DNA from: Elizabethkingia miricola
Lineage (GTDB): Bacteria > Bacteroidota > Bacteroidia > Flavobacteriales > Weeksellaceae
Direction of reading: 5' to 3'
Length of the DNA stretch: 64,000 nt
NCBI RefSeq assembly: GCF_001675285.1
Contig: NZ_LSGQ01000031.1
Coordinates: 1-64,000 of the forward strand
Positions 1 to 64,000 of this stretch are shown here, piece after piece. Each line of letters starts with the position of its first letter. Within the stretch, counting starts at the first letter, position 1. The translations under genes were made by a program, and so were the position numbers. The notes beneath the pieces were generated by a model. That model was not told where the DNA came from. It searched no databases and worked only from the letters and a program-made list of their open reading frames with translations.

Positions 1-2
1 CA

Positions 3-422
3 CTATTCATTGTTAGAACCTAAGAAGTTAATACCTAAGTCAGCGACTTCAAACCCGACAATCTTGCCTTTTACAGCCTTGTCTACACCAGTACAGGTAA
101 TAGATACACCTTGCCCTATTGGTAAATTAGCTAAAGATTGAACCAAGATTGTTTGAGCAGCAACAAAAGGCATAGTACCATTGTGAAGCTTAGCTAAATA
201 ATACACCTTACCATCCGAATCGGTAGCTTCTTTCAATCCAAGATAAAAACATCTTTGTTCTTTACCTTTCAAAGCTGCCCAATCTTCGGCTGTCATATAC
301 TTAGCCGTAAGACTAGCACCTTTTTTTGCATTTTTCAATGTGCCTATAACATTGGTATTTGGCATAATAAAAGTTACTTCACCACCTTTAGGGTACAATT
401 CTGATTGTTGTTGATTTTCCAT
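3..422 (-). CDS. Hypothetical phage-type protein, 139 aa
   Basis: A complete 139-residue soluble protein whose TAG stop sits at the window edge. I see no signal peptide or membrane segment. The middle (about residues 55-115) alternates short hydrophobic strands with glycines, which could be an OB-like beta-barrel, but I recognise no family. It is the most distal of four small leftward genes that run away from a divergent phage-type repressor, so it is probably an early gene of the prophage or island that continues to the left. A role in DNA metabolism, for example single-strand binding, is only a guess from position and fold impression. Confidence 0.6.
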   Translation of the reverse strand: MENQQQSELYPKGGEVTFIMPNTNVIGTLKNAKKGASLTAKYMTAEDWAALKGKEQRCFYLGLKEATDSDGKVYYLAKLHNGTMPFVAAQTILVQSLANLPIGQGVSITCTGVDKAVKGKIVGFEVADLGINFLGSNNE

Positions 423-433
423 TTTATAATTAT

Positions 434-652
434 TTATTGGTTGGCATTTAGTTGATATAATGCTAATTTTTTCTTTTTTGAGATATGCTTAAGAGCTGAT
501 ATTTCCAAGCTGGTAGCGACTTCCACTTCGCTGTTTTCTTCTTGCTTGATTTGGTTTAATTCAAATTCTAATAACTCTATTCTGTTGTTTAGTTCTTTTT
601 GCATTTTTTTCAAAATAGAAACCTCAACCCTTAAGCTTCTCACATTATTCAT
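434..652 (-). CDS. Small coiled-coil protein, 72 aa
   Basis: A 72-residue charged protein with heptad-like Leu/Ile spacing through about residues 5-40, predicting a coiled coil, and a basic KKKK patch near residue 60. Its ATG overlaps the TGA of the upstream gene (ATGA overlap at 649-652), so the two are probably translationally coupled. There is no recognisable family. It lies in the leftward early-gene set of the phage-like island and is likely an accessory or DNA-associated small protein; the function is unknown. Confidence 0.55.
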   Translation of the reverse strand: MNNVRSLRVEVSILKKMQKELNNRIELLEFELNQIKQEENSEVEVATSLEISALKHISKKKKLALYQLNANQ

Positions 653-810
653 TGTAAAGTCTTTATAATTCTATTTTTAAATATTATTGCCAATACCCCG
701 CTGATAGCGAAAAGAGCAAGCGGAATAGTTGTATTCGTATCGATATTGTCTGCACAAAGCGCAAAACTTGCGATAGCAGTACCAGAATAAATGTTAACTA
801 TTGTTTTCAT
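649..810 (-). CDS. Small membrane protein, phage-like island
   Basis: A 53-residue protein from the ATG at 810. A longer reading frame exists upstream, but 810 is preferred because the hydrophobic N-terminus then starts directly. It has two hydrophobic segments (about residues 3-22 and 28-45) and a basic C-terminus, so it is probably a small inner-membrane protein. The stop overlaps the start of the next gene by four bases. Small membrane proteins of this sort are common in prophage early regions, but no specific function can be assigned. Confidence 0.5.
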   Translation of the reverse strand: MKTIVNIYSGTAIASFALCADNIDTNTTIPLALFAISGVLAIIFKNRIIKTLQ

Positions 811-824
811 ACTAACTGTTTTTA

Positions 825-1118
825 TTAATCTAATGGACAATTACCTAAAGCTTCTAACATTTGATGTTTTGTAATTTTTGGAGATATATTTCTCACCTCT
901 TTACTATACTCGTTTTTATCAACCGGATACCTTTTATATATCTGACTAAGTAAAAATGTCATATGCCCTTTTAAGTACATAGCCCTGTCTCTCTGATCTT
1001 GATTCTTACCAGTACCATTGAATAAAAAATTAGAAGCTTCGAATTGAACACCTTGTAAGAATTCTATTCTTTTCATTACTAATTTTCTGCTTTGCGGGAA
1101 ACCGTAATTTGTTCTCAT
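825..1118 (-). CDS. Hypothetical phage early protein
   Basis: 97 residues from the ATG at 1118. The frame stays open to a TTG at 1163, but that codon lies inside the -7 promoter box (1161-1168), so it cannot be the start if that promoter is used. The protein is basic and mostly helical with no recognised family. It is the first gene of the leftward operon and is divergent from the repressor at 1329. Two CACA...TGTG operators lie immediately upstream, so repression in the lysogenic state is the natural prediction. Confidence 0.55.
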   Translation of the reverse strand: MRTNYGFPQSRKLVMKRIEFLQGVQFEASNFLFNGTGKNQDQRDRAMYLKGHMTFLLSQIYKRYPVDKNEYSKEVRNISPKITKHQMLEALGNCPLD

Positions 1119-1160
1119 TACTTTTTGTACTTTTGTAGTTGTCGTTGTCGTTTGATAATT

Positions 1161-1168
1161 CAAAGATA
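1161..1168 (-). promoter_or_regulatory. -7 promoter box of the leftward early operon
   Basis: On the minus strand this reads TATCTTTG, a full match to the Bacteroidota -7 consensus TAnnTTTG, about 43 bases upstream of the ATG at 1118. The operator at 1169-1180 abuts it. Confidence 0.6.
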
Positions 1169-1180
1169 CACAATTTTGTG
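1169..1180. promoter_or_regulatory. Putative phage repressor operator 1
   Basis: Perfect inverted repeat CACAA-TT-TTGTG lying between the -7 box and the expected -33 region of the early promoter. Binding here would exclude RNA polymerase. It closely matches operator 2 at 1200-1211. Confidence 0.55.
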
Positions 1181-1199
1181 AACATTAAAAATATTTATA

Positions 1200-1211
1200 C
1201 ACATTCTTGTG
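1200..1211. promoter_or_regulatory. Putative phage repressor operator 2
   Basis: Inverted repeat CACA-TTCT-TGTG, starting 31 bp (about three helical turns) from operator 1. Same-face spacing suggests cooperative binding of two repressor dimers. Confidence 0.5.
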
Positions 1212-1232
1212 ACTAAAAATCATAAATAACTG

Positions 1233-1249
1233 ATAATCAGAATGATTAT
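1233..1249. promoter_or_regulatory. Perfect inverted repeat upstream of the repressor gene
   Basis: ATAATCA-GAA-TGATTAT, a 7-bp perfect dyad with a different sequence from the two CACA/TGTG operators. It lies about 35 bp upstream of a weak -7-like box (1284-1291, TACTTTTA) for the repressor gene and could bind a second regulator or an autoregulating repressor. Confidence 0.4.
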
Positions 1250-1328
1250 TTTTCATTATGAAATCAAAAAAATCTTATGAAAATACTTTTATTGAATTCA
1301 ACATCAAATAATAGCAGGTAACAACAAT

Positions 1329-2156
1329 ATGGAAATACACAATATCGTGAATAAAGACATTGACAGAAAATATATACTTGATGCACTAATGAAGCACAAG
1401 GGTTTTTCAACAAAAAAAGAATTGTCAGATTATTTAGAAATAAAACCTAATGTTTTATCTAATTGGTACAGTAGAAATACTTTTGATGAAAATATCTTAA
1501 TAGATAAGTTTCCAGAAGTGACCAAATCATTTATACTAGCAGGTGAAGGCGAAATGTTTAATAACAATCCGAAAATTACAATAGACGTTTCTAATGTAAA
1601 TCAGAATTCATTTTCGAGAATTCCGAAAGTGATTACTATATCTGAAAAAGATGAAGAAAAAGAAAATATAGAACTTGTTCCAGTAAAACTAGCAGCCGGA
1701 TATGTAGGGGGTGGATTTGCTGAAGAAAACTTTATAAGACATTTACCAAAATTTAGATTGCCTTTTTTGAACAATGGAACATTTAGATGCTTCGGAGTTG
1801 GTGGGCATTCTATGGATAAAATACAAGATGAAGACTGGTTTATTGGTCGATTCGTAAGTAATTTAAGAGACTTTCACGAAGGCAAGGTACATGCAATTAT
1901 TTCAAAAAAATCAAGCTCATTACTACTAAAAAGGGTTTTTAGACACCCAGAGAGAGACGACATGTTAATTCTCAGATCAGATGGAAATGATATTGTAAAT
2001 ACATATCCAGATATTCATATACACATGGATTTAATTGACGAGATATGGAGTTATGCAGCATTAATATCATTTAAAGAACCAGCTTATGATATTACAAAAT
2101 TCAGAGAAATATTATTAACAAAACCAAAAACCGTAATCCTAGACAATAAAAATTAA
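1329..2156 (+). CDS. Phage CI-type repressor, HTH plus S24 LexA-like domain
   Basis: 275 residues. The N-terminal part (about 12-75) looks like a CI-type helix-turn-helix domain (LSDYLEIKPNVLSNWYSR). A linker follows, then a C-terminal LexA/S24-like domain from about 120: a GHSMD motif gives the candidate catalytic serine, and KSSSLLLKRV has a lysine in the place of the general base. Family knowledge: such proteins keep temperate phages silent and self-cleave when RecA is activated. It is divergent from the early operon with two operators in the intergenic region, and lies about 140 bp from an attachment scar. Its strong similarity to SOS-cleavable repressors supports a prophage origin for 1-2349. 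Confidence 0.85.
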   Translation: MEIHNIVNKDIDRKYILDALMKHKGFSTKKELSDYLEIKPNVLSNWYSRNTFDENILIDKFPEVTKSFILAGEGEMFNNNPKITIDVSNVNQNSFSRIPKVITISEKDEEKENIELVPVKLAAGYVGGGFAEENFIRHLPKFRLPFLNNGTFRCFGVGGHSMDKIQDEDWFIGRFVSNLRDFHEGKVHAIISKKSSSLLLKRVFRHPERDDMLILRSDGNDIVNTYPDIHIHMDLIDEIWSYAALISFKEPAYDITKFREILLTKPKTVILDNKN

Positions 2157-2186
2157 GGTATTTATGTGTGTATTTAAAATTATAAT

Positions 2187-2207
2187 CGTGCAAATTACCG
2201 TGCAAAA
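2187..2207 (+). repeat. Direct-repeat pair CGTGCAAA, possible integrase arm sites
   Basis: CGTGCAAA at 2187-2194 and CGTGCAAAA at 2199-2207, start-to-start spacing 12 bp. An equivalent pair with the same 12-bp spacing is at 15156-15175, and each pair lies about 105 bp before a tRNA-Leu fragment. Placement beside att cores is typical of arm-type sites of tyrosine integrases; the assignment is inferred. Confidence 0.5.
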
Positions 2208-2294
2208 CCGCTCATAAAAGAGCATTTTTATAAAATAAAATAATTTAATAACAATTGATTATCAATCAATTAGATTTCTTAAAGTATCTAGTTA

Positions 2295-2349
2295 CTAGAC
2301 TCAAACTCTAGTGCCGCGAGGCGTGCCGGTTCGATTCCGGCACTGGGTA
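2295..2349 (+). tRNA. tRNA-Leu(CAA) 3' fragment (attachment-site scar)
   Basis: This is the anticodon-to-acceptor part of a leucine tRNA. The anticodon stem is CTAGA/TCTAG around loop CTCAAAC (anticodon CAA at 2302-2304), followed by a long variable arm (GCC-GCGA-GGC), a perfect T stem GCCGG/CCGGC with loop TTCGATT, acceptor strand ACTGGGT and discriminator A. No D arm or 5' acceptor strand (ACCCAGT) is found upstream, so it cannot make a tRNA. Fragments like this are left when an element integrates into the 3' half of a tRNA gene. The intact gene is expected to the left of the window. Confidence 0.85.
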
Positions 2350-2356
2350 CAATGGA

Positions 2357-2384
2357 AAGGCTTAAACAATGTTTAAGCCTTTTT
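2357..2384 (+). terminator. Terminator behind the tRNA-Leu fragment
   Basis: Perfect 12-bp stem AAAGGCTTAAAC / GTTTAAGCCTTT with loop AAT and a T run. The same hairpin recurs at 13588, 14284, 15324 (one loop-proximal change) and 38037. Confidence 0.9.
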
Positions 2385-2479
2385 TATTTTATATAAATGA
2401 TCCAAACCTAGTTATTTGTCTTTGTCATAAACTAACTAACCTCATCATAGTTTTATTTATATCCTGGGTGCCACCTGTC

Positions 2480-2938
2480 TTATTTAAAATGGTAGAGAAA
2501 AATTACATCTCCGGTATAAGCTGGCTTAGATTCTCCTTTAATGAGAAGCTTAGCCTCGATAGTGACTTTGATCGTTCCTCTAAGATTGTTGACCGATTTT
2601 ATAGTTGCCTGCAAAGAAACTTCAGAATTAACTTTTACCGGAAGCCCAAATCTTAGGTTTTCTATCCCGTAATTAATCTCCATATTGACATTCTTTACTT
2701 CTGCAATCTGCTTCCACAGGTAAGGAATAAGGGATAAGGTCAAATAGCCATGCGCAATTGTTGACTTATAAGGGCCTTCAAGTTCTGCCTTATTTGGATC
2801 AACATGAATCCACTGATGATCCAATGTTGCATCTGCGAACTGATTGATCTGTTTCTGATCTATGATATGCCAGGAAGAGTCGCCCAACATGACACCTTCC
2901 AGCGATTTATATTCTTCAAAATTGTTGATTGTAATCAT
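2480..2938 (-). CDS. MaoC-like (R)-hydratase/dehydratase, hot-dog fold
   Basis: 152 residues, the usual length of a single hot-dog MaoC/NodN-type protein. The hydratase-2 signature is visible: DATLDHQWIHVD (about 37-48) and STIAHGYLTLSL (about 59-70) supply the conserved Asp/His pair and the helix that buries the acyl chain. Family knowledge: these enzymes hydrate or dehydrate (R)-3-hydroxyacyl-CoA or related thioesters in the cytoplasm. It is a single gene facing the tRNA scar. The exact substrate cannot be read from sequence. Confidence 0.85.
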   Translation of the reverse strand: MITINNFEEYKSLEGVMLGDSSWHIIDQKQINQFADATLDHQWIHVDPNKAELEGPYKSTIAHGYLTLSLIPYLWKQIAEVKNVNMEINYGIENLRFGLPVKVNSEVSLQATIKSVNNLRGTIKVTIEAKLLIKGESKPAYTGDVIFLYHFK

Positions 2939-3013
2939 GGTATAGTTTTAATTGATATTACATAAAGATATGAGGGAAGGGATACATTTAAATGGATCTT
3001 CTTTAAAATTGAT

Positions 3014-3040
3014 AAAAAACCCCTCGTACTGTACGAGAGG
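3014..3040 (-). terminator. Terminator of cspA
   Basis: On the minus strand a 9-bp hairpin (CCTCTCGTA / TACGAGGGG with one G-U pair, loop CAG) is followed by a run of six T. It lies 36 bases past the cspA stop. Confidence 0.85.
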
Positions 3041-3075
3041 CCTATGGTATATCGAAAATAAAATAATATACGAGG

Positions 3076-3270
3076 TTATGCCAATTTTACATTGACAGCA
3101 TTTAAACCTTTTTTCCCACGTTCTACTTCATATACAACAGTATCGTTCTCACGAATATTATTTGATATTAAACCTGTAGAATGTACGAAAATGTCTTCTC
3201 CTCCATTATTAGGAGTAATAAATCCGAAGCCTTTTGCTTCATTGAAAAATTTTACGGTGCCTTGTTGCAT
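3076..3270 (-). CDS. cspA: Cold-shock protein, CspA family
   Basis: 64 residues, a single cold-shock domain with both nucleic-acid-binding motifs: RNP1 KGFGFI (about 13-18) and RNP2 DIFVH (about 26-30). Family knowledge: it binds single-stranded RNA and melts secondary structure, aiding translation in the cold. It follows the DEAD-box helicase gene by 83 bases on the same strand, and I found no TAnnTTTG box in the spacer. Co-transcription with the helicase and processing at the intercistronic hairpin (3309-3343) is therefore plausible. Confidence 0.95.
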   Translation of the reverse strand: MQQGTVKFFNEAKGFGFITPNNGGEDIFVHSTGLISNNIRENDTVVYEVERGKKGLNAVNVKLA

Positions 3271-3308
3271 TGTAATTGTAATTAAAAATTGTTATTGTAT
3301 AAATGATG

Positions 3309-3343
3309 ATTAATGAGGGAATATCTTTATTCCGTTCATTAAT
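3309..3343. other. Intercistronic hairpin between helicase and cspA
   Basis: ATTAATGA-g-GGAATA-TCTT-TATTCC-gt-TCATTAAT forms 14 base pairs with a small internal loop. There is no T run after it on the minus strand, so it is not a standard terminator. It sits in the untranslated leader of cspA and could be a processing or temperature-responsive structure. Confidence 0.5.
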
Positions 3344-3353
3344 GCAATATTTC

Positions 3354-4478
3354 TTAGTGTAAATCAACCTGATTTCCGACAGGCATTGTAAAGCCAATAA
3401 GCTTTTGAATATTCTTTAAATCAGAACGTTCATCCTCATCGCAAAAAGAAACTGCTTTTCCTTCCATTCCGGCTCTTCCGGTTCTGCCTATTCGGTGAAC
3501 ATAAGTTTCCGGAATATTTGGGAGTTCATAATTGATAACGAAAGAAAGCTCATCGATGTCGATTCCTCGCGCTGCGATATCAGTAGCAATTAAAACACGC
3601 ACTTTACTTTTTTTAAAGTCTTCAAGTGCTTTTTGTCTTGCTTGTTGAGATTTGTTTCCGTGAATTGCTGCTGCAAATATTCCTGTATGTCCCAGTTGTT
3701 TTACCAATCGGTCTGCTCCGTATTTGGTTCGTGTAAAAACCAATAGGCGGTTAATACTAGAGTCTTCCAGGAGATTGATAAGTAAATCTGTTTTTCTGTT
3801 TTTATCAACAAAATATACAGACTGTTCTATAGTTTTTGCTGTTGATGAAACAGGTGTTACCGATACTTCTACTGGATTTTTCACAATTGTATTTGCAAAT
3901 TTCCGTATAGAAACAGGCATAGTTGCAGAGAAAAACAGAGTCTGTTTCTTTGAGGGTGTTAACTTAAGAATCTTTTTCACATCATTCACAAAACCCATGT
4001 CAAGCATTCTGTCTGCTTCATCCAGAACCAGAATTTCAATTTTGGAAAGATTCACATGCCCATCACTGCACAAATCTAAAAGCCTTCCCGGTGTGGCAAT
4101 CAGGACATCTACTCTTTTTCTTAAGGCTGCAATCTGACTTCCCTTGCCAACACCGCCGAAAACACAAAGCTGTGATAATGGCAGATATTTACTATAAACC
4201 TTAAAGTTTTCCTCAATCTGTATTGCCAGTTCCCGTGTGGGGGTTAGAATAAGCGTTCGGACTTCCTTATGTTCAGGATTTTTCTTTTTAAGTAACTGGA
4301 GAACTGGCATTGCAAATGCTGCCGTTTTTCCGGTCCCGGTCTGTGCACAGCCAATAATATCTTTTCCCTCAAGAATATACGGTATCACCATATTCTGGAT
4401 ATCAGTGGGCTTTGAATATCCGGCTTCTGTTATGGCACGGATAATAGGATTTATTAAATTTAAACTTTTAAAATTCAT
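3354..4478 (-). CDS. DEAD-box ATP-dependent RNA helicase, RhlE-like
   Basis: 374 residues from the ATG at 4478, chosen because the family begins just before the Q motif (FKSLNLINPIIRAI...PTDIQ). In-frame starts at 4547 (ATG) and 4553 (TTG) would add 23-25 atypical residues. The helicase core is complete: AQTGTGKT (motif I), PTRELA (Ia), TPGRLLD (Ib), DEAD (II), SAT (III), and HRIGRTGRAG (VI). There is no C-terminal tail, so it is a minimal RhlE-type enzyme. It unwinds short RNA duplexes during ribosome assembly or mRNA decay. A long leader and the following cspA suggest a cold-shock unit. Confidence 0.93.
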   Translation of the reverse strand: MNFKSLNLINPIIRAITEAGYSKPTDIQNMVIPYILEGKDIIGCAQTGTGKTAAFAMPVLQLLKKKNPEHKEVRTLILTPTRELAIQIEENFKVYSKYLPLSQLCVFGGVGKGSQIAALRKRVDVLIATPGRLLDLCSDGHVNLSKIEILVLDEADRMLDMGFVNDVKKILKLTPSKKQTLFFSATMPVSIRKFANTIVKNPVEVSVTPVSSTAKTIEQSVYFVDKNRKTDLLINLLEDSSINRLLVFTRTKYGADRLVKQLGHTGIFAAAIHGNKSQQARQKALEDFKKSKVRVLIATDIAARGIDIDELSFVINYELPNIPETYVHRIGRTGRAGMEGKAVSFCDEDERSDLKNIQKLIGFTMPVGNQVDLH

Positions 4479-4824
4479 TGTTTTGAAATTGCCTTTCTCA
4501 GGCTTTAAGTGAATCAGGTTTTCCATAAAATCCTGAATAAAATTCATAAACAACAGTCCTTAAATAAGGAAATAAAAGATTATAATCCTTGCTTATTGAT
4601 ATAGCTCTTACTACCTAAACTCATATTCATCCATAAAGATTTAAAAGTTAAAATGTGGCGGCTGGAAAAGCTAGAGACTGAAAAAGAAAAAAAGGGGTAT
4701 TTTAAACTGTGACAGAAGGCAAAGGCAGAGGCCTGTTTATTTATTGTGATGCAAATATACAATAAACTTTCAGAATAACTCTACATTTAATCAACTGATT
4801 ATCAAAAATTTATTCATAGATTTC
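4479..4824 (-). promoter_or_regulatory. Long leader and promoter of the RNA helicase gene
   Basis: The minus strand carries TATATTTG at 4752-4759, a full -7 match. Transcription from there would give a leader of roughly 200-265 bases before the helicase start. I found no convincing gene here. Long leaders are usual for cold-shock mRNAs. Confidence 0.5.
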
Positions 4825-4875
4825 GTGCATGAAACAAATTGTTTGCATTTAGCGGATAATTTTAATCCTCTAATA

Positions 4876-5814
4876 ATGCATACTTATTTTACTCAAACAC
4901 AATCCCAGCCTGCAGCCGTCACTCCTCCACCTTTGATAAGAATTGCCTATTTCATTATGGTACACCATGAACCGGAGGTTTTTAAAAAACTCTTTTATCA
5001 GATTCATACAAGAGACCAATTCTACCTTATCCATATTGACAGAAAAGCAAAATCTGAATTTACAGAAGAAATCCAACAGTTTCTTATACAGTTTCCAAAT
5101 GCTTATGTTTTACAAAGTATGAACATTAATCCTGGAGGATTCAGCATGATACAAGCTGAGCTCGATGCTATGGAATATCTTCTTAATGTAAGTTCTGAAT
5201 GGGATTTTTTTATTAATCTGAGCGGAGATGATTATCCCTTAAAAAATCAAAATATTATACGCCAGTTCCTCTCCGATAACACTAATAAAAACTTTATTTT
5301 CTATTACGATCAGAAATTTTACAGACCCGATACACTTCAAAGAATCCAAAACCACTTTACAGAATTAGCTTATAAAATATCTTCTCTGATTTATAAAAGA
5401 GAGTTTATGAAAGGAATAACGCCTTATATTGGCGGGAAGTGGTTTATATTCACACGTGACACCTGTGCTTTTATGTGCCGTAATGATAAGGTCGTGAAAT
5501 TTAAAAATTTTTATCTTCATACTTTTCTGCCGGGAGACTCTTTTTTCCAAACGGTCCTAATGAATACAACATTTCATGATATTGCAGTAAATGATGACAA
5601 AAGAATGCTTATTAAATCGTCAAAAGTAACAAAACAGAATCCGGAGATTTATATCAATAAGCTAAAGCAGGGCAATCATCTTTTTATAAGAAAACTCAAT
5701 CACCAAACCGATACCCTAATTCTTCGTTATATTGAAGAAAATTATAACTGCCCGTTGCCTAAGACAGATCAGATAGGAAACGAACTTAAAACAGATGAGA
5801 ATCAGAAGAACTAA
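4876..5814 (+). CDS. Core-2/I-branching (GT14-like) glycosyltransferase
   Basis: 312 residues from the ATG at 4876; an in-frame ATG at 4825 would add 17 residues with no family match. The sequence shows the Branch-type pattern RIAYFIMVHHEPEVFKKLF, then YLIHIDRKA, then WDFFINLSGDDYPL, followed by GGKWFIFTRDTCAFM and LPGDSFFQTVLMNT. Family knowledge: GT14 enzymes transfer a sugar, often N-acetylglucosamine or xylose, from a nucleotide sugar to a glycan. There is no signal peptide, so a cytoplasmic or membrane-associated enzyme is expected. The acceptor is unknown. It is divergent from the helicase promoter. Confidence 0.85.
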   Translation: MHTYFTQTQSQPAAVTPPPLIRIAYFIMVHHEPEVFKKLFYQIHTRDQFYLIHIDRKAKSEFTEEIQQFLIQFPNAYVLQSMNINPGGFSMIQAELDAMEYLLNVSSEWDFFINLSGDDYPLKNQNIIRQFLSDNTNKNFIFYYDQKFYRPDTLQRIQNHFTELAYKISSLIYKREFMKGITPYIGGKWFIFTRDTCAFMCRNDKVVKFKNFYLHTFLPGDSFFQTVLMNTTFHDIAVNDDKRMLIKSSKVTKQNPEIYINKLKQGNHLFIRKLNHQTDTLILRYIEENYNCPLPKTDQIGNELKTDENQKN

Positions 5815-5835
5815 ACCGCAAAATTATTATAATTT

Positions 5836-6936
5836 TTAGGGTTCAAGTGTAGTGAACAGGTAAAGTATAAAAATGGCAATCAATACAAATCCCTGCATAA
5901 TATTGGTACGGCCTGTTGCTAGGGAAACTATAATAATAAATAAAGATAATCCTAAAAGCAGTATTGATTTAATACTAATACCTAACATCATCCTCATATC
6001 AGCTATTACGGAAACAAAAGCGATGAAAGGAATACTAAGCCCAATGCTTGCCAGAGCTGAGCCTAAAGCTAAATTAAGACTTGTTTGAAGTCGGTTGTTA
6101 TATGCGGCCCTGATAGCCGCAAGCCCTTCGGGAAGGAGCACTATTCCGGCAATAATAATCCCAACTAAGGACTTTGGAGCGCCCAATCCTATAACCAGTG
6201 TATCGACATCTTTCGAGAGGTTTTTGGCCAAAAGAACGACGATTCCGAGACATAATAATAAAAGTATAATACTAAAATACATCACCTTCCTGGAAGGTTT
6301 TTCCAGTGGGACATCATCTTCACTAAAATCAGAATTTTTATTCGGTATAGGTGCTATAAAATAAGCGCGATGCCTTACCGTTTGTATCATCGTAAAACCG
6401 ATGTACAAGGCCAGGCATATTAAAGAAATAAATATTAACTGGTATGGAGTATATTCTCCCCCTGTATGGCTAATGGTATAATTGGGTAGAATTAAGATAA
6501 AAACAACAATAGAGGTAAGCGTTATTAAAGCTGTACTTACGCCCTGTAAGGTAAATACCTGTTCTCTGTATTTCAATGAGCCTACGATAATACACACGCC
6601 TATAATTCCGGTAAGAATAATCATAACGGCTGCAAAAACAGTATCCCTTGCCAGAGATATGCTTTCCAGTCCCTTACTGCTAAGCATAATAGATATAATA
6701 AGCGCAGCCTCAATAACTGTTATAGCAAAAGCTAAAAGAAGGGTTCCGTAGGGTTCTCCTACCCTGTAAGCGATAATCTCAGAATGATATACGGCTGCTA
6801 AAACCGAACTTATGAGAAAAAATACAAGAACCAGTGAATAAAAATGTCCGGTAAAAACATTATAAAACAAATAAACCACCCATGCCATTATAGGCAGAAT
6901 GATTGTCCAGCCTAAAAGGTATATTTTATTTTTCAT
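5836..6936 (-). CDS. chaA: Calcium/proton antiporter, ChaA/CaxA type
   Basis: 366 residues with about 11 hydrophobic segments. The two inverted alpha repeats of the CaCA superfamily are present: GEPYGTLLLAFAITVIEAAL (about 81-100) and GIVLLPEGLAAIRAAYNNRL (second half), each carrying the conserved acidic residue used for cation exchange. An acidic cytoplasmic loop (NSDFSEDDVPLEKPS) separates the halves. It belongs to the inner membrane, exporting Ca2+ (or Na+/K+) in exchange for protons. A single gene, convergent with the GT14 gene. Confidence 0.88.
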   Translation of the reverse strand: MKNKIYLLGWTIILPIMAWVVYLFYNVFTGHFYSLVLVFFLISSVLAAVYHSEIIAYRVGEPYGTLLLAFAITVIEAALIISIMLSSKGLESISLARDTVFAAVMIILTGIIGVCIIVGSLKYREQVFTLQGVSTALITLTSIVVFILILPNYTISHTGGEYTPYQLIFISLICLALYIGFTMIQTVRHRAYFIAPIPNKNSDFSEDDVPLEKPSRKVMYFSIILLLLCLGIVVLLAKNLSKDVDTLVIGLGAPKSLVGIIIAGIVLLPEGLAAIRAAYNNRLQTSLNLALGSALASIGLSIPFIAFVSVIADMRMMLGISIKSILLLGLSLFIIIVSLATGRTNIMQGFVLIAIFILYLFTTLEP

Positions 6937-6999
6937 AGAATACGTACTTTCTCAGTTTCTGAGAAACTGCAGGATATTAGCTCTTTAAATTTTCTTAAA

Positions 7000-7269
7000 C
7001 TAAATAACATCATAATCATTACATGTGACAATGAAGTTATGATCAATTGTATTCTTTGATTCCTCGCACCATTTTATAAGTTCATCTTGCAAATAATCCT
7101 CAAATTCAAAATCATCCTGTACCTCAATGGTACATTCCATAACCGTTTCTATATCAAAAAGATCAGAAGCCATAATGTCATTAAGTGAGGTCAGTTCATA
7201 GTAACCTCTAAATAAAGGTATTTTTTTAGTTACACTATTTTTAAACAGGTAAAGGGTTGTATTTTTCAT
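7000..7269 (-). CDS. Hypothetical acidic protein, 89 aa
   Basis: A complete acidic cytoplasmic protein of 89 residues with clusters of Asp/Glu between about 38 and 65 and no signal peptide or membrane segment. I do not recognise a family. It follows the ChaA promoter side on the same strand and precedes a group of stress-type genes (CsbD-like protein, AraC regulator). Confidence 0.6.
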   Translation of the reverse strand: MKNTTLYLFKNSVTKKIPLFRGYYELTSLNDIMASDLFDIETVMECTIEVQDDFEFEDYLQDELIKWCEESKNTIDHNFIVTCNDYDVI

Positions 7270-7395
7270 TATAAAGATATTATTTGATTATGTGGTATTA
7301 TTTCTTTATTGTCTACTAATAATACTTATTGTTATACAGAATATGTGTAATAAATCATAAAGTAAACTTCCTTGCTTATAAGTCCATTTTATACT

Positions 7396-7430
7396 AACAG
7401 AACAGGTACCTTATAGGCACCTGTTCTGTT
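7396..7430. terminator. Hairpin after the CsbD-like gene
   Basis: 12-bp perfect stem AACAGAACAGGT / ACCTGTTCTGTT, extended by partial pairing around the loop. It lies about 55 bases past the CsbD-like stop. No long T run follows on either strand, so it may be a terminator or an mRNA-stabilising end. Confidence 0.6.
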
Positions 7431-7483
7431 TACTAAGACTCTTTATAGTAGTTCAATTATTTCTTTTACTTTAATTAATCAAC

Positions 7484-7705
7484 CTACAATACAAGTGCTT
7501 TATTAATGATATCAATAGTTTCTTCACGATTTTTATTTAATTTTTGCCCTAATTTTCTTAGTAATTCATCTTCTTTTCCTTCTTCAAACTGGAGATCAGA
7601 ATCTTTTAACTCTGCAAATTTTCTCTTTAGTCCTCTGGCCTGCTCTGCCCAATTACCTTTAATTCTAAAGGTACCAAGGTTTTTATTTTGGTTATTATCC
7701 ATCAT
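7484..7705 (-). CDS. CsbD-like stress protein
   Basis: 73 residues matching the CsbD domain pattern: a short start then IKGNWAEQARGLKRKFAELKDSDL and a second half EEGKEDELLRKLGQKLNKNREE. Family knowledge: CsbD-like proteins are small, hydrophilic, induced in general stress or stationary phase, with unknown molecular role. The ATG may be the first or second of two adjacent Met codons. A hairpin follows the stop. The AraC-type gene upstream on the same strand may regulate it. Confidence 0.8.
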   Translation of the reverse strand: MMDNNQNKNLGTFRIKGNWAEQARGLKRKFAELKDSDLQFEEGKEDELLRKLGQKLNKNREETIDIINKALVL

Positions 7706-7807
7706 GTTATTTTTTAGGTGTAACAGAATTATTACAGGATAAAGGTGAGCTAAATAGTTCGTTAAACTATTATACCTGAATATAATTAACTTGCATATAT
7801 CACACCT

Positions 7808-8371
7808 TTATAAATCTTCAAGATTTTTTAAACGTCGAAGCTTAAGCTTTTTGTAAAATGAAGGAGAAAGACCTGTTATTTTTTTAAATTGATTTGAAAG
7901 ATGGGCAACACTACTATAATTAAGCTTATAAGAAATTTCTGTAAGATTAAGTTCATTATAAAGTAAGAGTTCTTTTATCTTTTCTACTTTGTTGATAATA
8001 ATGAAATGCTGTAAGGTTATTCCTTTTACTTCAGAAAATGTATTGGCCAGGTAGGTATAATCATATCCTAATTTTTCGCTAATGTAATCCGAGAAGTTTT
8101 CTCTTGGAAATTCATCTGTATAATGAATCATCTGGGTAACTACATTCTTTATCTTTTCAATCAGGATACTTTTTTTATCATCTAAGAGCTCCAGACCTGT
8201 TTTCAGAAGATTTTCTTTCAGCATTATTCTTTGTGAAAGAGATATATCATCCCATAACTCTACCGTCCCAAGATCTACCACAGCATTTTTTATCCCTAAG
8301 TTCTCGAGTTCCTGATGAACAACCATCTTGCAGCGCAAGCTTACCATATATTTTATATACAACTTCATCAT
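7808..8371 (-). CDS. AraC-family transcriptional regulator, short form
   Basis: 187 residues. The C-terminal 100 hold two helix-turn-helix units typical of AraC/XylS: FSDYISEKLGYDYTYLANTFSEVKGITLQHFI and LTEISYKLNYSSVAHLSNQFKKITGLSPSFYKK. The N-terminal 85 residues are too short for a cupin sensor and look helical. This compact type is common in Bacteroidota near stress genes. It is divergent from the small basic gene at 8546 and upstream of the CsbD-like gene, so either may be a target. Confidence 0.85.
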   Translation of the reverse strand: MMKLYIKYMVSLRCKMVVHQELENLGIKNAVVDLGTVELWDDISLSQRIMLKENLLKTGLELLDDKKSILIEKIKNVVTQMIHYTDEFPRENFSDYISEKLGYDYTYLANTFSEVKGITLQHFIIINKVEKIKELLLYNELNLTEISYKLNYSSVAHLSNQFKKITGLSPSFYKKLKLRRLKNLEDL

Positions 8372-8545
8372 ATTTCCTACAGCTATTTTATATTATTAAG
8401 AATCAATATCTTATGAATCTCTATTTTCAAAGTTAGTGTTTATAGTTTAAATACCTATGATTTATATAACAAATTATAAGACGCTTATAAAGCAGCAGCT
8501 TTTTAAAGCTTGACCTTTACACCTAACCCAATAAATTCATTGACC

Positions 8546-8686
8546 ATGTCAAAAGAGAGAAACGGAAAAAAGAAGTCTGACAGCCAAGATAAAACAGTCC
8601 CTTCAAAATCTACAAAGGAGAAACGCAAAGACAAAATTGCCAAAAGAATTGATAAGGAAAATGAAAGAAGGCGTCTGGATACCTGA
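8546..8686 (+). CDS. Small highly basic protein, 46 aa
   Basis: A 46-residue reading frame starting MSKERNGKKKSDSQ and ending ERRRLDT. About 40% of residues are Lys/Arg, with almost no hydrophobic residues, so it is expected to be disordered and nucleic-acid binding or ribosome-associated. Its TGA (8684-8686) abuts the ATG of the GH130 gene with no gap, arguing for translational coupling and hence that it is real. No family is recognised. Confidence 0.6.
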   Translation: MSKERNGKKKSDSQDKTVPSKSTKEKRKDKIAKRIDKENERRRLDT

Positions 8687-9730
8687 ATGAAAAGCTTAAA
8701 GATAAAAAAAGAAGGAATTCTTTTGAAGAAAACTGATTACAGTTTTGAAAATGAAGGTGTTTTAAATCCTGCTGTAATAAAGGATAATAAAATAATACAT
8801 TTATTTTACCGCGCTGTAGCTAAAGGAAATTTTTCAAGCATCGGATACTGCCAATTGTCCGATCCCCTTCATATAGAAAATCGAAAAGATGTTCCTGTTT
8901 TAGTACCTGAATATGATTATGAAAAACAAGGAATGGAAGATCCACGTCTTGTAAAGATTGATAATCTGTTTTACCTTACCTATACCGCTTACGATGGTAT
9001 TAATGCTCTTGGAGCCTTGGCTACTTCAACAGATTTGAAAACATGGAAAAAAGCAGGTGTTATTGTTCCCAGGATTACATATGAAGATTTTAAACATCTC
9101 TCTGGAGATAAGGACAATCTTCATGATAAATACATTCGCTATAATCATTTCCAAATCAGCCATCAAGCCAATACTGACAACGTCTATCTATGGAGCAAAA
9201 ATCTTGTGTTTTTCCCCAGAAGAATTAATGGAAACCTCTATTTCCTTCACCGGATAAGGCCAGATATTCAAATGGTTACAGGCATTAAAAATATAAAGGC
9301 ATTGACTATGGGTTTTTGGAAAAATTACTTTCATCATTTCAAGGACAACATTGTACTGTCTCCTGTATATGCGCATGAAACGAGCTATATCGGAAGTGGC
9401 TGCCCACCTATAGAAACTCTCGAAGGCTGGCTTATTATTTATCATGGTGTATATGATTCCATAGAAGGCTATGTATATACAGCATGTGCTGCCATGCTGG
9501 ACCTGGAAGATCCGAAGAAAGAAATTGCTAGACTTCCGTATCCTATCTTTCAACCAGAAAAAAAATGGGAACTAAAGGGAGAAGTCAATAATGTCTGCTT
9601 TCCAACAGGAGCCCTGGTAGAGAATGACATACTGTATATCTATTACGGAGCAGCAGACCAGCGCATTGCAGTTGTTTCTCTTAAACTATCAGAGCTTATA
9701 AAAGAACTCCTGCAATATTCTTCACTATAA
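8687..9730 (+). CDS. GH130-family glycoside phosphorylase-like protein
   Basis: 347 residues forming the five-bladed beta-propeller pattern of GH130: NEGVLNPAVIKDNKIIHLFYRA, the catalytic-region motif GMEDPRLVKIDNLFYLTYTAYDG (Asp in EDPRL), GSGCPPIETLEGWLIIYHGV and YIYYGAADQRIAV. Family knowledge: most members phosphorolyse beta-mannosides, while some are hydrolases. There is no signal peptide, so it acts in the cytoplasm. It lies 22 bases before a GT4 glycosyltransferase, a pairing that suggests turnover and synthesis of the same mannose-type glycan. Substrate unproven. Confidence 0.85.
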   Translation: MKSLKIKKEGILLKKTDYSFENEGVLNPAVIKDNKIIHLFYRAVAKGNFSSIGYCQLSDPLHIENRKDVPVLVPEYDYEKQGMEDPRLVKIDNLFYLTYTAYDGINALGALATSTDLKTWKKAGVIVPRITYEDFKHLSGDKDNLHDKYIRYNHFQISHQANTDNVYLWSKNLVFFPRRINGNLYFLHRIRPDIQMVTGIKNIKALTMGFWKNYFHHFKDNIVLSPVYAHETSYIGSGCPPIETLEGWLIIYHGVYDSIEGYVYTACAAMLDLEDPKKEIARLPYPIFQPEKKWELKGEVNNVCFPTGALVENDILYIYYGAADQRIAVVSLKLSELIKELLQYSSL

Positions 9731-9752
9731 ATAAATATTATCCCGGAATAAG

Positions 9753-12050
9753 ATGGAAAATAATAACGATTTAATTATGCAAAATAATATTCTGACAGAG
9801 CAACCCGAAAGCTTCTATAAAAACACAATACATTATAAAAATAAATATCTTCCTAAGGTTGCCTTTATTAGTACTTTTCCGCCAAAAGTATGTGGTATTG
9901 CCACATACTCACAGGACCTGATTAATACGCTCAGGATTCAATTCCCAACTTCTTTTCAAGTCTCCGTTTTTCCTTTGGAATCTAAACAGGAACATTATCA
10001 TTATCCGGAAGAGGTTTCCCATATCCTAAAAACATACGATCCGGATTCTTATATAGAGCTGGCCAATAGAATAAATAAAGATCCTAAAATTCAGCTTGTT
10101 ATTTTGCAACATGAATTTGGTTTCTTTACTGACACCAGTATCGGATTATCTACTTTTCTTAAGATTTTAGAAAAAGAAGTGATTGTTACTTTTCATACCG
10201 TTCTACCAAGACCAGATAAAAATTTAAAAGATAAAGTACGGGAGATTGTTAATCTTTCGGCCTCTGTTATTGTTATGACAAGTATCTCTTCTCAAATTTT
10301 GGTTCATACCTATGGAATTTTACCCGAAAAAATCAAAATAATTCCTCATGGCACCCATTTATTAGCTTATAGCGATAAAATGTCATTAAAATCAAAATAT
10401 CACCTTACCCATAAAAAGGTACTTTCGACCTTTGGCCTTCTGGGACCTGGAAAAAATATTGAAACGACATTAAAGGCACTTCCAAAAATTATCTTGCAAC
10501 ACCCCGATGTTATTTTTCTAATTATAGGTAAAACACACCCTATGATTATTAAAACTCATGGCGAAGAATACAGAAATTATCTTAAAGATCTTATTAAAAA
10601 GCTTGATATTGAAGATCATGTAGCGTTTATCAATGAATATTTGCCCCTTGAAGAATTATTAGAATATCTTCAGTTAACCGATGTATATCTTTTCACTTCT
10701 AAAGACCGAAATCAGGTTGTAAGCGGTACTTTTTCCTATGCCATCAGTTCCGGATGTCCCATTGTTTCTACTCCTATTCCTCATGCAATAGAGGTATTGA
10801 AAGATGGCAGTGGTCTTATTATAGATTTTGAATCTCCTCTACAACTAGGATTGGCAGTAAACACTATACTGAAAGATAAAACCATACAGGAAAAATTGAG
10901 AACTAAAGCTTTAGAGAAAATGGCCCCAACAGCCTGGGAGAATTCTTCTCTTCTCCATGCACATTTATTTCAGGCTTATGGAAAAGGAGAAATAGAACTT
11001 CATTATACTTTACCTACGATTAATCTTGAACATTTTCGGCATTTAACTACAGATTTTGCCATGCTTCAGTTCTCTATACTTAACCGTCCCGATATGGATT
11101 CCGGATATACGCTGGATGATAACGCCAGGGCTTTGATTGCCATATGCCAGCACTATCTGTACAGTAACGACCCTGCTGATCTGAAATTAATAACTGTTTA
11201 TTTAAATTTTATTGATTTCTGCCAAATGCATGATGGCAGCTTTCTTAATTATGTAGATAAAGATAGAAAGTTCACCTCTCAGAATTATAAATCCAATCTT
11301 GAAGATTCTAACGGAAGAGCAATTTGGGCTTTAGGCTACCTTATTTCTCAAAAAGAAAATTTGCCTGAAGAACTTTCTGTCCGAGCAGAGAGAATACTAC
11401 AGAAAAGTATTCTCTATATCAGTAGAATTAAATCTCCAAGAGCCATTGCATTTATTATAAAAGGTTTATACTACCAAAAATCGATTCACAATATACCTGT
11501 GATAAAAAAATTAGCCAATCAATTGGTTAAATTATACCGAAAAGAAGCTAAAGACAGTAATTGGCAATGGTTTGAGTGCTATTTAACCTATGCCAACAGT
11601 GTTCTACCTGAGGCTTTACTATATGCATGGAGAGCCACCGGAAACGAGAAATATAAACATATTGCTTTTGAATCTTTTCATTTTCTTTTATCAAAAATTA
11701 TTATAGGTTCGAGCATCAAAGTAATCTCAAACAAGGGCTGGCTTCATAAACAAAATAAAAAACCTCCCATTAATGGAGGTGAACAACCGATAGATATAGC
11801 ATATACTATTTTAGCATTATCTGCATTCTATAAGATTTCTGATAATCCGAAATATCTTCATTTGATGCAGAATGCCATGAATTGGTTTCTGGGACAAAAC
11901 CATCTGAATCAAATTATTTACAATCCTGCTACAGGAGGTTGTTACGATGGTCTTGAGGAGTATAATGTCAATCTCAATCAAGGGGCAGAATCTACTGTCA
12001 GTTATCTTATGGCAAGGCTTTGTTTGGAGAGGGTAAAGCAAAGCATTTAA
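9753..12050 (+). CDS. GT4 glycosyltransferase fused to an alpha/alpha-toroid domain
   Basis: 765 residues. Residues about 33-405 are a GT-B glycosyltransferase of family 4 type: N-terminal Rossmann with PPKVCGIATYSQDL, then FGLLGPGKNIETTLKAL and a C-terminal nucleotide-sugar site with SGTFSYAISSGCPIVST and an Glu-containing segment (HAIEVL). Residues about 410-765 are helical hairpins such as DNARALIAICQHYL, NGRAIWALGYLI and EALLYAWRATGNEKY, as in (alpha/alpha)6 toroid sugar enzymes. No signal peptide. Fusion of a transferase with a toroid domain next to GH130 suggests a glycan-remodelling pair. Confidence 0.85.
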   Translation: MENNNDLIMQNNILTEQPESFYKNTIHYKNKYLPKVAFISTFPPKVCGIATYSQDLINTLRIQFPTSFQVSVFPLESKQEHYHYPEEVSHILKTYDPDSYIELANRINKDPKIQLVILQHEFGFFTDTSIGLSTFLKILEKEVIVTFHTVLPRPDKNLKDKVREIVNLSASVIVMTSISSQILVHTYGILPEKIKIIPHGTHLLAYSDKMSLKSKYHLTHKKVLSTFGLLGPGKNIETTLKALPKIILQHPDVIFLIIGKTHPMIIKTHGEEYRNYLKDLIKKLDIEDHVAFINEYLPLEELLEYLQLTDVYLFTSKDRNQVVSGTFSYAISSGCPIVSTPIPHAIEVLKDGSGLIIDFESPLQLGLAVNTILKDKTIQEKLRTKALEKMAPTAWENSSLLHAHLFQAYGKGEIELHYTLPTINLEHFRHLTTDFAMLQFSILNRPDMDSGYTLDDNARALIAICQHYLYSNDPADLKLITVYLNFIDFCQMHDGSFLNYVDKDRKFTSQNYKSNLEDSNGRAIWALGYLISQKENLPEELSVRAERILQKSILYISRIKSPRAIAFIIKGLYYQKSIHNIPVIKKLANQLVKLYRKEAKDSNWQWFECYLTYANSVLPEALLYAWRATGNEKYKHIAFESFHFLLSKIIIGSSIKVISNKGWLHKQNKKPPINGGEQPIDIAYTILALSAFYKISDNPKYLHLMQNAMNWFLGQNHLNQIIYNPATGGCYDGLEEYNVNLNQGAESTVSYLMARLCLERVKQSI

Positions 12051-12104
12051 TTTGGGCTGCGTTAGTCCTTATACTCATTATCAGATCTAATGGCTATAAA
12101 AAAC

Positions 12105-12139
12105 AATTCATTTACTTACATAGCGTAAGTAAATGAATT
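12105..12139. terminator. Bidirectional terminator between convergent genes
   Basis: 15-bp perfect stem AATTCATTTACTTAC / GTAAGTAAATGAATT with loop ATAGC. A-rich flanks give a T run on the minus strand, so it best serves the leftward gene at 12181. Confidence 0.8.
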
Positions 12140-12180
12140 TAAAAAAAAACAATATAATAAATAAAATAGGATATTACATA

Positions 12181-12909
12181 TTACCTTTCATCGTTTCCAT
12201 TGATCCACCTGTCTAACATAACATGTTCTCTAGGTGACTGATGTGCTCCCCCGGCTAATATATCCAGGAGCCTATCCCACAGATTTCTTTTTTTATTGAA
12301 TTCAGTTTTATAAATCACTAATGCTTTTAAGTATTCTTTCTCGTATTTCTTTGCCTGCTGAAAGGTATAGTTCCCGGGAATATTATGCATAATATTAGAG
12401 GTGATGTTACTAATTCTAGCAGGCGTTTGCGCCTCAATATACTTCAGCTCGCCCATACAAACATTGATGAGGGCTATAATTAATGTAAAAAACTCATTTT
12501 GAATATCACATATATTGATTCTCCAGTATAGTTTTCCCTCTTTAGGAAGAATTTGGAAACCAAGTGTTTCAATATGTTTATAATCTATAGTAATTTTCTC
12601 TATATAATACTGGTTTTGCTGCCAGAATATATATGAATTTAACCTGTTTTTTTCTACAATATTTTCTTTTATATAAAAAATTTGCTCTTCAACATAAGCA
12701 AGGTTATTACCTATAATTGATAAGGTATTCTCACACTGTTGGTTCACTTCGGTAGAACTGTGAAGACTCAATATATCTTTTGCTTGTTTATTCAGGTTTT
12801 CTAATTCCTTCAATGCTCCCAATATATCTGTCAGATCTTTTCTTAAAGTCGTATTTGCATTTCGAATATAAAATAAGGCTGCGAACTGTGAAGTATTGTT
12901 CTGTATCAT
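12181..12909 (-). CDS. Hypothetical helical protein, 242 aa
   Basis: A complete 242-residue protein, mostly helical and lacking a signal peptide. A hydrophobic stretch near 138-152 (FFTLIIALINVCMGEL) may be a buried helix rather than a membrane span. I recognise no family. It is convergent with the GT4 gene, and its upstream side is a 740-base gene-poor stretch next to a terminator repeat. Accessory function is likely, but nothing more specific can be said. Confidence 0.6.
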   Translation of the reverse strand: MIQNNTSQFAALFYIRNANTTLRKDLTDILGALKELENLNKQAKDILSLHSSTEVNQQCENTLSIIGNNLAYVEEQIFYIKENIVEKNRLNSYIFWQQNQYYIEKITIDYKHIETLGFQILPKEGKLYWRINICDIQNEFFTLIIALINVCMGELKYIEAQTPARISNITSNIMHNIPGNYTFQQAKKYEKEYLKALVIYKTEFNKKRNLWDRLLDILAGGAHQSPREHVMLDRWINGNDER

Positions 12910-13587
12910 ACCACGTTTCTCTGATTAACTCCTGCTCTCTTTCTATGATGACTTAATGTACTTCTCATTATAATTTTAACTGAATTTTATAAAAATATCA
13001 TATAGTCTATATTAGCCTATAATCTATAATGGGACTTCTCTCTGTCTCAATAATAAAGGGATAGGAACTACAATTCCTACCCCACTTATTAAAACTTTTC
13101 GAAAACATATTTACTGCTTTCTAATCGTCCTAATTACTAATGGTAATGAATTTATTTTAGTAATAGCTGTGATCTGTTTATAGTCTTATTGTAATTACTA
13201 TTCTTTCAGATTCTCATCATTAAGTCACTTAACATTTCTATACAAAGGTGGATGATTACAAATCTATATTATTACGCATTTATGTAATAAACTTACATAT
13301 ATCACATGTAACATGATAATTTTCCAACTCTATGTTCAACCACATATTGGGTTATCTTGTAAGATAACATATTTTTAGATTTACTCTCTATAAAAAGCAC
13401 CTTATAATAAATTAGACTGCCTTCTCCGATAGTAATATCAGCAACCAATTCTCACATTTAACTCAATCGATGGATAATTAAGTAGTCTAATGTGAATTAG
13501 TTAATATTTAATCTGAAAATCACATTAGAAATTCTTTCTAAATCTTCAATAAAATGATTCGAATTGTCTATCTTTGTGGGTACAATG
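12910..13587. other. Gene-poor stretch with one strong hairpin
   Basis: No reading frame here looks protein-like. It is AT-rich with many stops. It contains a hairpin at 13058-13083 (GGGATAGGAA / TTCCTACCCC, loop CTACAA), and at 13578-13583 the bases GGGTAC that precede the terminator repeat just as they do behind the tRNA-Leu scar at 2345. It may be decayed island DNA. Confidence 0.5.
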
Positions 13588-13616
13588 AAAAGGCTTAAAC
13601 AATGTTTAAGCCTTTT
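13588..13616 (+). terminator. Terminator repeat, copy 2
   Basis: Stem AAAGGCTTAAAC / GTTTAAGCCTTT with loop AAT and T run, identical to the hairpin behind the tRNA-Leu fragment at 2357. It is preceded by GGGTACAATG, matching the last bases of the tRNA plus spacer there, so it is probably a shortened att-derived scar. Confidence 0.75.
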
Positions 13617-13653
13617 TTATTTTATAAAAAATCAATATAAAATTATATAATAT

Positions 13654-14211
13654 ATGAAAAAATATCTATCTATTTTATTATTAGCCATTTCTACAATAGC
13701 ATTTGGGCAATTAGAAGGCTTTACTTCTAATAACAGACAAGTTATCTGGCAACATATTTACGAAACGGGGCTTAGCTTTGACAATATAAAAGATGTTATA
13801 AGTAAGAATAAAGGAATATTTAAGGATATAGCTTTTTCAGAAAATTCAATCAATGGCTTATTTGAAAACGTAGATGCCGACTATAAAGGTGCTGGATATA
13901 CCTTTATGGGTACAGATATATTATTATCAAATTCGGCTATACAGTCTCATTTTACAATTGATTACAAAGAAGGAAAGTACAGAGTTACATTAAGCAAAAT
14001 TGAATTTAAAACTAAAAATACAATTAATGCAGGATATGGATTAAATATGATGAGCTCTAATGGGGTAAACACACTTGAGCCCGTTGCTCTTAGAAATGGT
14101 AAAGATGAATTTAAAAGTGGATTTGAAGGGAAATTTTCAAAAACCTTAAACTATACTTTAAAAAATCTATTCGATCTGACAAAATATAAAAAATCTGAGG
14201 ATAACTGGTAA
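13654..14211 (+). CDS. Secreted hypothetical protein, 185 aa
   Basis: 185 residues with a clear signal peptide (MKKYLSILLLAISTIAFGQ, cleavage after about residue 18). The mature part is a mixed alpha/beta protein. A patch SHFTIDYKEGKYRVTLSKIEF (about 100-120) is typical of small periplasmic beta-rich domains in Bacteroidota, but I cannot name the family. It stands between two terminator repeats, and a decayed copy of its 5' end lies at 14350-14445, so it belongs to a duplicated cassette. Confidence 0.7.
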   Translation: MKKYLSILLLAISTIAFGQLEGFTSNNRQVIWQHIYETGLSFDNIKDVISKNKGIFKDIAFSENSINGLFENVDADYKGAGYTFMGTDILLSNSAIQSHFTIDYKEGKYRVTLSKIEFKTKNTINAGYGLNMMSSNGVNTLEPVALRNGKDEFKSGFEGKFSKTLNYTLKNLFDLTKYKKSEDNW

Positions 14212-14283
14212 TTTGAGTTCTATTACATACCAAAATACCAATAATATAAAATGTATTTGTAAATTCTTATATAGTATACAACG

Positions 14284-14312
14284 GAAAGGCTTAAACAATG
14301 TTTAAACCTTTT
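14284..14312 (+). terminator. Terminator repeat, copy 3
   Basis: Same hairpin with one changed base (GTTTAAACCTTT on the 3' arm). It ends the 185-residue gene. Similarity with copy 2 continues about 50 bases downstream into the spacer. Confidence 0.75.
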
Positions 14313-14349
14313 TTATTTCATAAAATACCAATATAAAATATCATATAAT

Positions 14350-14445
14350 ACGTAAGAAGGCATCTATATGAATACTATTCAATATTTTCATTTAGGCAAA
14401 TAGAAGCTTTTAACTCAAAATAAAAATGGAAATTTACAAATGGGA
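14350..14445 (+). pseudogene. Decayed second copy of the 185-aa gene's 5' end
   Basis: Aligning the sequence after terminator copy 3 with that after copy 2 shows continuing similarity through the promoter spacer and into the signal-peptide region (for example CATTTAGGCAAATAGAAGC against CATTTGGGCAATTAGAAGG). The start codon has become GTA, about 20-25 bases are missing and in-frame stops are present. This is a dead tandem duplicate. Confidence 0.65.
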
Positions 14446-14481
14446 TATTCCTTCTTATCTACATAATAAAAACAAATAACA

Positions 14482-14964
14482 ATGAAAAAATTAATACTTC
14501 TTTTTATCTCATGCTTATTTTCAATCAGCTATGGACAAAAGAAAACGATCAATACTAATCCAGTAATTTCAAATTGCTATATGCCAAATGGAGAAAAATG
14601 TTCTGATGATAAACAGAAAGACAAAGAAAAAAATATTGATGTAAACGATTCACGTATTTATGATACTGTAGATCGAGCAGCAGATTATGTCTCAGGAATT
14701 GGAGAGTTTAGAGATCTATTTATAAGTAATTTCAATAATTCTTCTGTAAAACGTAAAGGTGTTATGAAAGCTATGGTCTCTTTCATTGTAGAAAAAGATG
14801 GTTCTATTTCCGATGTTATAGCCTCAGGACCTGAATATGATTTCAACAGGGAAACTGAAAGAACAATTAAATCAATTAAAGGGAAATGGATTCCCGCTAA
14901 AATTAGTGATGTTTCTGTAAGGTCTAGATTTAGATTTCCAATAACTGTAACAATAAACAAATAG
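14482..14964 (+). CDS. Secreted protein with TonB C-terminal-like domain
   Basis: 160 residues with a signal peptide (MKKLILLFISCLFSISYGQ). The C-terminal 75 residues match the TonB-CTD pattern found in many small Bacteroidota proteins: GVMKAMVSFIVEKDGSISDV, then a helix with ETERTIKSIKGKWIPAK and a last strand RSRFRFPITVTI. Because the usual N-terminal membrane anchor and proline-rich stretch are replaced by a cleavable signal, it is unlikely to energise transport and is better called TonB-like. It follows the dead gene copy in the same cassette region. Confidence 0.75.
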   Translation: MKKLILLFISCLFSISYGQKKTINTNPVISNCYMPNGEKCSDDKQKDKEKNIDVNDSRIYDTVDRAADYVSGIGEFRDLFISNFNNSSVKRKGVMKAMVSFIVEKDGSISDVIASGPEYDFNRETERTIKSIKGKWIPAKISDVSVRSRFRFPITVTINK

Positions 14965-15033
14965 ACCGTTATATATTCCTTAGAGATGAAAAAGAAATAG
15001 TTAAGAACCGGAAATGGAGAGAAAAGAGATGAT

Positions 15034-15120
15034 ATGAAAAAATCTGATCTTTATAAAATTGTATATACCTCAACTATAGATGCTCTTAGAGACTTTAACA
15101 AAGACAGAATTTATAGATAA
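15034..15120 (+). CDS. Short reading frame, possible gene remnant
   Basis: 28 residues, MKKSDLYKIVYTSTIDALRD then FNKDRIYR. It ends about 36 bases before the GTGCAAA repeats, a position where the last gene of an integrated element would lie. It may be a real tiny gene or a truncated one; evidence is weak. Confidence 0.3.
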   Translation: MKKSDLYKIVYTSTIDALRDFNKDRIYR

Positions 15121-15155
15121 AACGAAATAACCATGGTATTTATTTAAAAATATAC

Positions 15156-15175
15156 CGTGCAAAAAATCGTGCAAA
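15156..15175 (+). repeat. Direct-repeat pair CGTGCAAA, second copy
   Basis: CGTGCAAA at 15156-15163 and 15168-15175, spaced 12 bp exactly as at 2187. The surrounding bases (TTTAAAAATATA before it) also resemble those before the first pair. It lies 108 bp before the second tRNA-Leu fragment. Confidence 0.5.
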
Positions 15176-15263
15176 CAGGTTATGAAAAATAATGTAAACC
15201 AAATATTCATCAATTATAAATAATTGAATTTCAATACAATAAAAATCTTAAGCTAACTCAATA

Positions 15264-15318
15264 CTAGACTCAAACTCTAGTGCCACGAGGCGTGCCGGTT
15301 CGATTCAGGTACTGGGTA
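15264..15318 (+). tRNA. Second, decayed tRNA-Leu(CAA) 3' fragment
   Basis: The same 3' portion as at 2295, with an intact anticodon stem-loop CTAGA-CTCAAAC-TCTAG, but a G-to-A change in the variable arm and two changes in the 3' T strand (CAGGT instead of CCGGC) that break the T stem. No 5' half is present. More decay implies an older integration than the scar at 2295. Confidence 0.8.
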
Positions 15319-15323
15319 GAATG

Positions 15324-15352
15324 GAAAGGCTTAAACAATATTTAAGCCTTTT
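15324..15352 (+). terminator. Terminator repeat behind the second tRNA fragment
   Basis: GAAAGGCTTAAAC / ATTTAAGCCTTT with loop AAT and T run. One changed base at the top of the stem compared with the copy at 2357. Confidence 0.8.
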
Positions 15353-15487
15353 TTATTTTATATATAAAAGTTCAACCTTACCAAACTACCATAAAACAAG
15401 TATAAAGATTGGTTCTTGCATTTTCTTTTTTCTTCTTATCCCGAGCTCAAGTTAAAGTAATAAATTTGGTATAACATAACTTATTAT

Positions 15488-16252
15488 ATGAACAACGAGG
15501 GAAAAAGGAGACCATTCAACTTGCGCAGACTTTTGTTTAAAGCGTTAACCTGGATGGGGATTGGTGTATTCATAGGAATGGTAGCAGCAGGTTCAAGCGG
15601 TATGATTCCGGGTAGTTGGATTCCGTTTGCCATCTTCGGGTTTATCGGGCTCACATTTTTGTGGTCGATAATTTTCACGCGTGGTCTGATTTCCAAATTC
15701 AGAAAAATGTCCGGAAATGGCGAAAATATAGGAGGCGGAAATGCCCGACGAATGCCCGCACGGGTCGACAAACTTAAAGAAGCCGGCTTAGTGGTGAATA
15801 ATTTAAATCATCAATTCATATTCACACTAACAGTTTTCCCTGATATCGGAGAACCTTATCAAACCACTATTCGCCAATTTATCACTATAGGCGAGTTGCC
15901 CAATTTCTACACTGGGCGGTTTGTAGCTTTTATTGAAGACAAAAACGACCCGGGTTATGGTGTTATAGAAATCAATCCCAATGAAACGTGGCGCGATAAG
16001 GTCAATGAGCCGTCAGAAAAGTTTAAAAATGCTAAAGCCCAAAAGATGTATTCCGACAAAGGCGTGGGGTTTTCGGTCAAAACTTACGGCATAATTTCCG
16101 GTATGCCATCGGCATTCGACATTGTTCTATCGCTCACCTTTCTCAGTCTTGGCATTCTGCTGCCCTTTGCTTTGTCGGGCAATTTTGACAAGCTAGTTTC
16201 CGGTTTTCACGATTTACCAAAAATAATCACTGGCATAGTCACTCCGGAATAA
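15488..16252 (+). CDS. Membrane protein of unknown function, GC-rich
   Basis: 254 residues with two N-terminal membrane segments (about 18-37 and 41-62), a soluble middle domain of about 140 residues, and a C-terminal segment (about 213-232). The middle part has beta strands (HQFIFTLTVFPDIGEPYQTT) as in small domains of unknown function in membrane proteins. Its codon use is richer in G and C (many CGG, GCC, GGC codons) than every neighbour, which suggests recent acquisition from another lineage. It lies directly after the second att scar. Function unknown. Confidence 0.7.
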   Translation: MNNEGKRRPFNLRRLLFKALTWMGIGVFIGMVAAGSSGMIPGSWIPFAIFGFIGLTFLWSIIFTRGLISKFRKMSGNGENIGGGNARRMPARVDKLKEAGLVVNNLNHQFIFTLTVFPDIGEPYQTTIRQFITIGELPNFYTGRFVAFIEDKNDPGYGVIEINPNETWRDKVNEPSEKFKNAKAQKMYSDKGVGFSVKTYGIISGMPSAFDIVLSLTFLSLGILLPFALSGNFDKLVSGFHDLPKIITGIVTPE

Positions 16253-16256
16253 CCTA

Positions 16257-16457
16257 TTGTGTATCTTCATAATTAATAATACACAACTATATCCAAGTTC
16301 CGGTAATACTTACGACAGTCTTGCAGAAACTTATGAGAGCTCGGGTAATAGATTAATGGCTCTTAAAAACTACCGGCGCTCATTGGAATACTCTCCTGAT
16401 AATACCAATGCAAAAGAACAAATCAGATTATTGGATAAACAAATCAAAAGTCGTTAA
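16257..16457 (+). pseudogene. C-terminal TPR fragment of a larger protein
   Basis: Only the last 60 or so residues of a protein are left: YPSSGNTYDSLAETYESSGN then RLMALKNYRRSLEYSPDNTN and a basic end. This pattern is the C-terminal tetratricopeptide tail that follows an esterase or beta-lactamase-like domain in many Bacteroidota proteins. The first few codons upstream do not fit and no catalytic part is present, so it is a truncated remnant, probably made by the rearrangement that brought in the gene at 15488. Confidence 0.6.
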
Positions 16458-16492
16458 TCCCTGACTGTTAAAATTTATATTTCAAAAAACTG

Positions 16493-16687
16493 TTATTCAT
16501 CATTATCTTTCTTTTTCTCTTCTAAAGATCTCCCGAATGCACTATCTGATGAAGTCAGATGTTTTATAGGGGCCTTTAAAGCTTTTGCTTTTTCCAAGAC
16601 TATTTTAGCTCTTTCTAAGTCTGTTTTCTTACTGTTGTTACCTAAATTGTCTGGAATATCACCTGTTTTGCTTTTTCTCTTAGACAT
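16493..16687 (-). CDS. Small charged protein, 64 aa
   Basis: 64 residues, highly charged and hydrophilic (MSKRKSKTGD start; EEKKKDNDE end), with one amphipathic helix at about 22-42. There is no signal or membrane segment and no recognised family. It is convergent with the TPR fragment. Confidence 0.5.
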   Translation of the reverse strand: MSKRKSKTGDIPDNLGNNSKKTDLERAKIVLEKAKALKAPIKHLTSSDSAFGRSLEEKKKDNDE

Positions 16688-16827
16688 ATTTAATATTTGT
16701 CTACAAGTTAATCATTTAATAATTAAGGAGTTTTAAAATTTGCTATTTTTTCCCGGACCTCTATGCAGACTTCTGTATTAATTGTCACTTATCTTTAATA
16801 TTACATCCCTATTTAGTGAAATAACAT

Positions 16828-16835
16828 TATATTTG
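16828..16835 (+). promoter_or_regulatory. -7 promoter box of the GG-leader peptide gene
   Basis: TATATTTG, a full TAnnTTTG match 25 bases before the ATG at 16860, giving a short leader. No clear -33 box. Confidence 0.6.
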
Positions 16836-16859
16836 CCTTAACCAATTAAATATTATACA

Positions 16860-17009
16860 ATGAAAAATTTAAAGAAAATCAACAGAAGCGAATTAAAATC
16901 TTTATTAGGTGGAGGTAACGGACCAATAACATGCCCAAGTGGATATAAACGTTCCTTATGTATGCAACCTGAGGATCCAGGATGTGAGCCTAAATGTGAA
17001 AAAGCATAA
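16860..17009 (+). CDS. Bacteriocin-like GG-leader peptide, 49 aa
   Basis: 49 residues. The leader MKNLKKINRSELKSLLGGG is a classic double-glycine leader; the core (about residues 20-49) is small, rich in Pro and Gly and carries four cysteines (CPSG, LCMQ, GCEP, KCEK). Family knowledge: such genes are annotated as bacteriocin-like or GG-type natural-product precursors in Chryseobacterium and relatives, processed by C39 peptidase-transporters. No transporter, maturase or immunity gene is nearby. It has its own promoter and a strong terminator, so it is a monocistronic unit. Activity is unknown. Confidence 0.75.
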   Translation: MKNLKKINRSELKSLLGGGNGPITCPSGYKRSLCMQPEDPGCEPKCEKA

Positions 17010-17054
17010 GTTTATTTCCAAAAAATAAGTAAATAGAATTTTGCTTAGTTATAT

Positions 17055-17083
17055 AAACCTTACTTATGCAAGTAAGGTTTTTT
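17055..17083 (+). terminator. Terminator of the GG-leader peptide gene
   Basis: 11-bp stem AAACCTTACTT / AAGTAAGGTTT, loop ATGC, then a T run. Confidence 0.9.
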
Positions 17084-17293
17084 CATTTCTTTTTATTGTA
17101 AATTTTCACAGCATTTTTAATTGCTGTTTTATAGTTTCTTGGCAGAATCAATAATTTTCGACTTTTATCGTAGTTCTGCATTCTTTTATTCCAAATTTTT
17201 AATGGAAATTATCATACTATCCCACTGTTTAGTAAATCCTATAGTACTTTCATGAAATGCAGAGAACGTAATAGACACATATACCACAACTCG

Positions 17294-18820
17294 CTATTTT
17301 TCAATAAGATATTCGTCAATTTTCACTGACCTGTTTTTATTATTTGCCCTCTCAATAGACTTTAGAATATCCTTTATCTGAGTTTTATTTATCATATGTG
17401 CTCCAAAAAAAACATTTTCTATTGTTTTTGTATTTTTAATATTATCTAAAGGATTTTTTGAGAGAAGTACTAAATCTGCATTGTATCCAACTTTTATTTT
17501 GCCAGTACTGCTTTTCATCCAATTACTTGGTGCAACAGTTGCAGAATAGAGAGCTTGAGTATTTGTCATCCCGGATTTGGTTAATGATTCTAATTCATCA
17601 TGTAAAGAAAATCCTGCTACAACAGTAGCCACACTTGAATCCGTTCCTGCTATCAATGTAACTTTGTTATCGATCAAAGCTTTTACCATTATATGTATCG
17701 CTTCTGCATAAGTTTTCCAATAGGTAAATGAACGCCTTCTTGCTTCAGGATTATTTTTCCCATCATATTCATAAGCATTTTTACCCGGCAACCAACCCAA
17801 TTTATGAATTGGGGTACCTTCAATAATTTTTGGATTCACATATTTTAATTCTACTTCTTTAAGTTTAGATTTAAGGTCGAATCTTTGTTCCAGAAAACTT
17901 TCACATAACCAAACTGTTGAAGTGACACTGATATTATTTTCTTTTAATTTCTTAGCAATCTGATTAGAACGCAGTTTTAAAAAATTAAGGTATTCTTCAG
18001 GATTTTTTGCAATTGACTTTCCAAAATCATCAATAGTTTTTTTAGTAATTTCTTCTATGTGAGCAATCTCAATTTGACCTGAAGAATAAAAATTATCTAA
18101 ACTAACTAAAGGGATATGACCAATAACCGGAATATGGTTTTCTTTTGCTATTTCAATGGTGGCCTTAAATGTTTCAGGATTTACAAAACCGTACATTTTA
18201 ATAGCATCATAACCATCTTGTTTTATTTTCTTTATGGCTTTTTGGGCACCATTTTTATTAGAATAATCGATAGATTGTCTTGTCCAAGCATAATAATACC
18301 CCATTAATCCACTCTCACTATATATAGGAGGAGATGCTACATAAAGTCGAGGACCTATTCCATTTTTATTGATTTCTTTCCTCCAATCTAATATCATAGG
18401 ATTACCAGCCATCTCTCTGATATAAGTAACACCATTTACTAAATATAAAAACAGATCGTTTTTGCTTTCCCTTAAATGCGCATGGCTATCTATAAGCCCC
18501 GGAATTAAGTATTTACTAGTGCCATCAATGATTATATTATTACTATTCAATAATAAATTTGTACCTATTTGAACAATTTTACCTTCTTTAAGAATTACAT
18601 CTTTATTTCTTATAAAGTAACTGCAATCCTCAGAAAGAATATTGGTATTTCTTATCTGGACTATTTTACTTGACTTAACAAACCTCTCAATATTTATAAC
18701 CTCAGTAGACTTACCTAATATTTTATTTAATTCATTATCCGCCCAAATAAAAGTGATACAAAGCAGTCCAAACAATAGTATAATAGTGTATAAAGTTCTT
18801 CGCAGCCATTTCTTTTTCAT
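17294..18820 (-). CDS. Membrane-anchored amidohydrolase
   Basis: 508 residues from the ATG at 18820 (a further in-frame ATG at 18847 is less likely). A basic N-terminus and one hydrophobic segment (about 9-28) give a signal anchor. The amidohydrolase metal site is visible: GLIDSHAHL (His pair), AIKMYG (bridging Lys), GHIP and IAHIEE (His), and AGTDSS (Asp). The composite beta-domain signature GYNADLVLLSKNPLDNIKN closes the C-terminus. Family knowledge: such envelope enzymes are often peptidase- or imidazolonepropionase-like with unknown substrate. A -7 box TACTTTTG (minus strand, 18845-18852) lies just upstream. The LytTR regulator at 18923 is a likely controller. Confidence 0.87.
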   Translation of the reverse strand: MKKKWLRRTLYTIILLFGLLCITFIWADNELNKILGKSTEVINIERFVKSSKIVQIRNTNILSEDCSYFIRNKDVILKEGKIVQIGTNLLLNSNNIIIDGTSKYLIPGLIDSHAHLRESKNDLFLYLVNGVTYIREMAGNPMILDWRKEINKNGIGPRLYVASPPIYSESGLMGYYYAWTRQSIDYSNKNGAQKAIKKIKQDGYDAIKMYGFVNPETFKATIEIAKENHIPVIGHIPLVSLDNFYSSGQIEIAHIEEITKKTIDDFGKSIAKNPEEYLNFLKLRSNQIAKKLKENNISVTSTVWLCESFLEQRFDLKSKLKEVELKYVNPKIIEGTPIHKLGWLPGKNAYEYDGKNNPEARRRSFTYWKTYAEAIHIMVKALIDNKVTLIAGTDSSVATVVAGFSLHDELESLTKSGMTNTQALYSATVAPSNWMKSSTGKIKVGYNADLVLLSKNPLDNIKNTKTIENVFFGAHMINKTQIKDILKSIERANNKNRSVKIDEYLIEK

Positions 18821-18922
18821 ATGTAATATTTTAAAATTGTGGCTCAAAAGTAAACTTAAGTACTGCTGATTCAGCTTATAAAAAGCGATTCGGGATAAAA
18901 CATCGCATTTTAGGGACGAAAT

Positions 18923-19663
18923 TTATAGTGACATTAAACTATCCTTATAGCTTTTGGAAACGGGTAGTTCCTTTTGTGTAACGAAAATCGTATTTTGATC
19001 TTTCCAAGCTTTAAAATGAGATGGATTTATTAAATGTGAACGATGTATCTGGATTAAAAAATCAAAATCATATTGAACCTTTTTTAATGTACTACGAATC
19101 ACTTTTGTTTTTAACTGGTTGTCATCTATAAAGAATATATCAATATAATTTTGAGAATTTGACACACAGACTAAATTGTCTTTTTTTATTTTTAAAACAT
19201 CTAATTTATTTTCTCCTCTAATAATGATGTTTTCATCCTCTAAAGGAATTAATCTGGTTAGATATATTCTTGCTAAAACTATTATCGGAGTTGATATAAA
19301 AGCTGATTTCAGACTGATTGTTTGCACAAAATTTAAAAAATCAAATCCACCGTTTAAAATGGGAGATTTATAATAAGCAAAAGTGCTAAACAAAAAAAGT
19401 AATTGGAAAAACACAAGACTAGCAATTTCCAGCCCAATATTCCATTTAGAAATTCTATAATAAATTTTTTGTTGAATTATGGCAAGTAATCCATAGCATA
19501 AAAATGAAATTATACTAAATCCAGAACTTATAAATATCCAATTTTTGAAGCTTATGCTTCCATCATCAAAAGGTCTTATTAAGAATGCAAAAAAGAATAG
19601 CCACATAGCGATGAAAATCCCCACCAATAAATGATGTTTAATCGATGGATTTATCTTTTTCAT
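18923..19663 (-). CDS. Membrane LytTR-domain transcriptional regulator
   Basis: 246 residues: four hydrophobic segments in residues 10-135, then a C-terminal LytTR DNA-binding domain (about 148-246) with NSQNYIDIFFIDDNQL, RSTLKKVQ and the conserved IQIHRSHLINP. There is no receiver domain, so it is a one-component membrane sensor-regulator of a type common in Flavobacteriia. It lies about 100 bases upstream of the amidohydrolase on the same strand, which makes that gene the first candidate target. Confidence 0.85.
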   Translation of the reverse strand: MKKINPSIKHHLLVGIFIAMWLFFFAFLIRPFDDGSISFKNWIFISSGFSIISFLCYGLLAIIQQKIYYRISKWNIGLEIASLVFFQLLFLFSTFAYYKSPILNGGFDFLNFVQTISLKSAFISTPIIVLARIYLTRLIPLEDENIIIRGENKLDVLKIKKDNLVCVSNSQNYIDIFFIDDNQLKTKVIRSTLKKVQYDFDFLIQIHRSHLINPSHFKAWKDQNTIFVTQKELPVSKSYKDSLMSL

Positions 19664-20185
19664 TTCATATGTTTTATAGGCTTGTTATAAAGTATTTGTT
19701 ACAATAAAAACGTTGCGAAGTTACAAAATATCTACTTGATACTTATTTATTCAGACTGTTCATATGATGTTTTTAATATGGATATTTGACAATCAATTGA
19801 ATAAGTTTCAACATCCAGAAGATGTTCGAAGAAAATTTTCATTATCCATTCATTCCTATCTATTTTACAAGTAGATATATAAGAGCCACTACTCTATTTC
19901 TATATTTTGTTTTAGGTAGGTTCTTAGATGAATTTCCGATCATAATTATGTAAGCTCCTTTTTCTACAATCCAGGTTCATTTTCTCATCCAGGAATTTAT
20001 GTTCTTGCTCCAGAACTTCTATCATCACCTCTTTTGATTATCCTGTATCAGGGATTCCTTTTTAAAAGCCTTTTACTCAATAACTGCTCTTCATACCGTA
20101 GCTAATATCTATCATATATGCCTATTATAAAAATCAGCTTGTTAATTTTTTATAAGATACATAATACACAAATCAAAAAAAAACC
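19664..20185. other. Gene-poor stretch before lysC
   Basis: About 520 bases with no convincing gene. A 33-codon frame on the minus strand (MIEVLEQEHKFLDEKMNL and on) has no upstream context and is not supported. It may hold decayed DNA; the lysC control region begins at 20186. Confidence 0.4.
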
Positions 20186-20193
20186 TATATTTG
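20186..20193 (+). promoter_or_regulatory. lysC: -7 promoter box of the lysC leader
   Basis: TATATTTG, a full TAnnTTTG match. The expected start of transcription (about 20200) is 13 bases before the leader-peptide ATG at 20213. Confidence 0.65.
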
Positions 20194-20212
20194 CCCACAG
20201 AAAAAATAAGAA

Positions 20213-20269
20213 ATGATATTGTCTAACTTAAAAAAGGGAAAGAAACAGAACTTGCGTAGAACTTCGTGA
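20213..20269 (+). CDS. Putative leader peptide of the lysC attenuator
   Basis: 18 residues, MILSNLKKGKKQNLRRTS, with four Lys in five codons (LKKGKK) and two Arg. It starts right after the predicted transcription start and ends before a strong terminator that precedes lysC. Its last codons and stop (TCGTGA, 20264-20269) can pair with TCACGA (20315-20320) in the loop and 3' arm of the terminator. Stalling on the Lys codons would leave TCGTGA free to pair and block termination, while a ribosome at the stop codon would cover it. This is the logic of classical amino-acid attenuation. Confidence 0.55.
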   Translation: MILSNLKKGKKQNLRRTS

Positions 20270-20304
20270 GTCATTTTCCTTTGGTTAGAATCGAAATATA
20301 TAAG

Positions 20305-20334
20305 GAGCTTGTCATCACGACAAGCTCTTTTTTT
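20305..20334 (+). terminator. Attenuator-type terminator in the lysC leader
   Basis: 9-bp perfect stem GAGCTTGTC / GACAAGCTC, loop ATCAC, followed by seven T. It lies between the lysC promoter and the lysC start codon, so it must be read through for lysC expression. Confidence 0.85.
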
Positions 20335-20370
20335 GCTTATAATCTAATCATTAACAATTTAAATATATTT

Positions 20371-21690
20371 ATGAAAGTATTGAAATTTGGAGGGACATCA
20401 GTAGGAAGCCCGGAAAGAATTGAACAATTATTACCTATTATCACATCTCAGGCTGCAGATAAACATCTGGTTGTATTATCTGCTGTTTCCGGAACCACAA
20501 ACGATCTCGTTGCATTATCCGAGCTATACGCCAAAAAAGAAGACAAAGCCGTTCAAAAGCATATTGATATACTTTACGATAAATATAAAAAGTTTGTAAA
20601 AGAACTATTCAGAACCGAACCTGGAACTTTAGAAGCATTAGCTTTTATCGACAATATATTTCAGTTACTGTATAAGTTTGACAGTACAAATTTCACTACT
20701 AAAGAAGAACGTATTATCTTAGCTCAGGGTGAGATTATTTCCACTACTTTATTTCATCTGCATTTAAAAGAAATAGGTATTTCTTCAGTATTATTATCAG
20801 CATTAGACTTTATGCTTATTGATAAAGAAGGTGAACCTGATGTAGAATACATAAGAGAACATGCCTCTACTGAAATGGCGAAATTCTCTGATGAAAAATT
20901 ATTTATAACCCAGGGATATATTTGCCGAAACGCACAAGGTGAAATTGATAATTTGAGAAGAGGAGGTTCAGATTATACAGCATCCTTATTAGGAGCTGCG
21001 CTACAGGTAGAAGAAATTCAGATTTGGACAGATATCGACGGGTTTCACAACAATGATCCCCGACATGTACCAAACACAAAACCTATTGCACATTTAAATT
21101 TTGATGAAGCTGCCGAGCTATCTTATTTCGGAGCAAAGATTCTGCATCCGCAAAGTGTTTTTCCTGCAAGAAAATATAATGTTCCCGTTCGTTTATTGGA
21201 CACCATGAACCTCAGTGCACCGGGAACTTTGATTTCGGGAGAAACAAAAAATCTAAATCAAATTGTAGCTATTGCTGCCAAAGATAATATTACTGCAATT
21301 CGTATTGAGTCTTCCAGAATGTTAATGGCTTATGGATTTTTGAGGAAAATTTTTGAAGTTTTTGAAACCTATAAAACTCCAATTGATATGATTACTACCT
21401 CGGAGGTAGCAGTTTCTCTGACGATTGATCAAACCGAATTCCTATCAGATATAATAAAAAAATTAGAATCTTTCGGAACTGTAGACATTGATTATGATCA
21501 ATCTATCATTTGTATTGTTGGTGATTTCAAAAAAAACAATCATGGTCTGGCAACTATAGTTTCTGAAGCTGTAAAGCATATTCCGGTACGAATGATTTCT
21601 TATGGTGGAAGTGAAAATAATATTTCATTATTAGTTCCAACAAGTTATAAAATTGAAGCACTAAGATCTCTGCACAACAGATTGTTCTAA
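20371..21690 (+). CDS. lysC: Aspartate kinase
   Basis: 439 residues from the ATG at 20371. A 35-codon upstream extension of the frame runs through the attenuator hairpin and is not coding. The kinase domain starts MKVLKFGGTSVGSPERI (ATP-binding KFGGTSV), continues with RGGSDYTASLLGAAL and DIDGFHNNDPR (aspartate and ATP site), and two ACT domains follow from about residue 300. It is monofunctional, with no homoserine dehydrogenase part. It phosphorylates aspartate, the first step to lysine, diaminopimelate, threonine and methionine. The ACT domains predict feedback inhibition; the leader predicts transcriptional attenuation. Confidence 0.95.
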   Translation: MKVLKFGGTSVGSPERIEQLLPIITSQAADKHLVVLSAVSGTTNDLVALSELYAKKEDKAVQKHIDILYDKYKKFVKELFRTEPGTLEALAFIDNIFQLLYKFDSTNFTTKEERIILAQGEIISTTLFHLHLKEIGISSVLLSALDFMLIDKEGEPDVEYIREHASTEMAKFSDEKLFITQGYICRNAQGEIDNLRRGGSDYTASLLGAALQVEEIQIWTDIDGFHNNDPRHVPNTKPIAHLNFDEAAELSYFGAKILHPQSVFPARKYNVPVRLLDTMNLSAPGTLISGETKNLNQIVAIAAKDNITAIRIESSRMLMAYGFLRKIFEVFETYKTPIDMITTSEVAVSLTIDQTEFLSDIIKKLESFGTVDIDYDQSIICIVGDFKKNNHGLATIVSEAVKHIPVRMISYGGSENNISLLVPTSYKIEALRSLHNRLF

Positions 21691-21710
21691 AAATAAATCG
21701 GCAACAATAA

Positions 21711-21742
21711 AGCCCGTGATGATAATTTTATCACGGGCTTTT
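21711..21742 (+). terminator. Terminator of lysC
   Basis: 10-bp stem AGCCCGTGAT / ATCACGGGCT with T-run, between convergent lysC and the cupin gene. Confidence 0.9.
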
Positions 21743-21762
21743 ACTATAAACAACTCATCAGA

Positions 21763-22116
21763 TTAAAGAATCTCCACTTCTTCCGGAACTATAAACATAA
21801 TCATACAGCCATTATCTGACTTTACAGAATGTTTGAAATTAGGTGGTGTATACAAATAGTCTCCTTTTTCCAGCTCAGCACCTGCTATAGTCGCTTTTCC
21901 TTCCATTATAAATAGCTCTTCACCTGCAGGATGATTATGATAGGGATAACTCGCTCCTGGTTCAAACTTTAAAAGAATTGTTGTAGAACGGTTTTTCTCC
22001 AAATCAAATTTTAAAGATTTTACAAAAATACCTTCATAATGGATTCCTTTCTCGATTAAAGGCTGCCATTCTTTCTGTTCTGTCTTTACAATGTAGTCAT
22101 AGATGTTCGTGTTCAT
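21763..22116 (-). CDS. Cupin-domain protein, ChrR-like
   Basis: 117 residues, a single cupin. Motif 1 is PGASYPYHNHPAGEELFIMEG (His, His and Glu metal ligands) and motif 2 is GDYLYTPPNFKHSV (His ligand). Family knowledge: this type resembles the ChrR anti-sigma cupin domain, which binds metal and may act on reactive or toxic small molecules. It follows the DoxX gene by 19 bases on the same strand, so the two form an operon. Confidence 0.85.
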   Translation of the reverse strand: MNTNIYDYIVKTEQKEWQPLIEKGIHYEGIFVKSLKFDLEKNRSTTILLKFEPGASYPYHNHPAGEELFIMEGKATIAGAELEKGDYLYTPPNFKHSVKSDNGCMIMFIVPEEVEIL

Positions 22117-22135
22117 GATATTGAATGTTAAATTG

Positions 22136-22555
22136 TTATTGATGTAAAAGCTGATCCAAAGACCATATATAATGCGAAAAGGTACTCAACAAAAAGGCTC
22201 CGGCACTGAATACAAAAACAGAATAGTCCAATGGCTCTTTACAGCCAAAGGAAATACTCATCGCAATGCCAAATAAAACAGTGAGAATAGCAGCACATAA
22301 AGCAGTTTTACGTACCCTATAACCTATAAGAAGTAAGATCCCAATGGAGGATTCTGCAATAGTAGATAGTACTGCAAGGGATGGAATCCATGAATATGGT
22401 AAAAAAGAATTTACTTCAGCCGTATACCGGACAAATTTGCTCCAACCCGAAGACTGTGCACCCCAAAGGTTTAACCTGCTGGACACAGCAGATAAAAATC
22501 CAGCTGCCAGTACTATTCTCAACAGAAAAACAGCGATATTTTGTCTCACTTTCAT
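22136..22555 (-). CDS. DoxX-like membrane protein
   Basis: 139 residues with four membrane segments (about 8-25, 53-72, 80-97, 110-128) in the DoxX/DoxD order, including the small-residue segment AESSIGILLLIGYRVRKTALCAA. Function of DoxX-like proteins is poorly known, with links to thiol or redox stress at the inner membrane. First gene of a two-gene operon with the cupin. The AraC gene upstream on the same strand is a likely regulator. Confidence 0.85.
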   Translation of the reverse strand: MKVRQNIAVFLLRIVLAAGFLSAVSSRLNLWGAQSSGWSKFVRYTAEVNSFLPYSWIPSLAVLSTIAESSIGILLLIGYRVRKTALCAAILTVLFGIAMSISFGCKEPLDYSVFVFSAGAFLLSTFSHYIWSLDQLLHQ

Positions 22556-22748
22556 AAGAGTAATTTTTAGTTCTTAATGACAGGGACAAAGTTCAGAGAA
22601 AGGAAGACCTTAAAGAATAGACAATTCTGGAAAAAGCATATAATATTTGAAGATGGCACAAATTTCCATGATAAGGATATAACCTCGGAATCTATATAAA
22701 TACCAGAAAGAAGTAGATACTGGGTTTATTAACAACCTCTTTCACAGG

Positions 22749-23537
22749 TCAATTCCTGACCACCTTTTGATAGTCTTTTGGAGAATGAGAAGTATGCTTT
22801 TTGAAGAAATTGGAAAAATAAAAAGGATCATTGAATCCAAGCTGATATGCAATTTCTTTTACACTCAGTTTCTCATACAGTAATAACCTCTTTGCTTCAG
22901 AAATAACGAGGCTGTAAATTACATTTTGAGCTGTTTTATTGGTATGAAGTTTTGAAACTTCATTCAATTTAGCTTCGGTAGTACTCAGAAGATCTGCAAA
23001 TCGGGAGACAGGATAGTTTTCAGAAAAATGATTCCTGACACTTTCCAGAAAATTCAAAAACAAAGCATCAGGCTTCCATATTTCATCACCATTGGCAATT
23101 TTACTCCGGTTGATTTCCACCAATAAAAGCTCAACCATAGAATGAGTAGAAATGAGGTACTGATAAGGCTTCTCATCTACTTCTTTTTCAATCAGGTTAA
23201 GAGTTTCAGTAAAAAAGGCAGGATGATATATCGTAATGATTTCGTTCATTCCGAAATGGCAGAAAAGTCCGTTGTGGAAAATAAGCTCAATATCACTGTC
23301 GCTTTTAGAGAAAAAATCCAAAGTAAATTCAAGAGCAATAAGTTCGCCTTCTACAGAAATTAGTTGATGAAATTGTCCGGAAGTTATGGTAACCAATTGG
23401 GAAGCCTCCAGTATAAAAATATTTTCATCAATCAGAATTTCTGCACTGCCCTCTTTACACCAAAACAAAGTATACTTCACGACACGTCTTGGCTCAGGAT
23501 ACCCTGCCTGATGAGAATATCTTATTATTTCAATCAT
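22749..23537 (-). CDS. AraC-family regulator with N-terminal cupin
   Basis: 262 residues: an N-terminal cupin-like sensor (about 15-130) and a C-terminal AraC domain with SVKEIAYQLGFNDPFYFSNFFKKHTSHSPKDYQK as the second, best-conserved helix-turn-helix. It lies upstream of the DoxX/cupin operon on the same strand (about 190 bases between), so control of that operon is the simplest prediction. Ligand unknown. Confidence 0.88.
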   Translation of the reverse strand: MIEIIRYSHQAGYPEPRRVVKYTLFWCKEGSAEILIDENIFILEASQLVTITSGQFHQLISVEGELIALEFTLDFFSKSDSDIELIFHNGLFCHFGMNEIITIYHPAFFTETLNLIEKEVDEKPYQYLISTHSMVELLLVEINRSKIANGDEIWKPDALFLNFLESVRNHFSENYPVSRFADLLSTTEAKLNEVSKLHTNKTAQNVIYSLVISEAKRLLLYEKLSVKEIAYQLGFNDPFYFSNFFKKHTSHSPKDYQKVVRN

Positions 23538-23727
23538 TTATTAGTTTTATTAAAATTGGAACTTCCGATATTATTTAGCTTTAATTCACTAAAACTAAAT
23601 TACAAATAATCAACATACAATCATTTATATACTTATTATACTTTCCAAAAAAATGACTTAAATGAATTGTCTGCAAATTATTATTAATAACTATACCAAT
23701 TTTCCTCTTTTTTAATTCTGTAATATC

Positions 23728-25119
23728 TTACTTCCTAAGATAAGATTGAATCTCTTTTAAGGATGCTCCCCTGTACAATATGGTACCATGCTTATCCAAT
23801 AGCACCAATGTAGGAACCCCAAAAATTCCATAATTTTTAAAATTATCTCCCTGAATGCCTTTATAATCGCAATAAAAATCTTTTGGGATATTTTTTTTAA
23901 ATTTTTCTTTAAAAACTTCTGCACTGGTATCCGATGACAAACCAATCAGACGCACACCATCCGCTTTATATTTTTTATAATTCGCAGACAATTCATTCAA
24001 TAGCTTTTCACAATGGCCACAATCGGACTGATAGAACAATAATAAAACCTGATTGTATTTACCTCCAGCCAGATCTGAAATCTTTATTGTAACTGATTCT
24101 GCCGGTACTTCCGGAGATGAATCATCGGTTTCAGGATTTAGCTGAGTCTTTATTAATGTAAGATCCGGCCCCTGAGCACCTACCGTTCCCCGGATATAAG
24201 ACGACAAGGATCCGCCATAATGTATTATTTTTCCTGATGATATAACTACCGGAGTAATTAATCCTATATAATCGTCTTTTCCGTACTGTCCTAAATAATA
24301 AGCCACTCTGCTACAAAAATCAGTATAAAGCTCAGCTGATGGAATTTTTACAGTTATGGTTTTAAATTCTTTTACAAATTCTGCTGGATCTTTTAATACA
24401 TTCGAATGAATACTTATCCAGGATTCAATAATACCAGACCAATGTCCCGATGTATATAATGTATTCCAATTAAGGTTTTCTGAAATATAATGTGTGATAT
24501 CACGCCCTCTTTCATCTTCGTGCTCGGATAACTCCCCGCCTATGCCGCGGGTAATATTCACAATAGACAGAAAGCGGCTCACATAATCTGTATTTTTCCT
24601 TAACGCTCTCTGAAACAGAACATAATCATTCTTTTGTTTTTCCTGCTCCGATTTAAAAACTGAATAATTAACATTAGAAGGGTCATAAGAGCGAGTCGCC
24701 AAAAGCATAGCCTGATAACGGGCTAATATTCCTTCCTGATTTTTATATAAAGTATTCAGTTCATAATTCCCTGTATTATTTGTGTAGATAATATTTTTCT
24801 CATTCGGTTGAGTCTCCATGCAGCTTACAGAAAAATTATGACCGGGAACAAACATATCGAGCCCTCCACCTTCTTTTGTACCGGTAATTAACCAACGGCT
24901 CATCCCAGTATAATCACCATATGCTTCAGGAACTGACAGGGTAAATTGGCCATTATCAGGGATAATACCCTGACAAACCTTTTCCTGGCGATCACCCTGA
25001 AATATAATAAAATCATAACTTTTCCCCGCAAATTTCGGGAAATTCATTTCAATCTTCTGACTCCTGATGATAATTAAACCTGAGATTATGATGATAAATT
25101 CTAAAAATTTTCTAGTCAT
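23728..25119 (-). CDS. TlpA-like thioredoxin-fold protein, envelope
   Basis: 463 residues from the ATG at 25119. It has an N-terminal signal peptide and a beta-rich N-terminal region of about 110 residues of the DUF4369-like kind. A helical middle follows, and a C-terminal thioredoxin-like domain (about 330-463) with the active-site motif DCGHC and the cis-proline segment FGVPTLVLLD. Such proteins act in the periplasm as thiol-disulfide reductases or oxidases. The CGHC dipeptide is oxidising in DsbA-type and PDI enzymes. Single gene; the partner is unknown. Confidence 0.82.
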   Translation of the reverse strand: MTRKFLEFIIIISGLIIIRSQKIEMNFPKFAGKSYDFIIFQGDRQEKVCQGIIPDNGQFTLSVPEAYGDYTGMSRWLITGTKEGGGLDMFVPGHNFSVSCMETQPNEKNIIYTNNTGNYELNTLYKNQEGILARYQAMLLATRSYDPSNVNYSVFKSEQEKQKNDYVLFQRALRKNTDYVSRFLSIVNITRGIGGELSEHEDERGRDITHYISENLNWNTLYTSGHWSGIIESWISIHSNVLKDPAEFVKEFKTITVKIPSAELYTDFCSRVAYYLGQYGKDDYIGLITPVVISSGKIIHYGGSLSSYIRGTVGAQGPDLTLIKTQLNPETDDSSPEVPAESVTIKISDLAGGKYNQVLLLFYQSDCGHCEKLLNELSANYKKYKADGVRLIGLSSDTSAEVFKEKFKKNIPKDFYCDYKGIQGDNFKNYGIFGVPTLVLLDKHGTILYRGASLKEIQSYLRK

Positions 25120-25661
25120 TGTTCCACGTATATACAATTACTTTTGAAAAAAGATAATTCATAAAATTGTAGTCTATGATTACACTATAAAGCAGTCAAT
25201 AAAAATATAATGAGAATAAAACTATTCACAGTGCTGTCGTTTTTTTTAATCATATGTAAATGATAGTAAATCCGCTATGATATTCAATTATTTCATTTGA
25301 ATTATCCGAATGATATTCCATTGCCTTTTTTGCAGACGGTTTTTAGAAGACTTTTCAAACGCAGCAAAGATAATAGTGAGAACAGCTACTCTGAAGGTAT
25401 TTATCTGTCCATATTCCGGAAAAGCGAAAAACAAATTCTTGATTATAGAGCACTATTAACTACCCTCATATATTTGCAAAATACTTTAACTGGTATTTTA
25501 CCTCTGTAGTGCGTTAAATGCCTTTGGATAGATTAGAATAAGAAAAAGTGCCTGCATTATTAAGTCTTTCGTAAATACTGTTCAGCTTGTCATAAATTGA
25601 AATAAAATCAACCAGGTTCACAATATAAATGATTATGGATAATTAATGTATGAGGCGTAGT
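25120..25661. other. Region without a supported gene
   Basis: About 540 bases. A 17-codon frame at 25210 encodes only a signal-peptide-like stretch (MRIKLFTVLSFFLIICK) and stops; it may be the start of a lost lipoprotein. A 70-codon frame from a TTG at 25297 has no family or start context. I see no other structure. Confidence 0.4.
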
Positions 25662-27203
25662 TTATGTAAAACTTTCCACATCTCTTTTTTGTATGTATTT
25701 AACAAATTCCGATGGGGAAATCCCTGTTATACTCTTGAAATTCGTTGTAAACATGCTATGAGAAGAGAAACCCGCTTCTTCTGCCAGTATACTTATTTTA
25801 TATTTTCGGTATCTGGGGTCGTTATTTAATTTTTCTAAAATATAATTTATACGAAGTTCGTTGGTATAAGTGGTGAAATCCTTATTTCTGTATTTTTTTA
25901 TAATATAAGAAAGATATTTGGTATTAGTATCCATAGTAGATACCATATAAGAGAGAGACATATTCTTATCCGTAAAACGATTTTGGGATTCGAATGCTTT
26001 CAGTTTCTCCAGAAGGAGTTTTTCAGTTGTAACAGACATTAACAGTACACCGGAATTTTCTACAGGTTTGCTGTCTTTTTGTTTAATTTCATGATTAAGC
26101 CGCTCTATTACACTCTGAATTTTTTGAGCCTGCTTTTTCTGCCTCCTTTTGTAAATCACCGAAAACAAAAGGTTTACAGCAATAAAAACCAGACTTATCC
26201 ATATAAGGATAGTTTTAGTCGAAGCATTTCTCTTTTCAATTGCATTTTGCCTTTCAAGATTCTGGAATTTATCACTAATAAATTTATTATTCTGAGTCGT
26301 TATTTTTTCAGAAAGAGAATCCTTTTTAACTGTGGCTTTTGTAAAATTGTCAATATCTTTTTTTATCGAATAATACTCCTGAGCAGTTTTGTATATTTCT
26401 TTGTCCAAAACCGCATATTGAGATTTACTGGCATATTTTTTAGCCCGATCCAAATACTTCTTAGCCTCTTCAATATTGCCCTTCCGGAGATATGCCAGCG
26501 ACAATTCCTGATATATGGTTCCGGAGAGCGCACTCTCAGGCATTTTAATATCCGTGTAAAGCAATGCATCTTTATAGCAATTAATTGCCAGATCATATTG
26601 TTTTGCATTCAGGTAACATGAACCTAGTAACTGATTATTTGAAGCGGTGAAAAATTCTTTTGACGGAATTTTATCAAAATTTTTCTGAGCAGTTTTAAAT
26701 TTATCAATCGCTTCGTTAAAATATCCCTGCTGCATATCAATCCGTGCCAGTAATTGCAACATTAAACCATTTACTTTATAGGACTGAATTGGGTCTTCAA
26801 TTTTTTTAGAGGCGGCTAATGCTTTTTGGATATAGGACCTTGATTTGTTATAAATTTTAAGTACTCCATACTGAGACGCAATGAATCCATATACCCGGGA
26901 AAGCCAGTCATAATCATTTGCTTTTTCAGCAATTTCTTCACCTTTTTGAGCATAGTTTATGGCTGTTTCCAAATCATTCTTTTGTTGATATAATGTCGCT
27001 ATAAGAAGTAAACTTCTGACTTTATACGAAGGGAGCGTTGTACTCTTGTAAAGTGAATCTGCGGCAATAAGTGCCTTATCAAAATCTTTTTGGGCTATTT
27101 CATGAAGAATTTTTTGATGAGCTATATTATAGGAAACATAATCCTGAGCTTTTGCGGACAAGATGAAAAAAACAGTAAGCAATAAATAAACTTTCTTAAA
27201 CAT
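25662..27203 (-). CDS. TPR-membrane-AraC hybrid regulator
   Basis: 513 residues. A signal peptide (MFKKVYLLLTVFFILSAKAQ) is followed by about 270 residues of tetratricopeptide repeats (for example IYQELSLAYLRKGNIEEAKKYL). A transmembrane segment comes next at about 330-350 (TKTILIWISLVFIAVNLLFSVIY), then a coiled coil and a C-terminal AraC domain with ISILAEEAGFSSHSMFTTNFKSITGISPSEFVKY. The TPR part is periplasmic and the HTH cytoplasmic, a one-protein membrane sensor typical of Bacteroidota. It is divergent from peptide/lipoprotein locus A at 27884 and is the prime candidate for its regulator. Confidence 0.87.
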   Translation of the reverse strand: MFKKVYLLLTVFFILSAKAQDYVSYNIAHQKILHEIAQKDFDKALIAADSLYKSTTLPSYKVRSLLLIATLYQQKNDLETAINYAQKGEEIAEKANDYDWLSRVYGFIASQYGVLKIYNKSRSYIQKALAASKKIEDPIQSYKVNGLMLQLLARIDMQQGYFNEAIDKFKTAQKNFDKIPSKEFFTASNNQLLGSCYLNAKQYDLAINCYKDALLYTDIKMPESALSGTIYQELSLAYLRKGNIEEAKKYLDRAKKYASKSQYAVLDKEIYKTAQEYYSIKKDIDNFTKATVKKDSLSEKITTQNNKFISDKFQNLERQNAIEKRNASTKTILIWISLVFIAVNLLFSVIYKRRQKKQAQKIQSVIERLNHEIKQKDSKPVENSGVLLMSVTTEKLLLEKLKAFESQNRFTDKNMSLSYMVSTMDTNTKYLSYIIKKYRNKDFTTYTNELRINYILEKLNNDPRYRKYKISILAEEAGFSSHSMFTTNFKSITGISPSEFVKYIQKRDVESFT

Positions 27204-27883
27204 ATAGAGATAGAGAGTCTTAGTTTATAATTTCATTCTTTAGCGAATCTCTGTTTTCATTTATAAAGCTTCAGAATTTATCAGATAATTTTGATAAAGT
27301 TTTTGCATCAAAGTTTAAGAATAGCAGAGTTGAATTTATATATAAAATATCTACTATTCTCTTCAGTATATACCAAAAAGGAAAAATCAAATACCGATTG
27401 TTAAAACTTCAAATTTAAAACCATAATATCATTATTTAATGTAATAATGATATTACGACGCAAAAGTATATAAATAATATATTCATAACAATAAATTATT
27501 TATAAAATTATTCAAATCCACCCTCTAACTTTATAAACATTTCAATGTTAGCTGTTCAGTATCCACCTTATACTTTCTCTCTTGGCCCACTGTTCATAAA
27601 ATTTTTATCTGATCATATTATGAGGTTACTTCCAACCGGGCAGCTACTATCTGTTTTCCCAAAAACCAAAAAACACAATACATTAATTATCTGGCATTTA
27701 AATTTTACATTTTCAGTTTTTCCGGAATTCCTAAAGTATAAAACTATGAGAGCTCCTATTCACCGGATACCTTTGTACCGCTTGAAATAGGCCCAAATTC
27801 AAAGATAAAGAACCACACTAATAAGAATTCAGTTTTTAGATTTTCTGTATGGAATCATAAGAAAAAGAAAAATTTTAATAAAT
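27204..27883. other. Divergent control region before locus A
   Basis: About 680 bases. The only usable frame (81 codons at 27545) looks like noise. A -7 box TACCTTTG lies at 27768-27775, about 109 bases before the peptide start, and overlapping palindromes TTCCGGAA (27720-27727) and GGAATTCC (27724-27731) sit just upstream of it. Confidence 0.5.
27768..27775 (+). promoter_or_regulatory. -7 promoter box of locus A
   Basis: TACCTTTG, full TAnnTTTG match, giving a leader of about 100 bases before the peptide gene. Confidence 0.45.
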
Positions 27884-28102
27884 ATGGATAAAGAAAAAGA
27901 TACTTCTGAATATCTAATACAGAAAATAGTAAATAGGTCTTTATATAAAACCCCGGAAGTGGAAGTTATCCTGGTAGAAATAGAACAAGGTATTGCAGCC
28001 GGTTCAGCATCAGCTACGCCCAATACAACAAACGGTAATACCAATGCAATACAAACAAATTGGAACGGCAATGACGATACAAGTATTGACACTCCCTTTT
28101 AA
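27884..28102 (+). CDS. EQGIA-signature peptide, locus A (72 aa)
   Basis: 72 residues with no signal peptide. A conserved block reads YKTPEVEVILVEIEQGIAAG then SASATP; the rest is rich in Asn, Thr and Gly, with a Trp in the tail (NTNAIQTNWNGNDD). Peptides B (32403) and C (45194) share the Y-x-x-P, the hydrophobic strand, EQGIA-x-(G/S)-SA, a proline and a C-terminal Trp with acidic residues. Each is followed directly by a fimbrillin-like lipoprotein (27 bases here). I do not recognise a named family. A leader- or tag-like role is a guess. Confidence 0.65.
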   Translation: MDKEKDTSEYLIQKIVNRSLYKTPEVEVILVEIEQGIAAGSASATPNTTNGNTNAIQTNWNGNDDTSIDTPF

Positions 28103-28129
28103 TAACAATTAATGCAATACAAAAGCATA

Positions 28130-29722
28130 ATGAATACATCGTATAAAGTAGCTGGATTCACAGGTTTTTCACTTGTATTATTGAGCTTAGGTTCTTGTCG
28201 CAGCACTGATAGTGAAAATACACTAAACAGCGGAAATGCTTCGGTAAATATTAATTTACTGGGCACACAGTTTAGTAATACAGAAACCTCTCCAGCGCAG
28301 GCTTCAGTAATAAAAAAAGTAAATAGTCTTTCGACTGCGGACATCCAGAGTCATAGCATTTTGGTAAACCCAAGTACAATAATGACAGCAGAATTAGCTC
28401 CTGAATCTGCAGGCAGTATAAAAAATCAGGCTTCTGCAGGAAGCAATATGATGGCTGCAGCAGGAGATCCTTTAGGCTATGGAATCGCTTTCAGGGTATT
28501 AGCTTATAAACAGTCCGATGGCAGTTATGCCGATTCTAAAGACTACATCGTTGGGCAGCCTGCCGGTTCCTTAAGTCTGGATCAAGGAACAACCTATACC
28601 ATTATTGCATATTCTTACGGAACGGCTATGTTACCTGCAATAAGTGCAAACGAAAAAAACAACCTGAATACCGCCGCCATTAGTTATGATGATTACAATC
28701 GGGATTTCATGTACCAGAAAATCAGCTTTACACCATCATCCACTACCAATACGCTGAATATAACTTTAAATCACAAAGTTGCGCGCATAACAACAGTAAT
28801 TGAAGCTGCTTCGTCGTTTGGTAAAATCAATTCCATATCAAATGCCGCATTGACTCCTCATTACAGCAATGGCAATATCAACTTATCGGATGGTATTATA
28901 AGCAACCGAACCCAGATAACCCCTGGTACAGGTTTAGATTTTTCAGGAACAAGCTTCCCGACAGCCACAACCAGTGCCAAACCAGTCTTCATTAATGCAG
29001 ATACTGGCGGTTTAGCTACAGGCTCTTTTTCAGCAGACATTAATATAGGCGGAACAGCCAAAACTATAAATTTAGCCAACCAGTTTAAGATAACACCGGG
29101 CAATAACAGTACACTGAAAATCAATTTCAAAAAATGCGGTGCTTATTTAGGTGCCGGAAATACATTGTGGAAAGATTTTATGTGCCATAATCTGGGGGCA
29201 GACACCAATGCAGACCCTTTTACGCTAAGTGCAGCAATTCAAGGCGCGAAGTATCAGTGGGGAGCCTATACCGGTGAATCAGGACGGTATTACTCTCAGG
29301 CTAATGACCAAACCAATGCCGGTACAATAACAGGATGGAGCAATGCCGGAAAAGCCGATGGCTCATGGTTGGATTCATCTAAGACAGGTAATGATCCTTG
29401 CCCTTCCGGCTACAGAGTACCAACCCAAGGGCAATGGCAAAGTATCCTTTCTAATAACTCCTATACAGCACAGGGGACATGGACAGATTCTCCCACCAAT
29501 TATGGTTCGGGGGCGAAAATAGGAAATCTTTTGTTCCTGCCTAATGCTGGATATCGTTCTGACACCGACGGAGCTCTTGCCAGACGAGGTATTAGTGCTG
29601 CTTATTGGAGTAGTTCTTTGGCAAGTAATTTTGCCTTCGGTGTAGAGCTGTATCCGACATACGCATATGTAACGTTCTTTTACCGTACCATTGGTGCCAG
29701 TATCAAATGTATTGCAGAATAA
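28130..29722 (+). CDS. Fimbrillin-like lipoprotein with FISUMP C-terminal domain
   Basis: 530 residues from the ATG at 28130. It is a lipoprotein with lipobox LSLGSC. Residues about 20-330 are a fimbrillin/Mfa-type beta-sandwich with RVLAY, YTIIAYSYG, DFMYQKISF and LNHKVARI. The C-terminal part (about 340-530) matches the Fibrobacter major-paralogous (FISUMP) domain: GNTLWKDFMCHNLGAD, YQWGAY, GNDPCPSGYRVPTQGQW and YWSSSLAS. It is likely exported to the cell surface. It is the partner gene of peptide A, and its N-terminal design is shared with the lipoproteins at 30777 and 43108. Confidence 0.82.
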   Translation: MNTSYKVAGFTGFSLVLLSLGSCRSTDSENTLNSGNASVNINLLGTQFSNTETSPAQASVIKKVNSLSTADIQSHSILVNPSTIMTAELAPESAGSIKNQASAGSNMMAAAGDPLGYGIAFRVLAYKQSDGSYADSKDYIVGQPAGSLSLDQGTTYTIIAYSYGTAMLPAISANEKNNLNTAAISYDDYNRDFMYQKISFTPSSTTNTLNITLNHKVARITTVIEAASSFGKINSISNAALTPHYSNGNINLSDGIISNRTQITPGTGLDFSGTSFPTATTSAKPVFINADTGGLATGSFSADINIGGTAKTINLANQFKITPGNNSTLKINFKKCGAYLGAGNTLWKDFMCHNLGADTNADPFTLSAAIQGAKYQWGAYTGESGRYYSQANDQTNAGTITGWSNAGKADGSWLDSSKTGNDPCPSGYRVPTQGQWQSILSNNSYTAQGTWTDSPTNYGSGAKIGNLLFLPNAGYRSDTDGALARRGISAAYWSSSLASNFAFGVELYPTYAYVTFFYRTIGASIKCIAE

Positions 29723-30047
29723 ATATCAAAATAAAAGAATTATCTGTGTTTGTGGAAAGGCTGTCAGTGATGAGTTTATAAATCATCATATTTTTGTTGA
29801 CCAGCAGCTTTCTGAGTGGGAATCCTGAAAGTTTATTAAAAAAGGATTCCCCTTTTTATAAATAACAAACTTTAAGTGTAATGACTATTTTATCTTTAGT
29901 AAAAGTTAAAATTTTCTGACTCTCATTTACTTATATGTCGTTTTATATTAAGCTTTTGTCTGCTCTTTTCTTGTATCAAGTCATTATCTTTGCCATGGCA
30001 ACTATAGCTATAACAGCTAAAGAGCTTGATTAAAAAGATTCTCTGCT
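29723..30047 (+). terminator. Terminator of locus A and upstream region of the HAD gene
   Basis: A 9-bp hairpin GGGAATCCT / AGGATTCCC (29818-29851) with a T run ends the lipoprotein transcript. TATCTTTG at 29985-29992 is the -7 box for the HAD gene at 30048. Nothing else is seen. Confidence 0.7.
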
Positions 30048-30686
30048 ATGGGCAAATACAATACTTATATTTTTGATTTCGATTATACTCTGGCTGATTC
30101 TTCTAAAGGGATTATCATGTGCTTTCACTATGTTTTGGAAAACCATGGATATCATGATATAAGTGATCATCAAATAAAGCTCACTATCGGAAAGACACTG
30201 GAGGAATCTTTTAGTATACTGACAGGTGTTACAGATAAAGAAACACTTGCCTCATACGCAAAAGAATATGTAAAAAAGGCCGATGGCTGGATGACAGCCA
30301 ACACTGTACTTTTTCCGGAAACTTCATCCGTTTTAAATACACTAAAGGCACGCGGTTCCAAAATAGGTATTGTATCTACGAAGTATCGGTATCGTATAAT
30401 GGAATTTGTAGAAAAAGAATTCCCTAAAGGATTCTTTGACATTGTTGTAGGAGCTGAAGATGTAACAGCACATAAACCCGATCCTTCAGGATTAATTTTA
30501 GCAATTAAGCATTTGCAGTCAGATTTAGAAGGATGCTTGTATATAGGTGACAGCATTATCGATGCAAAAACAGCACAGGCAATTGGCGCTGATTTTTACG
30601 GAGTTCTGAATGGCACCACTACAAGAGAGGAGTTACTTGTATATCCACATGTTAAAATTGCCGATAATCTAAATGATTTAATCTAA
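30048..30686 (+). CDS. HAD-family hydrolase, phosphoglycolate-phosphatase-like
   Basis: 212 residues with the four HAD motifs: I FDFDYTLADSS (nucleophile and acid Asp), II VSTKYR (Thr/Ser), III HKPDPSG (Lys) and IV YIGDSIIDAKTA (metal Asp). The alpha-helical cap between motifs I and II gives subclass I, as in Gph and beta-phosphoglucomutase. It removes phosphate from small metabolites in the cytoplasm; the substrate is not evident. Monocistronic, ended by a bidirectional terminator. Confidence 0.9.
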   Translation: MGKYNTYIFDFDYTLADSSKGIIMCFHYVLENHGYHDISDHQIKLTIGKTLEESFSILTGVTDKETLASYAKEYVKKADGWMTANTVLFPETSSVLNTLKARGSKIGIVSTKYRYRIMEFVEKEFPKGFFDIVVGAEDVTAHKPDPSGLILAIKHLQSDLEGCLYIGDSIIDAKTAQAIGADFYGVLNGTTTREELLVYPHVKIADNLNDLI

Positions 30687-30705
30687 GATTCAAACTGTAC
30701 AAAAT

Positions 30706-30750
30706 AAAAAACGAATATCAGATAATATTGATATCCGATATTCGTTTTTT
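30706..30750. terminator. Bidirectional terminator between HAD and locus B
   Basis: 14-base arms AAAAAACGAATATC / GATATTCGTTTTTT, with an A run on the left and T run on the right, between two convergent genes. Confidence 0.9.
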
Positions 30751-30776
30751 ATCTATCATTAACTATTTATAATCAA

Positions 30777-32357
30777 CTATGGACAAGGCACAACTTTCCG
30801 GCCTTCTCCATAACCAACTAACTGTGTTAGTCTGGTAACTTTCATTGTTGCTATAACATCATTAGTTGTATCAGATTTCCAGGTAATCCTGTTAAACTGT
30901 GCACCACCAAACAGTTCTAAAAGCTCCAGCGGGCTGGATAAGTTTCTTCTTCCCATCATTGATACAGATCCATCTGGTCCAATTTTTATTCTGACAACTG
31001 CTGTCTTAGGATTTGTTGTAGATCCGTTTATATTATAGATCTGTGAATTTCCGGATGATCCCCATAAAGTTTTATCCGATTTAAAACGAATATTCTGAGG
31101 TAAACCGCTAATTCCGGATTCAAACTGAATTTCCTGATTCGCCAGATCTACACCATTAATTTTAAGATTAAAGGAATTATCCAATTCGTAAACCTCAAAA
31201 GTAAAACCGGCATTTGCTGCCGGAAAAGTAAATCCTTGTGAAATTCTGTCTTTAGCAGATGTAGCAGGTTCATACATATTGAAATCAAATGACGGTGTAG
31301 AAATAGCTGTACAGGCAAATTTTAAATTAAGATTATACCTAACTTCCGGGCTGATAACAAGATTGGGAACCGATATATTTGTTTTCACTTTTGTCCCGAC
31401 AGTCATAGAGTTAAAAGTTAAAGTAGCCATATCACTTGCTGCAGCTCCAGGATTTGCAATTAGTAAAGGTTTACTTGTCCATACAGGATTTCCAGTAGAA
31501 TTTCCAGTAAAGTCCAGTGATTTAGAACTTCCCGTTACTCCGTAAGTAACAACACCACTGGATAGCTTTATACTATTTCCGGTAGCACGTTGATTGGTTA
31601 TAGCTGGTGTATCAATTACTTTAATTCCATTTCCTGAGGCTACAGCACTGGCATCAACGATGGTCGTAATCTGACTGAATTTATGCTTTAAAACAACACT
31701 TAAGAGATTATCTCCTTTTGTAACTCTTACATTATCAGCTCTGAAATACATTAAATCATCATTACCAGAAATATTAGTCAAAGAAGCAGCCGAAATATTA
31801 CCAGCTACATCTGCAGGAGCAACTGAAGAATTATAGGATAATACGACAAAATCATATTTATTAACTGTTTCTGTATCTCCATCCAGTGTCATTGCTGTAC
31901 CATCGTCGGGAGTAGAATTTCCGGCAGCATCTATTGTATATACTTTAGTAGCAGCTTTAGTTCCATCTGTTCTTCTATAGGCAATGACTCTGTATTTTAC
32001 ATTTGGCCCTTTTAATGGATTATTTACAACATCAGCTAAAGTATTTTTTATACCCGCTTGTTTAGATATAGAGGAAACGGGAGTAAGCGTAGCAATAAAA
32101 GGCTGATCATCACTCACGAATTTCACCTCCTGTACCTTTACTGTTGAAATAGAGGTTTTAGGCTGAAGAGAAGCAGTAGGGTCAATAGTTTCAGTTGTAT
32201 AATCACCTTCGGAAAGGTTGAATTTTAAAGCAGCTGAACCATTGGTAATTAAATTATCTCCTGGATTATCTGTTATATTATCTGTGCTTCTGCATGAAGT
32301 TGCCAAAAATAAACATGATAGCCCTATAAATGCGGTAGTTTTTTTGAAGTTTCTCAT
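30777..32357 (-). CDS. Fimbrillin-like lipoprotein, locus B
   Basis: 526 residues, lipoprotein signal with lipobox FLATSC followed by RSTD (the same CRSTD start as locus A). The fimbrillin-like part contains YRVIAYRRTDG, DLMYFRADN, VVLKHKFSQITTIVDAS and an IKLSSGVVTYG strand, in the same order as in the lipoproteins at 28130 and 43108. Residues after about 345 form a beta-rich module different from both of those. Surface or outer-membrane location is expected. Follows peptide B by 45 bases. Confidence 0.8.
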   Translation of the reverse strand: MRNFKKTTAFIGLSCLFLATSCRSTDNITDNPGDNLITNGSAALKFNLSEGDYTTETIDPTASLQPKTSISTVKVQEVKFVSDDQPFIATLTPVSSISKQAGIKNTLADVVNNPLKGPNVKYRVIAYRRTDGTKAATKVYTIDAAGNSTPDDGTAMTLDGDTETVNKYDFVVLSYNSSVAPADVAGNISAASLTNISGNDDLMYFRADNVRVTKGDNLLSVVLKHKFSQITTIVDASAVASGNGIKVIDTPAITNQRATGNSIKLSSGVVTYGVTGSSKSLDFTGNSTGNPVWTSKPLLIANPGAAASDMATLTFNSMTVGTKVKTNISVPNLVISPEVRYNLNLKFACTAISTPSFDFNMYEPATSAKDRISQGFTFPAANAGFTFEVYELDNSFNLKINGVDLANQEIQFESGISGLPQNIRFKSDKTLWGSSGNSQIYNINGSTTNPKTAVVRIKIGPDGSVSMMGRRNLSSPLELLELFGGAQFNRITWKSDTTNDVIATMKVTRLTQLVGYGEGRKVVPCP

Positions 32358-32402
32358 TTGTTTGTGAATTAATAAATTTACATCATACTCAAAAAAATTT
32401 AC

Positions 32403-32576
32403 TTACCATTCAATTGTTCGGTTATCATCAGGGTCCTGCGTCCACTCTTCCTGAACCTGTCCACCCGAATTTGGAGGCAATACCCTGGCAGATCCGGTTG
32501 CTATTCCCTGCTCCATTTCTATAAGAAACGAGCCTACTCTTGGAGTTATATACTCCTGTTTTTCAAAATCATTCAT
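32403..32576 (-). CDS. EQGIA-signature peptide, locus B (57 aa)
   Basis: 57 residues beginning MNDFEKQEYITPRVGSFL, then IEMEQGIATGSARVLPPN and a tail with two Trp in acidic context (VQEEWTQ, RTIEW). Same signature as peptides A and C, most simply seen as Y-x-x-P, hydrophobic strand, EQGIA. No signal peptide. It is too short for standard gene calls but is supported by the pattern, by close spacing to the lipoprotein, and by synteny with the two other loci. A possible -7 box TAAATTTG is at 32733-32740 (minus strand). Confidence 0.65.
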   Translation of the reverse strand: MNDFEKQEYITPRVGSFLIEMEQGIATGSARVLPPNSGGQVQEEWTQDPDDNRTIEW

Positions 32577-33095
32577 TTATATACATTTTAATCTTTCTTC
32601 GTTTTCTTTAATGATAATAAACAAAATTGCTCATTACATTAAGCATCTTAATTTAATAAAAGCTATTTCCAAATAATAATTAATACATAACTATTTAAAA
32701 ATCAACCGTTTTTATAATTAAAAAAACGACTGCAAATTTACAAATATTATCTTATCCTATTAATAATAAATACGTTACAACGATATATGTATTAAAATAA
32801 GATTTTACTAATTGATTATTCTCAATATTTAGTAAATAATATCTACTATTTCTTAACACAACAATTAATATGAATGGTAAGAAAAGCAAATCAAAAATTT
32901 ATTTTTTGTAAGAATTAGTCCCTTAGAATAAGTTTGTATTTTGATTCCATCCTCAGCAGGAGTAGTAAGCATTTTGTTGCCCATATATATGATATTTCAC
33001 AACATAAAAAATGATGCAAAGAAAACAGAAAAAGGGAAATAGTAAAGATAACCTAAGAAGATTATCTGAATTCCAGTTGTTAATTAAATGAGTTC
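32577..33095. other. Long AT-rich upstream region of locus B
   Basis: About 520 bases between the response-regulator stop and peptide B. No gene is seen. A possible -7 box TAAATTTG (minus strand, 32733-32740) would give a leader of about 150 bases. Confidence 0.4.
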
Positions 33096-33815
33096 TTACT
33101 GAAAATATTCAAGAAGTTCCCGTCGATAAGTATTACCTATAGGCAGAACAAGTCCGGTATCCAATTCTACCTGTCCACCTGAAATTTTACTGATATGTTT
33201 CAGTGCTACGATATACGATTTATGAATTCTCATAAATAGTTTTTTATCCAGTTTTTGTTCTGTTTCTGCAGTTGTTGCAGGACTTAAAAAATAACTGTTT
33301 GCAGTAAAAACTTTCACATAGTTTCCCCAGCTCTGGATGTATATAATTTCATTATAGCTGATTTTAACTACATTACCATCAACTTTCAGGATAATAAAAG
33401 GATCCTGCGGAATCAGATCGCTTTCCGGAGTTTTTGAAGGCTCAACAGACTGTGGCAATCTGGAAAACACATTTTCTATTGCTGCCATAAACCTGGCAAG
33501 ATCAAATGGTTTTACAAGATAATCGACAACTCTGTATTCATAACTTTCTAAAGCATATTCTTTATAAGCCGTTGTCAGAATAACAAGAGGAGGATTGCGC
33601 AATGCTTTCAGCATCTGCAGCCCACTCATTCCAGGCATATTAATATCTAAAAAAATAAGATCAACAGGATTGGCATACATATAATCCATAGCTTCAACAG
33701 GATTATAAAAGGATTCCTTTAGCTGAAGCTGCTTCAGGTCTTTAATATAATGACGGAGTACCAGATGAGCCCCTTCTTCATCATCTATGATAAGGCATTT
33801 AAGAATTTTACTCAT
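33096..33815 (-). CDS. LytTR response regulator
   Basis: 239 residues: receiver domain (acidic pair DDEE at 11-14, phospho-acceptor Asp57 in FLDINMPGMSG, Lys in KPFDLARF) and a LytTR DNA-binding domain (about 135-239) with SYNEIIYIQSWGNYVKVF and MRIHKSYIVALKHI. It overlaps the kinase gene by eight bases, so the two are coupled. It probably controls the locus-B genes or the outer-membrane gene divergent from the kinase. Confidence 0.92.
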   Translation of the reverse strand: MSKILKCLIIDDEEGAHLVLRHYIKDLKQLQLKESFYNPVEAMDYMYANPVDLIFLDINMPGMSGLQMLKALRNPPLVILTTAYKEYALESYEYRVVDYLVKPFDLARFMAAIENVFSRLPQSVEPSKTPESDLIPQDPFIILKVDGNVVKISYNEIIYIQSWGNYVKVFTANSYFLSPATTAETEQKLDKKLFMRIHKSYIVALKHISKISGGQVELDTGLVLPIGNTYRRELLEYFQ

Positions 33816-34851
33816 GATTGTAATATTTTAAACTTAAGACCAGGTTAGTCTGATATTCCTCTGCATTTTCAATAATATCAAGCATATAATATCCACTATA
33901 AAGAAGCTCCAGGCGTTTGCGGATATTAAGTAAACCAATGCCTGTAGAACTTGTTTTAAGATTTTGATCCGGCATAGAATTATGCACACTCATTCTCAGA
34001 ACTCCATTTTCAAGTTGAACCATTATTTTAACAAACCATTCCCGCTCGGTGGTCAGACTATGTTTAAAAGCATTCTCTACCAACGTAATAAGCACCAGAG
34101 GAGCAATCTGATAATGATGGGCGTTCATTTCTTTATCTTCGATATCATATTCTATAAGGCAGCGTTTACCAACCCTCTCCTTTTCCATTGCAATATAATT
34201 TCGGATAAAAGAAAGCTCTTCTTTCAAATTTACAATATCCTTATTTGCATTTTCCAGCTGATAACGCATTAGATCAGAAAGTTTCAGGATAAGCTCCGGA
34301 GTTCTGGATGGCTCCGTCAGGCTAACGCCATAAAGATTATTGAGCATATTAAAGAAAAAGTGCGGATTAAGCTGAGCATGAAGATATTTGATATTCATCT
34401 CACTTAGCATCAGCTGGGCTTTATTTTTCTTTTCGAGTTCTCTGGAATAATTACGTATCAGAAATAAGGAAAGAAATGCTGCTATACTAATTGAACACAG
34501 GACAATATTATACAGAAAATCTTTAAGAAGTATTACATCTGCTGATTTATAATATTCAGGATCCACCCAGTAATAGTCAAGAACTAATAATACCCCTGCT
34601 CCCAAAATAATGAACAATATGCCGCTAACGAAATAGTATACATACTTTTTGGCCATTAAAAAAGGAAATATAAAATAACGATGTAAGATAGCCTGACCAT
34701 AAAGCAATGCAAGGAAAACCAGATTTTTGACAAGGTATATCATGGAGACAGGCTTAATAAAATCCGGAAGCATTGTCAATATGAATATTGCACTAAAGAA
34801 AATTATTTCGTCAAAATATCGCTTCTTATACCATTTTCCTGCCTTAGCCAT
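33808..34851 (-). CDS. LytS-type sensor histidine kinase
   Basis: 347 residues from the ATG at 34851 (the frame is open to 34920, but the added residues are not kinase-like). Four membrane segments in about 10-130, then the His_kinase domain LNPHFFFNMLNNLYG (phosphorylated His) and an HATPase with VENAFKHS (N box) and STGIGLLNIRKRLELL (G box). There is no PAS or periplasmic sensor, typical for this YehU/LytS group. It signals to the LytTR regulator downstream. Confidence 0.9.
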   Translation of the reverse strand: MAKAGKWYKKRYFDEIIFFSAIFILTMLPDFIKPVSMIYLVKNLVFLALLYGQAILHRYFIFPFLMAKKYVYYFVSGILFIILGAGVLLVLDYYWVDPEYYKSADVILLKDFLYNIVLCSISIAAFLSLFLIRNYSRELEKKNKAQLMLSEMNIKYLHAQLNPHFFFNMLNNLYGVSLTEPSRTPELILKLSDLMRYQLENANKDIVNLKEELSFIRNYIAMEKERVGKRCLIEYDIEDKEMNAHHYQIAPLVLITLVENAFKHSLTTEREWFVKIMVQLENGVLRMSVHNSMPDQNLKTSSTGIGLLNIRKRLELLYSGYYMLDIIENAEEYQTNLVLSLKYYNHE

Positions 34852-35006
34852 TAACTTTTTATTATACAGCAAAATAGATTCATTTTCATGTAATATGCAA
34901 ATACTAAATGACAAACACATTACAACATGTTTATCAGATGTTTCATCATTTAAATTTCAGTTTCTATAGGCTTTATGATTGCTTTGCAGTTCTAAAACAA
35001 GGCATT

Positions 35007-37448
35007 ATGAAAATGATAAAGATGTTTTGGTGGTACTGTCTGATATTAGGCCTTGTAGTAATTCCAAGCAAACTATTCTCACAAACAACTCCCGAAACAG
35101 TTGTAAAAATAAAAGGTATTGTAGTCAACAGTGCAGATAATAAAACTCTTTCAGGTTCTGTTATTGTTTTAAAATCTGAAACCGGAAAAGTATTGCATAC
35201 CATTACCTCTTCTGCAGACGGCTCATTTTCTGCTTCGATTCCCAAACACTTGAAAATAAATATAAAAATCAGCTATTTAGGCTACAATGATTATAATTCT
35301 GAAGCTATAAATCTGGAAAATGAAGACCTTAATCTCGGCAGAATCTCTCTGGAAGAAAAGAGCAGCAACATTAAAGGAGTTGTAATTGCGGGAAACAGAA
35401 AGAAACCTCTCATACAAAACGGCAAGGACAAAATCGTCTACAATGCAGATTCTGATATCAGTAACAAATCGGGAAATGCGACTGATGTCCTTCGCAAAGC
35501 ACCAATGCTTACTGTAGGAGCCAACGGAGAACTGAAACTAAGGGGTAATTCTAATATCAAAGTACTGATTAACGGAATCCCTTCAGGGATTATGGCCAAA
35601 AACCTAAAAGAAGCACTGAAGATGATTCCGGCCAGTTCCATTGTTTCTGTGGAAGTGATTACAAATCCCTCAGCTAAATATGAAGCTGAAGGCGCTGGTG
35701 GTGTCATCAATATTATCACAAAGAAAAAATTAAAAGGCACCAGTGGTTCATTGGATTTATCCGGAGGAAACCTGGAACAATCCGGCAATCTTGCTTTAAA
35801 TATAGCAACGGGAAAATTTACTATTTCGGCTATGGGCAACTATAGCGAAGAGCGTGAGGAATCAACTGCTGAAACGAAACGTATATCTCTGTCTGGTCAG
35901 CAGCAAACAAGTCATCTTTTTCAGAGGAAAAATTCTGTTCAGACCGACAAAGGCGGTTCGGCGGGACTTACTATTAAATATCAGCCGGATTCCCTTCAGA
36001 CTATAGAAACCAGCTTCTCTTATTGGAAAGGATCCTGGCCACAAAAAGGAAACCTGTACAATCGCTATAACAATAACTCGGTTACAGATGAATACCTCCA
36101 GAAAATAAAACAATCCGGAAGATTCGATTACAAGGAATGGGTTTTAAACTACCAGAAAAAATTCCGCCGCGAAGGACAGGAACTGCAACTGGTAGCACAA
36201 ACATCCTACTCTGCTGAGTTCTCAGACTATCTGACCGAACAATATAAAATGGACGGCAAGCTGGCTTTCCGCGAAACCGGCCCCAACAGAGGGTCTGAGA
36301 AAGAATGGAGCATACAGGCCGATTACGCTCAGCCGTTAAATACTTCCGGAAAGATTCTGTTGGAGACCGGTGTCCGTTATTATAAAAACAGATCCCAAAG
36401 TTCGTATGAAGTTATTAACAGTCATATTCCCGTAGATCCTTCACGTTTAGGTAATATAAAGTATATACAGGATGTATTTTCAGCCTATATGACATTGAAT
36501 TTCGAAACGGATAACGATTGGACTTTCCGTCCCGGAATAAGACTGGAGAAGACATTTGTAAATGCTAATTTCCAGTCCGGTTCTCCTTTTAAAAGAAACT
36601 TTACAAATTGGATTCCAAATTTACTGATTGTAAAAAAGCTTAATGAAAACCATGAACTTAAATTCAATTATACAGAAAGGATACGCCGCCCGTGGATTAT
36701 GGATCTCAATCCGTATAGCAATGCCAGTGATCCGCTGAATATTACTTCCGGAAATCCTTATCTGGAGCCTGAACAAACCAGAAATATAGAACTTTCCCAT
36801 GTGTTTATAACTGCTAAGAAAGCCTCATTAACCAGTAGTGTATATTACAATTTCAACAAAAACTCTATTGAGCCGGTTACGGTGGTTAATAAGGAAGGAA
36901 TATCTTATACCACTCCCTCAAACATTGGAGAAAACAACCGTTTGGGAGCTAATATCAGTACGGTTTTTAGCCCTGTGAAAAAATGGACTGTAAATGCCAA
37001 TGCTGAAGTTTTTTACCTTCAGTTTCGCAGTAAATCTTTAGGACTGAACAATACCGGAACTTTTTTCACCACGAGTCTGAGTAATACCATAGCATTACCG
37101 GATAATTTAAACCTCAGCATATCGGGAGATTACGGAAATGGATTCATTACGCTGCAGGGGAAAAATTCTGCTAATTATTCTTACCGTTTTGCGATAAGCA
37201 AACAGCTTCTGGATAATAAAGCAAGCCTTACCCTTGCTATTATCAATCCATTCCAGAAAGCATTTAGAGAAAATGTCTATGCATTTGCACCCACTTTTCA
37301 GAGCACCAATATAAACAGATATTATAATAGAGCTGCAACGCTTACTTTCAGCTGGCAATTCGGAGGTCTAAAGCCTGCTCATGATAAAGAAAGCCGCTTT
37401 TCGGATGAAAGTAATGACAAACATATGAGAGGAAAAAAACTAAAATAA
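35007..37448 (+). CDS. TonB-type outer-membrane beta-barrel protein with CarbopepD-like N-terminus
   Basis: 813 residues from the ATG at 35007. It has a signal peptide (MKMIKMFWWYCLILGLVVIP), a carboxypeptidase-regulatory-like beta domain (about 30-110: KIKGIVVNSADNKTLSGSV), a plug (ATDVLRKAPMLTVGANGELK then GGVINIITKK) and a long C-terminal barrel with alternating aromatic strands, ending FSWQFGG. This is the family-2 outer-membrane barrel of Bacteroidota, lacking a classic TonB box I could name. It imports or displays something unknown. Divergent from the LytS/LytR genes, so probably their target. Confidence 0.88.
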   Translation: MKMIKMFWWYCLILGLVVIPSKLFSQTTPETVVKIKGIVVNSADNKTLSGSVIVLKSETGKVLHTITSSADGSFSASIPKHLKINIKISYLGYNDYNSEAINLENEDLNLGRISLEEKSSNIKGVVIAGNRKKPLIQNGKDKIVYNADSDISNKSGNATDVLRKAPMLTVGANGELKLRGNSNIKVLINGIPSGIMAKNLKEALKMIPASSIVSVEVITNPSAKYEAEGAGGVINIITKKKLKGTSGSLDLSGGNLEQSGNLALNIATGKFTISAMGNYSEEREESTAETKRISLSGQQQTSHLFQRKNSVQTDKGGSAGLTIKYQPDSLQTIETSFSYWKGSWPQKGNLYNRYNNNSVTDEYLQKIKQSGRFDYKEWVLNYQKKFRREGQELQLVAQTSYSAEFSDYLTEQYKMDGKLAFRETGPNRGSEKEWSIQADYAQPLNTSGKILLETGVRYYKNRSQSSYEVINSHIPVDPSRLGNIKYIQDVFSAYMTLNFETDNDWTFRPGIRLEKTFVNANFQSGSPFKRNFTNWIPNLLIVKKLNENHELKFNYTERIRRPWIMDLNPYSNASDPLNITSGNPYLEPEQTRNIELSHVFITAKKASLTSSVYYNFNKNSIEPVTVVNKEGISYTTPSNIGENNRLGANISTVFSPVKKWTVNANAEVFYLQFRSKSLGLNNTGTFFTTSLSNTIALPDNLNLSISGDYGNGFITLQGKNSANYSYRFAISKQLLDNKASLTLAIINPFQKAFRENVYAFAPTFQSTNINRYYNRAATLTFSWQFGGLKPAHDKESRFSDESNDKHMRGKKLK

Positions 37449-37553
37449 AACGGGCAAATTTCATCCTGTCAGAAAAGTACATATATATCATTTTTTCACT
37501 TCTTTAAAGAGGGTTTTGTTCCGTTAGTTGCAGATCTCCTGCTTTAAAGACAC

Positions 37554-37590
37554 AGATCCTGCAAACAGTCATTTGCAGGATCTTATTTGT
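37554..37590 (+). terminator. Terminator of the outer-membrane gene
   Basis: 12-bp perfect stem AGATCCTGCAAA / TTTGCAGGATCT with loop CAGTCA, followed by TATTTGT. Confidence 0.8.
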
Positions 37591-37703
37591 ATAAATAAAG
37601 CACTCTATTAGTTATTCTATCTATCTGAAATTATTTTTTTATGTTAAATCATATTAAAGGGAATTATATATACATTTACATATCACCAATTAAAAATGCA
37701 ATT

Positions 37704-37835
37704 ATGAAAAAATTAATTAAAAATGAGCTAAAAGAAATTAAAGCTGGAGATAATATCTGTCCACAAAAACAGATATATTGTAATGGAAGATGTATAATAC
37801 CTGAACATCTAATAGAACAAGAACATTGTAATTAA
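37704..37835 (+). CDS. Bacteriocin-like leader peptide, 43 aa
   Basis: 43 residues from the ATG at 37704. The leader MKKLIKNELKEIKAGD resembles the leader at 16860 (K-L-x-x-x-E-L-K-x-I/L), with KAGD in place of GGG. The core has four Cys (NICPQ, IYCNGRC, EHCN) and is small and polar. Its membership of the bacteriocin-like family is likely but less sure than for the first peptide. No export or modification genes are adjacent. Confidence 0.6.
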   Translation: MKKLIKNELKEIKAGDNICPQKQIYCNGRCIIPEHLIEQEHCN

Positions 37836-37868
37836 GAATCTGTTTAATTTTAATTCAAAAAAATATTA

Positions 37869-37990
37869 GGCTTCGACAGGCTCAGCCTGACATTTATAAA
37901 AAGAAGGTATTTGAGACAAGCAATGTAACTCTCAGTTAAGTCTGTAGTGAGCTTAGTCTATGGTGAGCCTGACGAACCAAACTATCGAAG
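37869..37990. repeat. REP-like element with inverted CTTCGACAGGCTCAGCCTGA half
   Basis: Left half GGCTTCGACAGGCTCAGC... (37869-37892) and an inverted, imperfect right half with GAGCCTGACGAACC and ATCGAAG (37963-37990). The GACAGGCTCAG core resembles dispersed palindromic repeats I recall from Flavobacteriia genomes. Non-coding, intergenic. Confidence 0.5.
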
Positions 37991-38035
37991 AGTATTAACT
38001 ATAAAATTTAAAGTACTTATACAAGACACACAACA

Positions 38036-38063
38036 AAAAAGGCTTAAACAATGTTTAAGCCTT
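38036..38063 (-). terminator. Terminator of the YceI gene, same hairpin as the tRNA-Leu scar
   Basis: AAAAGGCTTAAAC / GTTTAAGCCTTTT with loop AAT, the same hairpin as at 2357 although the neighbourhood is unrelated. It lies 32 bases past the YceI stop with an A run giving T on the minus strand. Confidence 0.85.
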
Positions 38064-38094
38064 TTCTGGTATATAAAATTTTAAATATAATCGC

Positions 38095-38766
38095 TTATTT
38101 TTTAGCTTTTACATCAATTGCAATTTCGATGTCTTTACTGATCATCCATTCAGCCGGATCAGATTCAGTCGTACCGAATTTAATACCCCAGTCTGTTCTG
38201 TTTACAGTGAACTTAGCCTGAATAGCCGCTGCATCTGCAGTAACATCTACTTTAGCCGGGAATGTAACATTCATTGTTTTTCCAAGTAAAGTAAGATTTC
38301 CGCTTATTGTTTTATTAGCTCCTGCAACAGCATCTTTTGGAGTTTCTTTCAAATCTGCTACGCTTGTAATTTTGAAATCAGAAACAGGGTTTTTCTCTAC
38401 ATTAAAGAAGTCAGGATTCTTCAAGTGAGCTTCAAGTTCTGCAGGTTTTTTGTCTGCTTCTGTTACTGAAGCCGGATCTACTTTAATAGAAGTCATATCA
38501 ATAATAAAGTTACCCGCTGCTACCTGTCCACCTTCAATGCTCAGGTCTCCTGATTTTACATTAAGAGTTCCCCAACGAGGTGCAAATCCGCCTTTGTGGA
38601 AAGCTTTCCAGTTTACTACAGAAGCTACTGTATCTACAGCTAACTTTTCTCCTTTGCTTTCTGCAACCGACTGCTCTGTAGCTACTGATGTATCTGTTTT
38701 TGCTTTGTTACACGATGCCGCAAGCAATCCTACTGCTACTAATGCTAATACACTAATTTTTTTCAT
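38095..38766 (-). CDS. YceI-family lipoprotein
   Basis: 223 residues from the ATG at 38766. Lipoprotein signal MKKISVLALVAVGLLAASC with lipobox. The YceI beta-barrel (about 45-223) shows VNWKAFHKGGFAPRWGTL, HLKNPDFFNVEKNP and FTVNRTDWGIKF. Family knowledge: YceI barrels bind isoprenoid-like lipids such as polyprenyl quinones in the periplasm. TATTTTTG at 38806-38813 (minus strand) is a -7 box just upstream. Confidence 0.92.
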   Translation of the reverse strand: MKKISVLALVAVGLLAASCNKAKTDTSVATEQSVAESKGEKLAVDTVASVVNWKAFHKGGFAPRWGTLNVKSGDLSIEGGQVAAGNFIIDMTSIKVDPASVTEADKKPAELEAHLKNPDFFNVEKNPVSDFKITSVADLKETPKDAVAGANKTISGNLTLLGKTMNVTFPAKVDVTADAAAIQAKFTVNRTDWGIKFGTTESDPAEWMISKDIEIAIDVKAKK

Positions 38767-39123
38767 ATTATTATATTGTTTATAAATTCTGTTGTTTTTC
38801 GGAGACAAAAATAGAAAAACCAGATTACCATCTCCTTAACATACATCAAGAAATACTGTTTTCTGTTTTTTTAATCTTATTTATTATTGAGTTTTTGATG
38901 CTGTAATACCGGATAAATAAAAGACCGGGATAATGTTATCTAATAAAAGCACCCCTAAACATTAACAAAATATATTTAGTAGTGTATGATTATAATTTTT
39001 AATTTTAATCTGTAAACTATTATAATCTGACAACCTGAACGATGTGCAATTTATAGCTATTAACTCACCATAATTTCACTATTTTGGTATTTATTTTGTT
39101 TGCACCGATACACATTTATCTTT
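38767..39123. other. Divergent promoter region, YceI and bestrophin genes
   Basis: About 350 AT-rich bases with no gene. It holds the minus-strand -7 box TATTTTTG (38806-38813) for the YceI gene. No clear plus-strand -7 box stands out. Confidence 0.5.
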
Positions 39124-40152
39124 ATGATCACAACCAAATACATTAATTATAAACAAATCCTTAACCTCTCGGGGCTCCATGTTATTATACTTACAGTATG
39201 GTGTACTCTTGTGGCAGCTCTTTTTTACTTTTTTAAATGGCAATGGATGGTTATTCCATGGGTACCTGTAGCACTTATTGGTACTGCCGAGGCGTTCTAT
39301 GTAGGCTTTAAAAACAACCAGGCCTATGACAGATTATGGGAGGCAAGAAAAATATGGGGTGGCATTGTCAACTCCAGCCGTTCCTTTACTTCCATGCTTT
39401 ATGCTTTTAATACTGCAGACGAAAGCGATCTGGAATTGGAGAAAAAAAGAAAAAAATTAGCCTACCGCCATATTGCATGGTTGTATACTTTCCGTGAGCA
39501 GCTTTTGGTTCCTACCGAATGGGAACACATCAGTATTGAGAAACACGGGGTGAATGTAGACCAAAGGCGTAACAGGATTATTAAGGCCGGATTCCCGGAT
39601 TATGGAAGAACACCTATTTTCTTAAACAAATATCTTTCTGAAGAAGAAGTAGCATTGCAATCGGAGTATAAGAACTTTGCCACTTACCTGATATCACAAC
39701 AGGCTAAAGAAGTGAATGAATTAAAAAACAGTAAGGACATCTCAGATTTCAATCAAATGCAGCTTCAGGAATGTCTGAATTTGTTTTACGATTATCAGGG
39801 CCAGGCCGAAAGAATTAAAAAGTTCCCTTCACCAAGACAGTTTGCCAGTACAGCTTTTATATTCAATGTCATTTTTATGATGCTGTTGCCTTTAGGGCTT
39901 GTGAATGAATTTGCCAAATTAGGAAACTGGGGAATACTACTTAGCATTCCATTCTGTGTTATTATCGGCTGGATTTATATCGTAATGGAACTAGTAGGTG
40001 ATTATTCAGAAAACCCTTTTGCCGGGTTAATGTTCGATATTCCAATGCTGTCCATTTGCAGAACCATTGAAATAGATATGCTCCAGATGATTGGTGAAAA
40101 TAAAGACGATCTGCCGGAAGGTATAACCTCTAAGCATGGCGTTTTGGTATAG
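39124..40152 (+). CDS. Bestrophin-like anion channel protein
   Basis: 342 residues from the ATG at 39124. Four membrane segments (two at about 22-70 and two at about 240-295). The bestrophin/RFP-TM signatures are ALIGTAEAFYVGFKNNQAYDRLWEARKIWGGIVNSSR in the N-terminal half and ENPFAGLMFDIPMLSICRTIEIDM at the end. Family knowledge: bacterial homologues form pentameric cation or chloride channels in the inner membrane. Monocistronic and convergent with 40213. Confidence 0.9.
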   Translation: MITTKYINYKQILNLSGLHVIILTVWCTLVAALFYFFKWQWMVIPWVPVALIGTAEAFYVGFKNNQAYDRLWEARKIWGGIVNSSRSFTSMLYAFNTADESDLELEKKRKKLAYRHIAWLYTFREQLLVPTEWEHISIEKHGVNVDQRRNRIIKAGFPDYGRTPIFLNKYLSEEEVALQSEYKNFATYLISQQAKEVNELKNSKDISDFNQMQLQECLNLFYDYQGQAERIKKFPSPRQFASTAFIFNVIFMMLLPLGLVNEFAKLGNWGILLSIPFCVIIGWIYIVMELVGDYSENPFAGLMFDIPMLSICRTIEIDMLQMIGENKDDLPEGITSKHGVLV

Positions 40153-40184
40153 TCTGCAATAAACTTTAAACATGATATGTAAAT

Positions 40185-40206
40185 AAAGCCCTCGTTTGAG
40201 GGCTTT
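40185..40206. terminator. Bidirectional terminator
   Basis: 9-bp perfect stem AAAGCCCTC / GAGGGCTTT, loop GTTT, between convergent genes. Confidence 0.85.
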
Positions 40207-40212
40207 ATCAAT

Positions 40213-40614
40213 TTATTGAAGAATAGATCGGATCCATTCTTCAATAAGATGCAGCCACAATGCTTTATCCTCCTCTAAAAGGAAAACAGCAGATGCTTTT
40301 CTCTGATTACTTATATCTCCGGTAATTTGTATTTCTTCATACGTTGCTAAACCGTGTTTATCAGAATACTGAATATCTACATTTTCCAGTGCAACACTGC
40401 GCGATGGAAATTTACCATACACTGTCGGCAGCCAATCGGAAAACATATCAAACGATACAGCATCGCCATCACCATTAATCATTCTGAAATCTGGCGAAAA
40501 CCCAGAGAGAATCTTATGGTATAAAGTTTTCTGATCATCTTCTCCCCTGAACCATTTTTCGATATTTTCGCAGAATCCACTCAGCTCTGCAACGATTTTT
40601 TCTTTGTTGTCCAT
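40213..40614 (-). CDS. SnoaL/NTF2-like (DUF4440-type) protein
   Basis: 133 residues, one alpha+beta cone domain: an N-terminal helix (MDNKEKIVAELSGFCENIEKWFRG) and strands with FRMINGDGDAVSFDMF, then ATYEEIQITG and a final strand KALWLHLIEEW. NTF2-like folds often bind or turn over small molecules, but no catalytic residues are obvious. It follows the MFS gene by 13 bases, so it is the second gene of that operon. Confidence 0.75.
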   Translation of the reverse strand: MDNKEKIVAELSGFCENIEKWFRGEDDQKTLYHKILSGFSPDFRMINGDGDAVSFDMFSDWLPTVYGKFPSRSVALENVDIQYSDKHGLATYEEIQITGDISNQRKASAVFLLEEDKALWLHLIEEWIRSILQ

Positions 40615-40627
40615 TTTGTTATAATAT

Positions 40628-42016
40628 TTAGTCGTTATTGTTTATGATATATTTTGTCAGCCTGGTGTTAATATAGACCCCGGTAATCTGAAATAAGGCA
40701 ATCATTAAAATAGCCAGTGCAAAAGCCTTTGGAAAACTTAAAACATCTATTGTACTAAAAAATACAGTTCCGATAATGGCACCGCCTGTTACACCTCCAA
40801 CCTGCATGCTGATGCTAACTAATGCAGATGCCTGCCCTGCCCGGTCTTTACTAACCAGTGCAATAGCGGTACGCATCATAACCGGCATAATCACGCCATG
40901 ACCGAGCCCTGCCAGAAATAATGTAATATTGGTTACTGGAGAAGGTTTCTGCCATAGGTAAAAGAGTATCGAACTCGTTGAAAAACCTATTATAAGTAAT
41001 CCCAAACCTATATAAATTAAAGTATTGACAGGAAATTTTACTCTTTGAGAAATTAAAGGACCAAGGAAAAATGCCAATCCATAAGGAACAATAGCTAGTC
41101 CTGTATTCATTGGTGAGTAATGCAGGTATTGCTGTAAATAATAAGGATAGCAAATAAACAACCCCGCTGTAAAATTGTAGAAAAATATAACAGGCAGGCT
41201 TAATGAAAACCGCTTATCCAGTAATAAGGTGGGGTCTATAAGAACAGGTCTGTTTTGCCGATATAGTTTCACTTCATATCTGAAGAAAACAATTGCAAGA
41301 ACCAGCCCTGTTATCATAATAACAAATATCCACCATGCCCAATGGTATTCCCGTCCGAAAATAAGCGAACAGATAAAGAGTAACAATGCAAGAATGAGCA
41401 GCAATGCTCCTTTATAATCAATACTGGATAATTTTAGATCTTTATTATTATCCATTGTAAAATGAATACCTGCAATGCAAACAATGGTAACCGGAACATT
41501 TACCAGAAACACCATTTCCCATGAGAAACCTGCGCAATCCAGATTAAGCAAAAGCCCACCTAATAACTGGCCTGCTACTGAAGCCAGACCAAATACTGAA
41601 CTAAAAATACTTACCGCCTTTGGCTGCTCGGTACTACTGAACAATACCCGAACAGAAGCCAGTACTTGCGGAGCCAAAAGAGAAGCTCCAATCCCCTGAA
41701 AAAGTCTGGCAGCAATAAGCATAGAAATATCAGGCGAAAAGGCACAGGCTATAGAGGAAAACAGGAAAATGTACAATCCAAAGCTAAATACTCTCTTTCT
41801 TCCGTAGATATCCCCCAACCTTCCGCCACACACGACCAATGCAGCATAAGTCAGTCCGTAGATCGCTACCACCAATTGCAATTGCTGATCTGTTGCTTTA
41901 AAAGCCTTTTGTATAGCCGGTAAGGCCATATTAACAATAAAATAATCCAATGGCGATAAAAAAGCTCCTGCAACCAGAAAGCCCAGTGCCTGCCATCTTT
42001 TTGAATAAGCATTCAT
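40628..42016 (-). CDS. MFS drug/multidrug exporter, DHA2 type
   Basis: 462 residues with 14 predicted membrane segments, matching the EmrB/QacA group. Motif A GGRLGDIYGRKRVF follows TM2. TM5-region glycine-rich motifs (GASLLAPQVLASVRV, GLASVAGQLLGGLL) are of the exporter type. Start is only about four bases after the -7 box-predicted transcription start (TATTTTTG, minus, 42027-42034), so the mRNA would be almost leaderless. Divergent from an AraC gene that probably controls it. Confidence 0.9.
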   Translation of the reverse strand: MNAYSKRWQALGFLVAGAFLSPLDYFIVNMALPAIQKAFKATDQQLQLVVAIYGLTYAALVVCGGRLGDIYGRKRVFSFGLYIFLFSSIACAFSPDISMLIAARLFQGIGASLLAPQVLASVRVLFSSTEQPKAVSIFSSVFGLASVAGQLLGGLLLNLDCAGFSWEMVFLVNVPVTIVCIAGIHFTMDNNKDLKLSSIDYKGALLLILALLLFICSLIFGREYHWAWWIFVIMITGLVLAIVFFRYEVKLYRQNRPVLIDPTLLLDKRFSLSLPVIFFYNFTAGLFICYPYYLQQYLHYSPMNTGLAIVPYGLAFFLGPLISQRVKFPVNTLIYIGLGLLIIGFSTSSILFYLWQKPSPVTNITLFLAGLGHGVIMPVMMRTAIALVSKDRAGQASALVSISMQVGGVTGGAIIGTVFFSTIDVLSFPKAFALAILMIALFQITGVYINTRLTKYIINNND

Positions 42017-42059
42017 TTTTTTAATGCAAAAATACCCGCTTTTAATACGGTTAAAATTG

Positions 42060-42067
42060 TACTTTTG
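42060..42067 (+). promoter_or_regulatory. -7 box of the AraC regulator gene
   Basis: TACTTTTG, full TAnnTTTG match, back to back with the MFS -7 box at 42027-42034. Confidence 0.55.
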
Positions 42068-42089
42068 AAGGAATATATAGTGCCCGGAT

Positions 42090-42935
42090 ATGAAAAACCT
42101 GCATATTGAAAATATTACAGTAAAAGAATTAAAGCTGGCTCATGAATCCATTCAGTTCCGAACGCAGGCTTTTCTTAGCCTCGTTTATATTGTGAAAGGT
42201 GAAGGAGAACTCTCTTATGAGGACCATAAGATAAATTTTGCAAAGGGAAAACTCATTATAATTCCTCAGTATCAGGTTTATCATTTCAGAAGTGCAGATG
42301 CACAACTAATAGCCATTCAGTGTCCCGTTGAGTTTATCGACAAAATACGTCTCGAAGCTGACCGTATAGAAAGTTGTGAGAACCTATATAAGCTACAATA
42401 TATTAGCAATAACCATCACTCGCGTGCAGGATGTGTATTCCGAAATAAAAATGATGAGTCTTTTGCGGAAACCCTTATTCTCCAGATAGCCCGGGAGTAC
42501 AGAAACAAAACAGAGGACTATCTCATTATCAGAAACAGTATTTCTATTTTACTGAATCTTATTACCCGCAATATTATTAAAAGCGAAACGTCTGATATAG
42601 AAAAAAACCGGAAAGCATTTTCTATTATGAAAATCATTACCTATATCCAACAGTATATAAAGGACAAAGAAAAACTGCGTATTCCGATAATCGCTGAACA
42701 TTTCCGAATTTCCGAGAATTATTTCGGCGAGTATTTCAAACAGCAGACAGGTATCTCTTATCAGGACTATTTATTGGATTATCGCTTGAAGCTTGTAGAA
42801 AACTATCTGCGCCATAGCAGTATCCGTCTGAGCGAAATTGCTTATGAATTACAATTCAGTGACGAAAGCCATCTTTCAAAACTTTTTAAAAAGCACAGAG
42901 GTGTAACCCCCGGAGAATACAGGAAACAGAAATAA
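42090..42935 (+). CDS. AraC-family regulator, divergent from MFS gene
   Basis: 281 residues: N-terminal cupin-like sensor (about 15-95), helical linker and a C-terminal AraC domain with LRIPIIAEHFRISENYFGEYFKQQTGISYQDYLLDYR and LSEIAYELQFSDESHLSKLFKKHRGVTPGEYRK. The back-to-back arrangement with the MFS operon predicts activation of the exporter by a small molecule, perhaps the exported one. Confidence 0.9.
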   Translation: MKNLHIENITVKELKLAHESIQFRTQAFLSLVYIVKGEGELSYEDHKINFAKGKLIIIPQYQVYHFRSADAQLIAIQCPVEFIDKIRLEADRIESCENLYKLQYISNNHHSRAGCVFRNKNDESFAETLILQIAREYRNKTEDYLIIRNSISILLNLITRNIIKSETSDIEKNRKAFSIMKIITYIQQYIKDKEKLRIPIIAEHFRISENYFGEYFKQQTGISYQDYLLDYRLKLVENYLRHSSIRLSEIAYELQFSDESHLSKLFKKHRGVTPGEYRKQK

Positions 42936-42956
42936 AGAATAATACCTAAATCAAAA

Positions 42957-42985
42957 ATCGGGTAATCCTTATAGGACTACCCGAT
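42957..42985 (+). terminator. Hairpin after the AraC gene
   Basis: ATCGGGTA...TACCCGAT, 8-bp outer stem with an inner TCC/GGA. Between convergent genes. Confidence 0.65.
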
Positions 42986-43107
42986 AAAACTTGTTAACAA
43001 ACAAAGAATGATGATAATATTGTCGTTTATCGGCTATGCCGGAAATCAGTTAACAGTTTTACAAACAAATGAATGATGATTTTTTAGTCAATACTTTAAT
43101 TATTCGT

Positions 43108-45171
43108 TTACGGAGTTGGCGGAGCTGCATATTTCCATGGTTTAAAACCATTAAATTCAGATGTTCTCGCAGCCCATACCATAATATTCCCCATTACAAC
43201 ACTATTATATGCGCTCTTACTCCGCGCAGTATAGCCATTTCCTGCATCTCCGTATGGTTTTGGTAATGGTCTTTTGGTTGTAGCATCATAATTAAACGGA
43301 CATATGACGGCTGAAGTAAGATCCCCGTTGGAAACAAAGCCACCATCACCTATATAGAAAAAGTTCTTGGTATTGTGCTTAAACATTGTAATTCCTGAAT
43401 TAGAACCCGTTCTGTTGATGGCCTGTCCGTAGGAATATACAGTTACCTGGCTTAGCGGAACATTTACAATTCCAAGAGTTGTACCGGCATCTTCTCCCCA
43501 ATACTGCCCACGTGCATCTCCTACCTGACCATTCAGTATTTTGTCATTAGAATTTGTTCCTACCAAAGGATACATGGCACCGCCACTACCATTGGAATCC
43601 AGAGTAATATTTGAAACGCCAAATAAGCTGTTAAAGAAACTTCTGTTTTCGGGACCTACACTATCCTGAAGCAACATGATGACAATTCCGTTATTGTTAA
43701 TATAGTCCAGTAATGCTGTTGCTACAGCCGGTCTTATATAAAGAACATCATATCCCAGAATTATAATATCCGGTTTTTTGGATGCATCTGCAGGATTAAT
43801 TTTATTGATAATATTATTGTCACCGGTAGTAGTCGCACTATAATTTACCCAGTTTTCTGTTTTATCATCTGTAGCATTACCGCCAATCCAGGCTCCCCCT
43901 CCAGGAGTCCATGGTGCCATTTTCACTAAACTTGTAGAGAGGTTCCCAAAATTTTCTTTAGCATTCAAAAACGCCCATGAACGCCCCTGTTCTAAAGCAT
44001 AACCATAAGTTGTGTTATTTGAAATATGCAGGATTCTTTTTGAAGTCAGCATATACCATAAATTGGCAACTCCCAGTAAACGCTGCCCGGAAGCCGGTGA
44101 AGTAAAATTGTAGGTAAATGAAGGCTTATTTGCCGATCCATTGTAAGTAGCAAGATTTCTGTCGGCTACACTAGGTGCTGCATCAGTAAAATGTACCTGC
44201 AGATCATCTATATTTACTTTATATGAAGTTAAAGCTGCAGGATCTGCAGTATAATAATTAGCTTCCCATACGTTTGTAGGAGACAGTGTTGTAAAAATAT
44301 CTGTTGTCGGAATAACCTGTAAATTACTTATGCTCCCTCCCTTAATATTAAAAGTTCCTTTTTTCAGATAATTATTTTGTGCAAAGCTTGCCTTAAAGCT
44401 ATTAATGGTTGCATATTCCGCTAATATTGAAGCGTCCACTTTTACACTTACCTGTGCTACTTTATGCTGAAACGTAATCGCTACATTGTAAGTATCCTGT
44501 TGATTCTGCGGAGTTTTAGCAACTACTACTTCTCCTGTTGCATATAACAAATCTTTATCTATTGCTGTATCGATAGCAGGGTTTGCTGTATTTGTCGGTT
44601 CAGGTATTGCTTCATTGTTATTATAGGAATATGCATACCATGTATAGGTTCCTCCTTTTACAGCATCCAGTGATACTGGAGTACCAGAAGTAGCCTGTAC
44701 GGTTTTCCATAGCAGCCCCGTAGCCTTGTCATAAATAAGTATACGGTAGGTATATCCTACCGGCATTGGCTGTGTAGCTGCTATAAGATTATTACTCAGG
44801 TTACCTGTGCTTGCAACTGCTGATTTCAGAATCTGGTTTCCTGCCGTTGCTTCCATAGGAACCTGTTCTGCTTTGGCATCAGCAATAAATCCGCTGGTCG
44901 TAGTTAGTCCGGAAGCATTTCCACCAATCGCACTTCCTGTAAGGGACATGTTACTGCTCACCGATGCTACTGCCATTTTACTAACTGGCTGAATAACTTC
45001 TGTTCCTATTACGCCGTCTACGTTTATCACCATTTTCATTCCTTCACCCCCAACAGATGAAGCCCCGTTATTATCCGGTGAACAACTTGCTACAGAAAAC
45101 GTTAAAAGCAAAGCCGAGAACAATGTTGAGAATATTCTGCTACAGCTTCTATATGTAGTTATATTATTCAT
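43108..45171 (-). CDS. Fimbrillin-like lipoprotein, locus C
   Basis: 687 residues from the ATG at 45171 (the frame is open to 45294, but that would overlap the peptide gene). Lipoprotein with lipobox SVASC. The fimbrillin-like part (about 30-350) has YRILIYDKATG, YAYSYN, DLLYATGEV and FQHKVAQVSVKVDAS, as in loci A and B. The C-terminal half has DIIILGYDVLYIRPAVATALLDYI and GIVIMLLQDS, resembling a ThuA/GATase-1-like flavodoxin-type fold. Expected at the cell surface. Follows peptide C by 22 bases. Confidence 0.8.
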   Translation of the reverse strand: MNNITTYRSCSRIFSTLFSALLLTFSVASCSPDNNGASSVGGEGMKMVINVDGVIGTEVIQPVSKMAVASVSSNMSLTGSAIGGNASGLTTTSGFIADAKAEQVPMEATAGNQILKSAVASTGNLSNNLIAATQPMPVGYTYRILIYDKATGLLWKTVQATSGTPVSLDAVKGGTYTWYAYSYNNNEAIPEPTNTANPAIDTAIDKDLLYATGEVVVAKTPQNQQDTYNVAITFQHKVAQVSVKVDASILAEYATINSFKASFAQNNYLKKGTFNIKGGSISNLQVIPTTDIFTTLSPTNVWEANYYTADPAALTSYKVNIDDLQVHFTDAAPSVADRNLATYNGSANKPSFTYNFTSPASGQRLLGVANLWYMLTSKRILHISNNTTYGYALEQGRSWAFLNAKENFGNLSTSLVKMAPWTPGGGAWIGGNATDDKTENWVNYSATTTGDNNIINKINPADASKKPDIIILGYDVLYIRPAVATALLDYINNNGIVIMLLQDSVGPENRSFFNSLFGVSNITLDSNGSGGAMYPLVGTNSNDKILNGQVGDARGQYWGEDAGTTLGIVNVPLSQVTVYSYGQAINRTGSNSGITMFKHNTKNFFYIGDGGFVSNGDLTSAVICPFNYDATTKRPLPKPYGDAGNGYTARSKSAYNSVVMGNIMVWAARTSEFNGFKPWKYAAPPTP

Positions 45172-45193
45172 AATCGATTGTATTTGTTGTGTT

Positions 45194-45367
45194 TTAAAAT
45201 TCCCAGTTTTGTTCATCTTTTTTTTCGTCCCAATCCGTAATTGTAGGTGTATTGGTAGAGCCACCAGGAACAATCTGTGCCGAAGAACTTGCAATCCCCT
45301 GCTCCATTGTCACATACAAAACACCTATAACAGGAGGCTTATAATCTTTTTTTTCAGTCTGATTCAT
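45194..45367 (-). CDS. EQGIA-signature peptide, locus C (57 aa)
   Basis: 57 residues from the ATG at 45367, chosen because MNQTEKKDYKPP then lines up with MNDFEKQEYITP of peptide B; a start at 45391 adds eight residues. The signature reads VIGVLYVTMEQGIASSSAQIVP, followed by a Thr/Pro-rich tail with ITDWDEKKDEQNWEF. No signal peptide. First gene of the locus-C operon, with the -7 box TAACTTTG (minus, 45540-45547) and the palindrome at 45589. Confidence 0.65.
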   Translation of the reverse strand: MNQTEKKDYKPPVIGVLYVTMEQGIASSSAQIVPGGSTNTPTITDWDEKKDEQNWEF

Positions 45368-45539
45368 CAATTGTTTGTCATTTTTTCTCATTGTATTTAT
45401 ATTCTTTAAAGGTTTTTCAACAATCTGTTAGCATATTATCGGTACTTTACAGTACAGAGGATAATATTTTTAAGAGAAGAATTTATTGTGTTTTTGAATT
45501 TTAGGGCAGGTATATTATATCCTGTATAATATTGCTGTA

Positions 45540-45547
45540 CAAAGTTA
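45540..45547 (-). promoter_or_regulatory. -7 promoter box of locus C
   Basis: TAACTTTG on the minus strand. The palindrome centre at 45595.5 is 48.5 bp upstream. Confidence 0.5.
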
Positions 45548-45588
45548 TATTGATTAATAAGCTATGTATTATTTACATACCCTTATAT

Positions 45589-45602
45589 TCACTCACGAGT
45601 GA
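45589..45602. promoter_or_regulatory. Palindromic operator of locus C
   Basis: TCACTC-AC-GAGTGA, a perfect dyad. Its central 13 bases CACTCACGAGTGA recur at 47899-47911 before the regulator gene. The distance to the -7 box is typical of an activator site near position -60. Confidence 0.6.
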
Positions 45603-45675
45603 AAAAAGGTATATTCCGGTAAAAGGGAAAGCCTGAAAATGCTAACAATAACAGGCGAGAATCTGGTACACAGAG

Positions 45676-46653
45676 TTACAGCTGACTTAGAAAGAAGTCA
45701 ATATTTACATCACCCGGTATATGGAGTTTTTTCTTTACTCTGTATTTTCTACTCTCAACAGATTTTACAGTAGAATCAGTACAAATGGCTATATCTTTTG
45801 TCCTGAACTCTAGTTTTATCAATGCACACATTTGCAGTTCGGAAGGCACGAGATCCGGATTAATTTTAAGAAGTGCGGGTATAAAATCAGGAAAGAATAA
45901 TTGAAATTTTTCCAGAAAAAGAGGTGATTTTTGTTCAGCCAGTTCACTAATTTCTTTAACCTTATTTTGTACAAGATCCTGAATAATCGTAGTCTTTTTG
46001 TTCAGTTCCTTATTGGCAGCTGCTAAGTCTTCAATCCGCTTTTTTTTTGAATTAATATCTTTTATCAAAAGCTCTATTTTGTGGTCCTTATCCACAATAA
46101 AACCAATATGAAAAAAAAATGTGGTGACTGCCATCATAACGTTAACAAGCCTCAGAACCTTATAATCAGTATCCTTTAAGAATCTGTTTCGTGGAATAAA
46201 ATTCAAATCAAAAGATTCAACAACAACAAAATTTAACAAAATAACCAATACCAATACATAAACAATATTTCTCTGAGTTTTATAATCAAAGAAAAAAGGA
46301 ATAGCAAAAAGTAAGGAAAAATAGAAATATTCATCTCCGACATCTTTATAATTATAGACATGGAAAAAACTAATATGAAATGTAAGTGCTATAATGATAC
46401 TACTCACAAGAGTATTTAATACTTTTTTAGAGCAGTCAGATTTCTTAATCTTTCCAATTAAAAGAAAACTGAATGAAATAAAAATAAGGAATAGAGATAT
46501 GGGTATATCCTTTAGAAACAATCCGATAAACAATGAGAAAATAAGAAATACACAAAACAGAAAATACAGGTATTTGTTGACCAAATATATATAGAGACAA
46601 TGAATACTTTCTTCTTCATTAATAATTCTGTTTTGCATATTTTTTATGGGCAA
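45676..46653 (-). CDS. Membrane HTH regulator 1, LuxR-like C-terminus
   Basis: 325 residues: about six membrane segments (to about residue 205), a coiled coil (about 210-255), then a C-terminal HTH (LVPSELQMCALIKLEFRTKDIAICTDSTVKSVESRKYRVKKKLHI), LuxR/GerE-like in layout. Paralogue of the gene at 46784. Its own -7 box TATATTTG is at 46704-46711 (minus). It lies just upstream of locus C on the same strand. Confidence 0.75.
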   Translation of the reverse strand: MPIKNMQNRIINEEESIHCLYIYLVNKYLYFLFCVFLIFSLFIGLFLKDIPISLFLIFISFSFLLIGKIKKSDCSKKVLNTLVSSIIIALTFHISFFHVYNYKDVGDEYFYFSLLFAIPFFFDYKTQRNIVYVLVLVILLNFVVVESFDLNFIPRNRFLKDTDYKVLRLVNVMMAVTTFFFHIGFIVDKDHKIELLIKDINSKKKRIEDLAAANKELNKKTTIIQDLVQNKVKEISELAEQKSPLFLEKFQLFFPDFIPALLKINPDLVPSELQMCALIKLEFRTKDIAICTDSTVKSVESRKYRVKKKLHIPGDVNIDFFLSQL

Positions 46654-46783
46654 TGATTAAAATAGAAATGAAAGTAATGTTATAAATATTGCATATATAT
46701 AATCAAATATAAAAGTATATTCTGAAATTTTACAGTAATACTTTTATGTCTAAAAAAATAAATTTTAATATAAATTGGAAATT

Positions 46784-47794
46784 TTATACAGATGTTATCC
46801 AGATCGTGAAGTCCTGATCAGCCGGGATTTCAATTTTTTTCCTTAATCTGTACTTTTTGCTTTCGACTGATTTGACGGTAGAATTACTGTATAATGCAAT
46901 CTGCTTGTTGCTAAAATTGAGCTTTAGCATGGCACATAAATATAGATCTGATATAGTAAGAGGTGTTTTCGATACGCTTCTTATGATATTAAAAAAATTT
47001 GGAAAATACAGATCAAAACGTTCAATAAAAATAGAATCATTAGTCTGAGCCAGTCTTATTATCTCACTTATATCTGATTCTGATAATTTTTCTTTTTTGT
47101 GTTGTTCTTCTAAATACTCAATCTTAACCTGCAAGTCTTTAATATACTGATCTTTAGTGACATTAAAATCAACCAGCATATAATCTTCTCTCTTCTTTTC
47201 CCCCACAAAATAATAAGTAATTCTAAATATCAGTAAACTAAATGTAATATTCATAATCAGCAACTTATTTTGATAATGGTATTTCAAAACTAGATCCGAC
47301 TGTGGTATAAGATTAAAATTATATATAGCAGATATATACAAGCTTCCTAATATGATAATGGAAATAATAAAAATTTCAATTTTATTTTTGGGGTAGTTCA
47401 AAAAAAAAGGAATAGCCAGAAACAATGGAAAATAAAATAAAAAAACACAGCTCTCAACACCACAAAAAGAAGAGTAATAGGTTATAATAAAATTTAGAAC
47501 AATCATTGTTATTAAAATAACATATTTATTCTTCCTGTATTCCTTTATAACATAAGACACTGCAAATAACAAAGATATTGAGAGTAAAAAGAGACTATCC
47601 ACAGTAAGTGCTATAAAAGTATAAATAGCAATTCCATGTGAAAAGAAAATAAGCGTTAATAAAGCAAGATATTGATTAATTAAAATTGTAAAATCCTTTT
47701 CAATTTCACTGGCATTATGATCAATCCCCCAGAATGAAATTGTCTCATATATACCCTTTACAGTTCTTGAAAAATAGCTTTTGCTCATTCTCAT
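46784..47794 (-). CDS. Membrane HTH regulator 2, paralogue
   Basis: 336 residues with the same plan: six hydrophobic segments, a charged coiled coil (about 220-250), and a C-terminal HTH (PLTISDLYLCAMLKLNFSNKQIALYSNSTVKSVESKKYRLRKKIEI). The two share STVKSVESxKYRxxKK, the likely recognition part. Tandem duplicates imply divergence of sensing. The -7 box TACGTTTG (47848-47855) and the CACTCACGAGTGA site upstream suggest autoregulation or cross-control. Confidence 0.75.
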   Translation of the reverse strand: MRMSKSYFSRTVKGIYETISFWGIDHNASEIEKDFTILINQYLALLTLIFFSHGIAIYTFIALTVDSLFLLSISLLFAVSYVIKEYRKNKYVILITMIVLNFIITYYSSFCGVESCVFLFYFPLFLAIPFFLNYPKNKIEIFIISIIILGSLYISAIYNFNLIPQSDLVLKYHYQNKLLIMNITFSLLIFRITYYFVGEKKREDYMLVDFNVTKDQYIKDLQVKIEYLEEQHKKEKLSESDISEIIRLAQTNDSIFIERFDLYFPNFFNIIRSVSKTPLTISDLYLCAMLKLNFSNKQIALYSNSTVKSVESKKYRLRKKIEIPADQDFTIWITSV

Positions 47795-47847
47795 TTTTTA
47801 ATCCTCGTCTATGATAATTAGTTGAAAGTATTCCTCATTAATTTACA

Positions 47848-47855
47848 CAAACGTA
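47848..47855 (-). promoter_or_regulatory. -7 promoter box of regulator 2
   Basis: TACGTTTG on the minus strand, 54 bases before the ATG at 47794. Confidence 0.5.
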
Positions 47856-47897
47856 TTTATTACGTATCAAAATTCAGTAACAGATTTACACTCATTT

Positions 47898-47911
47898 ACA
47901 CTCACGAGTGA
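47898..47911. promoter_or_regulatory. Operator upstream of regulator 2, same as locus C
   Basis: ACACTC-AC-GAGTGA with the 13-mer CACTCACGAGTGA identical to 45590-45602. A further half-site TACACTCA lies at 47887-47894. Centre is 49.5 bp upstream of the -7 box, within 1 bp of the locus-C distance. Confidence 0.6.
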
Positions 47912-48096
47912 TTTAAAGTGCCTAATAGCTGTAATTTTTTTTCAAAATAGATTTTGATTTACACTTAGAGAAATATTCACCATCATATGATCTTATAATT
48001 TATATTCAAATCTTAATCACTTATTATTTCAAAAAAATGTGATTTATAATCATTCCTTTGGATACAATTATTATTTTTACCAGATAATTAACAACC
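47912..48096. other. Divergent region before the envelope gene cluster
   Basis: No gene. Contains the duplicated promoter segment (first copy, 48031-48081). Confidence 0.5.
48031..48081 (+). promoter_or_regulatory. Promoter segment, copy 1
   Basis: 51 bases that recur with two differences at 48993-49043. The segment contains CCTTTGGA (a -33-like TTTG) and TTATTATTTTTACC as a weak -7 region, 15 bases before the ATG at 48097. Confidence 0.55.
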
Positions 48097-48933
48097 ATGA
48101 AGTATTTATCTCTTATCTTATCATCCATTTTTGTAATCTCTTGCAGCACTTCCATCAATCCTTATAAAGACTCCCGGGTTATAATTTTAGGAACCATACA
48201 TTACGGTGCTGAGAATATTAATGCTAAATCAGTTTATACCATATTATCGGATTTTAAACCCGATATCATATTACTGGAAGCAGAATCCAGTATTTTTGAA
48301 AAAGAGAATGTGCTAAAAACTGACTTCGATGGTATCAACAATAATGAATTTCAGGCGACTTTGAAATACCAGAAGGAAAACCCTGGCGTGCAAATTAAGC
48401 CTGCTGAATTAGAAGGCAGAAACAATTACAGAAAAGAATTGGGAATTTATTCGGAAGCAGGTTTTGTTTTTAATAAACTAGAAGAGTTAGATAAAAAAGG
48501 AGAAATAAAGCTTTCCGATCAGGAAAAAAAGAATTTATCGAAACTCAACAGTTATTGGGATGCTGTGGAAAGTATTGCTAAACAGGATTTGAAAACTGTT
48601 AATTCAAAACAGTCAGACGCCATTGTCGACAGCCTGATGAAGTATCAGTATAACCGGACAAGAGACATTGTGAATAATCATAATGAATTTACCAAATTCA
48701 GATTACTGAGCAGTAAAAATAAAAAAGACACTATTACATATAAAGAATACTTCAATAACTGGTCAAATTTTGAAGGAAACATCAGAAATGAAGGCATCGC
48801 AAAAAATGTAATCAAATACTACAAAGAGAATCCCGGAAAAAAAATCATTTTGCTCACAGGGTTTAAACACCGTTTTTTTATAAAAAAATATTTAGAAAAC
48901 CAGAATATTAAAACCGTAGAATTCTATCAGTAA
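48097..48933 (+). CDS. Lipoprotein of the TIKI/TraB-like hydrolase fold
   Basis: 278 residues. Lipoprotein signal MKYLSLILSSIFVISC. The fold pattern of the TIKI/TraB/EreA superfamily is suggested: ILGTIHYGAEN near the N-terminus (metal-binding H of the LGTxH motif), DIILLEAES, and a C-terminal ILLTGFKHRFFIKKYL. Members are metal-dependent hydrolases or metalloproteases. Assignment rests on these motifs alone. First transcription unit of the envelope cluster with its own duplicated promoter. Confidence 0.6.
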   Translation: MKYLSLILSSIFVISCSTSINPYKDSRVIILGTIHYGAENINAKSVYTILSDFKPDIILLEAESSIFEKENVLKTDFDGINNNEFQATLKYQKENPGVQIKPAELEGRNNYRKELGIYSEAGFVFNKLEELDKKGEIKLSDQEKKNLSKLNSYWDAVESIAKQDLKTVNSKQSDAIVDSLMKYQYNRTRDIVNNHNEFTKFRLLSSKNKKDTITYKEYFNNWSNFEGNIRNEGIAKNVIKYYKENPGKKIILLTGFKHRFFIKKYLENQNIKTVEFYQ

Positions 48934-48992
48934 CAGAAGTTTTTTCATTAGTATCATTAGTATTTTCAAAATTCATCGCTAAAAACTATATC

Positions 48993-49043
48993 AAAAAAAA
49001 GTGATTTATAATCGTTCCTTTGGATACAATTATTATTTTTACC
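48993..49043 (+). promoter_or_regulatory. Promoter segment, copy 2
   Basis: 49 of 51 bases match copy 1 at 48031-48081. It lies 35 bases before the ATG at 49079, so the two genes could answer to the same regulator. Confidence 0.55.
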
Positions 49044-49078
49044 TATGTAAAGATTGAAATGACATCTAAACAAACACA

Positions 49079-49924
49079 ATGAATATAAAAGCTTTTTTTC
49101 TGTATACTTCTATTCTGCTTGCATGTGCAAACTGTAAACAGATGCCTGTACAATCTGCCACTGCACTACCATCTCCCCAATGGCTGGCAAAGACTTATAA
49201 GCATGTTATTATGATAGAAGATGAGCATATGGTAAAACTTGGAGAAAACTACCTGATAGATATACCAATACAGGAAAAACCAGATTCAACCTATGTCTTT
49301 TTCTTAAATGCTGGCATTCCGGTTGAGCAATTAAAAAAGCCCAATAGCTTCTACCCTTTCATTAATGAATTTATATTAATTGCTCCGGACCGGAAATACT
49401 ACAAGATAATTGCAGAAGAAGCTTCTAAGCAAGGAATACAAATAGAACCCTTGGTTACAAACAATTATTATCACATTATACGAAATGGCGGAGAGGTAAA
49501 AACAGACAGTACACATATATCCGGTAACGGGCATCCACACATTAGTTATACTGAACCTGAAGTCCCAAAAGGCATGCTGCAGGTATACTATACAGACAGC
49601 TATGGTTCTGTATGTTGTCCACGTGATCCGAAATGGGATACTAAACAGGATGATGCCTCTTTTATAAAAGAGTTTGAAAAGAATAAAAAAGTAAAAATTG
49701 CTGATACCTATCAACAGAATAATGGTAAAGAGGGTGAACATGCAATATATTATACACTATCGGGGCTGACATCTTTACAACGTCTGGATTTTATATTGGA
49801 AAAACAATATCAAAGAACTGTAAATAAAGAAGCAAAGGATATTCAATTTTCTGGACGGATATTCACGCCGTATTATGTGAAAATAGAAAAAGAAGGGTTT
49901 CGGAAAATGATAAAAGTGAATTAA
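49079..49924 (+). CDS. Lipoprotein of unknown function, 281 aa
   Basis: 281 residues, N-terminal signal with Cys (LLACANC), so likely a lipoprotein. The mature part is alpha/beta with a conserved-looking GSVCCPRDPKWDT segment (two adjacent Cys) near residue 178. I recognise no family. It is the first gene of a run of closely spaced genes (3 bases before the next). Confidence 0.65.
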   Translation: MNIKAFFLYTSILLACANCKQMPVQSATALPSPQWLAKTYKHVIMIEDEHMVKLGENYLIDIPIQEKPDSTYVFFLNAGIPVEQLKKPNSFYPFINEFILIAPDRKYYKIIAEEASKQGIQIEPLVTNNYYHIIRNGGEVKTDSTHISGNGHPHISYTEPEVPKGMLQVYYTDSYGSVCCPRDPKWDTKQDDASFIKEFEKNKKVKIADTYQQNNGKEGEHAIYYTLSGLTSLQRLDFILEKQYQRTVNKEAKDIQFSGRIFTPYYVKIEKEGFRKMIKVN

Positions 49925-49927
49925 TAG

Positions 49928-51220
49928 ATGAGTATTAGAGTAAAGATCAGCTACATTTTCTTTTTCCTTATTATAGGAAATCTTCTTGTAAATGGACAGT
50001 CGACTGCCAGCGCAAAAGAGGATGAAGCATATCGGCTTCACGAAAATAAAGAATATGCCAAAGCTGCCGGAATATATGAAGAGCTGCTAAAAACGGACTA
50101 CAAAAACACTTACCTGCTTAGTATGTGCGGCTCATCCTATTTTGCACAGAAAAAATATGAAAAAGCCAAGGAAAAATACAGCCTGGCTATACTATATTCT
50201 TTACCGGATGATAAGAAAAATAAAGCATTATATTATTCTAATCTGTCTGCTTGTTATTCCAATCTGGACAACAATGAAAAGGCATATGAAAATGCAATGC
50301 GTGCCTACCGCCTCGATAATAGTCAACTGTGGAATGCTGCTTCTATGGCACAAAACTCGCACAAATATGAAGAATGCCTGTCGCTAATGGATAAAGCAGC
50401 TGAAACTACAAACTTGGATATTGCTTACAAATCCTTGTATGGCAGATGCTATTATAATACTGAACGATACAGAGAGTCTGTAGAAAATTTCCGGGATTTT
50501 TTTGATCATTATAAGCCCGATAGCTTTTTTGCTGATTTTGATATGCAACAAGAACGGGGTGTTTTTTTACAAGCCTATATTAATCTGATTGCTTCAGAAA
50601 AAGACCAGTCACACGTAAATAGAGATATTAAAGATCTTCAAAATATTTTAAAATCTCTCGATGATCCTTATTACCGAAATGTAATTTTATGGAGTATTAC
50701 GGAGAATAAAAATGTTTGTGGTAAATATAAACTATCGGTTGACACCTGTACAAAAATATTCAGTACACTTGTAAATGAACCATCCTTAAAAGAGGAGTTT
50801 TGGTTCAATTATAATACAATAAAGGATTATGAAAAAGCTTTTCAGCTTTCCGGAAAAATACTTGCTTCAGGCTATGATCGTGAAATAAAACTATACCAGT
50901 ATCTATCCTCAGTACATCTCTTTATTATAGATTACTATAAGCATAATGAAAAAGCCGATGAGAAGAAACTGGATCATCTTATTACATTATTTAAAGATCT
51001 TTTTGAAAAGAATAAAATCTATTCTGACAAAGAATTTACAGATTTTTCAGATGCTTATGCTCCGGTCATGAAGACCTTTAATATCTTCAATCTGTATTTT
51101 AGAAATAAAGAACAGATAAAAGCTGTACCCTATGTAAAAATGATTATGGAAAATGTGCCTAATGAAAAAGCACGCTCCGGAATTATGAAAATCCTGAATG
51201 CCGGTTACATTGACAATTAA
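49928..51220 (+). CDS. TPR-repeat secreted protein
   Basis: 430 residues with a signal peptide (ISYIFFFLIIGNLLVNGQ). At least four TPRs in the N-terminal half, for example YAKAAGIYEELLKTDYKNTYLLSMCG, then KKYEKAKEKYSLAILYS and NEKAYENAMRAYRLD. The rest is helical without a named family. Probably a periplasmic scaffold for the neighbours; 3 bases after 49924 and 12 bases before 51233. Confidence 0.75.
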   Translation: MSIRVKISYIFFFLIIGNLLVNGQSTASAKEDEAYRLHENKEYAKAAGIYEELLKTDYKNTYLLSMCGSSYFAQKKYEKAKEKYSLAILYSLPDDKKNKALYYSNLSACYSNLDNNEKAYENAMRAYRLDNSQLWNAASMAQNSHKYEECLSLMDKAAETTNLDIAYKSLYGRCYYNTERYRESVENFRDFFDHYKPDSFFADFDMQQERGVFLQAYINLIASEKDQSHVNRDIKDLQNILKSLDDPYYRNVILWSITENKNVCGKYKLSVDTCTKIFSTLVNEPSLKEEFWFNYNTIKDYEKAFQLSGKILASGYDREIKLYQYLSSVHLFIIDYYKHNEKADEKKLDHLITLFKDLFEKNKIYSDKEFTDFSDAYAPVMKTFNIFNLYFRNKEQIKAVPYVKMIMENVPNEKARSGIMKILNAGYIDN

Positions 51221-51232
51221 ATATCAACACCG

Positions 51233-52090
51233 ATGGAAGAAAAACAACCTCAACGCCTCACTAAAAATAAAATATTCCTCATCTCTGGTGTATCAGCCCT
51301 TCTGCTCATTGCCTGCGTTTTGATTTTCTTTAGAAAATCTGAACCCGCACCTGCCAAAAACCAGAAGCCTTTGCGCAAAGACAGTATATTGGCAAAAAGA
51401 AATGACTCTTTAATAAAACCAAAAGATACTATAGACAATAATGGTGCTGAAGGTGAAGAAGAATCTCCTTATACAGAATATCAGGTCATTGCCAATACAG
51501 TACCCCTGTCATCTGGTAAACTAAATTTTGGTGACAAAGTATTTGTAGATGAAAGCAAATCCGATGCTGATTACAAAACAGTAATTCTACAGAATCCTTT
51601 TCAGTTTCCCAATGCAGCCAAATATCGTGTAAATACCAATTTTTTCATTGAAAGCTATCGCTTCGATGAATATAAAACCAATTTTTCATTACCTCCGTTT
51701 TCATCTCTTTATACGGGCGTTAAAAAAATTCTCTTGAATGAAAACTACAGTGATGGGAACAAATACAGTATTACACAAAATAAAGAAAGAGCCAAGTCCT
51801 GTGTTGCATTTGGTGATTTTGATGGCGATGGTATTCGTGATGTTGCAATACTGATGGATAATAACGAAAAACAAATTAGCAGATTGCTTATTATCTGCTC
51901 CAACGAGGTAACCAAGCAGCCTTATATTGCATTTGCAGAAAATTATTCTGACAAAGTAAAGATCCGTACAGATATGACGGAATATGCTCCACCAAGACCA
52001 AACGCCGTAATTGTAACCAGCGATGATATTTCTTTATCTGTTGCCTACGATAAAGAATCTCAGAAATTTAAAATATCTACTTCGGAATAA
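51233..52090 (+). CDS. Membrane-anchored protein with EF-hand-like DxDxDG loop
   Basis: 285 residues. One N-terminal membrane segment (about 13-32), a charged linker, then a beta-rich part with AFGDFDGDGIRDVAILMDNN (a calcium-binding-like DxDGDG loop, as in FG-GAP repeats). The TAATG overlap couples it to the next gene. Two other cluster proteins (52703, 54417) have the same kind of loop. Function unknown. Confidence 0.7.
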   Translation: MEEKQPQRLTKNKIFLISGVSALLLIACVLIFFRKSEPAPAKNQKPLRKDSILAKRNDSLIKPKDTIDNNGAEGEEESPYTEYQVIANTVPLSSGKLNFGDKVFVDESKSDADYKTVILQNPFQFPNAAKYRVNTNFFIESYRFDEYKTNFSLPPFSSLYTGVKKILLNENYSDGNKYSITQNKERAKSCVAFGDFDGDGIRDVAILMDNNEKQISRLLIICSNEVTKQPYIAFAENYSDKVKIRTDMTEYAPPRPNAVIVTSDDISLSVAYDKESQKFKISTSE

Positions 52091-52695
52091 TGACTAAGCA
52101 ATACATCCATATTTTTATAAAAAAACTCCGACAAAGGAAGAAAATCATTATCTCTTTGGTCTCTGTAAGCTTTGCAGTTCTGCCATTGATATTCTATGTA
52201 TACGCTTATATAGAAACTGCAAATCTGGGTAAAGATCTATTGGGCGAATCCCGATATAATGAAAGAATGTTGGATGCCGGAAAATATACTTTAGCAATGG
52301 CCGGAATATTCAGTATCTTTTTAGCAGCTGTATTATTTATAATCAACAGATTTATTAACAGCTATATCTCTGTACTAAATTCTCTCGATGAAGGTGATAT
52401 CCTGAAGCTAAAAGATTACAATGACATACAGCTGCCCCTGAGTAAATATACTGTTCCTTTTATTTTTCAGAAAAATACCTTGCATATTTTTAATATGGGA
52501 AAAGTAACCTCAATAAAAGGTAGTAATATCGTAAACTACAAAATAGAGAAAATACGCAGCCGCAACGGATTTTTTTATCGACTGAACATCAATACCAGAA
52601 ATGGAAACTATAAACACAACATGTATAATATAGACAAGCAGGCAGCAATGCTACAAGAGGATATTGCCAGTATTATGTATAAAAACAATTGCTAA
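52090..52695 (+). CDS. Membrane protein, two TM segments
   Basis: 201 residues with two membrane segments (about 19-38 and 71-91) and a C-terminal cytoplasmic domain of about 100 residues. Stop and start overlap with the previous gene (TAATG). No family recognised. Confidence 0.7.
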   Translation: MTKQYIHIFIKKLRQRKKIIISLVSVSFAVLPLIFYVYAYIETANLGKDLLGESRYNERMLDAGKYTLAMAGIFSIFLAAVLFIINRFINSYISVLNSLDEGDILKLKDYNDIQLPLSKYTVPFIFQKNTLHIFNMGKVTSIKGSNIVNYKIEKIRSRNGFFYRLNINTRNGNYKHNMYNIDKQAAMLQEDIASIMYKNNC

Positions 52696-52702
52696 AACAT
52701 AT

Positions 52703-53338
52703 ATGAATAGAATCATTATCATATTACTTTTCATTTTCAGTTTTAGTTTTGGCCAGAATACTGAATTCTTTTCCGATTCAAAGACCCTAATAAAGCCCCG
52801 GAAATACAAAATAAATATTACCCAGAAAAGTAGTAAGGCCGGATCGGTTGTTGTTTTTAATCTGTTTCGGAAATCCGGAAACAAGTGGTCTATAATCCAA
52901 AGCGGATCATTTAAAAAGCAGACAGATTTCCCGTTGTTTGTAACTACAGATGAAGACTTAAATAATGATGGGTATAATGATTTAAAAATATCTTATGCCC
53001 AGGCTGCGAGAGGTGCTAACGAGATTGAAAAACTCTTTATTTTTAATCCAAAAACACAAAAGCTAACGGAAATTCTCAATTCTCAGGAATACCCGAATTT
53101 ACATTATAATGCCCGAAGAAATTGTATTACATCATATATGTTCTACGGTGGCAATGCTACTTACTTCCTGCATATTAAACAAAACAAATTGGAGGGTTTT
53201 GGTAAAGTTGAATTTTCTAATGACAGTATTTACAGCTATAAAATTAAAAACAAGAAAGAAATTTTGCTAAAAAAGGAGGCTTATAAATCGAATGATGGTG
53301 CCGTTTTCTTTTCTAATTTCGATCCTGTAGAAGAATAA
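52703..53338 (+). CDS. Secreted protein with calcium-loop-like motif
   Basis: 211 residues from the ATG at 52703 (a frame extension to 52664 overlaps the previous gene and is not needed). Signal peptide MNRIIIILLFIFSFSFGQ. The mature domain contains TDEDLNNDGYNDLKISYA, an FG-GAP/XAC2610-like loop. Seven bases after the previous stop. Confidence 0.7.
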   Translation: MNRIIIILLFIFSFSFGQNTEFFSDSKTLIKPRKYKINITQKSSKAGSVVVFNLFRKSGNKWSIIQSGSFKKQTDFPLFVTTDEDLNNDGYNDLKISYAQAARGANEIEKLFIFNPKTQKLTEILNSQEYPNLHYNARRNCITSYMFYGGNATYFLHIKQNKLEGFGKVEFSNDSIYSYKIKNKKEILLKKEAYKSNDGAVFFSNFDPVEE

Positions 53339-53373
53339 ACAACAATTTCGGTTTATATAAATATAATACAGTA

Positions 53374-53949
53374 ATGAAAACTTTGAGATTAATCCCCATA
53401 CTCTTGTGTATCGTTTGTTGCAAGGATAAAACAGTTAGCAACACTAATAAGAAACAAACAATGACACCTGTGGTCAAGCAAGACTCTAATCTCAACTCTA
53501 CAAAGAAAGATGAAGTTTCTGAATTAAATAAAAACGAACTTCAGGAAATTCCAATAGAAACAACAGTAAAACAACCCATATTACATCCGATTAAATTTAC
53601 TAATGATCCAATTAGCTGCTTTAATCCTAATCTTGATCTAAATGCGGCGGTTGATCTCATCAATTCCGAAGCAGTAGATACACAGTGGTTTATTGTGGAA
53701 AGAAAAGAAGTTAATTACATGAAAAATAAATTGGACACATCGGATAGTATTCTGGTAAAAAATGCACTTCAAAAATTGGGATGGAAGCTCATGGATAGTG
53801 TATATACCAGTGACAAAGATCAGACTAAAATAACGATAGTAATGCAAAAGGAGGATAAGGTCTGTAACATCAACAAAACCCTTTCGCTTTCAGGAAATAA
53901 GACAAACAATCAGATACAGGAATGGTTTGAAATAAGGAAAGCCAAATAA
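53374..53949 (+). CDS. Lipoprotein of unknown function, 191 aa
   Basis: 191 residues. Lipoprotein signal with adjacent cysteines (PILLCIVCCKDK). Mostly hydrophilic, with a Lys/Thr-rich linker and a C-terminal alpha/beta domain. No family recognised. Confidence 0.65.
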   Translation: MKTLRLIPILLCIVCCKDKTVSNTNKKQTMTPVVKQDSNLNSTKKDEVSELNKNELQEIPIETTVKQPILHPIKFTNDPISCFNPNLDLNAAVDLINSEAVDTQWFIVERKEVNYMKNKLDTSDSILVKNALQKLGWKLMDSVYTSDKDQTKITIVMQKEDKVCNINKTLSLSGNKTNNQIQEWFEIRKAK

Positions 53950-53992
53950 AAAGCACATTAATGCCAATCATTTTTAGACACAAAATTATCAC

Positions 53993-54415
53993 ATGAAACA
54001 AAGGACATTTATAATTATAGCTATAATTCTTGGTACCGTGCTGTCTACAGCTCAGTCCAAAATCAATATGGAGGGAAAGTCCTTCACCGGTTTTATTACA
54101 AGCTTGTGTGTGGAAACTACGCTGCCAGATCCATGTGCAGGACACACCGATGAAATGGAACTTCATTTTAAGAAGGATATAGTAGAAATTGTTTCAGTCA
54201 GATACAAGTGCAACAAAACACATAGAAAATCTGTATTTTCTAAATGGAGATGGCTATCAGGAAATCAGATTAAAGTTGAGAAACTTAATTACGAGAATCA
54301 GCCTTTTATCTCCGGAAATATATTATATGTCAAAAACAATCAGCTGATTGGTAAACATGGTTCCGGATTCACTCAGGATTTCACATTTGAGCCTCTGACA
54401 AAAAAACGTAAGTAG
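53993..54415 (+). CDS. Secreted protein of unknown function, 140 aa
   Basis: 140 residues with a signal peptide (FIIIAIILGTVLSTAQ). Two Cys pairs in the beta-rich mature part (LCVETTLPDPCAGH). No family recognised. One base before the next gene. Confidence 0.65.
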   Translation: MKQRTFIIIAIILGTVLSTAQSKINMEGKSFTGFITSLCVETTLPDPCAGHTDEMELHFKKDIVEIVSVRYKCNKTHRKSVFSKWRWLSGNQIKVEKLNYENQPFISGNILYVKNNQLIGKHGSGFTQDFTFEPLTKKRK

Positions 54416-54416
54416 T

Positions 54417-55298
54417 ATGAATAAAATAATACTTTTAGTTTCTTTCGTTATTGTTACTGGTAGATTAGCTGCGCAAACCGTGTATATGGGATTTATTGGT
54501 GAATATCCTGTTGAAATGGTCATAGATCCAAGCTCCGCCACGGCAGATGCTGTCTATTCCTATACCAATTTCGATGAACCTATCCGGTTAAATAATGGTG
54601 TCATTAAAAACGGAAAGCTTATTTTCAGCGAAAAAGAAGGAAAACAAACAAAGGCTACGCTGATGTTTGAAAACTATACAACTGATAAAAATGTCATAAC
54701 AGGCATCTGGAAAAATACAATAACAAAAAAAGAACTCAAAATTACCCTGACAAAAAAATATTCGATAGAGAATGGTGAAAATATACAGTGGACAGACAGG
54801 GAATTATTACAGCCGGAATCTACAAAAGATAAATACTTTAAAGTCGTCCTCTCTAAAGAAAAGGACAGATATTATCCTATAATTACTGCTGTAAAAGTAT
54901 ATGAAAAGCGGAGCGACAAACTGCTACAAAAACTTGATGTAGAATGTTCACTTTTAGGATTGGATAATATTAGCATCGATGATTATAACTTCGACGGAAT
55001 TGAAGACCTTTCTATATTTGAAGCCAGCTATGCAGGTCCAAATACTTCCCGGATTTATTACCTGTATAACAAAACTACACAACAGTATTATGAAAGTAAT
55101 TTCAGTGGAATCTCTTTAGAGTTCGATCAGAAGAAAAAAAGAATATATGAAAGAAATCAATGCTGTGCCGGAACTATTGTAACCACAGCAGAATATAAAG
55201 TTGTAAACGATAATATGGTATTACTCAATCAGCATTGTTATCGCTGGGATGACAGAAAACAAAAACTGGTAGAAAAATTAATGAAAGCATGTGAGTAA
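54417..55298 (+). CDS. Secreted XAC2610-like protein
   Basis: 293 residues. Signal peptide MNKIILLVSFVIVTGRLAAQ. The C-terminal part has ISIDDYNFDGIEDLSIFEASYAG, a calcium-loop-like DxNxDG motif, and then YYLYNKTTQQYYESNFSGISL, as in XAC2610-type proteins. Cys pair NQCCAG. The start abuts the previous stop. Function unknown; the family is reported in envelope/secretion contexts. Confidence 0.7.
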   Translation: MNKIILLVSFVIVTGRLAAQTVYMGFIGEYPVEMVIDPSSATADAVYSYTNFDEPIRLNNGVIKNGKLIFSEKEGKQTKATLMFENYTTDKNVITGIWKNTITKKELKITLTKKYSIENGENIQWTDRELLQPESTKDKYFKVVLSKEKDRYYPIITAVKVYEKRSDKLLQKLDVECSLLGLDNISIDDYNFDGIEDLSIFEASYAGPNTSRIYYLYNKTTQQYYESNFSGISLEFDQKKKRIYERNQCCAGTIVTTAEYKVVNDNMVLLNQHCYRWDDRKQKLVEKLMKACE

Positions 55299-55447
55299 AT
55301 AGCTTTATCATCAGCCAGGAGCAAAAATCAAATAAAACGATACTGAATATAACACTAGCAGACAAACAAAAGGCATATTATTCTCAGAAACAAGCCCAAA
55401 TAAAATTGTTATATTTATCAATAAAACAGACGAATAAAAATAAACAA

Positions 55448-56302
55448 ATGAAAACAGGAATACTCAGCTTATTTATACTGACAGCCAATATTGCTTTTGC
55501 TCAACAGAAGCTGAACAACATCAAAATAGACCTTCCGACTTCCGGAGATACCGGAAATGCATTTATAAATACAGTGACTTTAAAAGATTCTGATAAGAAG
55601 ACAATAGCTTTAACAGATGGAAACTACAACATTGACAACGGCAAACAAAAGGCTAATATTAATATAAAAAAAGGCCTGATCAATGGTACTGTAACGGAAA
55701 CTGAGGAACAAGTAAAGTTTAATTTCACTATTGAAAATTCACATATTACTGCTTACAATATGTACAATGGTTCCGACTTAGCACTCGATGCCCGCAGGGA
55801 TAAAGAAAAAGCATATTTCAAAAGCTATCATCCTAATAAGGCTCTTAAATCTGAAGGCTGGGTATCTTTGGATAAAAATAAATATTTCGGCCGTGGTATT
55901 TCAAAACAATATTCTGAAAATGGTACTTTAACCGGCATAGAAAACGACATTACCGTGAGTTATACTGCATTCTATCCCAACGGAAATAAAAAGGAAATCA
56001 CCGGAGTCAATCTTTTCGAAAGTTATAACGAAGACGGAACGCCGGAAAATAAGCAGTATACAAAGAATAATATCCGCTATGACGATTATTACTATAAAGG
56101 GAAATTGAGTACAAGTTCCTATAAAAATAAGCAGGGAAACGATGTAAAAGACTATTATGAAAATGGACAGGTTCAGAAAAAAGAAATAGTAACGAGTGTT
56201 AACGGAGAATTATGGCTTTCCACTTACGATAAATCCGGAAAATTAATTAATAAGCAACGCTATTCGGAGACAGGTGCAGAGCAAGCTACTCCTGCTCATT
56301 AA
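55448..56302 (+). CDS. Secreted MORN/YwqK-like repeat protein
   Basis: 284 residues from the ATG at 55448. Signal peptide MKTGILSLFILTANIAFAQ. The C-terminal half repeats short beta hairpins of the YwqK/MORN_2 pattern: SKQYSENGTLTG, YTAFYPNGNKKEI, ESYNEDGTPENK, KDYYENGQVQKKE. Often called antitoxin-like, but here exported. 149 bases after the previous gene. Confidence 0.75.
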   Translation: MKTGILSLFILTANIAFAQQKLNNIKIDLPTSGDTGNAFINTVTLKDSDKKTIALTDGNYNIDNGKQKANINIKKGLINGTVTETEEQVKFNFTIENSHITAYNMYNGSDLALDARRDKEKAYFKSYHPNKALKSEGWVSLDKNKYFGRGISKQYSENGTLTGIENDITVSYTAFYPNGNKKEITGVNLFESYNEDGTPENKQYTKNNIRYDDYYYKGKLSTSSYKNKQGNDVKDYYENGQVQKKEIVTSVNGELWLSTYDKSGKLINKQRYSETGAEQATPAH

Positions 56303-56341
56303 ACCGAAGTATCCTGCAATAAACAATATAATTCCAGGCTC

Positions 56342-56680
56342 ATGAGTACTAAAATGTGGTTAGCACTCCGTATCTTAACAGCTGTACTATGTCTCTGTAT
56401 GATGGGACTATGGTTTGCTACACAGGTTCCGCGTAATGATTTAGACCAATTTATGCAAATGTCCGGCGGTCGCGGATTTCGAATTAAATATTCTGTAATT
56501 GTTCTAATGGCTATTTTCCTTCTTTATTTTTGGGCAGTCAGACCACGGAATATTAATCAGGCATCAAAGACTAAGCGACTTTTATTTGCTGCTTTTTTCT
56601 TTATATCAGCATTCATTGCTTTATTTGGAATCGGGTTTCTGATCCTAATCATGTACAATCCAAAGCCCATATATTTTTAA
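56342..56680 (+). CDS. Small membrane protein, three TM
   Basis: 112 residues with three hydrophobic segments (about 7-24, 47-66, 80-105). No family recognised. Part of the rightward cluster. Confidence 0.65.
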   Translation: MSTKMWLALRILTAVLCLCMMGLWFATQVPRNDLDQFMQMSGGRGFRIKYSVIVLMAIFLLYFWAVRPRNINQASKTKRLLFAAFFFISAFIALFGIGFLILIMYNPKPIYF

Positions 56681-56750
56681 TTATAAATAAATCTACGTCT
56701 GAGATATTATTTTTGCCATATTCAGACCAGTTAATACAACACCAATCTAT

Positions 56751-57419
56751 ATGAAAAAAACACTGAAAATTATTATTTCTGTAATCATTTTCTTAGGACT
56801 ATTCCTCTTAGCCAGCAACTTTATAAAAGTGGCGCCTAATGAAACACTGCTATATAAAATTCAGCAATATGTAACCTACTCAAAAGCTGATTGGGAAAAT
56901 TATGAAAGAAATAAACAATTATTAGCAGAAAATCCTGTGCCAGCCAGCCAGGTAACCGAAGTAGCTCAGGCTACGCGACAAGAAGATATTTACCCTGTAG
57001 ATACTAACTTTGCTACACCTGCTGTGAAGGCTCAGGAGATAGAAAGGATAAAAAACGCTAAGTTCGAAAATCTGATTGTTGCCAAAATTAAACCAGACGA
57101 TGAAGATGCACAGGCTGCATTAATAAGATTCACAAGAGATCGGTTAACAGACGTTATTATCAATCAGAAACTCAATATAAAAGTGGGGAAATGTTATGTC
57201 AATGCCAATACCGAAGGGAATTTCAATTGTGTAAGCTGTATGATTCTTCTTTATAACCGTGATAAAAAAGACTGGCAGGAAGCTCCGGATGGAGAAAATT
57301 TCCTTAAAAATTCTTACGATTTTTATCAGTCCTCCGAAGGTGCAAGATGGGAAGCAAAAGACCTCTCTATGCAAATTCCTTTTGACTATACATTACGCAA
57401 AAAATACAGTGCCCAATAA
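56751..57419 (+). CDS. Signal-anchored protein of unknown function
   Basis: 222 residues. One N-terminal membrane segment (about 6-24) and a soluble part with conserved-looking Cys (KCYVNA, NCVSCMILLY). No family recognised. 31 bases before the next gene. Confidence 0.65.
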   Translation: MKKTLKIIISVIIFLGLFLLASNFIKVAPNETLLYKIQQYVTYSKADWENYERNKQLLAENPVPASQVTEVAQATRQEDIYPVDTNFATPAVKAQEIERIKNAKFENLIVAKIKPDDEDAQAALIRFTRDRLTDVIINQKLNIKVGKCYVNANTEGNFNCVSCMILLYNRDKKDWQEAPDGENFLKNSYDFYQSSEGARWEAKDLSMQIPFDYTLRKKYSAQ

Positions 57420-57450
57420 CATATAGAAAAACAGAACTATACCTGAAATT

Positions 57451-57933
57451 ATGATTAGCTCATTAACAGAACTCTTTAGTTACCTGACATTGGATTTTTA
57501 CCTGATTGATTCATTCAGGAATGATGATGATTTTTTAGTCGCTATGCTTTTAATGGGCGCATTGGTATTTTTTATTCTTGGAGTTATTGGTATTATATTG
57601 GGGTTACTTCTTATTCTTATTGTAATCTTCCTAATCAGCGCTGGTATTATCTCTGCTTCATTATTGGTAGGGTTGCAGCAAAAGTCTCTAAGTAAAGGTT
57701 TTAAAACTTTTTTTATATCCGTCTCTATACTGGGCAGTACAATTGCTTCTGTTATCTTATTTTTATTTATAAATACCGTAAAAAACTGGTGGCAGACAGA
57801 TACCGCAATTATTGCGGGTATTGTCTCAGGAATTGCTTCCGGCTGGATTTTGGGAGTGATTATGTTTACTGCCTCCAAAAAACTTGTTATGTTTCTGAAA
57901 AATAAATATGCTGACAGAATAACACGCCAATGA
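57451..57933 (+). CDS. Membrane protein, four TM
   Basis: 160 residues, four or five hydrophobic segments. Glycine-rich helices (GVIGIILGLLLILIV and SGIASGWILGVIMF) typify small membrane proteins. Its stop and the next start overlap (ATGA). Confidence 0.65.
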   Translation: MISSLTELFSYLTLDFYLIDSFRNDDDFLVAMLLMGALVFFILGVIGIILGLLLILIVIFLISAGIISASLLVGLQQKSLSKGFKTFFISVSILGSTIASVILFLFINTVKNWWQTDTAIIAGIVSGIASGWILGVIMFTASKKLVMFLKNKYADRITRQ

Positions 57934-58223
57934 AAGCTATTAAAATCCTTAGAAACATCCTTGTTTTTATTGGTATACTATTGCTGGCTTTTGACTTTTT
58001 ATTAGTTCTTCCGGAATACTATGCCTGTAAAAACGCCTATGAAGGTGAAGATGCAACTACAATATGGGGTTATAAGATAGACTGTATAGGTGACAGTGCA
58101 GAGTTTACCCTGGTATTTTTTCAACTAATAGGGTGCTGGCTGGCTGGTGTATTTATCATTATTTTTATATTACATCTGGTCTACAAAAAGCAGAAAAAGA
58201 ATGTTCGATCAATTCAGAGATAA
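57930..58223 (+). CDS. Small membrane protein, two TM
   Basis: 97 residues with two hydrophobic segments (about 8-26 and 62-85). Overlaps the previous gene (ATGA) and the start of the Crp-family gene. Confidence 0.6.
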   Translation: MKAIKILRNILVFIGILLLAFDFLLVLPEYYACKNAYEGEDATTIWGYKIDCIGDSAEFTLVFFQLIGCWLAGVFIIIFILHLVYKKQKKNVRSIQR

Positions 58224-58779
58224 ATTCCGGTTAGACGACGAAAAGTGGAACAGGTATACCAATTATTTTAATAAGGTGAAGGTTCCTGCTAAAACCATAC
58301 TTCTAAATGAAGGCGAGGTGTCAAAGAAACTTTTCTTCATCGAAAAAGGCTGTATCAGAGTATGTTTCAATCATGACGGAAAAGATATTACTTCACAATT
58401 CTTTTTTGAAGAAAATGTCGTAGCATCCATTGAGAGCTTTAGAAAAAATATTCCCAGTCCTGCTACTCTGGAAACAATAGAACCAAGTACACTATGGTGG
58501 ATACACAAGGATGATTTAAACGGAATGCTGGAAGAAATTAAAGAAATTCCGTATTTGAGAGATATGTTTATCGATAAAATATTCGACCGGACATTTGACT
58601 ATATGAAGTATTTCATTTCATCTATAAAATATACACCACAACAGCGTTATCTCGATCTAATAAAAGAAAGACCTGAAATCATACAACGTGTTCCCCAACA
58701 TTATATTGCTTCTTATCTGGGCATTACAACAGTACATTTAAGCCGTATAAAGAATAAGCTGCTTAAAAATAAAGAGTAA
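58201..58779 (+). CDS. Crp/Fnr-family regulator
   Basis: 192 residues from the ATG at 58201 (an extension to 58147 overlaps the previous gene more deeply and looks membrane-like, so it is not used). cNMP-binding domain (about 20-110: VPAKTILLNEGEVSKKLFFIEKGCIRV) and a C-terminal winged HTH (VPQHYIASYLGITTVHLSRIKNKLLK). Residues lining the pocket are not those of classic Crp, so the effector is unknown. It precedes an oxidoreductase gene it may control. Confidence 0.85.
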   Translation: MFDQFRDKFRLDDEKWNRYTNYFNKVKVPAKTILLNEGEVSKKLFFIEKGCIRVCFNHDGKDITSQFFFEENVVASIESFRKNIPSPATLETIEPSTLWWIHKDDLNGMLEEIKEIPYLRDMFIDKIFDRTFDYMKYFISSIKYTPQQRYLDLIKERPEIIQRVPQHYIASYLGITTVHLSRIKNKLLKNKE

Positions 58780-58825
58780 CCTGTATTTAGTAACAAATGT
58801 TATCGCCTGCAAAAAGATCCTATTC

Positions 58826-58833
58826 TAATTTTG
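58826..58833 (+). promoter_or_regulatory. -7 promoter box of the oxidoreductase gene
   Basis: TAATTTTG, full TAnnTTTG match, 17 bases before the ATG at 58851. Confidence 0.6.
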
Positions 58834-58850
58834 TTCTATAAATTTAAAAT

Positions 58851-59831
58851 ATGAAAGCAGCAGTTGTATTATCAAAAGGAGCACGCCCTGCATATGTAGA
58901 AGACTTTGCAGAGCCTGTAGTACAAAATGAAAACGAAGTTTTGATACATGTAAAGGCATCAGCAGTTAAGAACCTCGACAAAATGCGCGCAAGCGGGAAG
59001 CACTATTCTGTTCAGAACGAAACTTTTATTGCCAAAGTAGTAGGCGGAGACGGTGTGGGGATACTTGAAGACGGAACACGCGTGTACGGAATTGGTGCAA
59101 GCGGAATGATTGCAGAAAAAGCAATTATTGAAAAAGATAAAATAGTAAAATTACCCGACGGAATCAGTGACGAAACAGCCGCAGCTCTTCCTAATGCTGT
59201 AATGGGATCGGCAATGGCTTTACGCTTCAGAGCCAGCTTACAAAAAAATGAAACCGTTTTAATAAATGGTGCCACAGGTGTTACCGGAAAAATTGCAGTA
59301 CAGATAGCGAAACATTATGGCGCAAAAAAAGTTATTGTCACTGGCCGGAATGAGGAAACACTAAAAGAATTATTAGCCTTGGGTGCTGATGATATTATTG
59401 TACTTAAACAGGACGATGATGCCATCATCTCACAAATAAAATTTTTGCATCAACAAAGTCCATTCGACGTTGTAATTGATTATTTATGGGGACATAGTGC
59501 TGAATTAATTTTATCTGCAATAAAAGGAAATGGAGGCTTCTCTCATAGAACACGCTATGTAACTGTTGGCGGTATGATAAATGATAATATGACGCTATCG
59601 TCCTCTATTCTGCGCAGTACCGATATACAGATCTCAGGTTCAGGTTTAGGAAGCTGGACACCAGACGAAATGAAATTACTAATTAATGAAATACTTCCCG
59701 AAATGTTTCAGCTGGCAGCTGATGGCAAATTAAAATGTGAAACTATAAGTGTTATGATTAATGATGTCGAAAAAGCATGGGATATGAATATTGATGGTGG
59801 AAAACGTTTAGTGGTTATAATTGGCTCTTAA
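58851..59831 (+). CDS. Zinc-less medium-chain dehydrogenase, quinone-oxidoreductase type
   Basis: 326 residues, MDR superfamily: an N-terminal GroES-like domain (about 1-110) and an NAD(P)-binding domain with NGATGVTGKIAVQIAKHYGAKKVIVTGRN (glycine-rich loop GxxGxxG variant). No zinc ligands of the alcohol dehydrogenases are seen. Substrate is likely a quinone or enone. Next to Crp/Fnr gene. Confidence 0.88.
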   Translation: MKAAVVLSKGARPAYVEDFAEPVVQNENEVLIHVKASAVKNLDKMRASGKHYSVQNETFIAKVVGGDGVGILEDGTRVYGIGASGMIAEKAIIEKDKIVKLPDGISDETAAALPNAVMGSAMALRFRASLQKNETVLINGATGVTGKIAVQIAKHYGAKKVIVTGRNEETLKELLALGADDIIVLKQDDDAIISQIKFLHQQSPFDVVIDYLWGHSAELILSAIKGNGGFSHRTRYVTVGGMINDNMTLSSSILRSTDIQISGSGLGSWTPDEMKLLINEILPEMFQLAADGKLKCETISVMINDVEKAWDMNIDGGKRLVVIIGS

Positions 59832-59913
59832 TAATACAGAAACAGAAGTATATAGACAGATTAACTTATCCGCCAGTATTACTATATTGCATACAATCTA
59901 AATCACCAGTTAC

Positions 59914-60492
59914 ATGAAGAAATATCTGTTAAAAATATACTTTACACTTTCTTTGCTATTAGTAGCAGATATTGCTGTTTACTTTCTTTATAAGATTAGC
60001 CTACGGGGTTATTATGCAGATATTATTCTTTTCTGGTTATGGTTCTTCGGAAGTATTTTCGTCATAATTGTTTACTGGAAAAAGCTATTAGCCAAATTAT
60101 TTTTAGGCGCTATAATCCTTGCCTTCATACTAAGCATGCTGCCTATGGGATTGTTCTTTTATGCTTTTATCTTTTCATCAACACCAGCCGGATTATGGAT
60201 GAATAAAGATTTAAATGAAAACTATCGGGCACAGATTGTTTCCTACAGTGTAATGGTACCACCCATGTTACAGATTGTAGAGAAAAAAGGATTGTTCGAA
60301 AAACAAATTATTCAGTGCACTGATTCCGAATTGCGGGACAGAAATCTGGAGGTAAGTATCCGAAACTCAAAAGACCTCATCCTGCAAAAAGATACAGATC
60401 GTACAATTATACTCACTCTCTTTTATGGTGGTCCTAATACCACAATGACTTTTGATAAGGCAACAGGAAAACTTATTAAAATAGAGAAATAA
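59914..60492 (+). CDS. Membrane protein of unknown function, three TM
   Basis: 192 residues. Three hydrophobic segments (about 5-26, 35-55, 60-90), then a soluble C-terminus of about 100 residues. Ended by a strong bidirectional terminator. No family recognised. Confidence 0.65.
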   Translation: MKKYLLKIYFTLSLLLVADIAVYFLYKISLRGYYADIILFWLWFFGSIFVIIVYWKKLLAKLFLGAIILAFILSMLPMGLFFYAFIFSSTPAGLWMNKDLNENYRAQIVSYSVMVPPMLQIVEKKGLFEKQIIQCTDSELRDRNLEVSIRNSKDLILQKDTDRTIILTLFYGGPNTTMTFDKATGKLIKIEK

Positions 60493-60498
60493 CATTAA

Positions 60499-60533
60499 AA
60501 TAAGACTCTTACAAAATGTGTAAGAGTCTTATT
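60499..60533. terminator. Bidirectional terminator
   Basis: 15-bp perfect stem AATAAGACTCTTACA / TGTAAGAGTCTTATT with loop AAATG, between convergent genes. Confidence 0.9.
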
Positions 60534-60541
60534 TATTTTCT

Positions 60542-61906
60542 TTATTTCCCAACTGCTTTAAAACTGTCAAATATCTGTTTCATTTCTTTTACTTTTTCGG
60601 GATATTTAGCGATTAGATTTACACTTTCCTTTGGATCTTCATCCAGATTAAAAAGTTCTGTAGTGGCTGGTACTATAGCTTCCGTTCGGGGATGCTTAAG
60701 ATCCGGAACTTCTCTGTACTTCCAGTTGCCATATTTTACCGCCTCAGGCTTTGTACTTCCATTTACAATAAATATTGGACGATGGCTGTAAGCAGATTCT
60801 TTTACTTTACTTTCTAAAAGCTGACTGATATCCTGTCCGTCCAGTTCTCTATTCTTTGGAAAGGGACTGTTGGTCCACTTGGCAATCGTCGGTAATAAAT
60901 CCAGATTGCTTATAGCACTGCTTAAAACAGTTCCCGGTTTAATCTTATTTTTCCAATATACAATAAACGGAACGCGGGCTCCACCCTCATACGACCAGGC
61001 TTTAGAACCTCTGAAAACTCCTGCACTTCCTACATGAGAAACGATAGTTACACCATCCCCTTCCATTCTTTCAGGAAAATTCGTCCAAGGTCCGTTGTCA
61101 CTGGAAAACACAAAAATCGTATTATCTGCCATACCTTTTTCTTCCAATACTTTCCATATCGCAGCCAGGCCTTCATCCATTTCAGTAATTACAGCACCAA
61201 GTGCCCCGCCTTTTTTATTTTTCAAGGAAGAAGACTGTGCAGCATAATACACAGGTAAATGCGGCATATTGTGCGCCAGATACAAGAAAAACGGTTTATC
61301 TTTTTTCTGCTGTCTTATATAATTAATTGATTCTTTGGTATACAAACGAGTAAGAAGAGAATCTGCAGGTTTCTCAATCTCAACTTTGGTATTTCTGAAC
61401 ATTCTGATCGGAATGTCCGTATTTACATAGGGAGCCTTATAATCGTGACTGTATAATATTCCGTAATAGAAGTCAAATCCTTGTCCGTTTGGCTTATTCT
61501 CAGCTTTCTGATCTCCCAAATGCCACTTTCCAACCATCCCGGTATTATAACCGTTTGATTTCAGCATTTCTGCAATTGTTACTTCATCATCCGGTAAGCC
61601 TTGCTTAGATCCCGGCGCTATAGGCCATGGTAAATCATAACGGGACGAATAACGGCCAGTAAGCAAAGAGGCCCTGGAAGGGGTACAAGTGGGACTGCTG
61701 ACAACATAATTAGTTGCCATTAACCCATTCCTTGACATCCGGTCTAAAAATGGCGTTTTAATAACAGGATTTCCATAAGCACCAATGTCTGCATATCCCA
61801 TATCATCTGTCAATACAACAATAATATTAGGCTGCTTCTGAGCTCTGACATTGGAAAATGAAATAGTAAAAAGAATGATTAAAGCACAACGTACAGTATT
61901 CTTCAT
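60542..61906 (-). CDS. Secreted sulfatase, formylglycine type
   Basis: 454 residues. Signal peptide (CALIILFTISFSNVRAQ). The sulfatase signature CTPSRAS begins at Cys74, the residue to be oxidised to formylglycine. Metal ligands: VLTDDMGY (Asp pair) and FSSDNGPW (Asp-Asn); GKWHLG supplies Lys/His. It removes sulfate from a polysaccharide or small ester in the periplasm or outside. A maturase (FGE or anSME) must be encoded elsewhere. -7 box TATATTTG at 61949-61956 (minus). Confidence 0.92.
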   Translation of the reverse strand: MKNTVRCALIILFTISFSNVRAQKQPNIIVVLTDDMGYADIGAYGNPVIKTPFLDRMSRNGLMATNYVVSSPTCTPSRASLLTGRYSSRYDLPWPIAPGSKQGLPDDEVTIAEMLKSNGYNTGMVGKWHLGDQKAENKPNGQGFDFYYGILYSHDYKAPYVNTDIPIRMFRNTKVEIEKPADSLLTRLYTKESINYIRQQKKDKPFFLYLAHNMPHLPVYYAAQSSSLKNKKGGALGAVITEMDEGLAAIWKVLEEKGMADNTIFVFSSDNGPWTNFPERMEGDGVTIVSHVGSAGVFRGSKAWSYEGGARVPFIVYWKNKIKPGTVLSSAISNLDLLPTIAKWTNSPFPKNRELDGQDISQLLESKVKESAYSHRPIFIVNGSTKPEAVKYGNWKYREVPDLKHPRTEAIVPATTELFNLDEDPKESVNLIAKYPEKVKEMKQIFDSFKAVGK

Positions 61907-62000
61907 GGTTAAATATTTGTTTTCTGGTGGTTATTGGTGATTTTAAAACAAATATATGACATATATATGTTTCAAAATATACAGAATTAGCAGACTAAAA

Positions 62001-62040
62001 ATAGAACGCCCCTGCAATGAAAATTACAGGGGCGTTCTAT
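62001..62040. terminator. Terminator of the GT2 gene
   Basis: 14-bp perfect stem ATAGAACGCCCCTG / CAGGGGCGTTCTAT, loop of 12, with T runs on both sides. Confidence 0.9.
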
Positions 62041-62058
62041 TTTTTAATATTTTTTTGG

Positions 62059-63492
62059 TTACGATTCTTTCACCGCCAATTCACGGGTCAACCAGCCACT
62101 TTTGCTTGCTGTAGCAATAGCGTATGGTGTAATCCAGAAAAGCGTAAAGGCATAGAAAATACTATAGGTATAGGCCCAGAAGGCTTCAGGTGTATTTTTA
62201 TTTCTCTTCGCAAAGAAGAAGGCCTGTACACTGGAGAAAATCAGTATGCCCAGTAATGTTGAACTAATGAATAACATGGTATGATTAATAATAAACCATA
62301 GCATTAATAACATTAAAGGATAAGACATAACCAGCTTTAGCCACTGCATACACAATAATATTCTGGTCCCTACTTTTGGTCCTTCACGGAAATCTCCAAA
62401 AGCAAACTTGCTCATCATTATATTTTCACGCACATTACTACGTTCCCAACGGATAAACATCTTATACAGGTTTTTATATCGTTTAGGAATATTCGTATAT
62501 ACATATGCATTTCTCTGGAATAAGATATGATAACCTTGTTTCAGGATCATATTCGTCATGGCTCTGTCCTCCCCTATATCAGACGGACGTCCCATAAATG
62601 TCTGGTTCACCCATTCATCCAGACAGTTCATTACCTGCTCTCTGCGGTATGCGGCCAAAGCTCCTGGTGTACACATTACGGATCCAAGCATACTCTGCGC
62701 GGAACGGACAAATTCAAAACTGAATACAAAGTTTACATTAAGCATTCTCGGAATCAGTTCCTTCTCATTGTTCAGTACACGTACATTGCCTGCTACTCCG
62801 CCACATTTTTTATTGACTACGAACGGGCTTGTCATATTACGGATCGTATCTTTTTTCACAATAGAATCACTGTCTACGGTAATAAATATTTCCCCGGTAC
62901 CCAACTGGAATCCACGGTGTAAGGCATGTCTTTTCCCCATATTACGAGGTTGTTGATAGGCCATTACTCTGTCACCCAATTCTTCTTTGGCTTTCTTAAT
63001 CCATGTCCAGGTATCATCTTTACTGCCATCGTCCACAGCAATAATCTGTACTTTTTCCTCAGGATAATCACTGCTCGCTAAGCTATGAAGTGTCTCATAT
63101 ACAAGCTTTCCTTCATTGTAAGCCGGAACAATAATAGTACAGGTAGGCAGCAGATCGTCTGATACAGAAGCAACGGGTTTATACCGAATGTATAAAACAA
63201 GTAAATAGACCAAAAAGCACACCGCAACACTTAACAGAAATAAGCCTGTTCCAATGACTACTACCCCAATGGAACTGTTCATCTGTTCCCAGTGCAGGTG
63301 CTCGAACTCTGGTTGTAATAAGTATACGGCATATATTGAACTGAACAACAATATAAACGTCACTGCAAGGATACCATATTCTATGGTTCCAAACCTCCCC
63401 TTTTTGACGGGTACAAAATCTTCTTTCTGGCGAATTAATGCTGATTTTGGTACAACATTCTTCTTAACGTGTAGTGTTTGTGTTTCTTTCAT
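62059..63492 (-). CDS. Processive-type GT2 glycosyltransferase (HAS/NodC-like)
   Basis: 477 residues. Two N-terminal membrane segments (about 35-55 and 72-100), a cytosolic GT2 domain with IIVPAYNEGKLVYETL, VDDGSKDDT (Asp), VDSDS (DxD), and EDRAM, then RWERSN in the place of the QxxRW motif, followed by three more membrane segments. Family knowledge: hyaluronan synthase, NodC or cellulose-synthase-like enzymes polymerise and extrude a beta-glycan. Product unknown. The presence of TM segments at both ends supports extrusion. Confidence 0.88.
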   Translation of the reverse strand: MKETQTLHVKKNVVPKSALIRQKEDFVPVKKGRFGTIEYGILAVTFILLFSSIYAVYLLQPEFEHLHWEQMNSSIGVVVIGTGLFLLSVAVCFLVYLLVLYIRYKPVASVSDDLLPTCTIIVPAYNEGKLVYETLHSLASSDYPEEKVQIIAVDDGSKDDTWTWIKKAKEELGDRVMAYQQPRNMGKRHALHRGFQLGTGEIFITVDSDSIVKKDTIRNMTSPFVVNKKCGGVAGNVRVLNNEKELIPRMLNVNFVFSFEFVRSAQSMLGSVMCTPGALAAYRREQVMNCLDEWVNQTFMGRPSDIGEDRAMTNMILKQGYHILFQRNAYVYTNIPKRYKNLYKMFIRWERSNVRENIMMSKFAFGDFREGPKVGTRILLCMQWLKLVMSYPLMLLMLWFIINHTMLFISSTLLGILIFSSVQAFFFAKRNKNTPEAFWAYTYSIFYAFTLFWITPYAIATASKSGWLTRELAVKES

Positions 63493-64000
63493 ACATTCTA
63501 TAAAAAAATTCCCTACTGCTATTCCTTATTTTTTTGATTAAACGGAATATCAGTATCCAATAATTTATTATTTCAACTTTTGAAATTGGAAGCAAGGTTT
63601 CCAAAAAGAACCTGCGCACTCTTATTTTGCTGAAAAAGCCTTATTCTAAGGCAGAATAAAAGGTTTAAACTTTTAGCAAAACAGAAGAGAATAGTTTTAT
63701 ATCATGTATTAATTGATCAGTATTATCATGAAGGAAACCAAAAAGTATGATCAGAATCCATACAGTATGATAACGTTATTTTTCGTTATTTATTGCTGCT
63801 CTAATGAAAACATTATGCCATTTTGTCTTTAAAATCAATATTTCCGGAATATTCAATATTTTCAGTTTGTTGGTGACCGCTCAGCTTAAATACTTTATTT
63901 CAAAGATTTTCAAAACATTACAACCCAATTAACTTTGTATTTTTTATTTTATTTCTTTTGAAAAATCAGAAAAAAATAATGTTTTTTAATGCCACTGCAT
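63493..64000. other. Region without a supported gene
   Basis: About 500 AT-rich bases upstream of the GT2 gene. No convincing reading frame or RNA. A small GCCTT/AAGGC hairpin near 63640 is the only structure noticed. Confidence 0.45.

Follow-up and report, generated by a model that had tools for sequence, protein, structure and literature searches.

The 185 bases that precede lysC in Elizabethkingia miricola very likely act as a ribosome-mediated transcription attenuator which, judging from comparative sequence analysis and folding models, would sense charged tRNA-Lys. Attenuation itself is of a known kind; the surprising part is the relation of this leader to the known Bacteroid-trp leader, of which it is probably a codon-swapped derivative, with Lys codons in the place of Trp codons. 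The window, by which we mean the whole stretch of 64,000 nucleotides analysed, carries the arrangement on its forward strand. Read directly, the 185 bases consist of a -7 promoter box of the Bacteroidota TAnnTTTG type (TATATTTG, 20186–20193), an 18-codon leader peptide frame followed by TGA (MILSNLKKGKKQNLRRTS, 20213–20269; ATG at 20213–20215, stop at 20267–20269) and a terminator, after which lysC, the predicted regulated gene, begins with the ATG at 20371 and extends to 21690. No clear -33 box was seen upstream of the -7 box; in nearly all relatives a TAnnTTTG box occupies roughly the corresponding position. A sequence-only reading of this DNA had described the -7 box, four Lys codons in five, a strong terminator at 20305–20334 and the lysC ATG, all of which we confirm, with the terminator stem placed at 20302–20330 and its T-run reaching to about 20334. 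lysC stands alone, its downstream neighbour lying on the opposite strand, and its 439-residue product matches the aspartate kinase model TIGR00657 at 299 bits (cut-off 209); against the best equivalog model, lysine-sensitive aspartokinase 3, it scores under the cut-off. Coding of lysC from a GTG at 20266 through the terminator was considered and rejected, since the alignment of relatives begins at 20371 (MKVLKFGG).

The control codons of the frame, AAA AAG GGA AAG AAA at 20231–20245 (K7 K8 G9 K10 K11), place Lys at positions 7, 8, 10 and 11. As the sequence-only reading had proposed, the leaders of relatives were aligned. For this, 80 named genome contigs and, within the family, 320 genomes were searched for lysC loci; the outcome was 54 distinct leaders with 46 distinct frames, drawn from Elizabethkingia, Chryseobacterium, Paenimyroides, Myroides and Flavobacterium. 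The control codons proved to be conserved: Lys8, Lys10 and Lys11 are present in 46/46 distinct frames and Lys7 in 43/46, and the TCG TGA end is present in 45/46, while codons 9, 16 and 17 are variable, codon 16 being R, Q, P, S, H or K. Both lysine codons are used at the three invariant positions (AAA/AAG 15/31 at Lys8, 2/44 at Lys10 and 33/13 at Lys11). Positions 8, 10 and 11 therefore change synonymously only, which argues for selection on lysine rather than on particular bases. A short, putatively translated frame with several codons for the amino acid of the operon thus stands in front of lysC. We note that 20230–20236 reads A AAA AAG over codons 6–8, which is the slippery sequence of dnaX frameshifting; after a -1 shift there, a ribosome would soon run into TAG.

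Three alternative structures are predicted in the leader: a long stem, a terminator and an antiterminator. The long competing stem (20222–20289, forward strand), a rival of the antiterminator that was absent from the sequence-only reading, appears in the predicted folds of the window and of its relatives, and pairs the Lys codons and the stop region with bases 3' of the stop, the terminator then following. Its outer arms are UCUAACU (20222–20228) and GGUUAGA (20283–20289), its middle arms lie at 20233–20241 and 20274–20282 (a AAGGGAAAG-type arm with UUUUCCUUU), and its inner hairpin is formed by ACUUGCG (20250–20256) and CGUGAGU (20265–20271). The whole leader folds at -36 kcal/mol (z -3.95), and the leaders of relatives adopt the same general shape when folded. 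The outer pairing is kept despite letter changes, as TCTAAC/GTTAGA in Chryseobacterium, TTTATATC/GATATAAA in Myroides marinus, CAAATAAGG/CCTTATTTG in Myroides guanonis and TTGGATT/AATCCAA in Flavobacterium. The long stem escaped RNAalifold on the MAFFT alignment, since its register differs from genus to genus, and the arms were therefore examined by an alignment-free swap test. In 20 divergent leaders the native arms paired at a mean of -13.5 kcal/mol versus -10.0 for swapped arms, and 0 of 100,000 permutations equalled the native value, a figure that is not a strict probability, the sequences being related.

The intrinsic terminator upstream of the structural gene (20302–20334, forward strand) has a 12-bp stem, a 5-base loop, AUCAC, and the T-run; the stem at 20302–20330 folds at -17 kcal/mol (shuffle z -6.25). 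Compensatory changes, which had been suggested as a check on the terminator, are present in the alignment of relatives at five terminator pairs, and the additional long stem likewise favours its native arms. The antiterminator would be formed by TCGTGA (20264–20269), that is, the last sense codon plus the stop, which overlaps the inner hairpin, and by TCACGA (20315–20320) in the terminator loop and 3' arm, both on the forward strand. This complementarity had been placed correctly in the sequence-only reading, and the pairing survives loop changes in relatives, where substitutions of A to G or C to U yield G-U pairs. Taken alone, the TCGTGA...TCACGA match is no rarer than chance, with 2 forward matches in the genome versus 8 for a control pattern; the part that lies above chance is the fold of the whole leader and, above all, conservation across five genera. 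By simple count, the stop region and the terminator loop can form a helix of at least 6 bp in 51/54 lys leaders, the other 3/54 having only 5 bp. The antiterminator is short, 6–7 bp, the mean helix being 6.3 bp in lys leaders and 6.9 bp in the trp leaders considered below (at least 6 bp in 42/43 distinct records), versus 4.3 bp with the loop letters shuffled. In about nine trp leaders (L154, L201, L231, L236, L240–L242, L244 and L248), the stop codon does not coincide with TCGTGA but lies on one side of it or the other, and the hexamer or a loop-complementing variant (e.g. TCGTGAA/TTCACGA) is nevertheless kept; this element is therefore conserved as RNA and not only as codons. These observations bear on the possibility that we are looking at a plain constitutive terminator or leader RNA, or an sRNA acting elsewhere, without any cis regulation of lysC. 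The terminator is indeed strong in every full-length fold, as such a reading would have it, but the complementarity between frame end and loop, conserved beside a full terminator, would be hard to explain otherwise than by regulation, and the arrangement accompanies lysC across families; we give this reading almost no credence.

The folding of the growing transcript indicates how the position of a ribosome could decide between the structures. The transcript ahead of the ribosome was folded once 5 bases past TCACGA had emerged, with the leading edge of the ribosome placed 15 bases downstream of the P-site codon's first base, an E. coli value. Over the set of 54 leaders, the antiterminator had a median probability of 0.000 without a ribosome, 0.006–0.042 with the A site at codons 5–9 and 0.957–0.981 with the A site at codons 10–13, and a ribosome beyond codon 13 covers TCGTGA. 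The rise sets in precisely at the invariant Lys10, and the switch point matches Lys10 and Lys11. An antiterminator that excludes the terminator, dependent on ribosome position, is thus predicted by computation as a transient state of the growing transcript. At equilibrium, the full-length terminator of lys leaders always wins, the antiterminator being near 0 once at least 9 bases follow TCACGA, and the mechanism therefore needs a kinetic head start. Classical attenuators likewise depend on a kinetic lead.

The frame, its conserved Lys codons, the three structures and their kept pairings come out of the sequence analysis; we infer that the frame is translated, that ribosomes stall at its Lys codons, that ribosome and polymerase are coupled and that read-through changes. 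RNA polymerase would start just past the -7 box, and a ribosome would begin on the leader frame. With ample lysine, the ribosome would reach the stop and cover TCGTGA, the terminator would form and lysC would be left untranscribed. When lysine is short, the ribosome would halt with Lys10 or Lys11 in its A site, its front covering codons 14–15, where the inner hairpin has its 5' arm, and thereby freeing TCGTGA, which would pair with TCACGA as the latter emerges; the terminator would then come too late, and the polymerase would enter lysC. Should translation fail altogether, the long stem would sequester TCGTGA and the terminator would form. Ribosome-mediated attenuation by lysine, the proposal of the sequence-only reading, thus gains support from the conservation of the Lys codons, the kept pairings and the compensated terminator. 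Of the contrary signs named in that reading, the one open to sequence comparison, loss of the frame or the pairing in related genomes, was not observed.

Let us consider, however, a real attenuator whose signal is something other than charged tRNA-Lys, such as arginine at codon 15, a general slowing of ribosomes or stalling by a Lys-rich nascent chain. Codon 15 is nearly invariant (CGT/CGC in 45/46 distinct frames), and polybasic peptides can slow ribosomes. The constancy of codon 15 is, however, explained by its position within the inner hairpin arm, codon 16 being free, and a stall at codon 15 or later would cover TCGTGA and lead to termination, the wrong sense for such a signal. The controlled gene, moreover, makes lysine, and the codons at the same place before trpE are Trp. 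We therefore regard a signal other than charged tRNA-Lys as very unlikely.

A covariance model (R1) built from the lysC leaders only found dozens of trp-type leaders in the order, with E-values down to 7e-12; this kinship was absent from the sequence-only reading. The trp-type frame reads M(K/R)TI(M/L)NNTWWW(K/N/S)NLRQ(T/S)S and is accompanied by the same core and terminator as in the lysC leader. Downstream lies anthranilate synthase component I (trpE) in many Flavobacteriaceae; in one genome of another family, a trp-type leader (L249) precedes trpB. The Flavobacterium trpE leaders found by the lysC model match RF01692 (Bacteroid-trp), a motif of Weinberg et al. 2010 (PMC2864571), at 74–75 bits (gathering score 49), and one lysC leader, L046, aligns with RF01692 end to end at 46.2 bits, just under the cut-off of 49; the window's own leader gave no match to RF01692 even at E 10. 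The core blocks are identical between lysC and trp leaders. In 395 genomes of the order, an exact-core pattern, its matches sorted by eye, retrieved trp and lys leaders only, plus three unrelated matches, and model R2, run on about 80 genomes to see whether the core also occurs with other amino acids, gave lys and trp leaders, the remaining hits that were inspected being unrelated terminators; accordingly, no third amino acid was found. The common core, together with the match of the trpE leaders to RF01692, makes the lysC leader a probable codon-swapped derivative of the Bacteroid-trp leader, and the wider spread of the trp form makes Trp to Lys the likelier direction.

The trp kinship also bears on whether the leader might sense lysine or another small molecule directly, in the manner of a riboswitch, the small frame being incidental. 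The strong conserved structure with its many invariant bases would suit such a view, and lysC is under a riboswitch in Gammaproteobacteria and Bacilli (PMC12925634). Against it, the leader matches neither the Lysine riboswitch nor any other Rfam family above threshold, selection acts on the amino acid, K8, K10 and K11 varying only synonymously, and the homologous leader before trpE carries TGG codons, which codon sensing fits and an aptamer does not; direct sensing is, in our judgement, highly improbable. In the Rfam scan of the window no riboswitch or other family reached its gathering score, and a permissive scan returned only sub-threshold, chance-like matches. A fluoride riboswitch above the gathering score lies near lysC in Myroides odoratus (L040:251–311, minus strand).

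Further trp leaders were met in the course of these searches. In the genome from which the window comes, trpE too is preceded by a WWW leader and a terminator, a putative second attenuator (MKFNTNNTNWWWLSKSMSDLDASSMYYN; L227, G000:C28 at about 71843, outside the window). This Elizabethkingia trpE leader, which RF01692 does not match, has another core, with a potential pairing of ATGTCGGA and TTCGGCAT. L226 (G320:C26) consists of two tandem WWW leaders before trpE, each with a terminator and each a weak RF01692 match. L214 (G1003:C24:29373–29487), likewise a WWW leader, precedes trpB, and its genome contains the lysC leader too; the frame of L214 is offset by one base relative to the core and runs through TCGTGAGC.

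How the leader came to stand where it does is suggested by the distribution of lysC. Of the 320 genomes of the family, no more than 44 contain a lysC match at threshold, 35 of these at no less than 79% identity (Elizabethkingia- and Chryseobacterium-type) and nine distant, at 54–56%. Every close homologue for which the upstream DNA was read carries the leader. In the LysC tree, whose root depends on long outgroup branches, the Weeksellaceae (Elizabethkingia and Chryseobacterium) join the flavobacteriacean Paenimyroides with support of 100/100, or 100/99.9 without outgroups, and the two together nest inside the Myroides/Flavobacterium diversity, the leader travelling with the gene; in the best tree the LysC proteins of Weeksellaceae are grouped as a single clade, with weak support (60/86). 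Tree placement and patchy presence in the family suggest that lysC was transferred horizontally together with its switch, apparently between families. We consider it likely, on these sequence relationships, that a trp leader was copied before lysC, that its Trp codons were changed to Lys in register with the core nearly unchanged, and that it then spread with lysC from Flavobacteriaceae to Weeksellaceae.

Irrespective of the details of this history, lysine biosynthesis is usually portrayed as being under riboswitches, T-boxes or repressors, and a lysine-codon attenuator on lysC would add a control route in a phylum with little-studied regulation. The trpE/lysC leader pair would constitute a natural codon-swap experiment on whether attenuator specificity resides only in the control codons; if the codon-swap reading is true, attenuators can be re-addressed by replacing codons. 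Because this kind of attenuation works only if the ribosome keeps pace with the polymerase, it would also offer a handle on whether transcription and translation are coupled in Bacteroidota. Members of this phylum mostly initiate translation without Shine-Dalgarno sites.

Lastly, we compare the leader with known systems. Our search, which covered mainly papers outside the subscription literature, found no report of lysine leader-peptide attenuation of lysC; an earlier description elsewhere is possible. The Lysine riboswitch (L box) resembles our proposal in placing lysC under lysine control and in being able to act by termination; it differs in being a ligand-binding aptamer without a leader peptide, and its model is unmatched in the window. 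In Lactococcus lactis, a leader gene has been predicted upstream of lysQ (PMC4833913, citing Lopatovskaya et al. 2010), which is alike in being a candidate for leader-gene attenuation before a lysine-named gene; lysQ differs in encoding a permease in a Firmicute. Structured 5' leaders and clues of leader-peptide attenuation before amino-acid operons are described in Flavobacterium psychrophilum, with pheA and hisG among the conserved 5' elements (PMC9723704); the section of that report consulted names no lysC or lysine case. The classical proteobacterial attenuators (trpL, hisL, thrL, ilv/leu) share with the lysC leader a short frame rich in the relevant amino acid, competing stems, a terminator and a decision made by ribosome position. 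To our knowledge, lysine is not among the amino acids under such classical control. In those bacteria, a riboswitch controls lysC (PMC12925634). Unlike the classical attenuators, the lysC leader would build its antiterminator by pairing the end of its own frame, at the stop, with the loop and 3' arm of the terminator. Bacteroid-trp (RF01692) likewise encodes a leader peptide about 18 codons long, places its control codons around positions 9–11 and shares with the lysC leader the core (C/T)TTACGTC-N5-TCGTGA and the terminator GGCTTGTCATCACGACAAGCC; it differs in standing before trpE or trpB with TGG TGG TGG at codons 9–11, whereas here the gene is lysC and the codons are Lys, at 7, 8, 10 and 11.

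Follow-up and report, generated by a model that had tools for sequence, protein, structure and literature searches.

The window analyzed here, a 64,000-nucleotide stretch of the Elizabethkingia miricola genome, holds three short open reading frames that share an EQGIA motif, and each adjoins a gene for a pilin-like lipoprotein. What does so small a peptide do beside such a partner? The original prediction described a conserved small partner of lipoproteins with varied C-terminal modules, took the two together for an undescribed surface-display or assembly system, and guessed that the peptide might be a leader or a processed product. Here, we argue that the EQGIA peptides are probably (about 0.78) RiPP-like precursors, whose leader would be recognized, whose serine would be modified, and whose core, once cut free, would be exported and matched to the adjoining lipoprotein. 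We base this reading on observed gene content, pairing, linkage, co-occurrence, purifying selection, and covariation between core and pilin domain.

Three peptide-lipoprotein pairs in the window

All three peptide frames are present where they were predicted, and the shared plan is real, with Y1, P4, E14, and S21 in each. Precursor peptide 1 (72 amino acids; 27884 to 28102, plus strand) has a predicted leader that spans codons 1 to 38 (27884 to 27997) and contains YKTP...EQGIA, the cleavage point being placed by analogy with LppA (PMC13381572); the predicted core begins at 27998, and the invariant Ser is residue 41. Precursor peptide 2 (57 amino acids; 32403 to 32576, minus strand), which was included in the dN/dS set described below, has a predicted leader at 32499 to 32576 (YITP...EQGIA) and a predicted core at 32406 to 32498, with the invariant Ser at residue 29. 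Precursor peptide 3 (57 amino acids; 45194 to 45367, minus strand) may start at 45367 or at an upstream ATG at 45391, which would give 65 amino acids; its predicted leader runs to 45290, and its predicted core (45197 to 45289) has the invariant Ser.

Each peptide gene is followed at close range by a lipoprotein gene, and the gaps of 27, 45, and 22 nt agree with the predicted 22 to 45 bases. Partner lipoprotein 1 (530 amino acids; 28130 to 29722, plus strand) has an alternative start at 28112, which would shorten its gap to 9 nt; a predicted pilin-fold domain at residues ∼34 to 336 precedes a FISUMP-like C-terminal module (TIGR02145, 1.1e-5, below cut-off). Partner lipoprotein 2 (526 amino acids; 30777 to 32357, minus strand) combines a predicted pilin-fold domain (∼37 to 350) with a C-terminal beta module (∼351 to 526). 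Partner lipoprotein 3 (687 amino acids; 43108 to 45171, minus strand) matches Mfa_like_1 above cut-off (PF13149, 5.7e-7); its C-terminal module, a putative ThuA/GATase-like fold in the original prediction, is different again and is common to a Sphingobacterium pair (L095:4036-6078).

We modeled the first two lipoproteins with AlphaFold, using 23-sequence alignments; the pilin domains were mostly at pLDDT 80 to 97. In both models, the N-terminal half is predicted to adopt the two-domain type V pilin (fimbrillin) fold, with Z scores to BACUNI_00621 of 14.0 for partner lipoprotein 2 and 13.4 for partner lipoprotein 1 and further matches to related Bacteroides adhesins. The partner lipoprotein 2 model scored 14.0 to 4k4k and 10.5 to FimA (6jzk), and the lipoprotein models gave Z scores of 9 to 11 to FimA and Mfa3. 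The C-terminal modules do differ, as had been claimed, although most family members carry a FISUMP-like one, and that of partner lipoprotein 1 gave no clear structural match (VIA list). The module of partner lipoprotein 2, first described as an unknown beta module, resembles ConA-like lectin jelly rolls weakly (Z about 7, near background), so that a lectin-like jelly roll is possible. Elsewhere in the genome, one partner (L011:3689-5221) has a CBM_14 chitin-binding domain of the peritrophin type at its C terminus (PF01607, 1.2e-5), which is unusual for a bacterial surface protein.

The window also holds a small frame of what looks like a different peptide class, Cys-rich with a GG/AG-type leader (MKKLIKNELKEIKAGDNICPQKQIYCNGRCIIPEHLIEQEHCN, internal start; 37641 to 37835, plus strand).

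A peptide family paired with one lipoprotein family

With peptide 1 as query, EQGIA peptides were found at 31 places in its own genome at E values of up to 10, and an iterated profile confirmed all 31; the genome is a draft assembly (G000; 4.29 Mb, 33 contigs), on which the copy counts depend. The distance from the Tyr of YxxP to the invariant Ser is exactly 20 residues in 30 of the 31, and one copy (L021:6798-6968) is degenerate beyond the leader. Tyr, Pro, Glu, and Ser are invariant in the Sphingobacterium peptides too. Past GIA, the predicted core comprises 29 to 36 residues, is net acidic, and usually has Trp, Phe, or Tyr at its end. The peptides lack a signal-peptide-like hydrophobic stretch (the Kyte-Doolittle 15-residue mean peaks at 1.9), and no family for them was found in Pfam or NCBIfam.

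Across nine orthologous peptide pairs between Elizabethkingia species, pooled dN/dS was 0.09 (leader, 0.15; core, 0.04), and because of this purifying selection, we regard the frames as genes. Within the genome, 28 peptide genes immediately precede, in the same orientation, lipoprotein genes of a single family (500 to 690 residues), and one (L009:3127) immediately follows a family member (L009:1382). Random placement would yield about 0.04 such neighbors, compared with the 29 observed. Conversely, the lipoprotein N-terminal domain has 37 strong homologues in the genome, of which 29 have a peptide neighbor and 8 do not. The pairing recurs in Sphingobacterium, where the peptide is downstream of the lipoprotein at five loci (L091, L093, L094, L095, and L106). 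A motif scattered beside unrelated genes, or frames free of purifying selection, would have made the predicted pairing coincidental; clearly, neither was found, and a small partner of pilin-like lipoproteins with varied C-terminal modules holds for 29 of 31 peptides. With 31 copies and 29 of them paired, we rejected a chance motif. We also rejected a double-glycine (C39) leader, as the residues at the putative site vary (AAG, ATG, AAN, and ATT) and no peptidase-containing transporter could be tied to the peptides.

Core sequences fall into types (DDNRTIEW, FDL/FDF, NEWWN, and TPF) that track the neighboring lipoprotein, with a Mantel r of 0.67 for its pilin domain and 0.61 for its C-terminal module; the partial correlation is 0.41 (P = 0.0005) for the pilin domain given the C-terminal module, against 0.24 for the C-terminal module. 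Leaders track the lipoprotein weakly (0.25 for the pilin domain and 0.12 for the C-terminal module). This pattern of sequence covariation, to which co-inheritance contributes, suggests one machine that reads the leader and one partner that reads the core.

Several pairs are adjoined, at times one per pair, by genes for membrane-spanning regulators that carry a LuxR-like helix-turn-helix at the C terminus (45676 to 46653 and 46784 to 47794 in the window; also L009 and L155).

Distribution across Bacteroidota

Peptide, lipoprotein family, and the enzyme cassette described below occur together in five of six Elizabethkingia genomes and in Sphingobacterium; the other Weeksellaceae tested lack them, apart from one genome with a partial cassette. 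Each of four good Elizabethkingia assemblies has 26 to 32 peptide copies, and among 197 Weeksellaceae genomes, no other genus has the peptides. In a class-wide sample of 395 genomes, strong matches came from two Sphingobacterium-like genomes alone (8 and 15 copies), and weak matches in three Bacteroidales genomes proved to be genuine short frames. These three were picked before any enzyme search, and their short-frame matches were kept; class-wide profile matches outside Sphingobacterium were mostly repeats within very long frames and were discarded. The lipoprotein domain was restricted to five Elizabethkingia and two Sphingobacterium genomes of 60 tested, with one weak match (G230). The family is expanded in Elizabethkingia and Sphingobacterium and is not general in Bacteroidota at this level of similarity; divergent YxxP peptides exist elsewhere.

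A peptide-lipoprotein pair on a Chryseobacterium arachidis contig is nearly identical to that of Sphingobacterium puteale (L098 and L100), by recent transfer or contamination.

PqqD-type recognition elements are known to read a YxxP motif in the leader, and for that reason we searched for PqqD. It was present in 10 of 10 peptide-positive genomes and in none of 20 others, the peptide-less Elizabethkingia G300 among them. The nucleotidyltransferase family PF14907 followed the same pattern in these 30 genomes, plus one extra genome (G029). Among 188 Weeksellaceae genomes, PF14907 was confined to the five Elizabethkingia that have peptides and to G390; the latter has both a PqqD-type recognition element (RRE) and PF14907, and no such peptide or lipoprotein was found in it. 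Against base rates in the class sample of 105/395 for PqqD and 40/395 for PF14907, all six peptide-positive genomes have both, with hypergeometric P values of 3e-4 and 7.6e-7 that overstate the evidence, since related genomes are not independent. A more reliable argument is that the co-occurrence extends over Flavobacteriales, Sphingobacteriales, and Bacteroidales.

A single enzyme cassette and its linkage to peptides in relatives

The Elizabethkingia cassette is single, contiguous, and co-directional and lies behind a run of glycosyltransferase genes in a capsule/exopolysaccharide locus (contig C7; locus L189). It comprises a signal-peptidase-like protease (9160 to 9600; best NCBIfam model sigpep_I_arch, 9.8e-12, below cut-off), a PqqD-type RRE (9605 to 9874; PF05402, 2e-15), a nucleotidyltransferase (9877 to 10971; PF14907, 1.5e-38), an MsbA-like ABC exporter (10978 to 12600; MsbA models to 1.6e-55, below the curated cut-off), an HprK-like kinase (12576 to 13538; weak profile matches at E values of 1e-5 to 1e-3), OPX (13540 to 14340), and Wzc (14348 to 16720). 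Gene order is kept in other Elizabethkingia and in both Sphingobacterium genomes. The catalytic Ser, His, and Asp of the protease are invariant in 9 homologues, and the His, P-loop Lys, and Asp-Asp of the HprK-like protein are conserved in 11. By profile, the RRE resembles leader-binding RREs of solved structure (TfuB1 at 3.5e-6, TbiB1, and PbaB1) and, weakly, LppB (9x8z; E value, 0.22); PbaB1 Q79, with which its invariant Asp aligns, corresponds to LppB D70. The Elizabethkingia L189 locus contains no precursor, and neither a B2 peptidase nor a macrolactam cyclase was found among its genes.

In relatives, peptides and enzymes are directly linked. Two Sphingobacterium operons (genome G002) read Wzc, peptide, lipoprotein, and PqqD, followed by PF14907 (L150) or the HprK-like gene (L152). 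In Bacteroidales, a YxxP peptide lies between the cassette Wzc and a fimbrillin-like lipoprotein in one genome (G606; L198), and another such peptide heads the cassette operon in a second (G798; L196); these cassette-linked peptides and lipoproteins are more divergent. Three further genomes (G649, G670, and G675) have YxxP peptides with Y1, P4, E14, and S21 that adjoin, or share a stretch with, RRE, HprK, and PF14907 genes. The enzymes first seen around the Bacteroidales and Sphingobacterium peptides were PF14907 nucleotidyltransferases, an S24-type protease, an ABC exporter, and Wzc.

Other YxxP settings were encountered in the same searches. Some YxxP peptides of Bacteroidales and of one related genome (L143:4055-4201, L145:4805-4993, and L269:12682-12858) adjoin type IX secretion cargo, namely, a C10 peptidase and repeat proteins that bear sorting tails, rather than pilin-like lipoproteins. 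Two tandem near-identical frames of 35 to 38 amino acids (L266:8422-8672), in which scarcely any core follows the YxxP leader, adjoin RRE, HprK-like, and PF14907 genes. At eight loci in other Bacteroidota (L211, L212, L214, L220 to L222, L225, and L226), a PqqD-like gene is followed by genes for ATP-grasp-like and diaminopimelate-decarboxylase-like enzymes, the latter opening with Y-x-x-P (e.g., MAKLKYERPLIKKMNAG) as if an RRE ligand had been fused to the enzyme. Likely lasso precursors (KKAYKTPKLKSLGSVKKLTLKSGS...) adjoin a PqqD-like gene at L205:1929-2075 and L206:1111-1257.

Proposed mechanism and alternatives

By analogy with characterized systems, the YxxP of the leader, the N-terminal half of the peptide, would be bound by the single PqqD-type recognition element. 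The HprK-type kinase would then modify the invariant Ser, probably by phosphorylation, with the PF14907 enzyme possibly acting next. The Ser-His-Asp protease would cut off the leader close to GIA|AGS, and the MsbA-like exporter would move the acidic, aromatic-ended core of 29 to 36 residues across the inner membrane. About 30 dispersed precursors would be served in trans by a single capsule-locus cassette. Outside, the core may work with the surface lipoprotein encoded by the adjoining gene, whose N-terminal pilin-fold domain is the most likely binding site; that the core touches polysaccharide too, given the capsule setting, is speculation. More tentatively, and on balance we doubt it, a phosphorylated and perhaps glycosylated core might dock on the pilin domain and either staple the adhesin to the capsule made at the same locus or license its display, one RiPP machine thereby programming some 30 adhesins.

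Against the precursor reading stand the lack of a precursor in the Elizabethkingia cassette locus, the weak profile match of the HprK-like kinase, an RRE match to LppB weaker than that to lasso RREs, the leader and spacing differences from LPP, the 8 lipoproteins without a peptide neighbor, and G390. The proposal that the peptide is a leader or is processed gains from the RiPP-type cassette, with the cleavage site placed by analogy. The assembly reading fares less well, as the strongest functional evidence favors a RiPP-type precursor and a cassette that lies outside the window and would act on it. A cytoplasmic or periplasmic chaperone, plug, or donor strand would suit the type V pilin fold, the pairing, and the covariation with the pilin domain, and PqqD would then co-occur for another cause. 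We consider this improbable, for it leaves unexplained the fixed spacing of YxxP to the invariant Ser, the exact co-occurrence with PqqD and PF14907, and the peptides found inside PqqD operons in several lineages. Much the same low probability attaches to antagonism or signaling, in which an exported, modified peptide would act on neighbors or serve as a pheromone while the lipoprotein acts as its receptor or immunity protein. RiPP-like maturation, the many paralogues, and the transmembrane LuxR-type regulators that adjoin several pairs all fit, as do the phyletic patterns typical of biological conflict seen by the authors of the linear polyphosphorylated peptide (LPP) study (PMC13381572). Against it, the cores show strong purifying selection (pooled dN/dS of 0.04) with no diversification, about 30 paralogues are common to several species, and the partners carry adhesin-type modules (FISUMP and one CBM_14). 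A translational leader (uORF) that tunes lipoprotein expression would account for a short frame 9 to 55 nt upstream in most cases. This reading is largely refuted, and we give it very little weight: we reject it because gene order can be reversed, as at the five Sphingobacterium loci and the L009 pair noted above, and amino acid conservation runs through the whole core.

If RiPP-like maturation of the EQGIA peptides is correct, RiPP maturation belongs here to cell-surface construction and not to antibiotic production. RiPP precursors can then be many, short, and unlinked to their enzymes, and such precursors are missed by cluster-based mining.

Comparison with known systems

LPPs are a RiPP family described from the lpp cluster of Paenibacillus alginolyticus (Nat Commun 2026;17:6633; PMC13381572) and defined by five genes: a signal-peptidase-like protease, a discrete RRE, an HprK-like kinase, a PF14907-type NTP transferase, and an MsbA-like exporter. 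LppB binds the leader YxxP, with D70 contacting the leader Tyr; LppK polyphosphorylates core Ser3; LppS cuts the leader, aided by LppB; and no activity was seen for LppN (PMC13381572). The cluster has a capsule-locus setting, its role is unknown, and it is stated to be restricted to Bacillota, with no mention of Bacteroidota (PMC13381572). In the open-licence literature, we found no paper that mentions PqqD in connection with Elizabethkingia.

The Elizabethkingia cassette shares with LPP the same five core genes, the lack of a cyclase, and the capsule-locus setting, and the EQGIA peptides share a YxxP leader, a conserved Ser just past the predicted cleavage site, and a variable C terminus. There are differences too. 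LPP precursors have a YxxPxV leader and Ser at core position 3; of these features, YxxP and an invariant Ser are present here, the distance from Tyr to Ser is 20 here and 18 in LPP, the HQxIxFET leader part is absent, and our cleavage site is a predicted one. The RRE is no closer to LppB (E value, 0.22) than to lasso RREs (TfuB1, 3.5e-6). Precursors lie outside the cluster in Elizabethkingia and inside it in Sphingobacterium (L150 and L152) and Bacteroidales (L196 and L198). The system is LPP-like on every gene-content test and, given the differences in the leader part, the spacing, and the RRE match, a candidate member of the family.

Paeninodin/pseudomycoidin-type lasso peptides have in common with it a YxxP or WxxP leader, an RRE, an HprK-like kinase, a nucleotidyltransferase, and an ABC exporter, but the B2 leader peptidase and macrolactam cyclase are absent from the cassette locus; the phosphorylated Ser of pseudomycoidin receives hexoses from a related nucleotidyltransferase (PMC9266682). 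The SynChlorMet cassette (PqqD-like ScmD and HprK-like ScmC) shows weak profile similarity to the PqqD and HprK-like proteins, below curated cut-offs, and differs in gene content. Type V pilins (FimA and Mfa1 to Mfa4 of Porphyromonas and Bacteroides), which polymerize by protease-triggered strand exchange, share with the partners a lipoprotein signal and, by prediction, the fold of the N-terminal half; unlike them, the partners carry one C-terminal ligand-type module each, are encoded by dispersed single genes, and have a small peptide partner.

Relative to LPP, what is new is the phylum, with a Bacteroidota host; the number of precursors, about 30 in trans versus 1 to 3 within the LPP cluster; and the pairing of nearly every precursor with a pilin-like lipoprotein, an obligate-looking surface-protein partner. 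Elizabethkingia and its relatives thus bring a second phylum with the LPP gene set and an expanded precursor repertoire, and the link to lipoproteins of predicted pilin fold offers a physical clue to LPP function.
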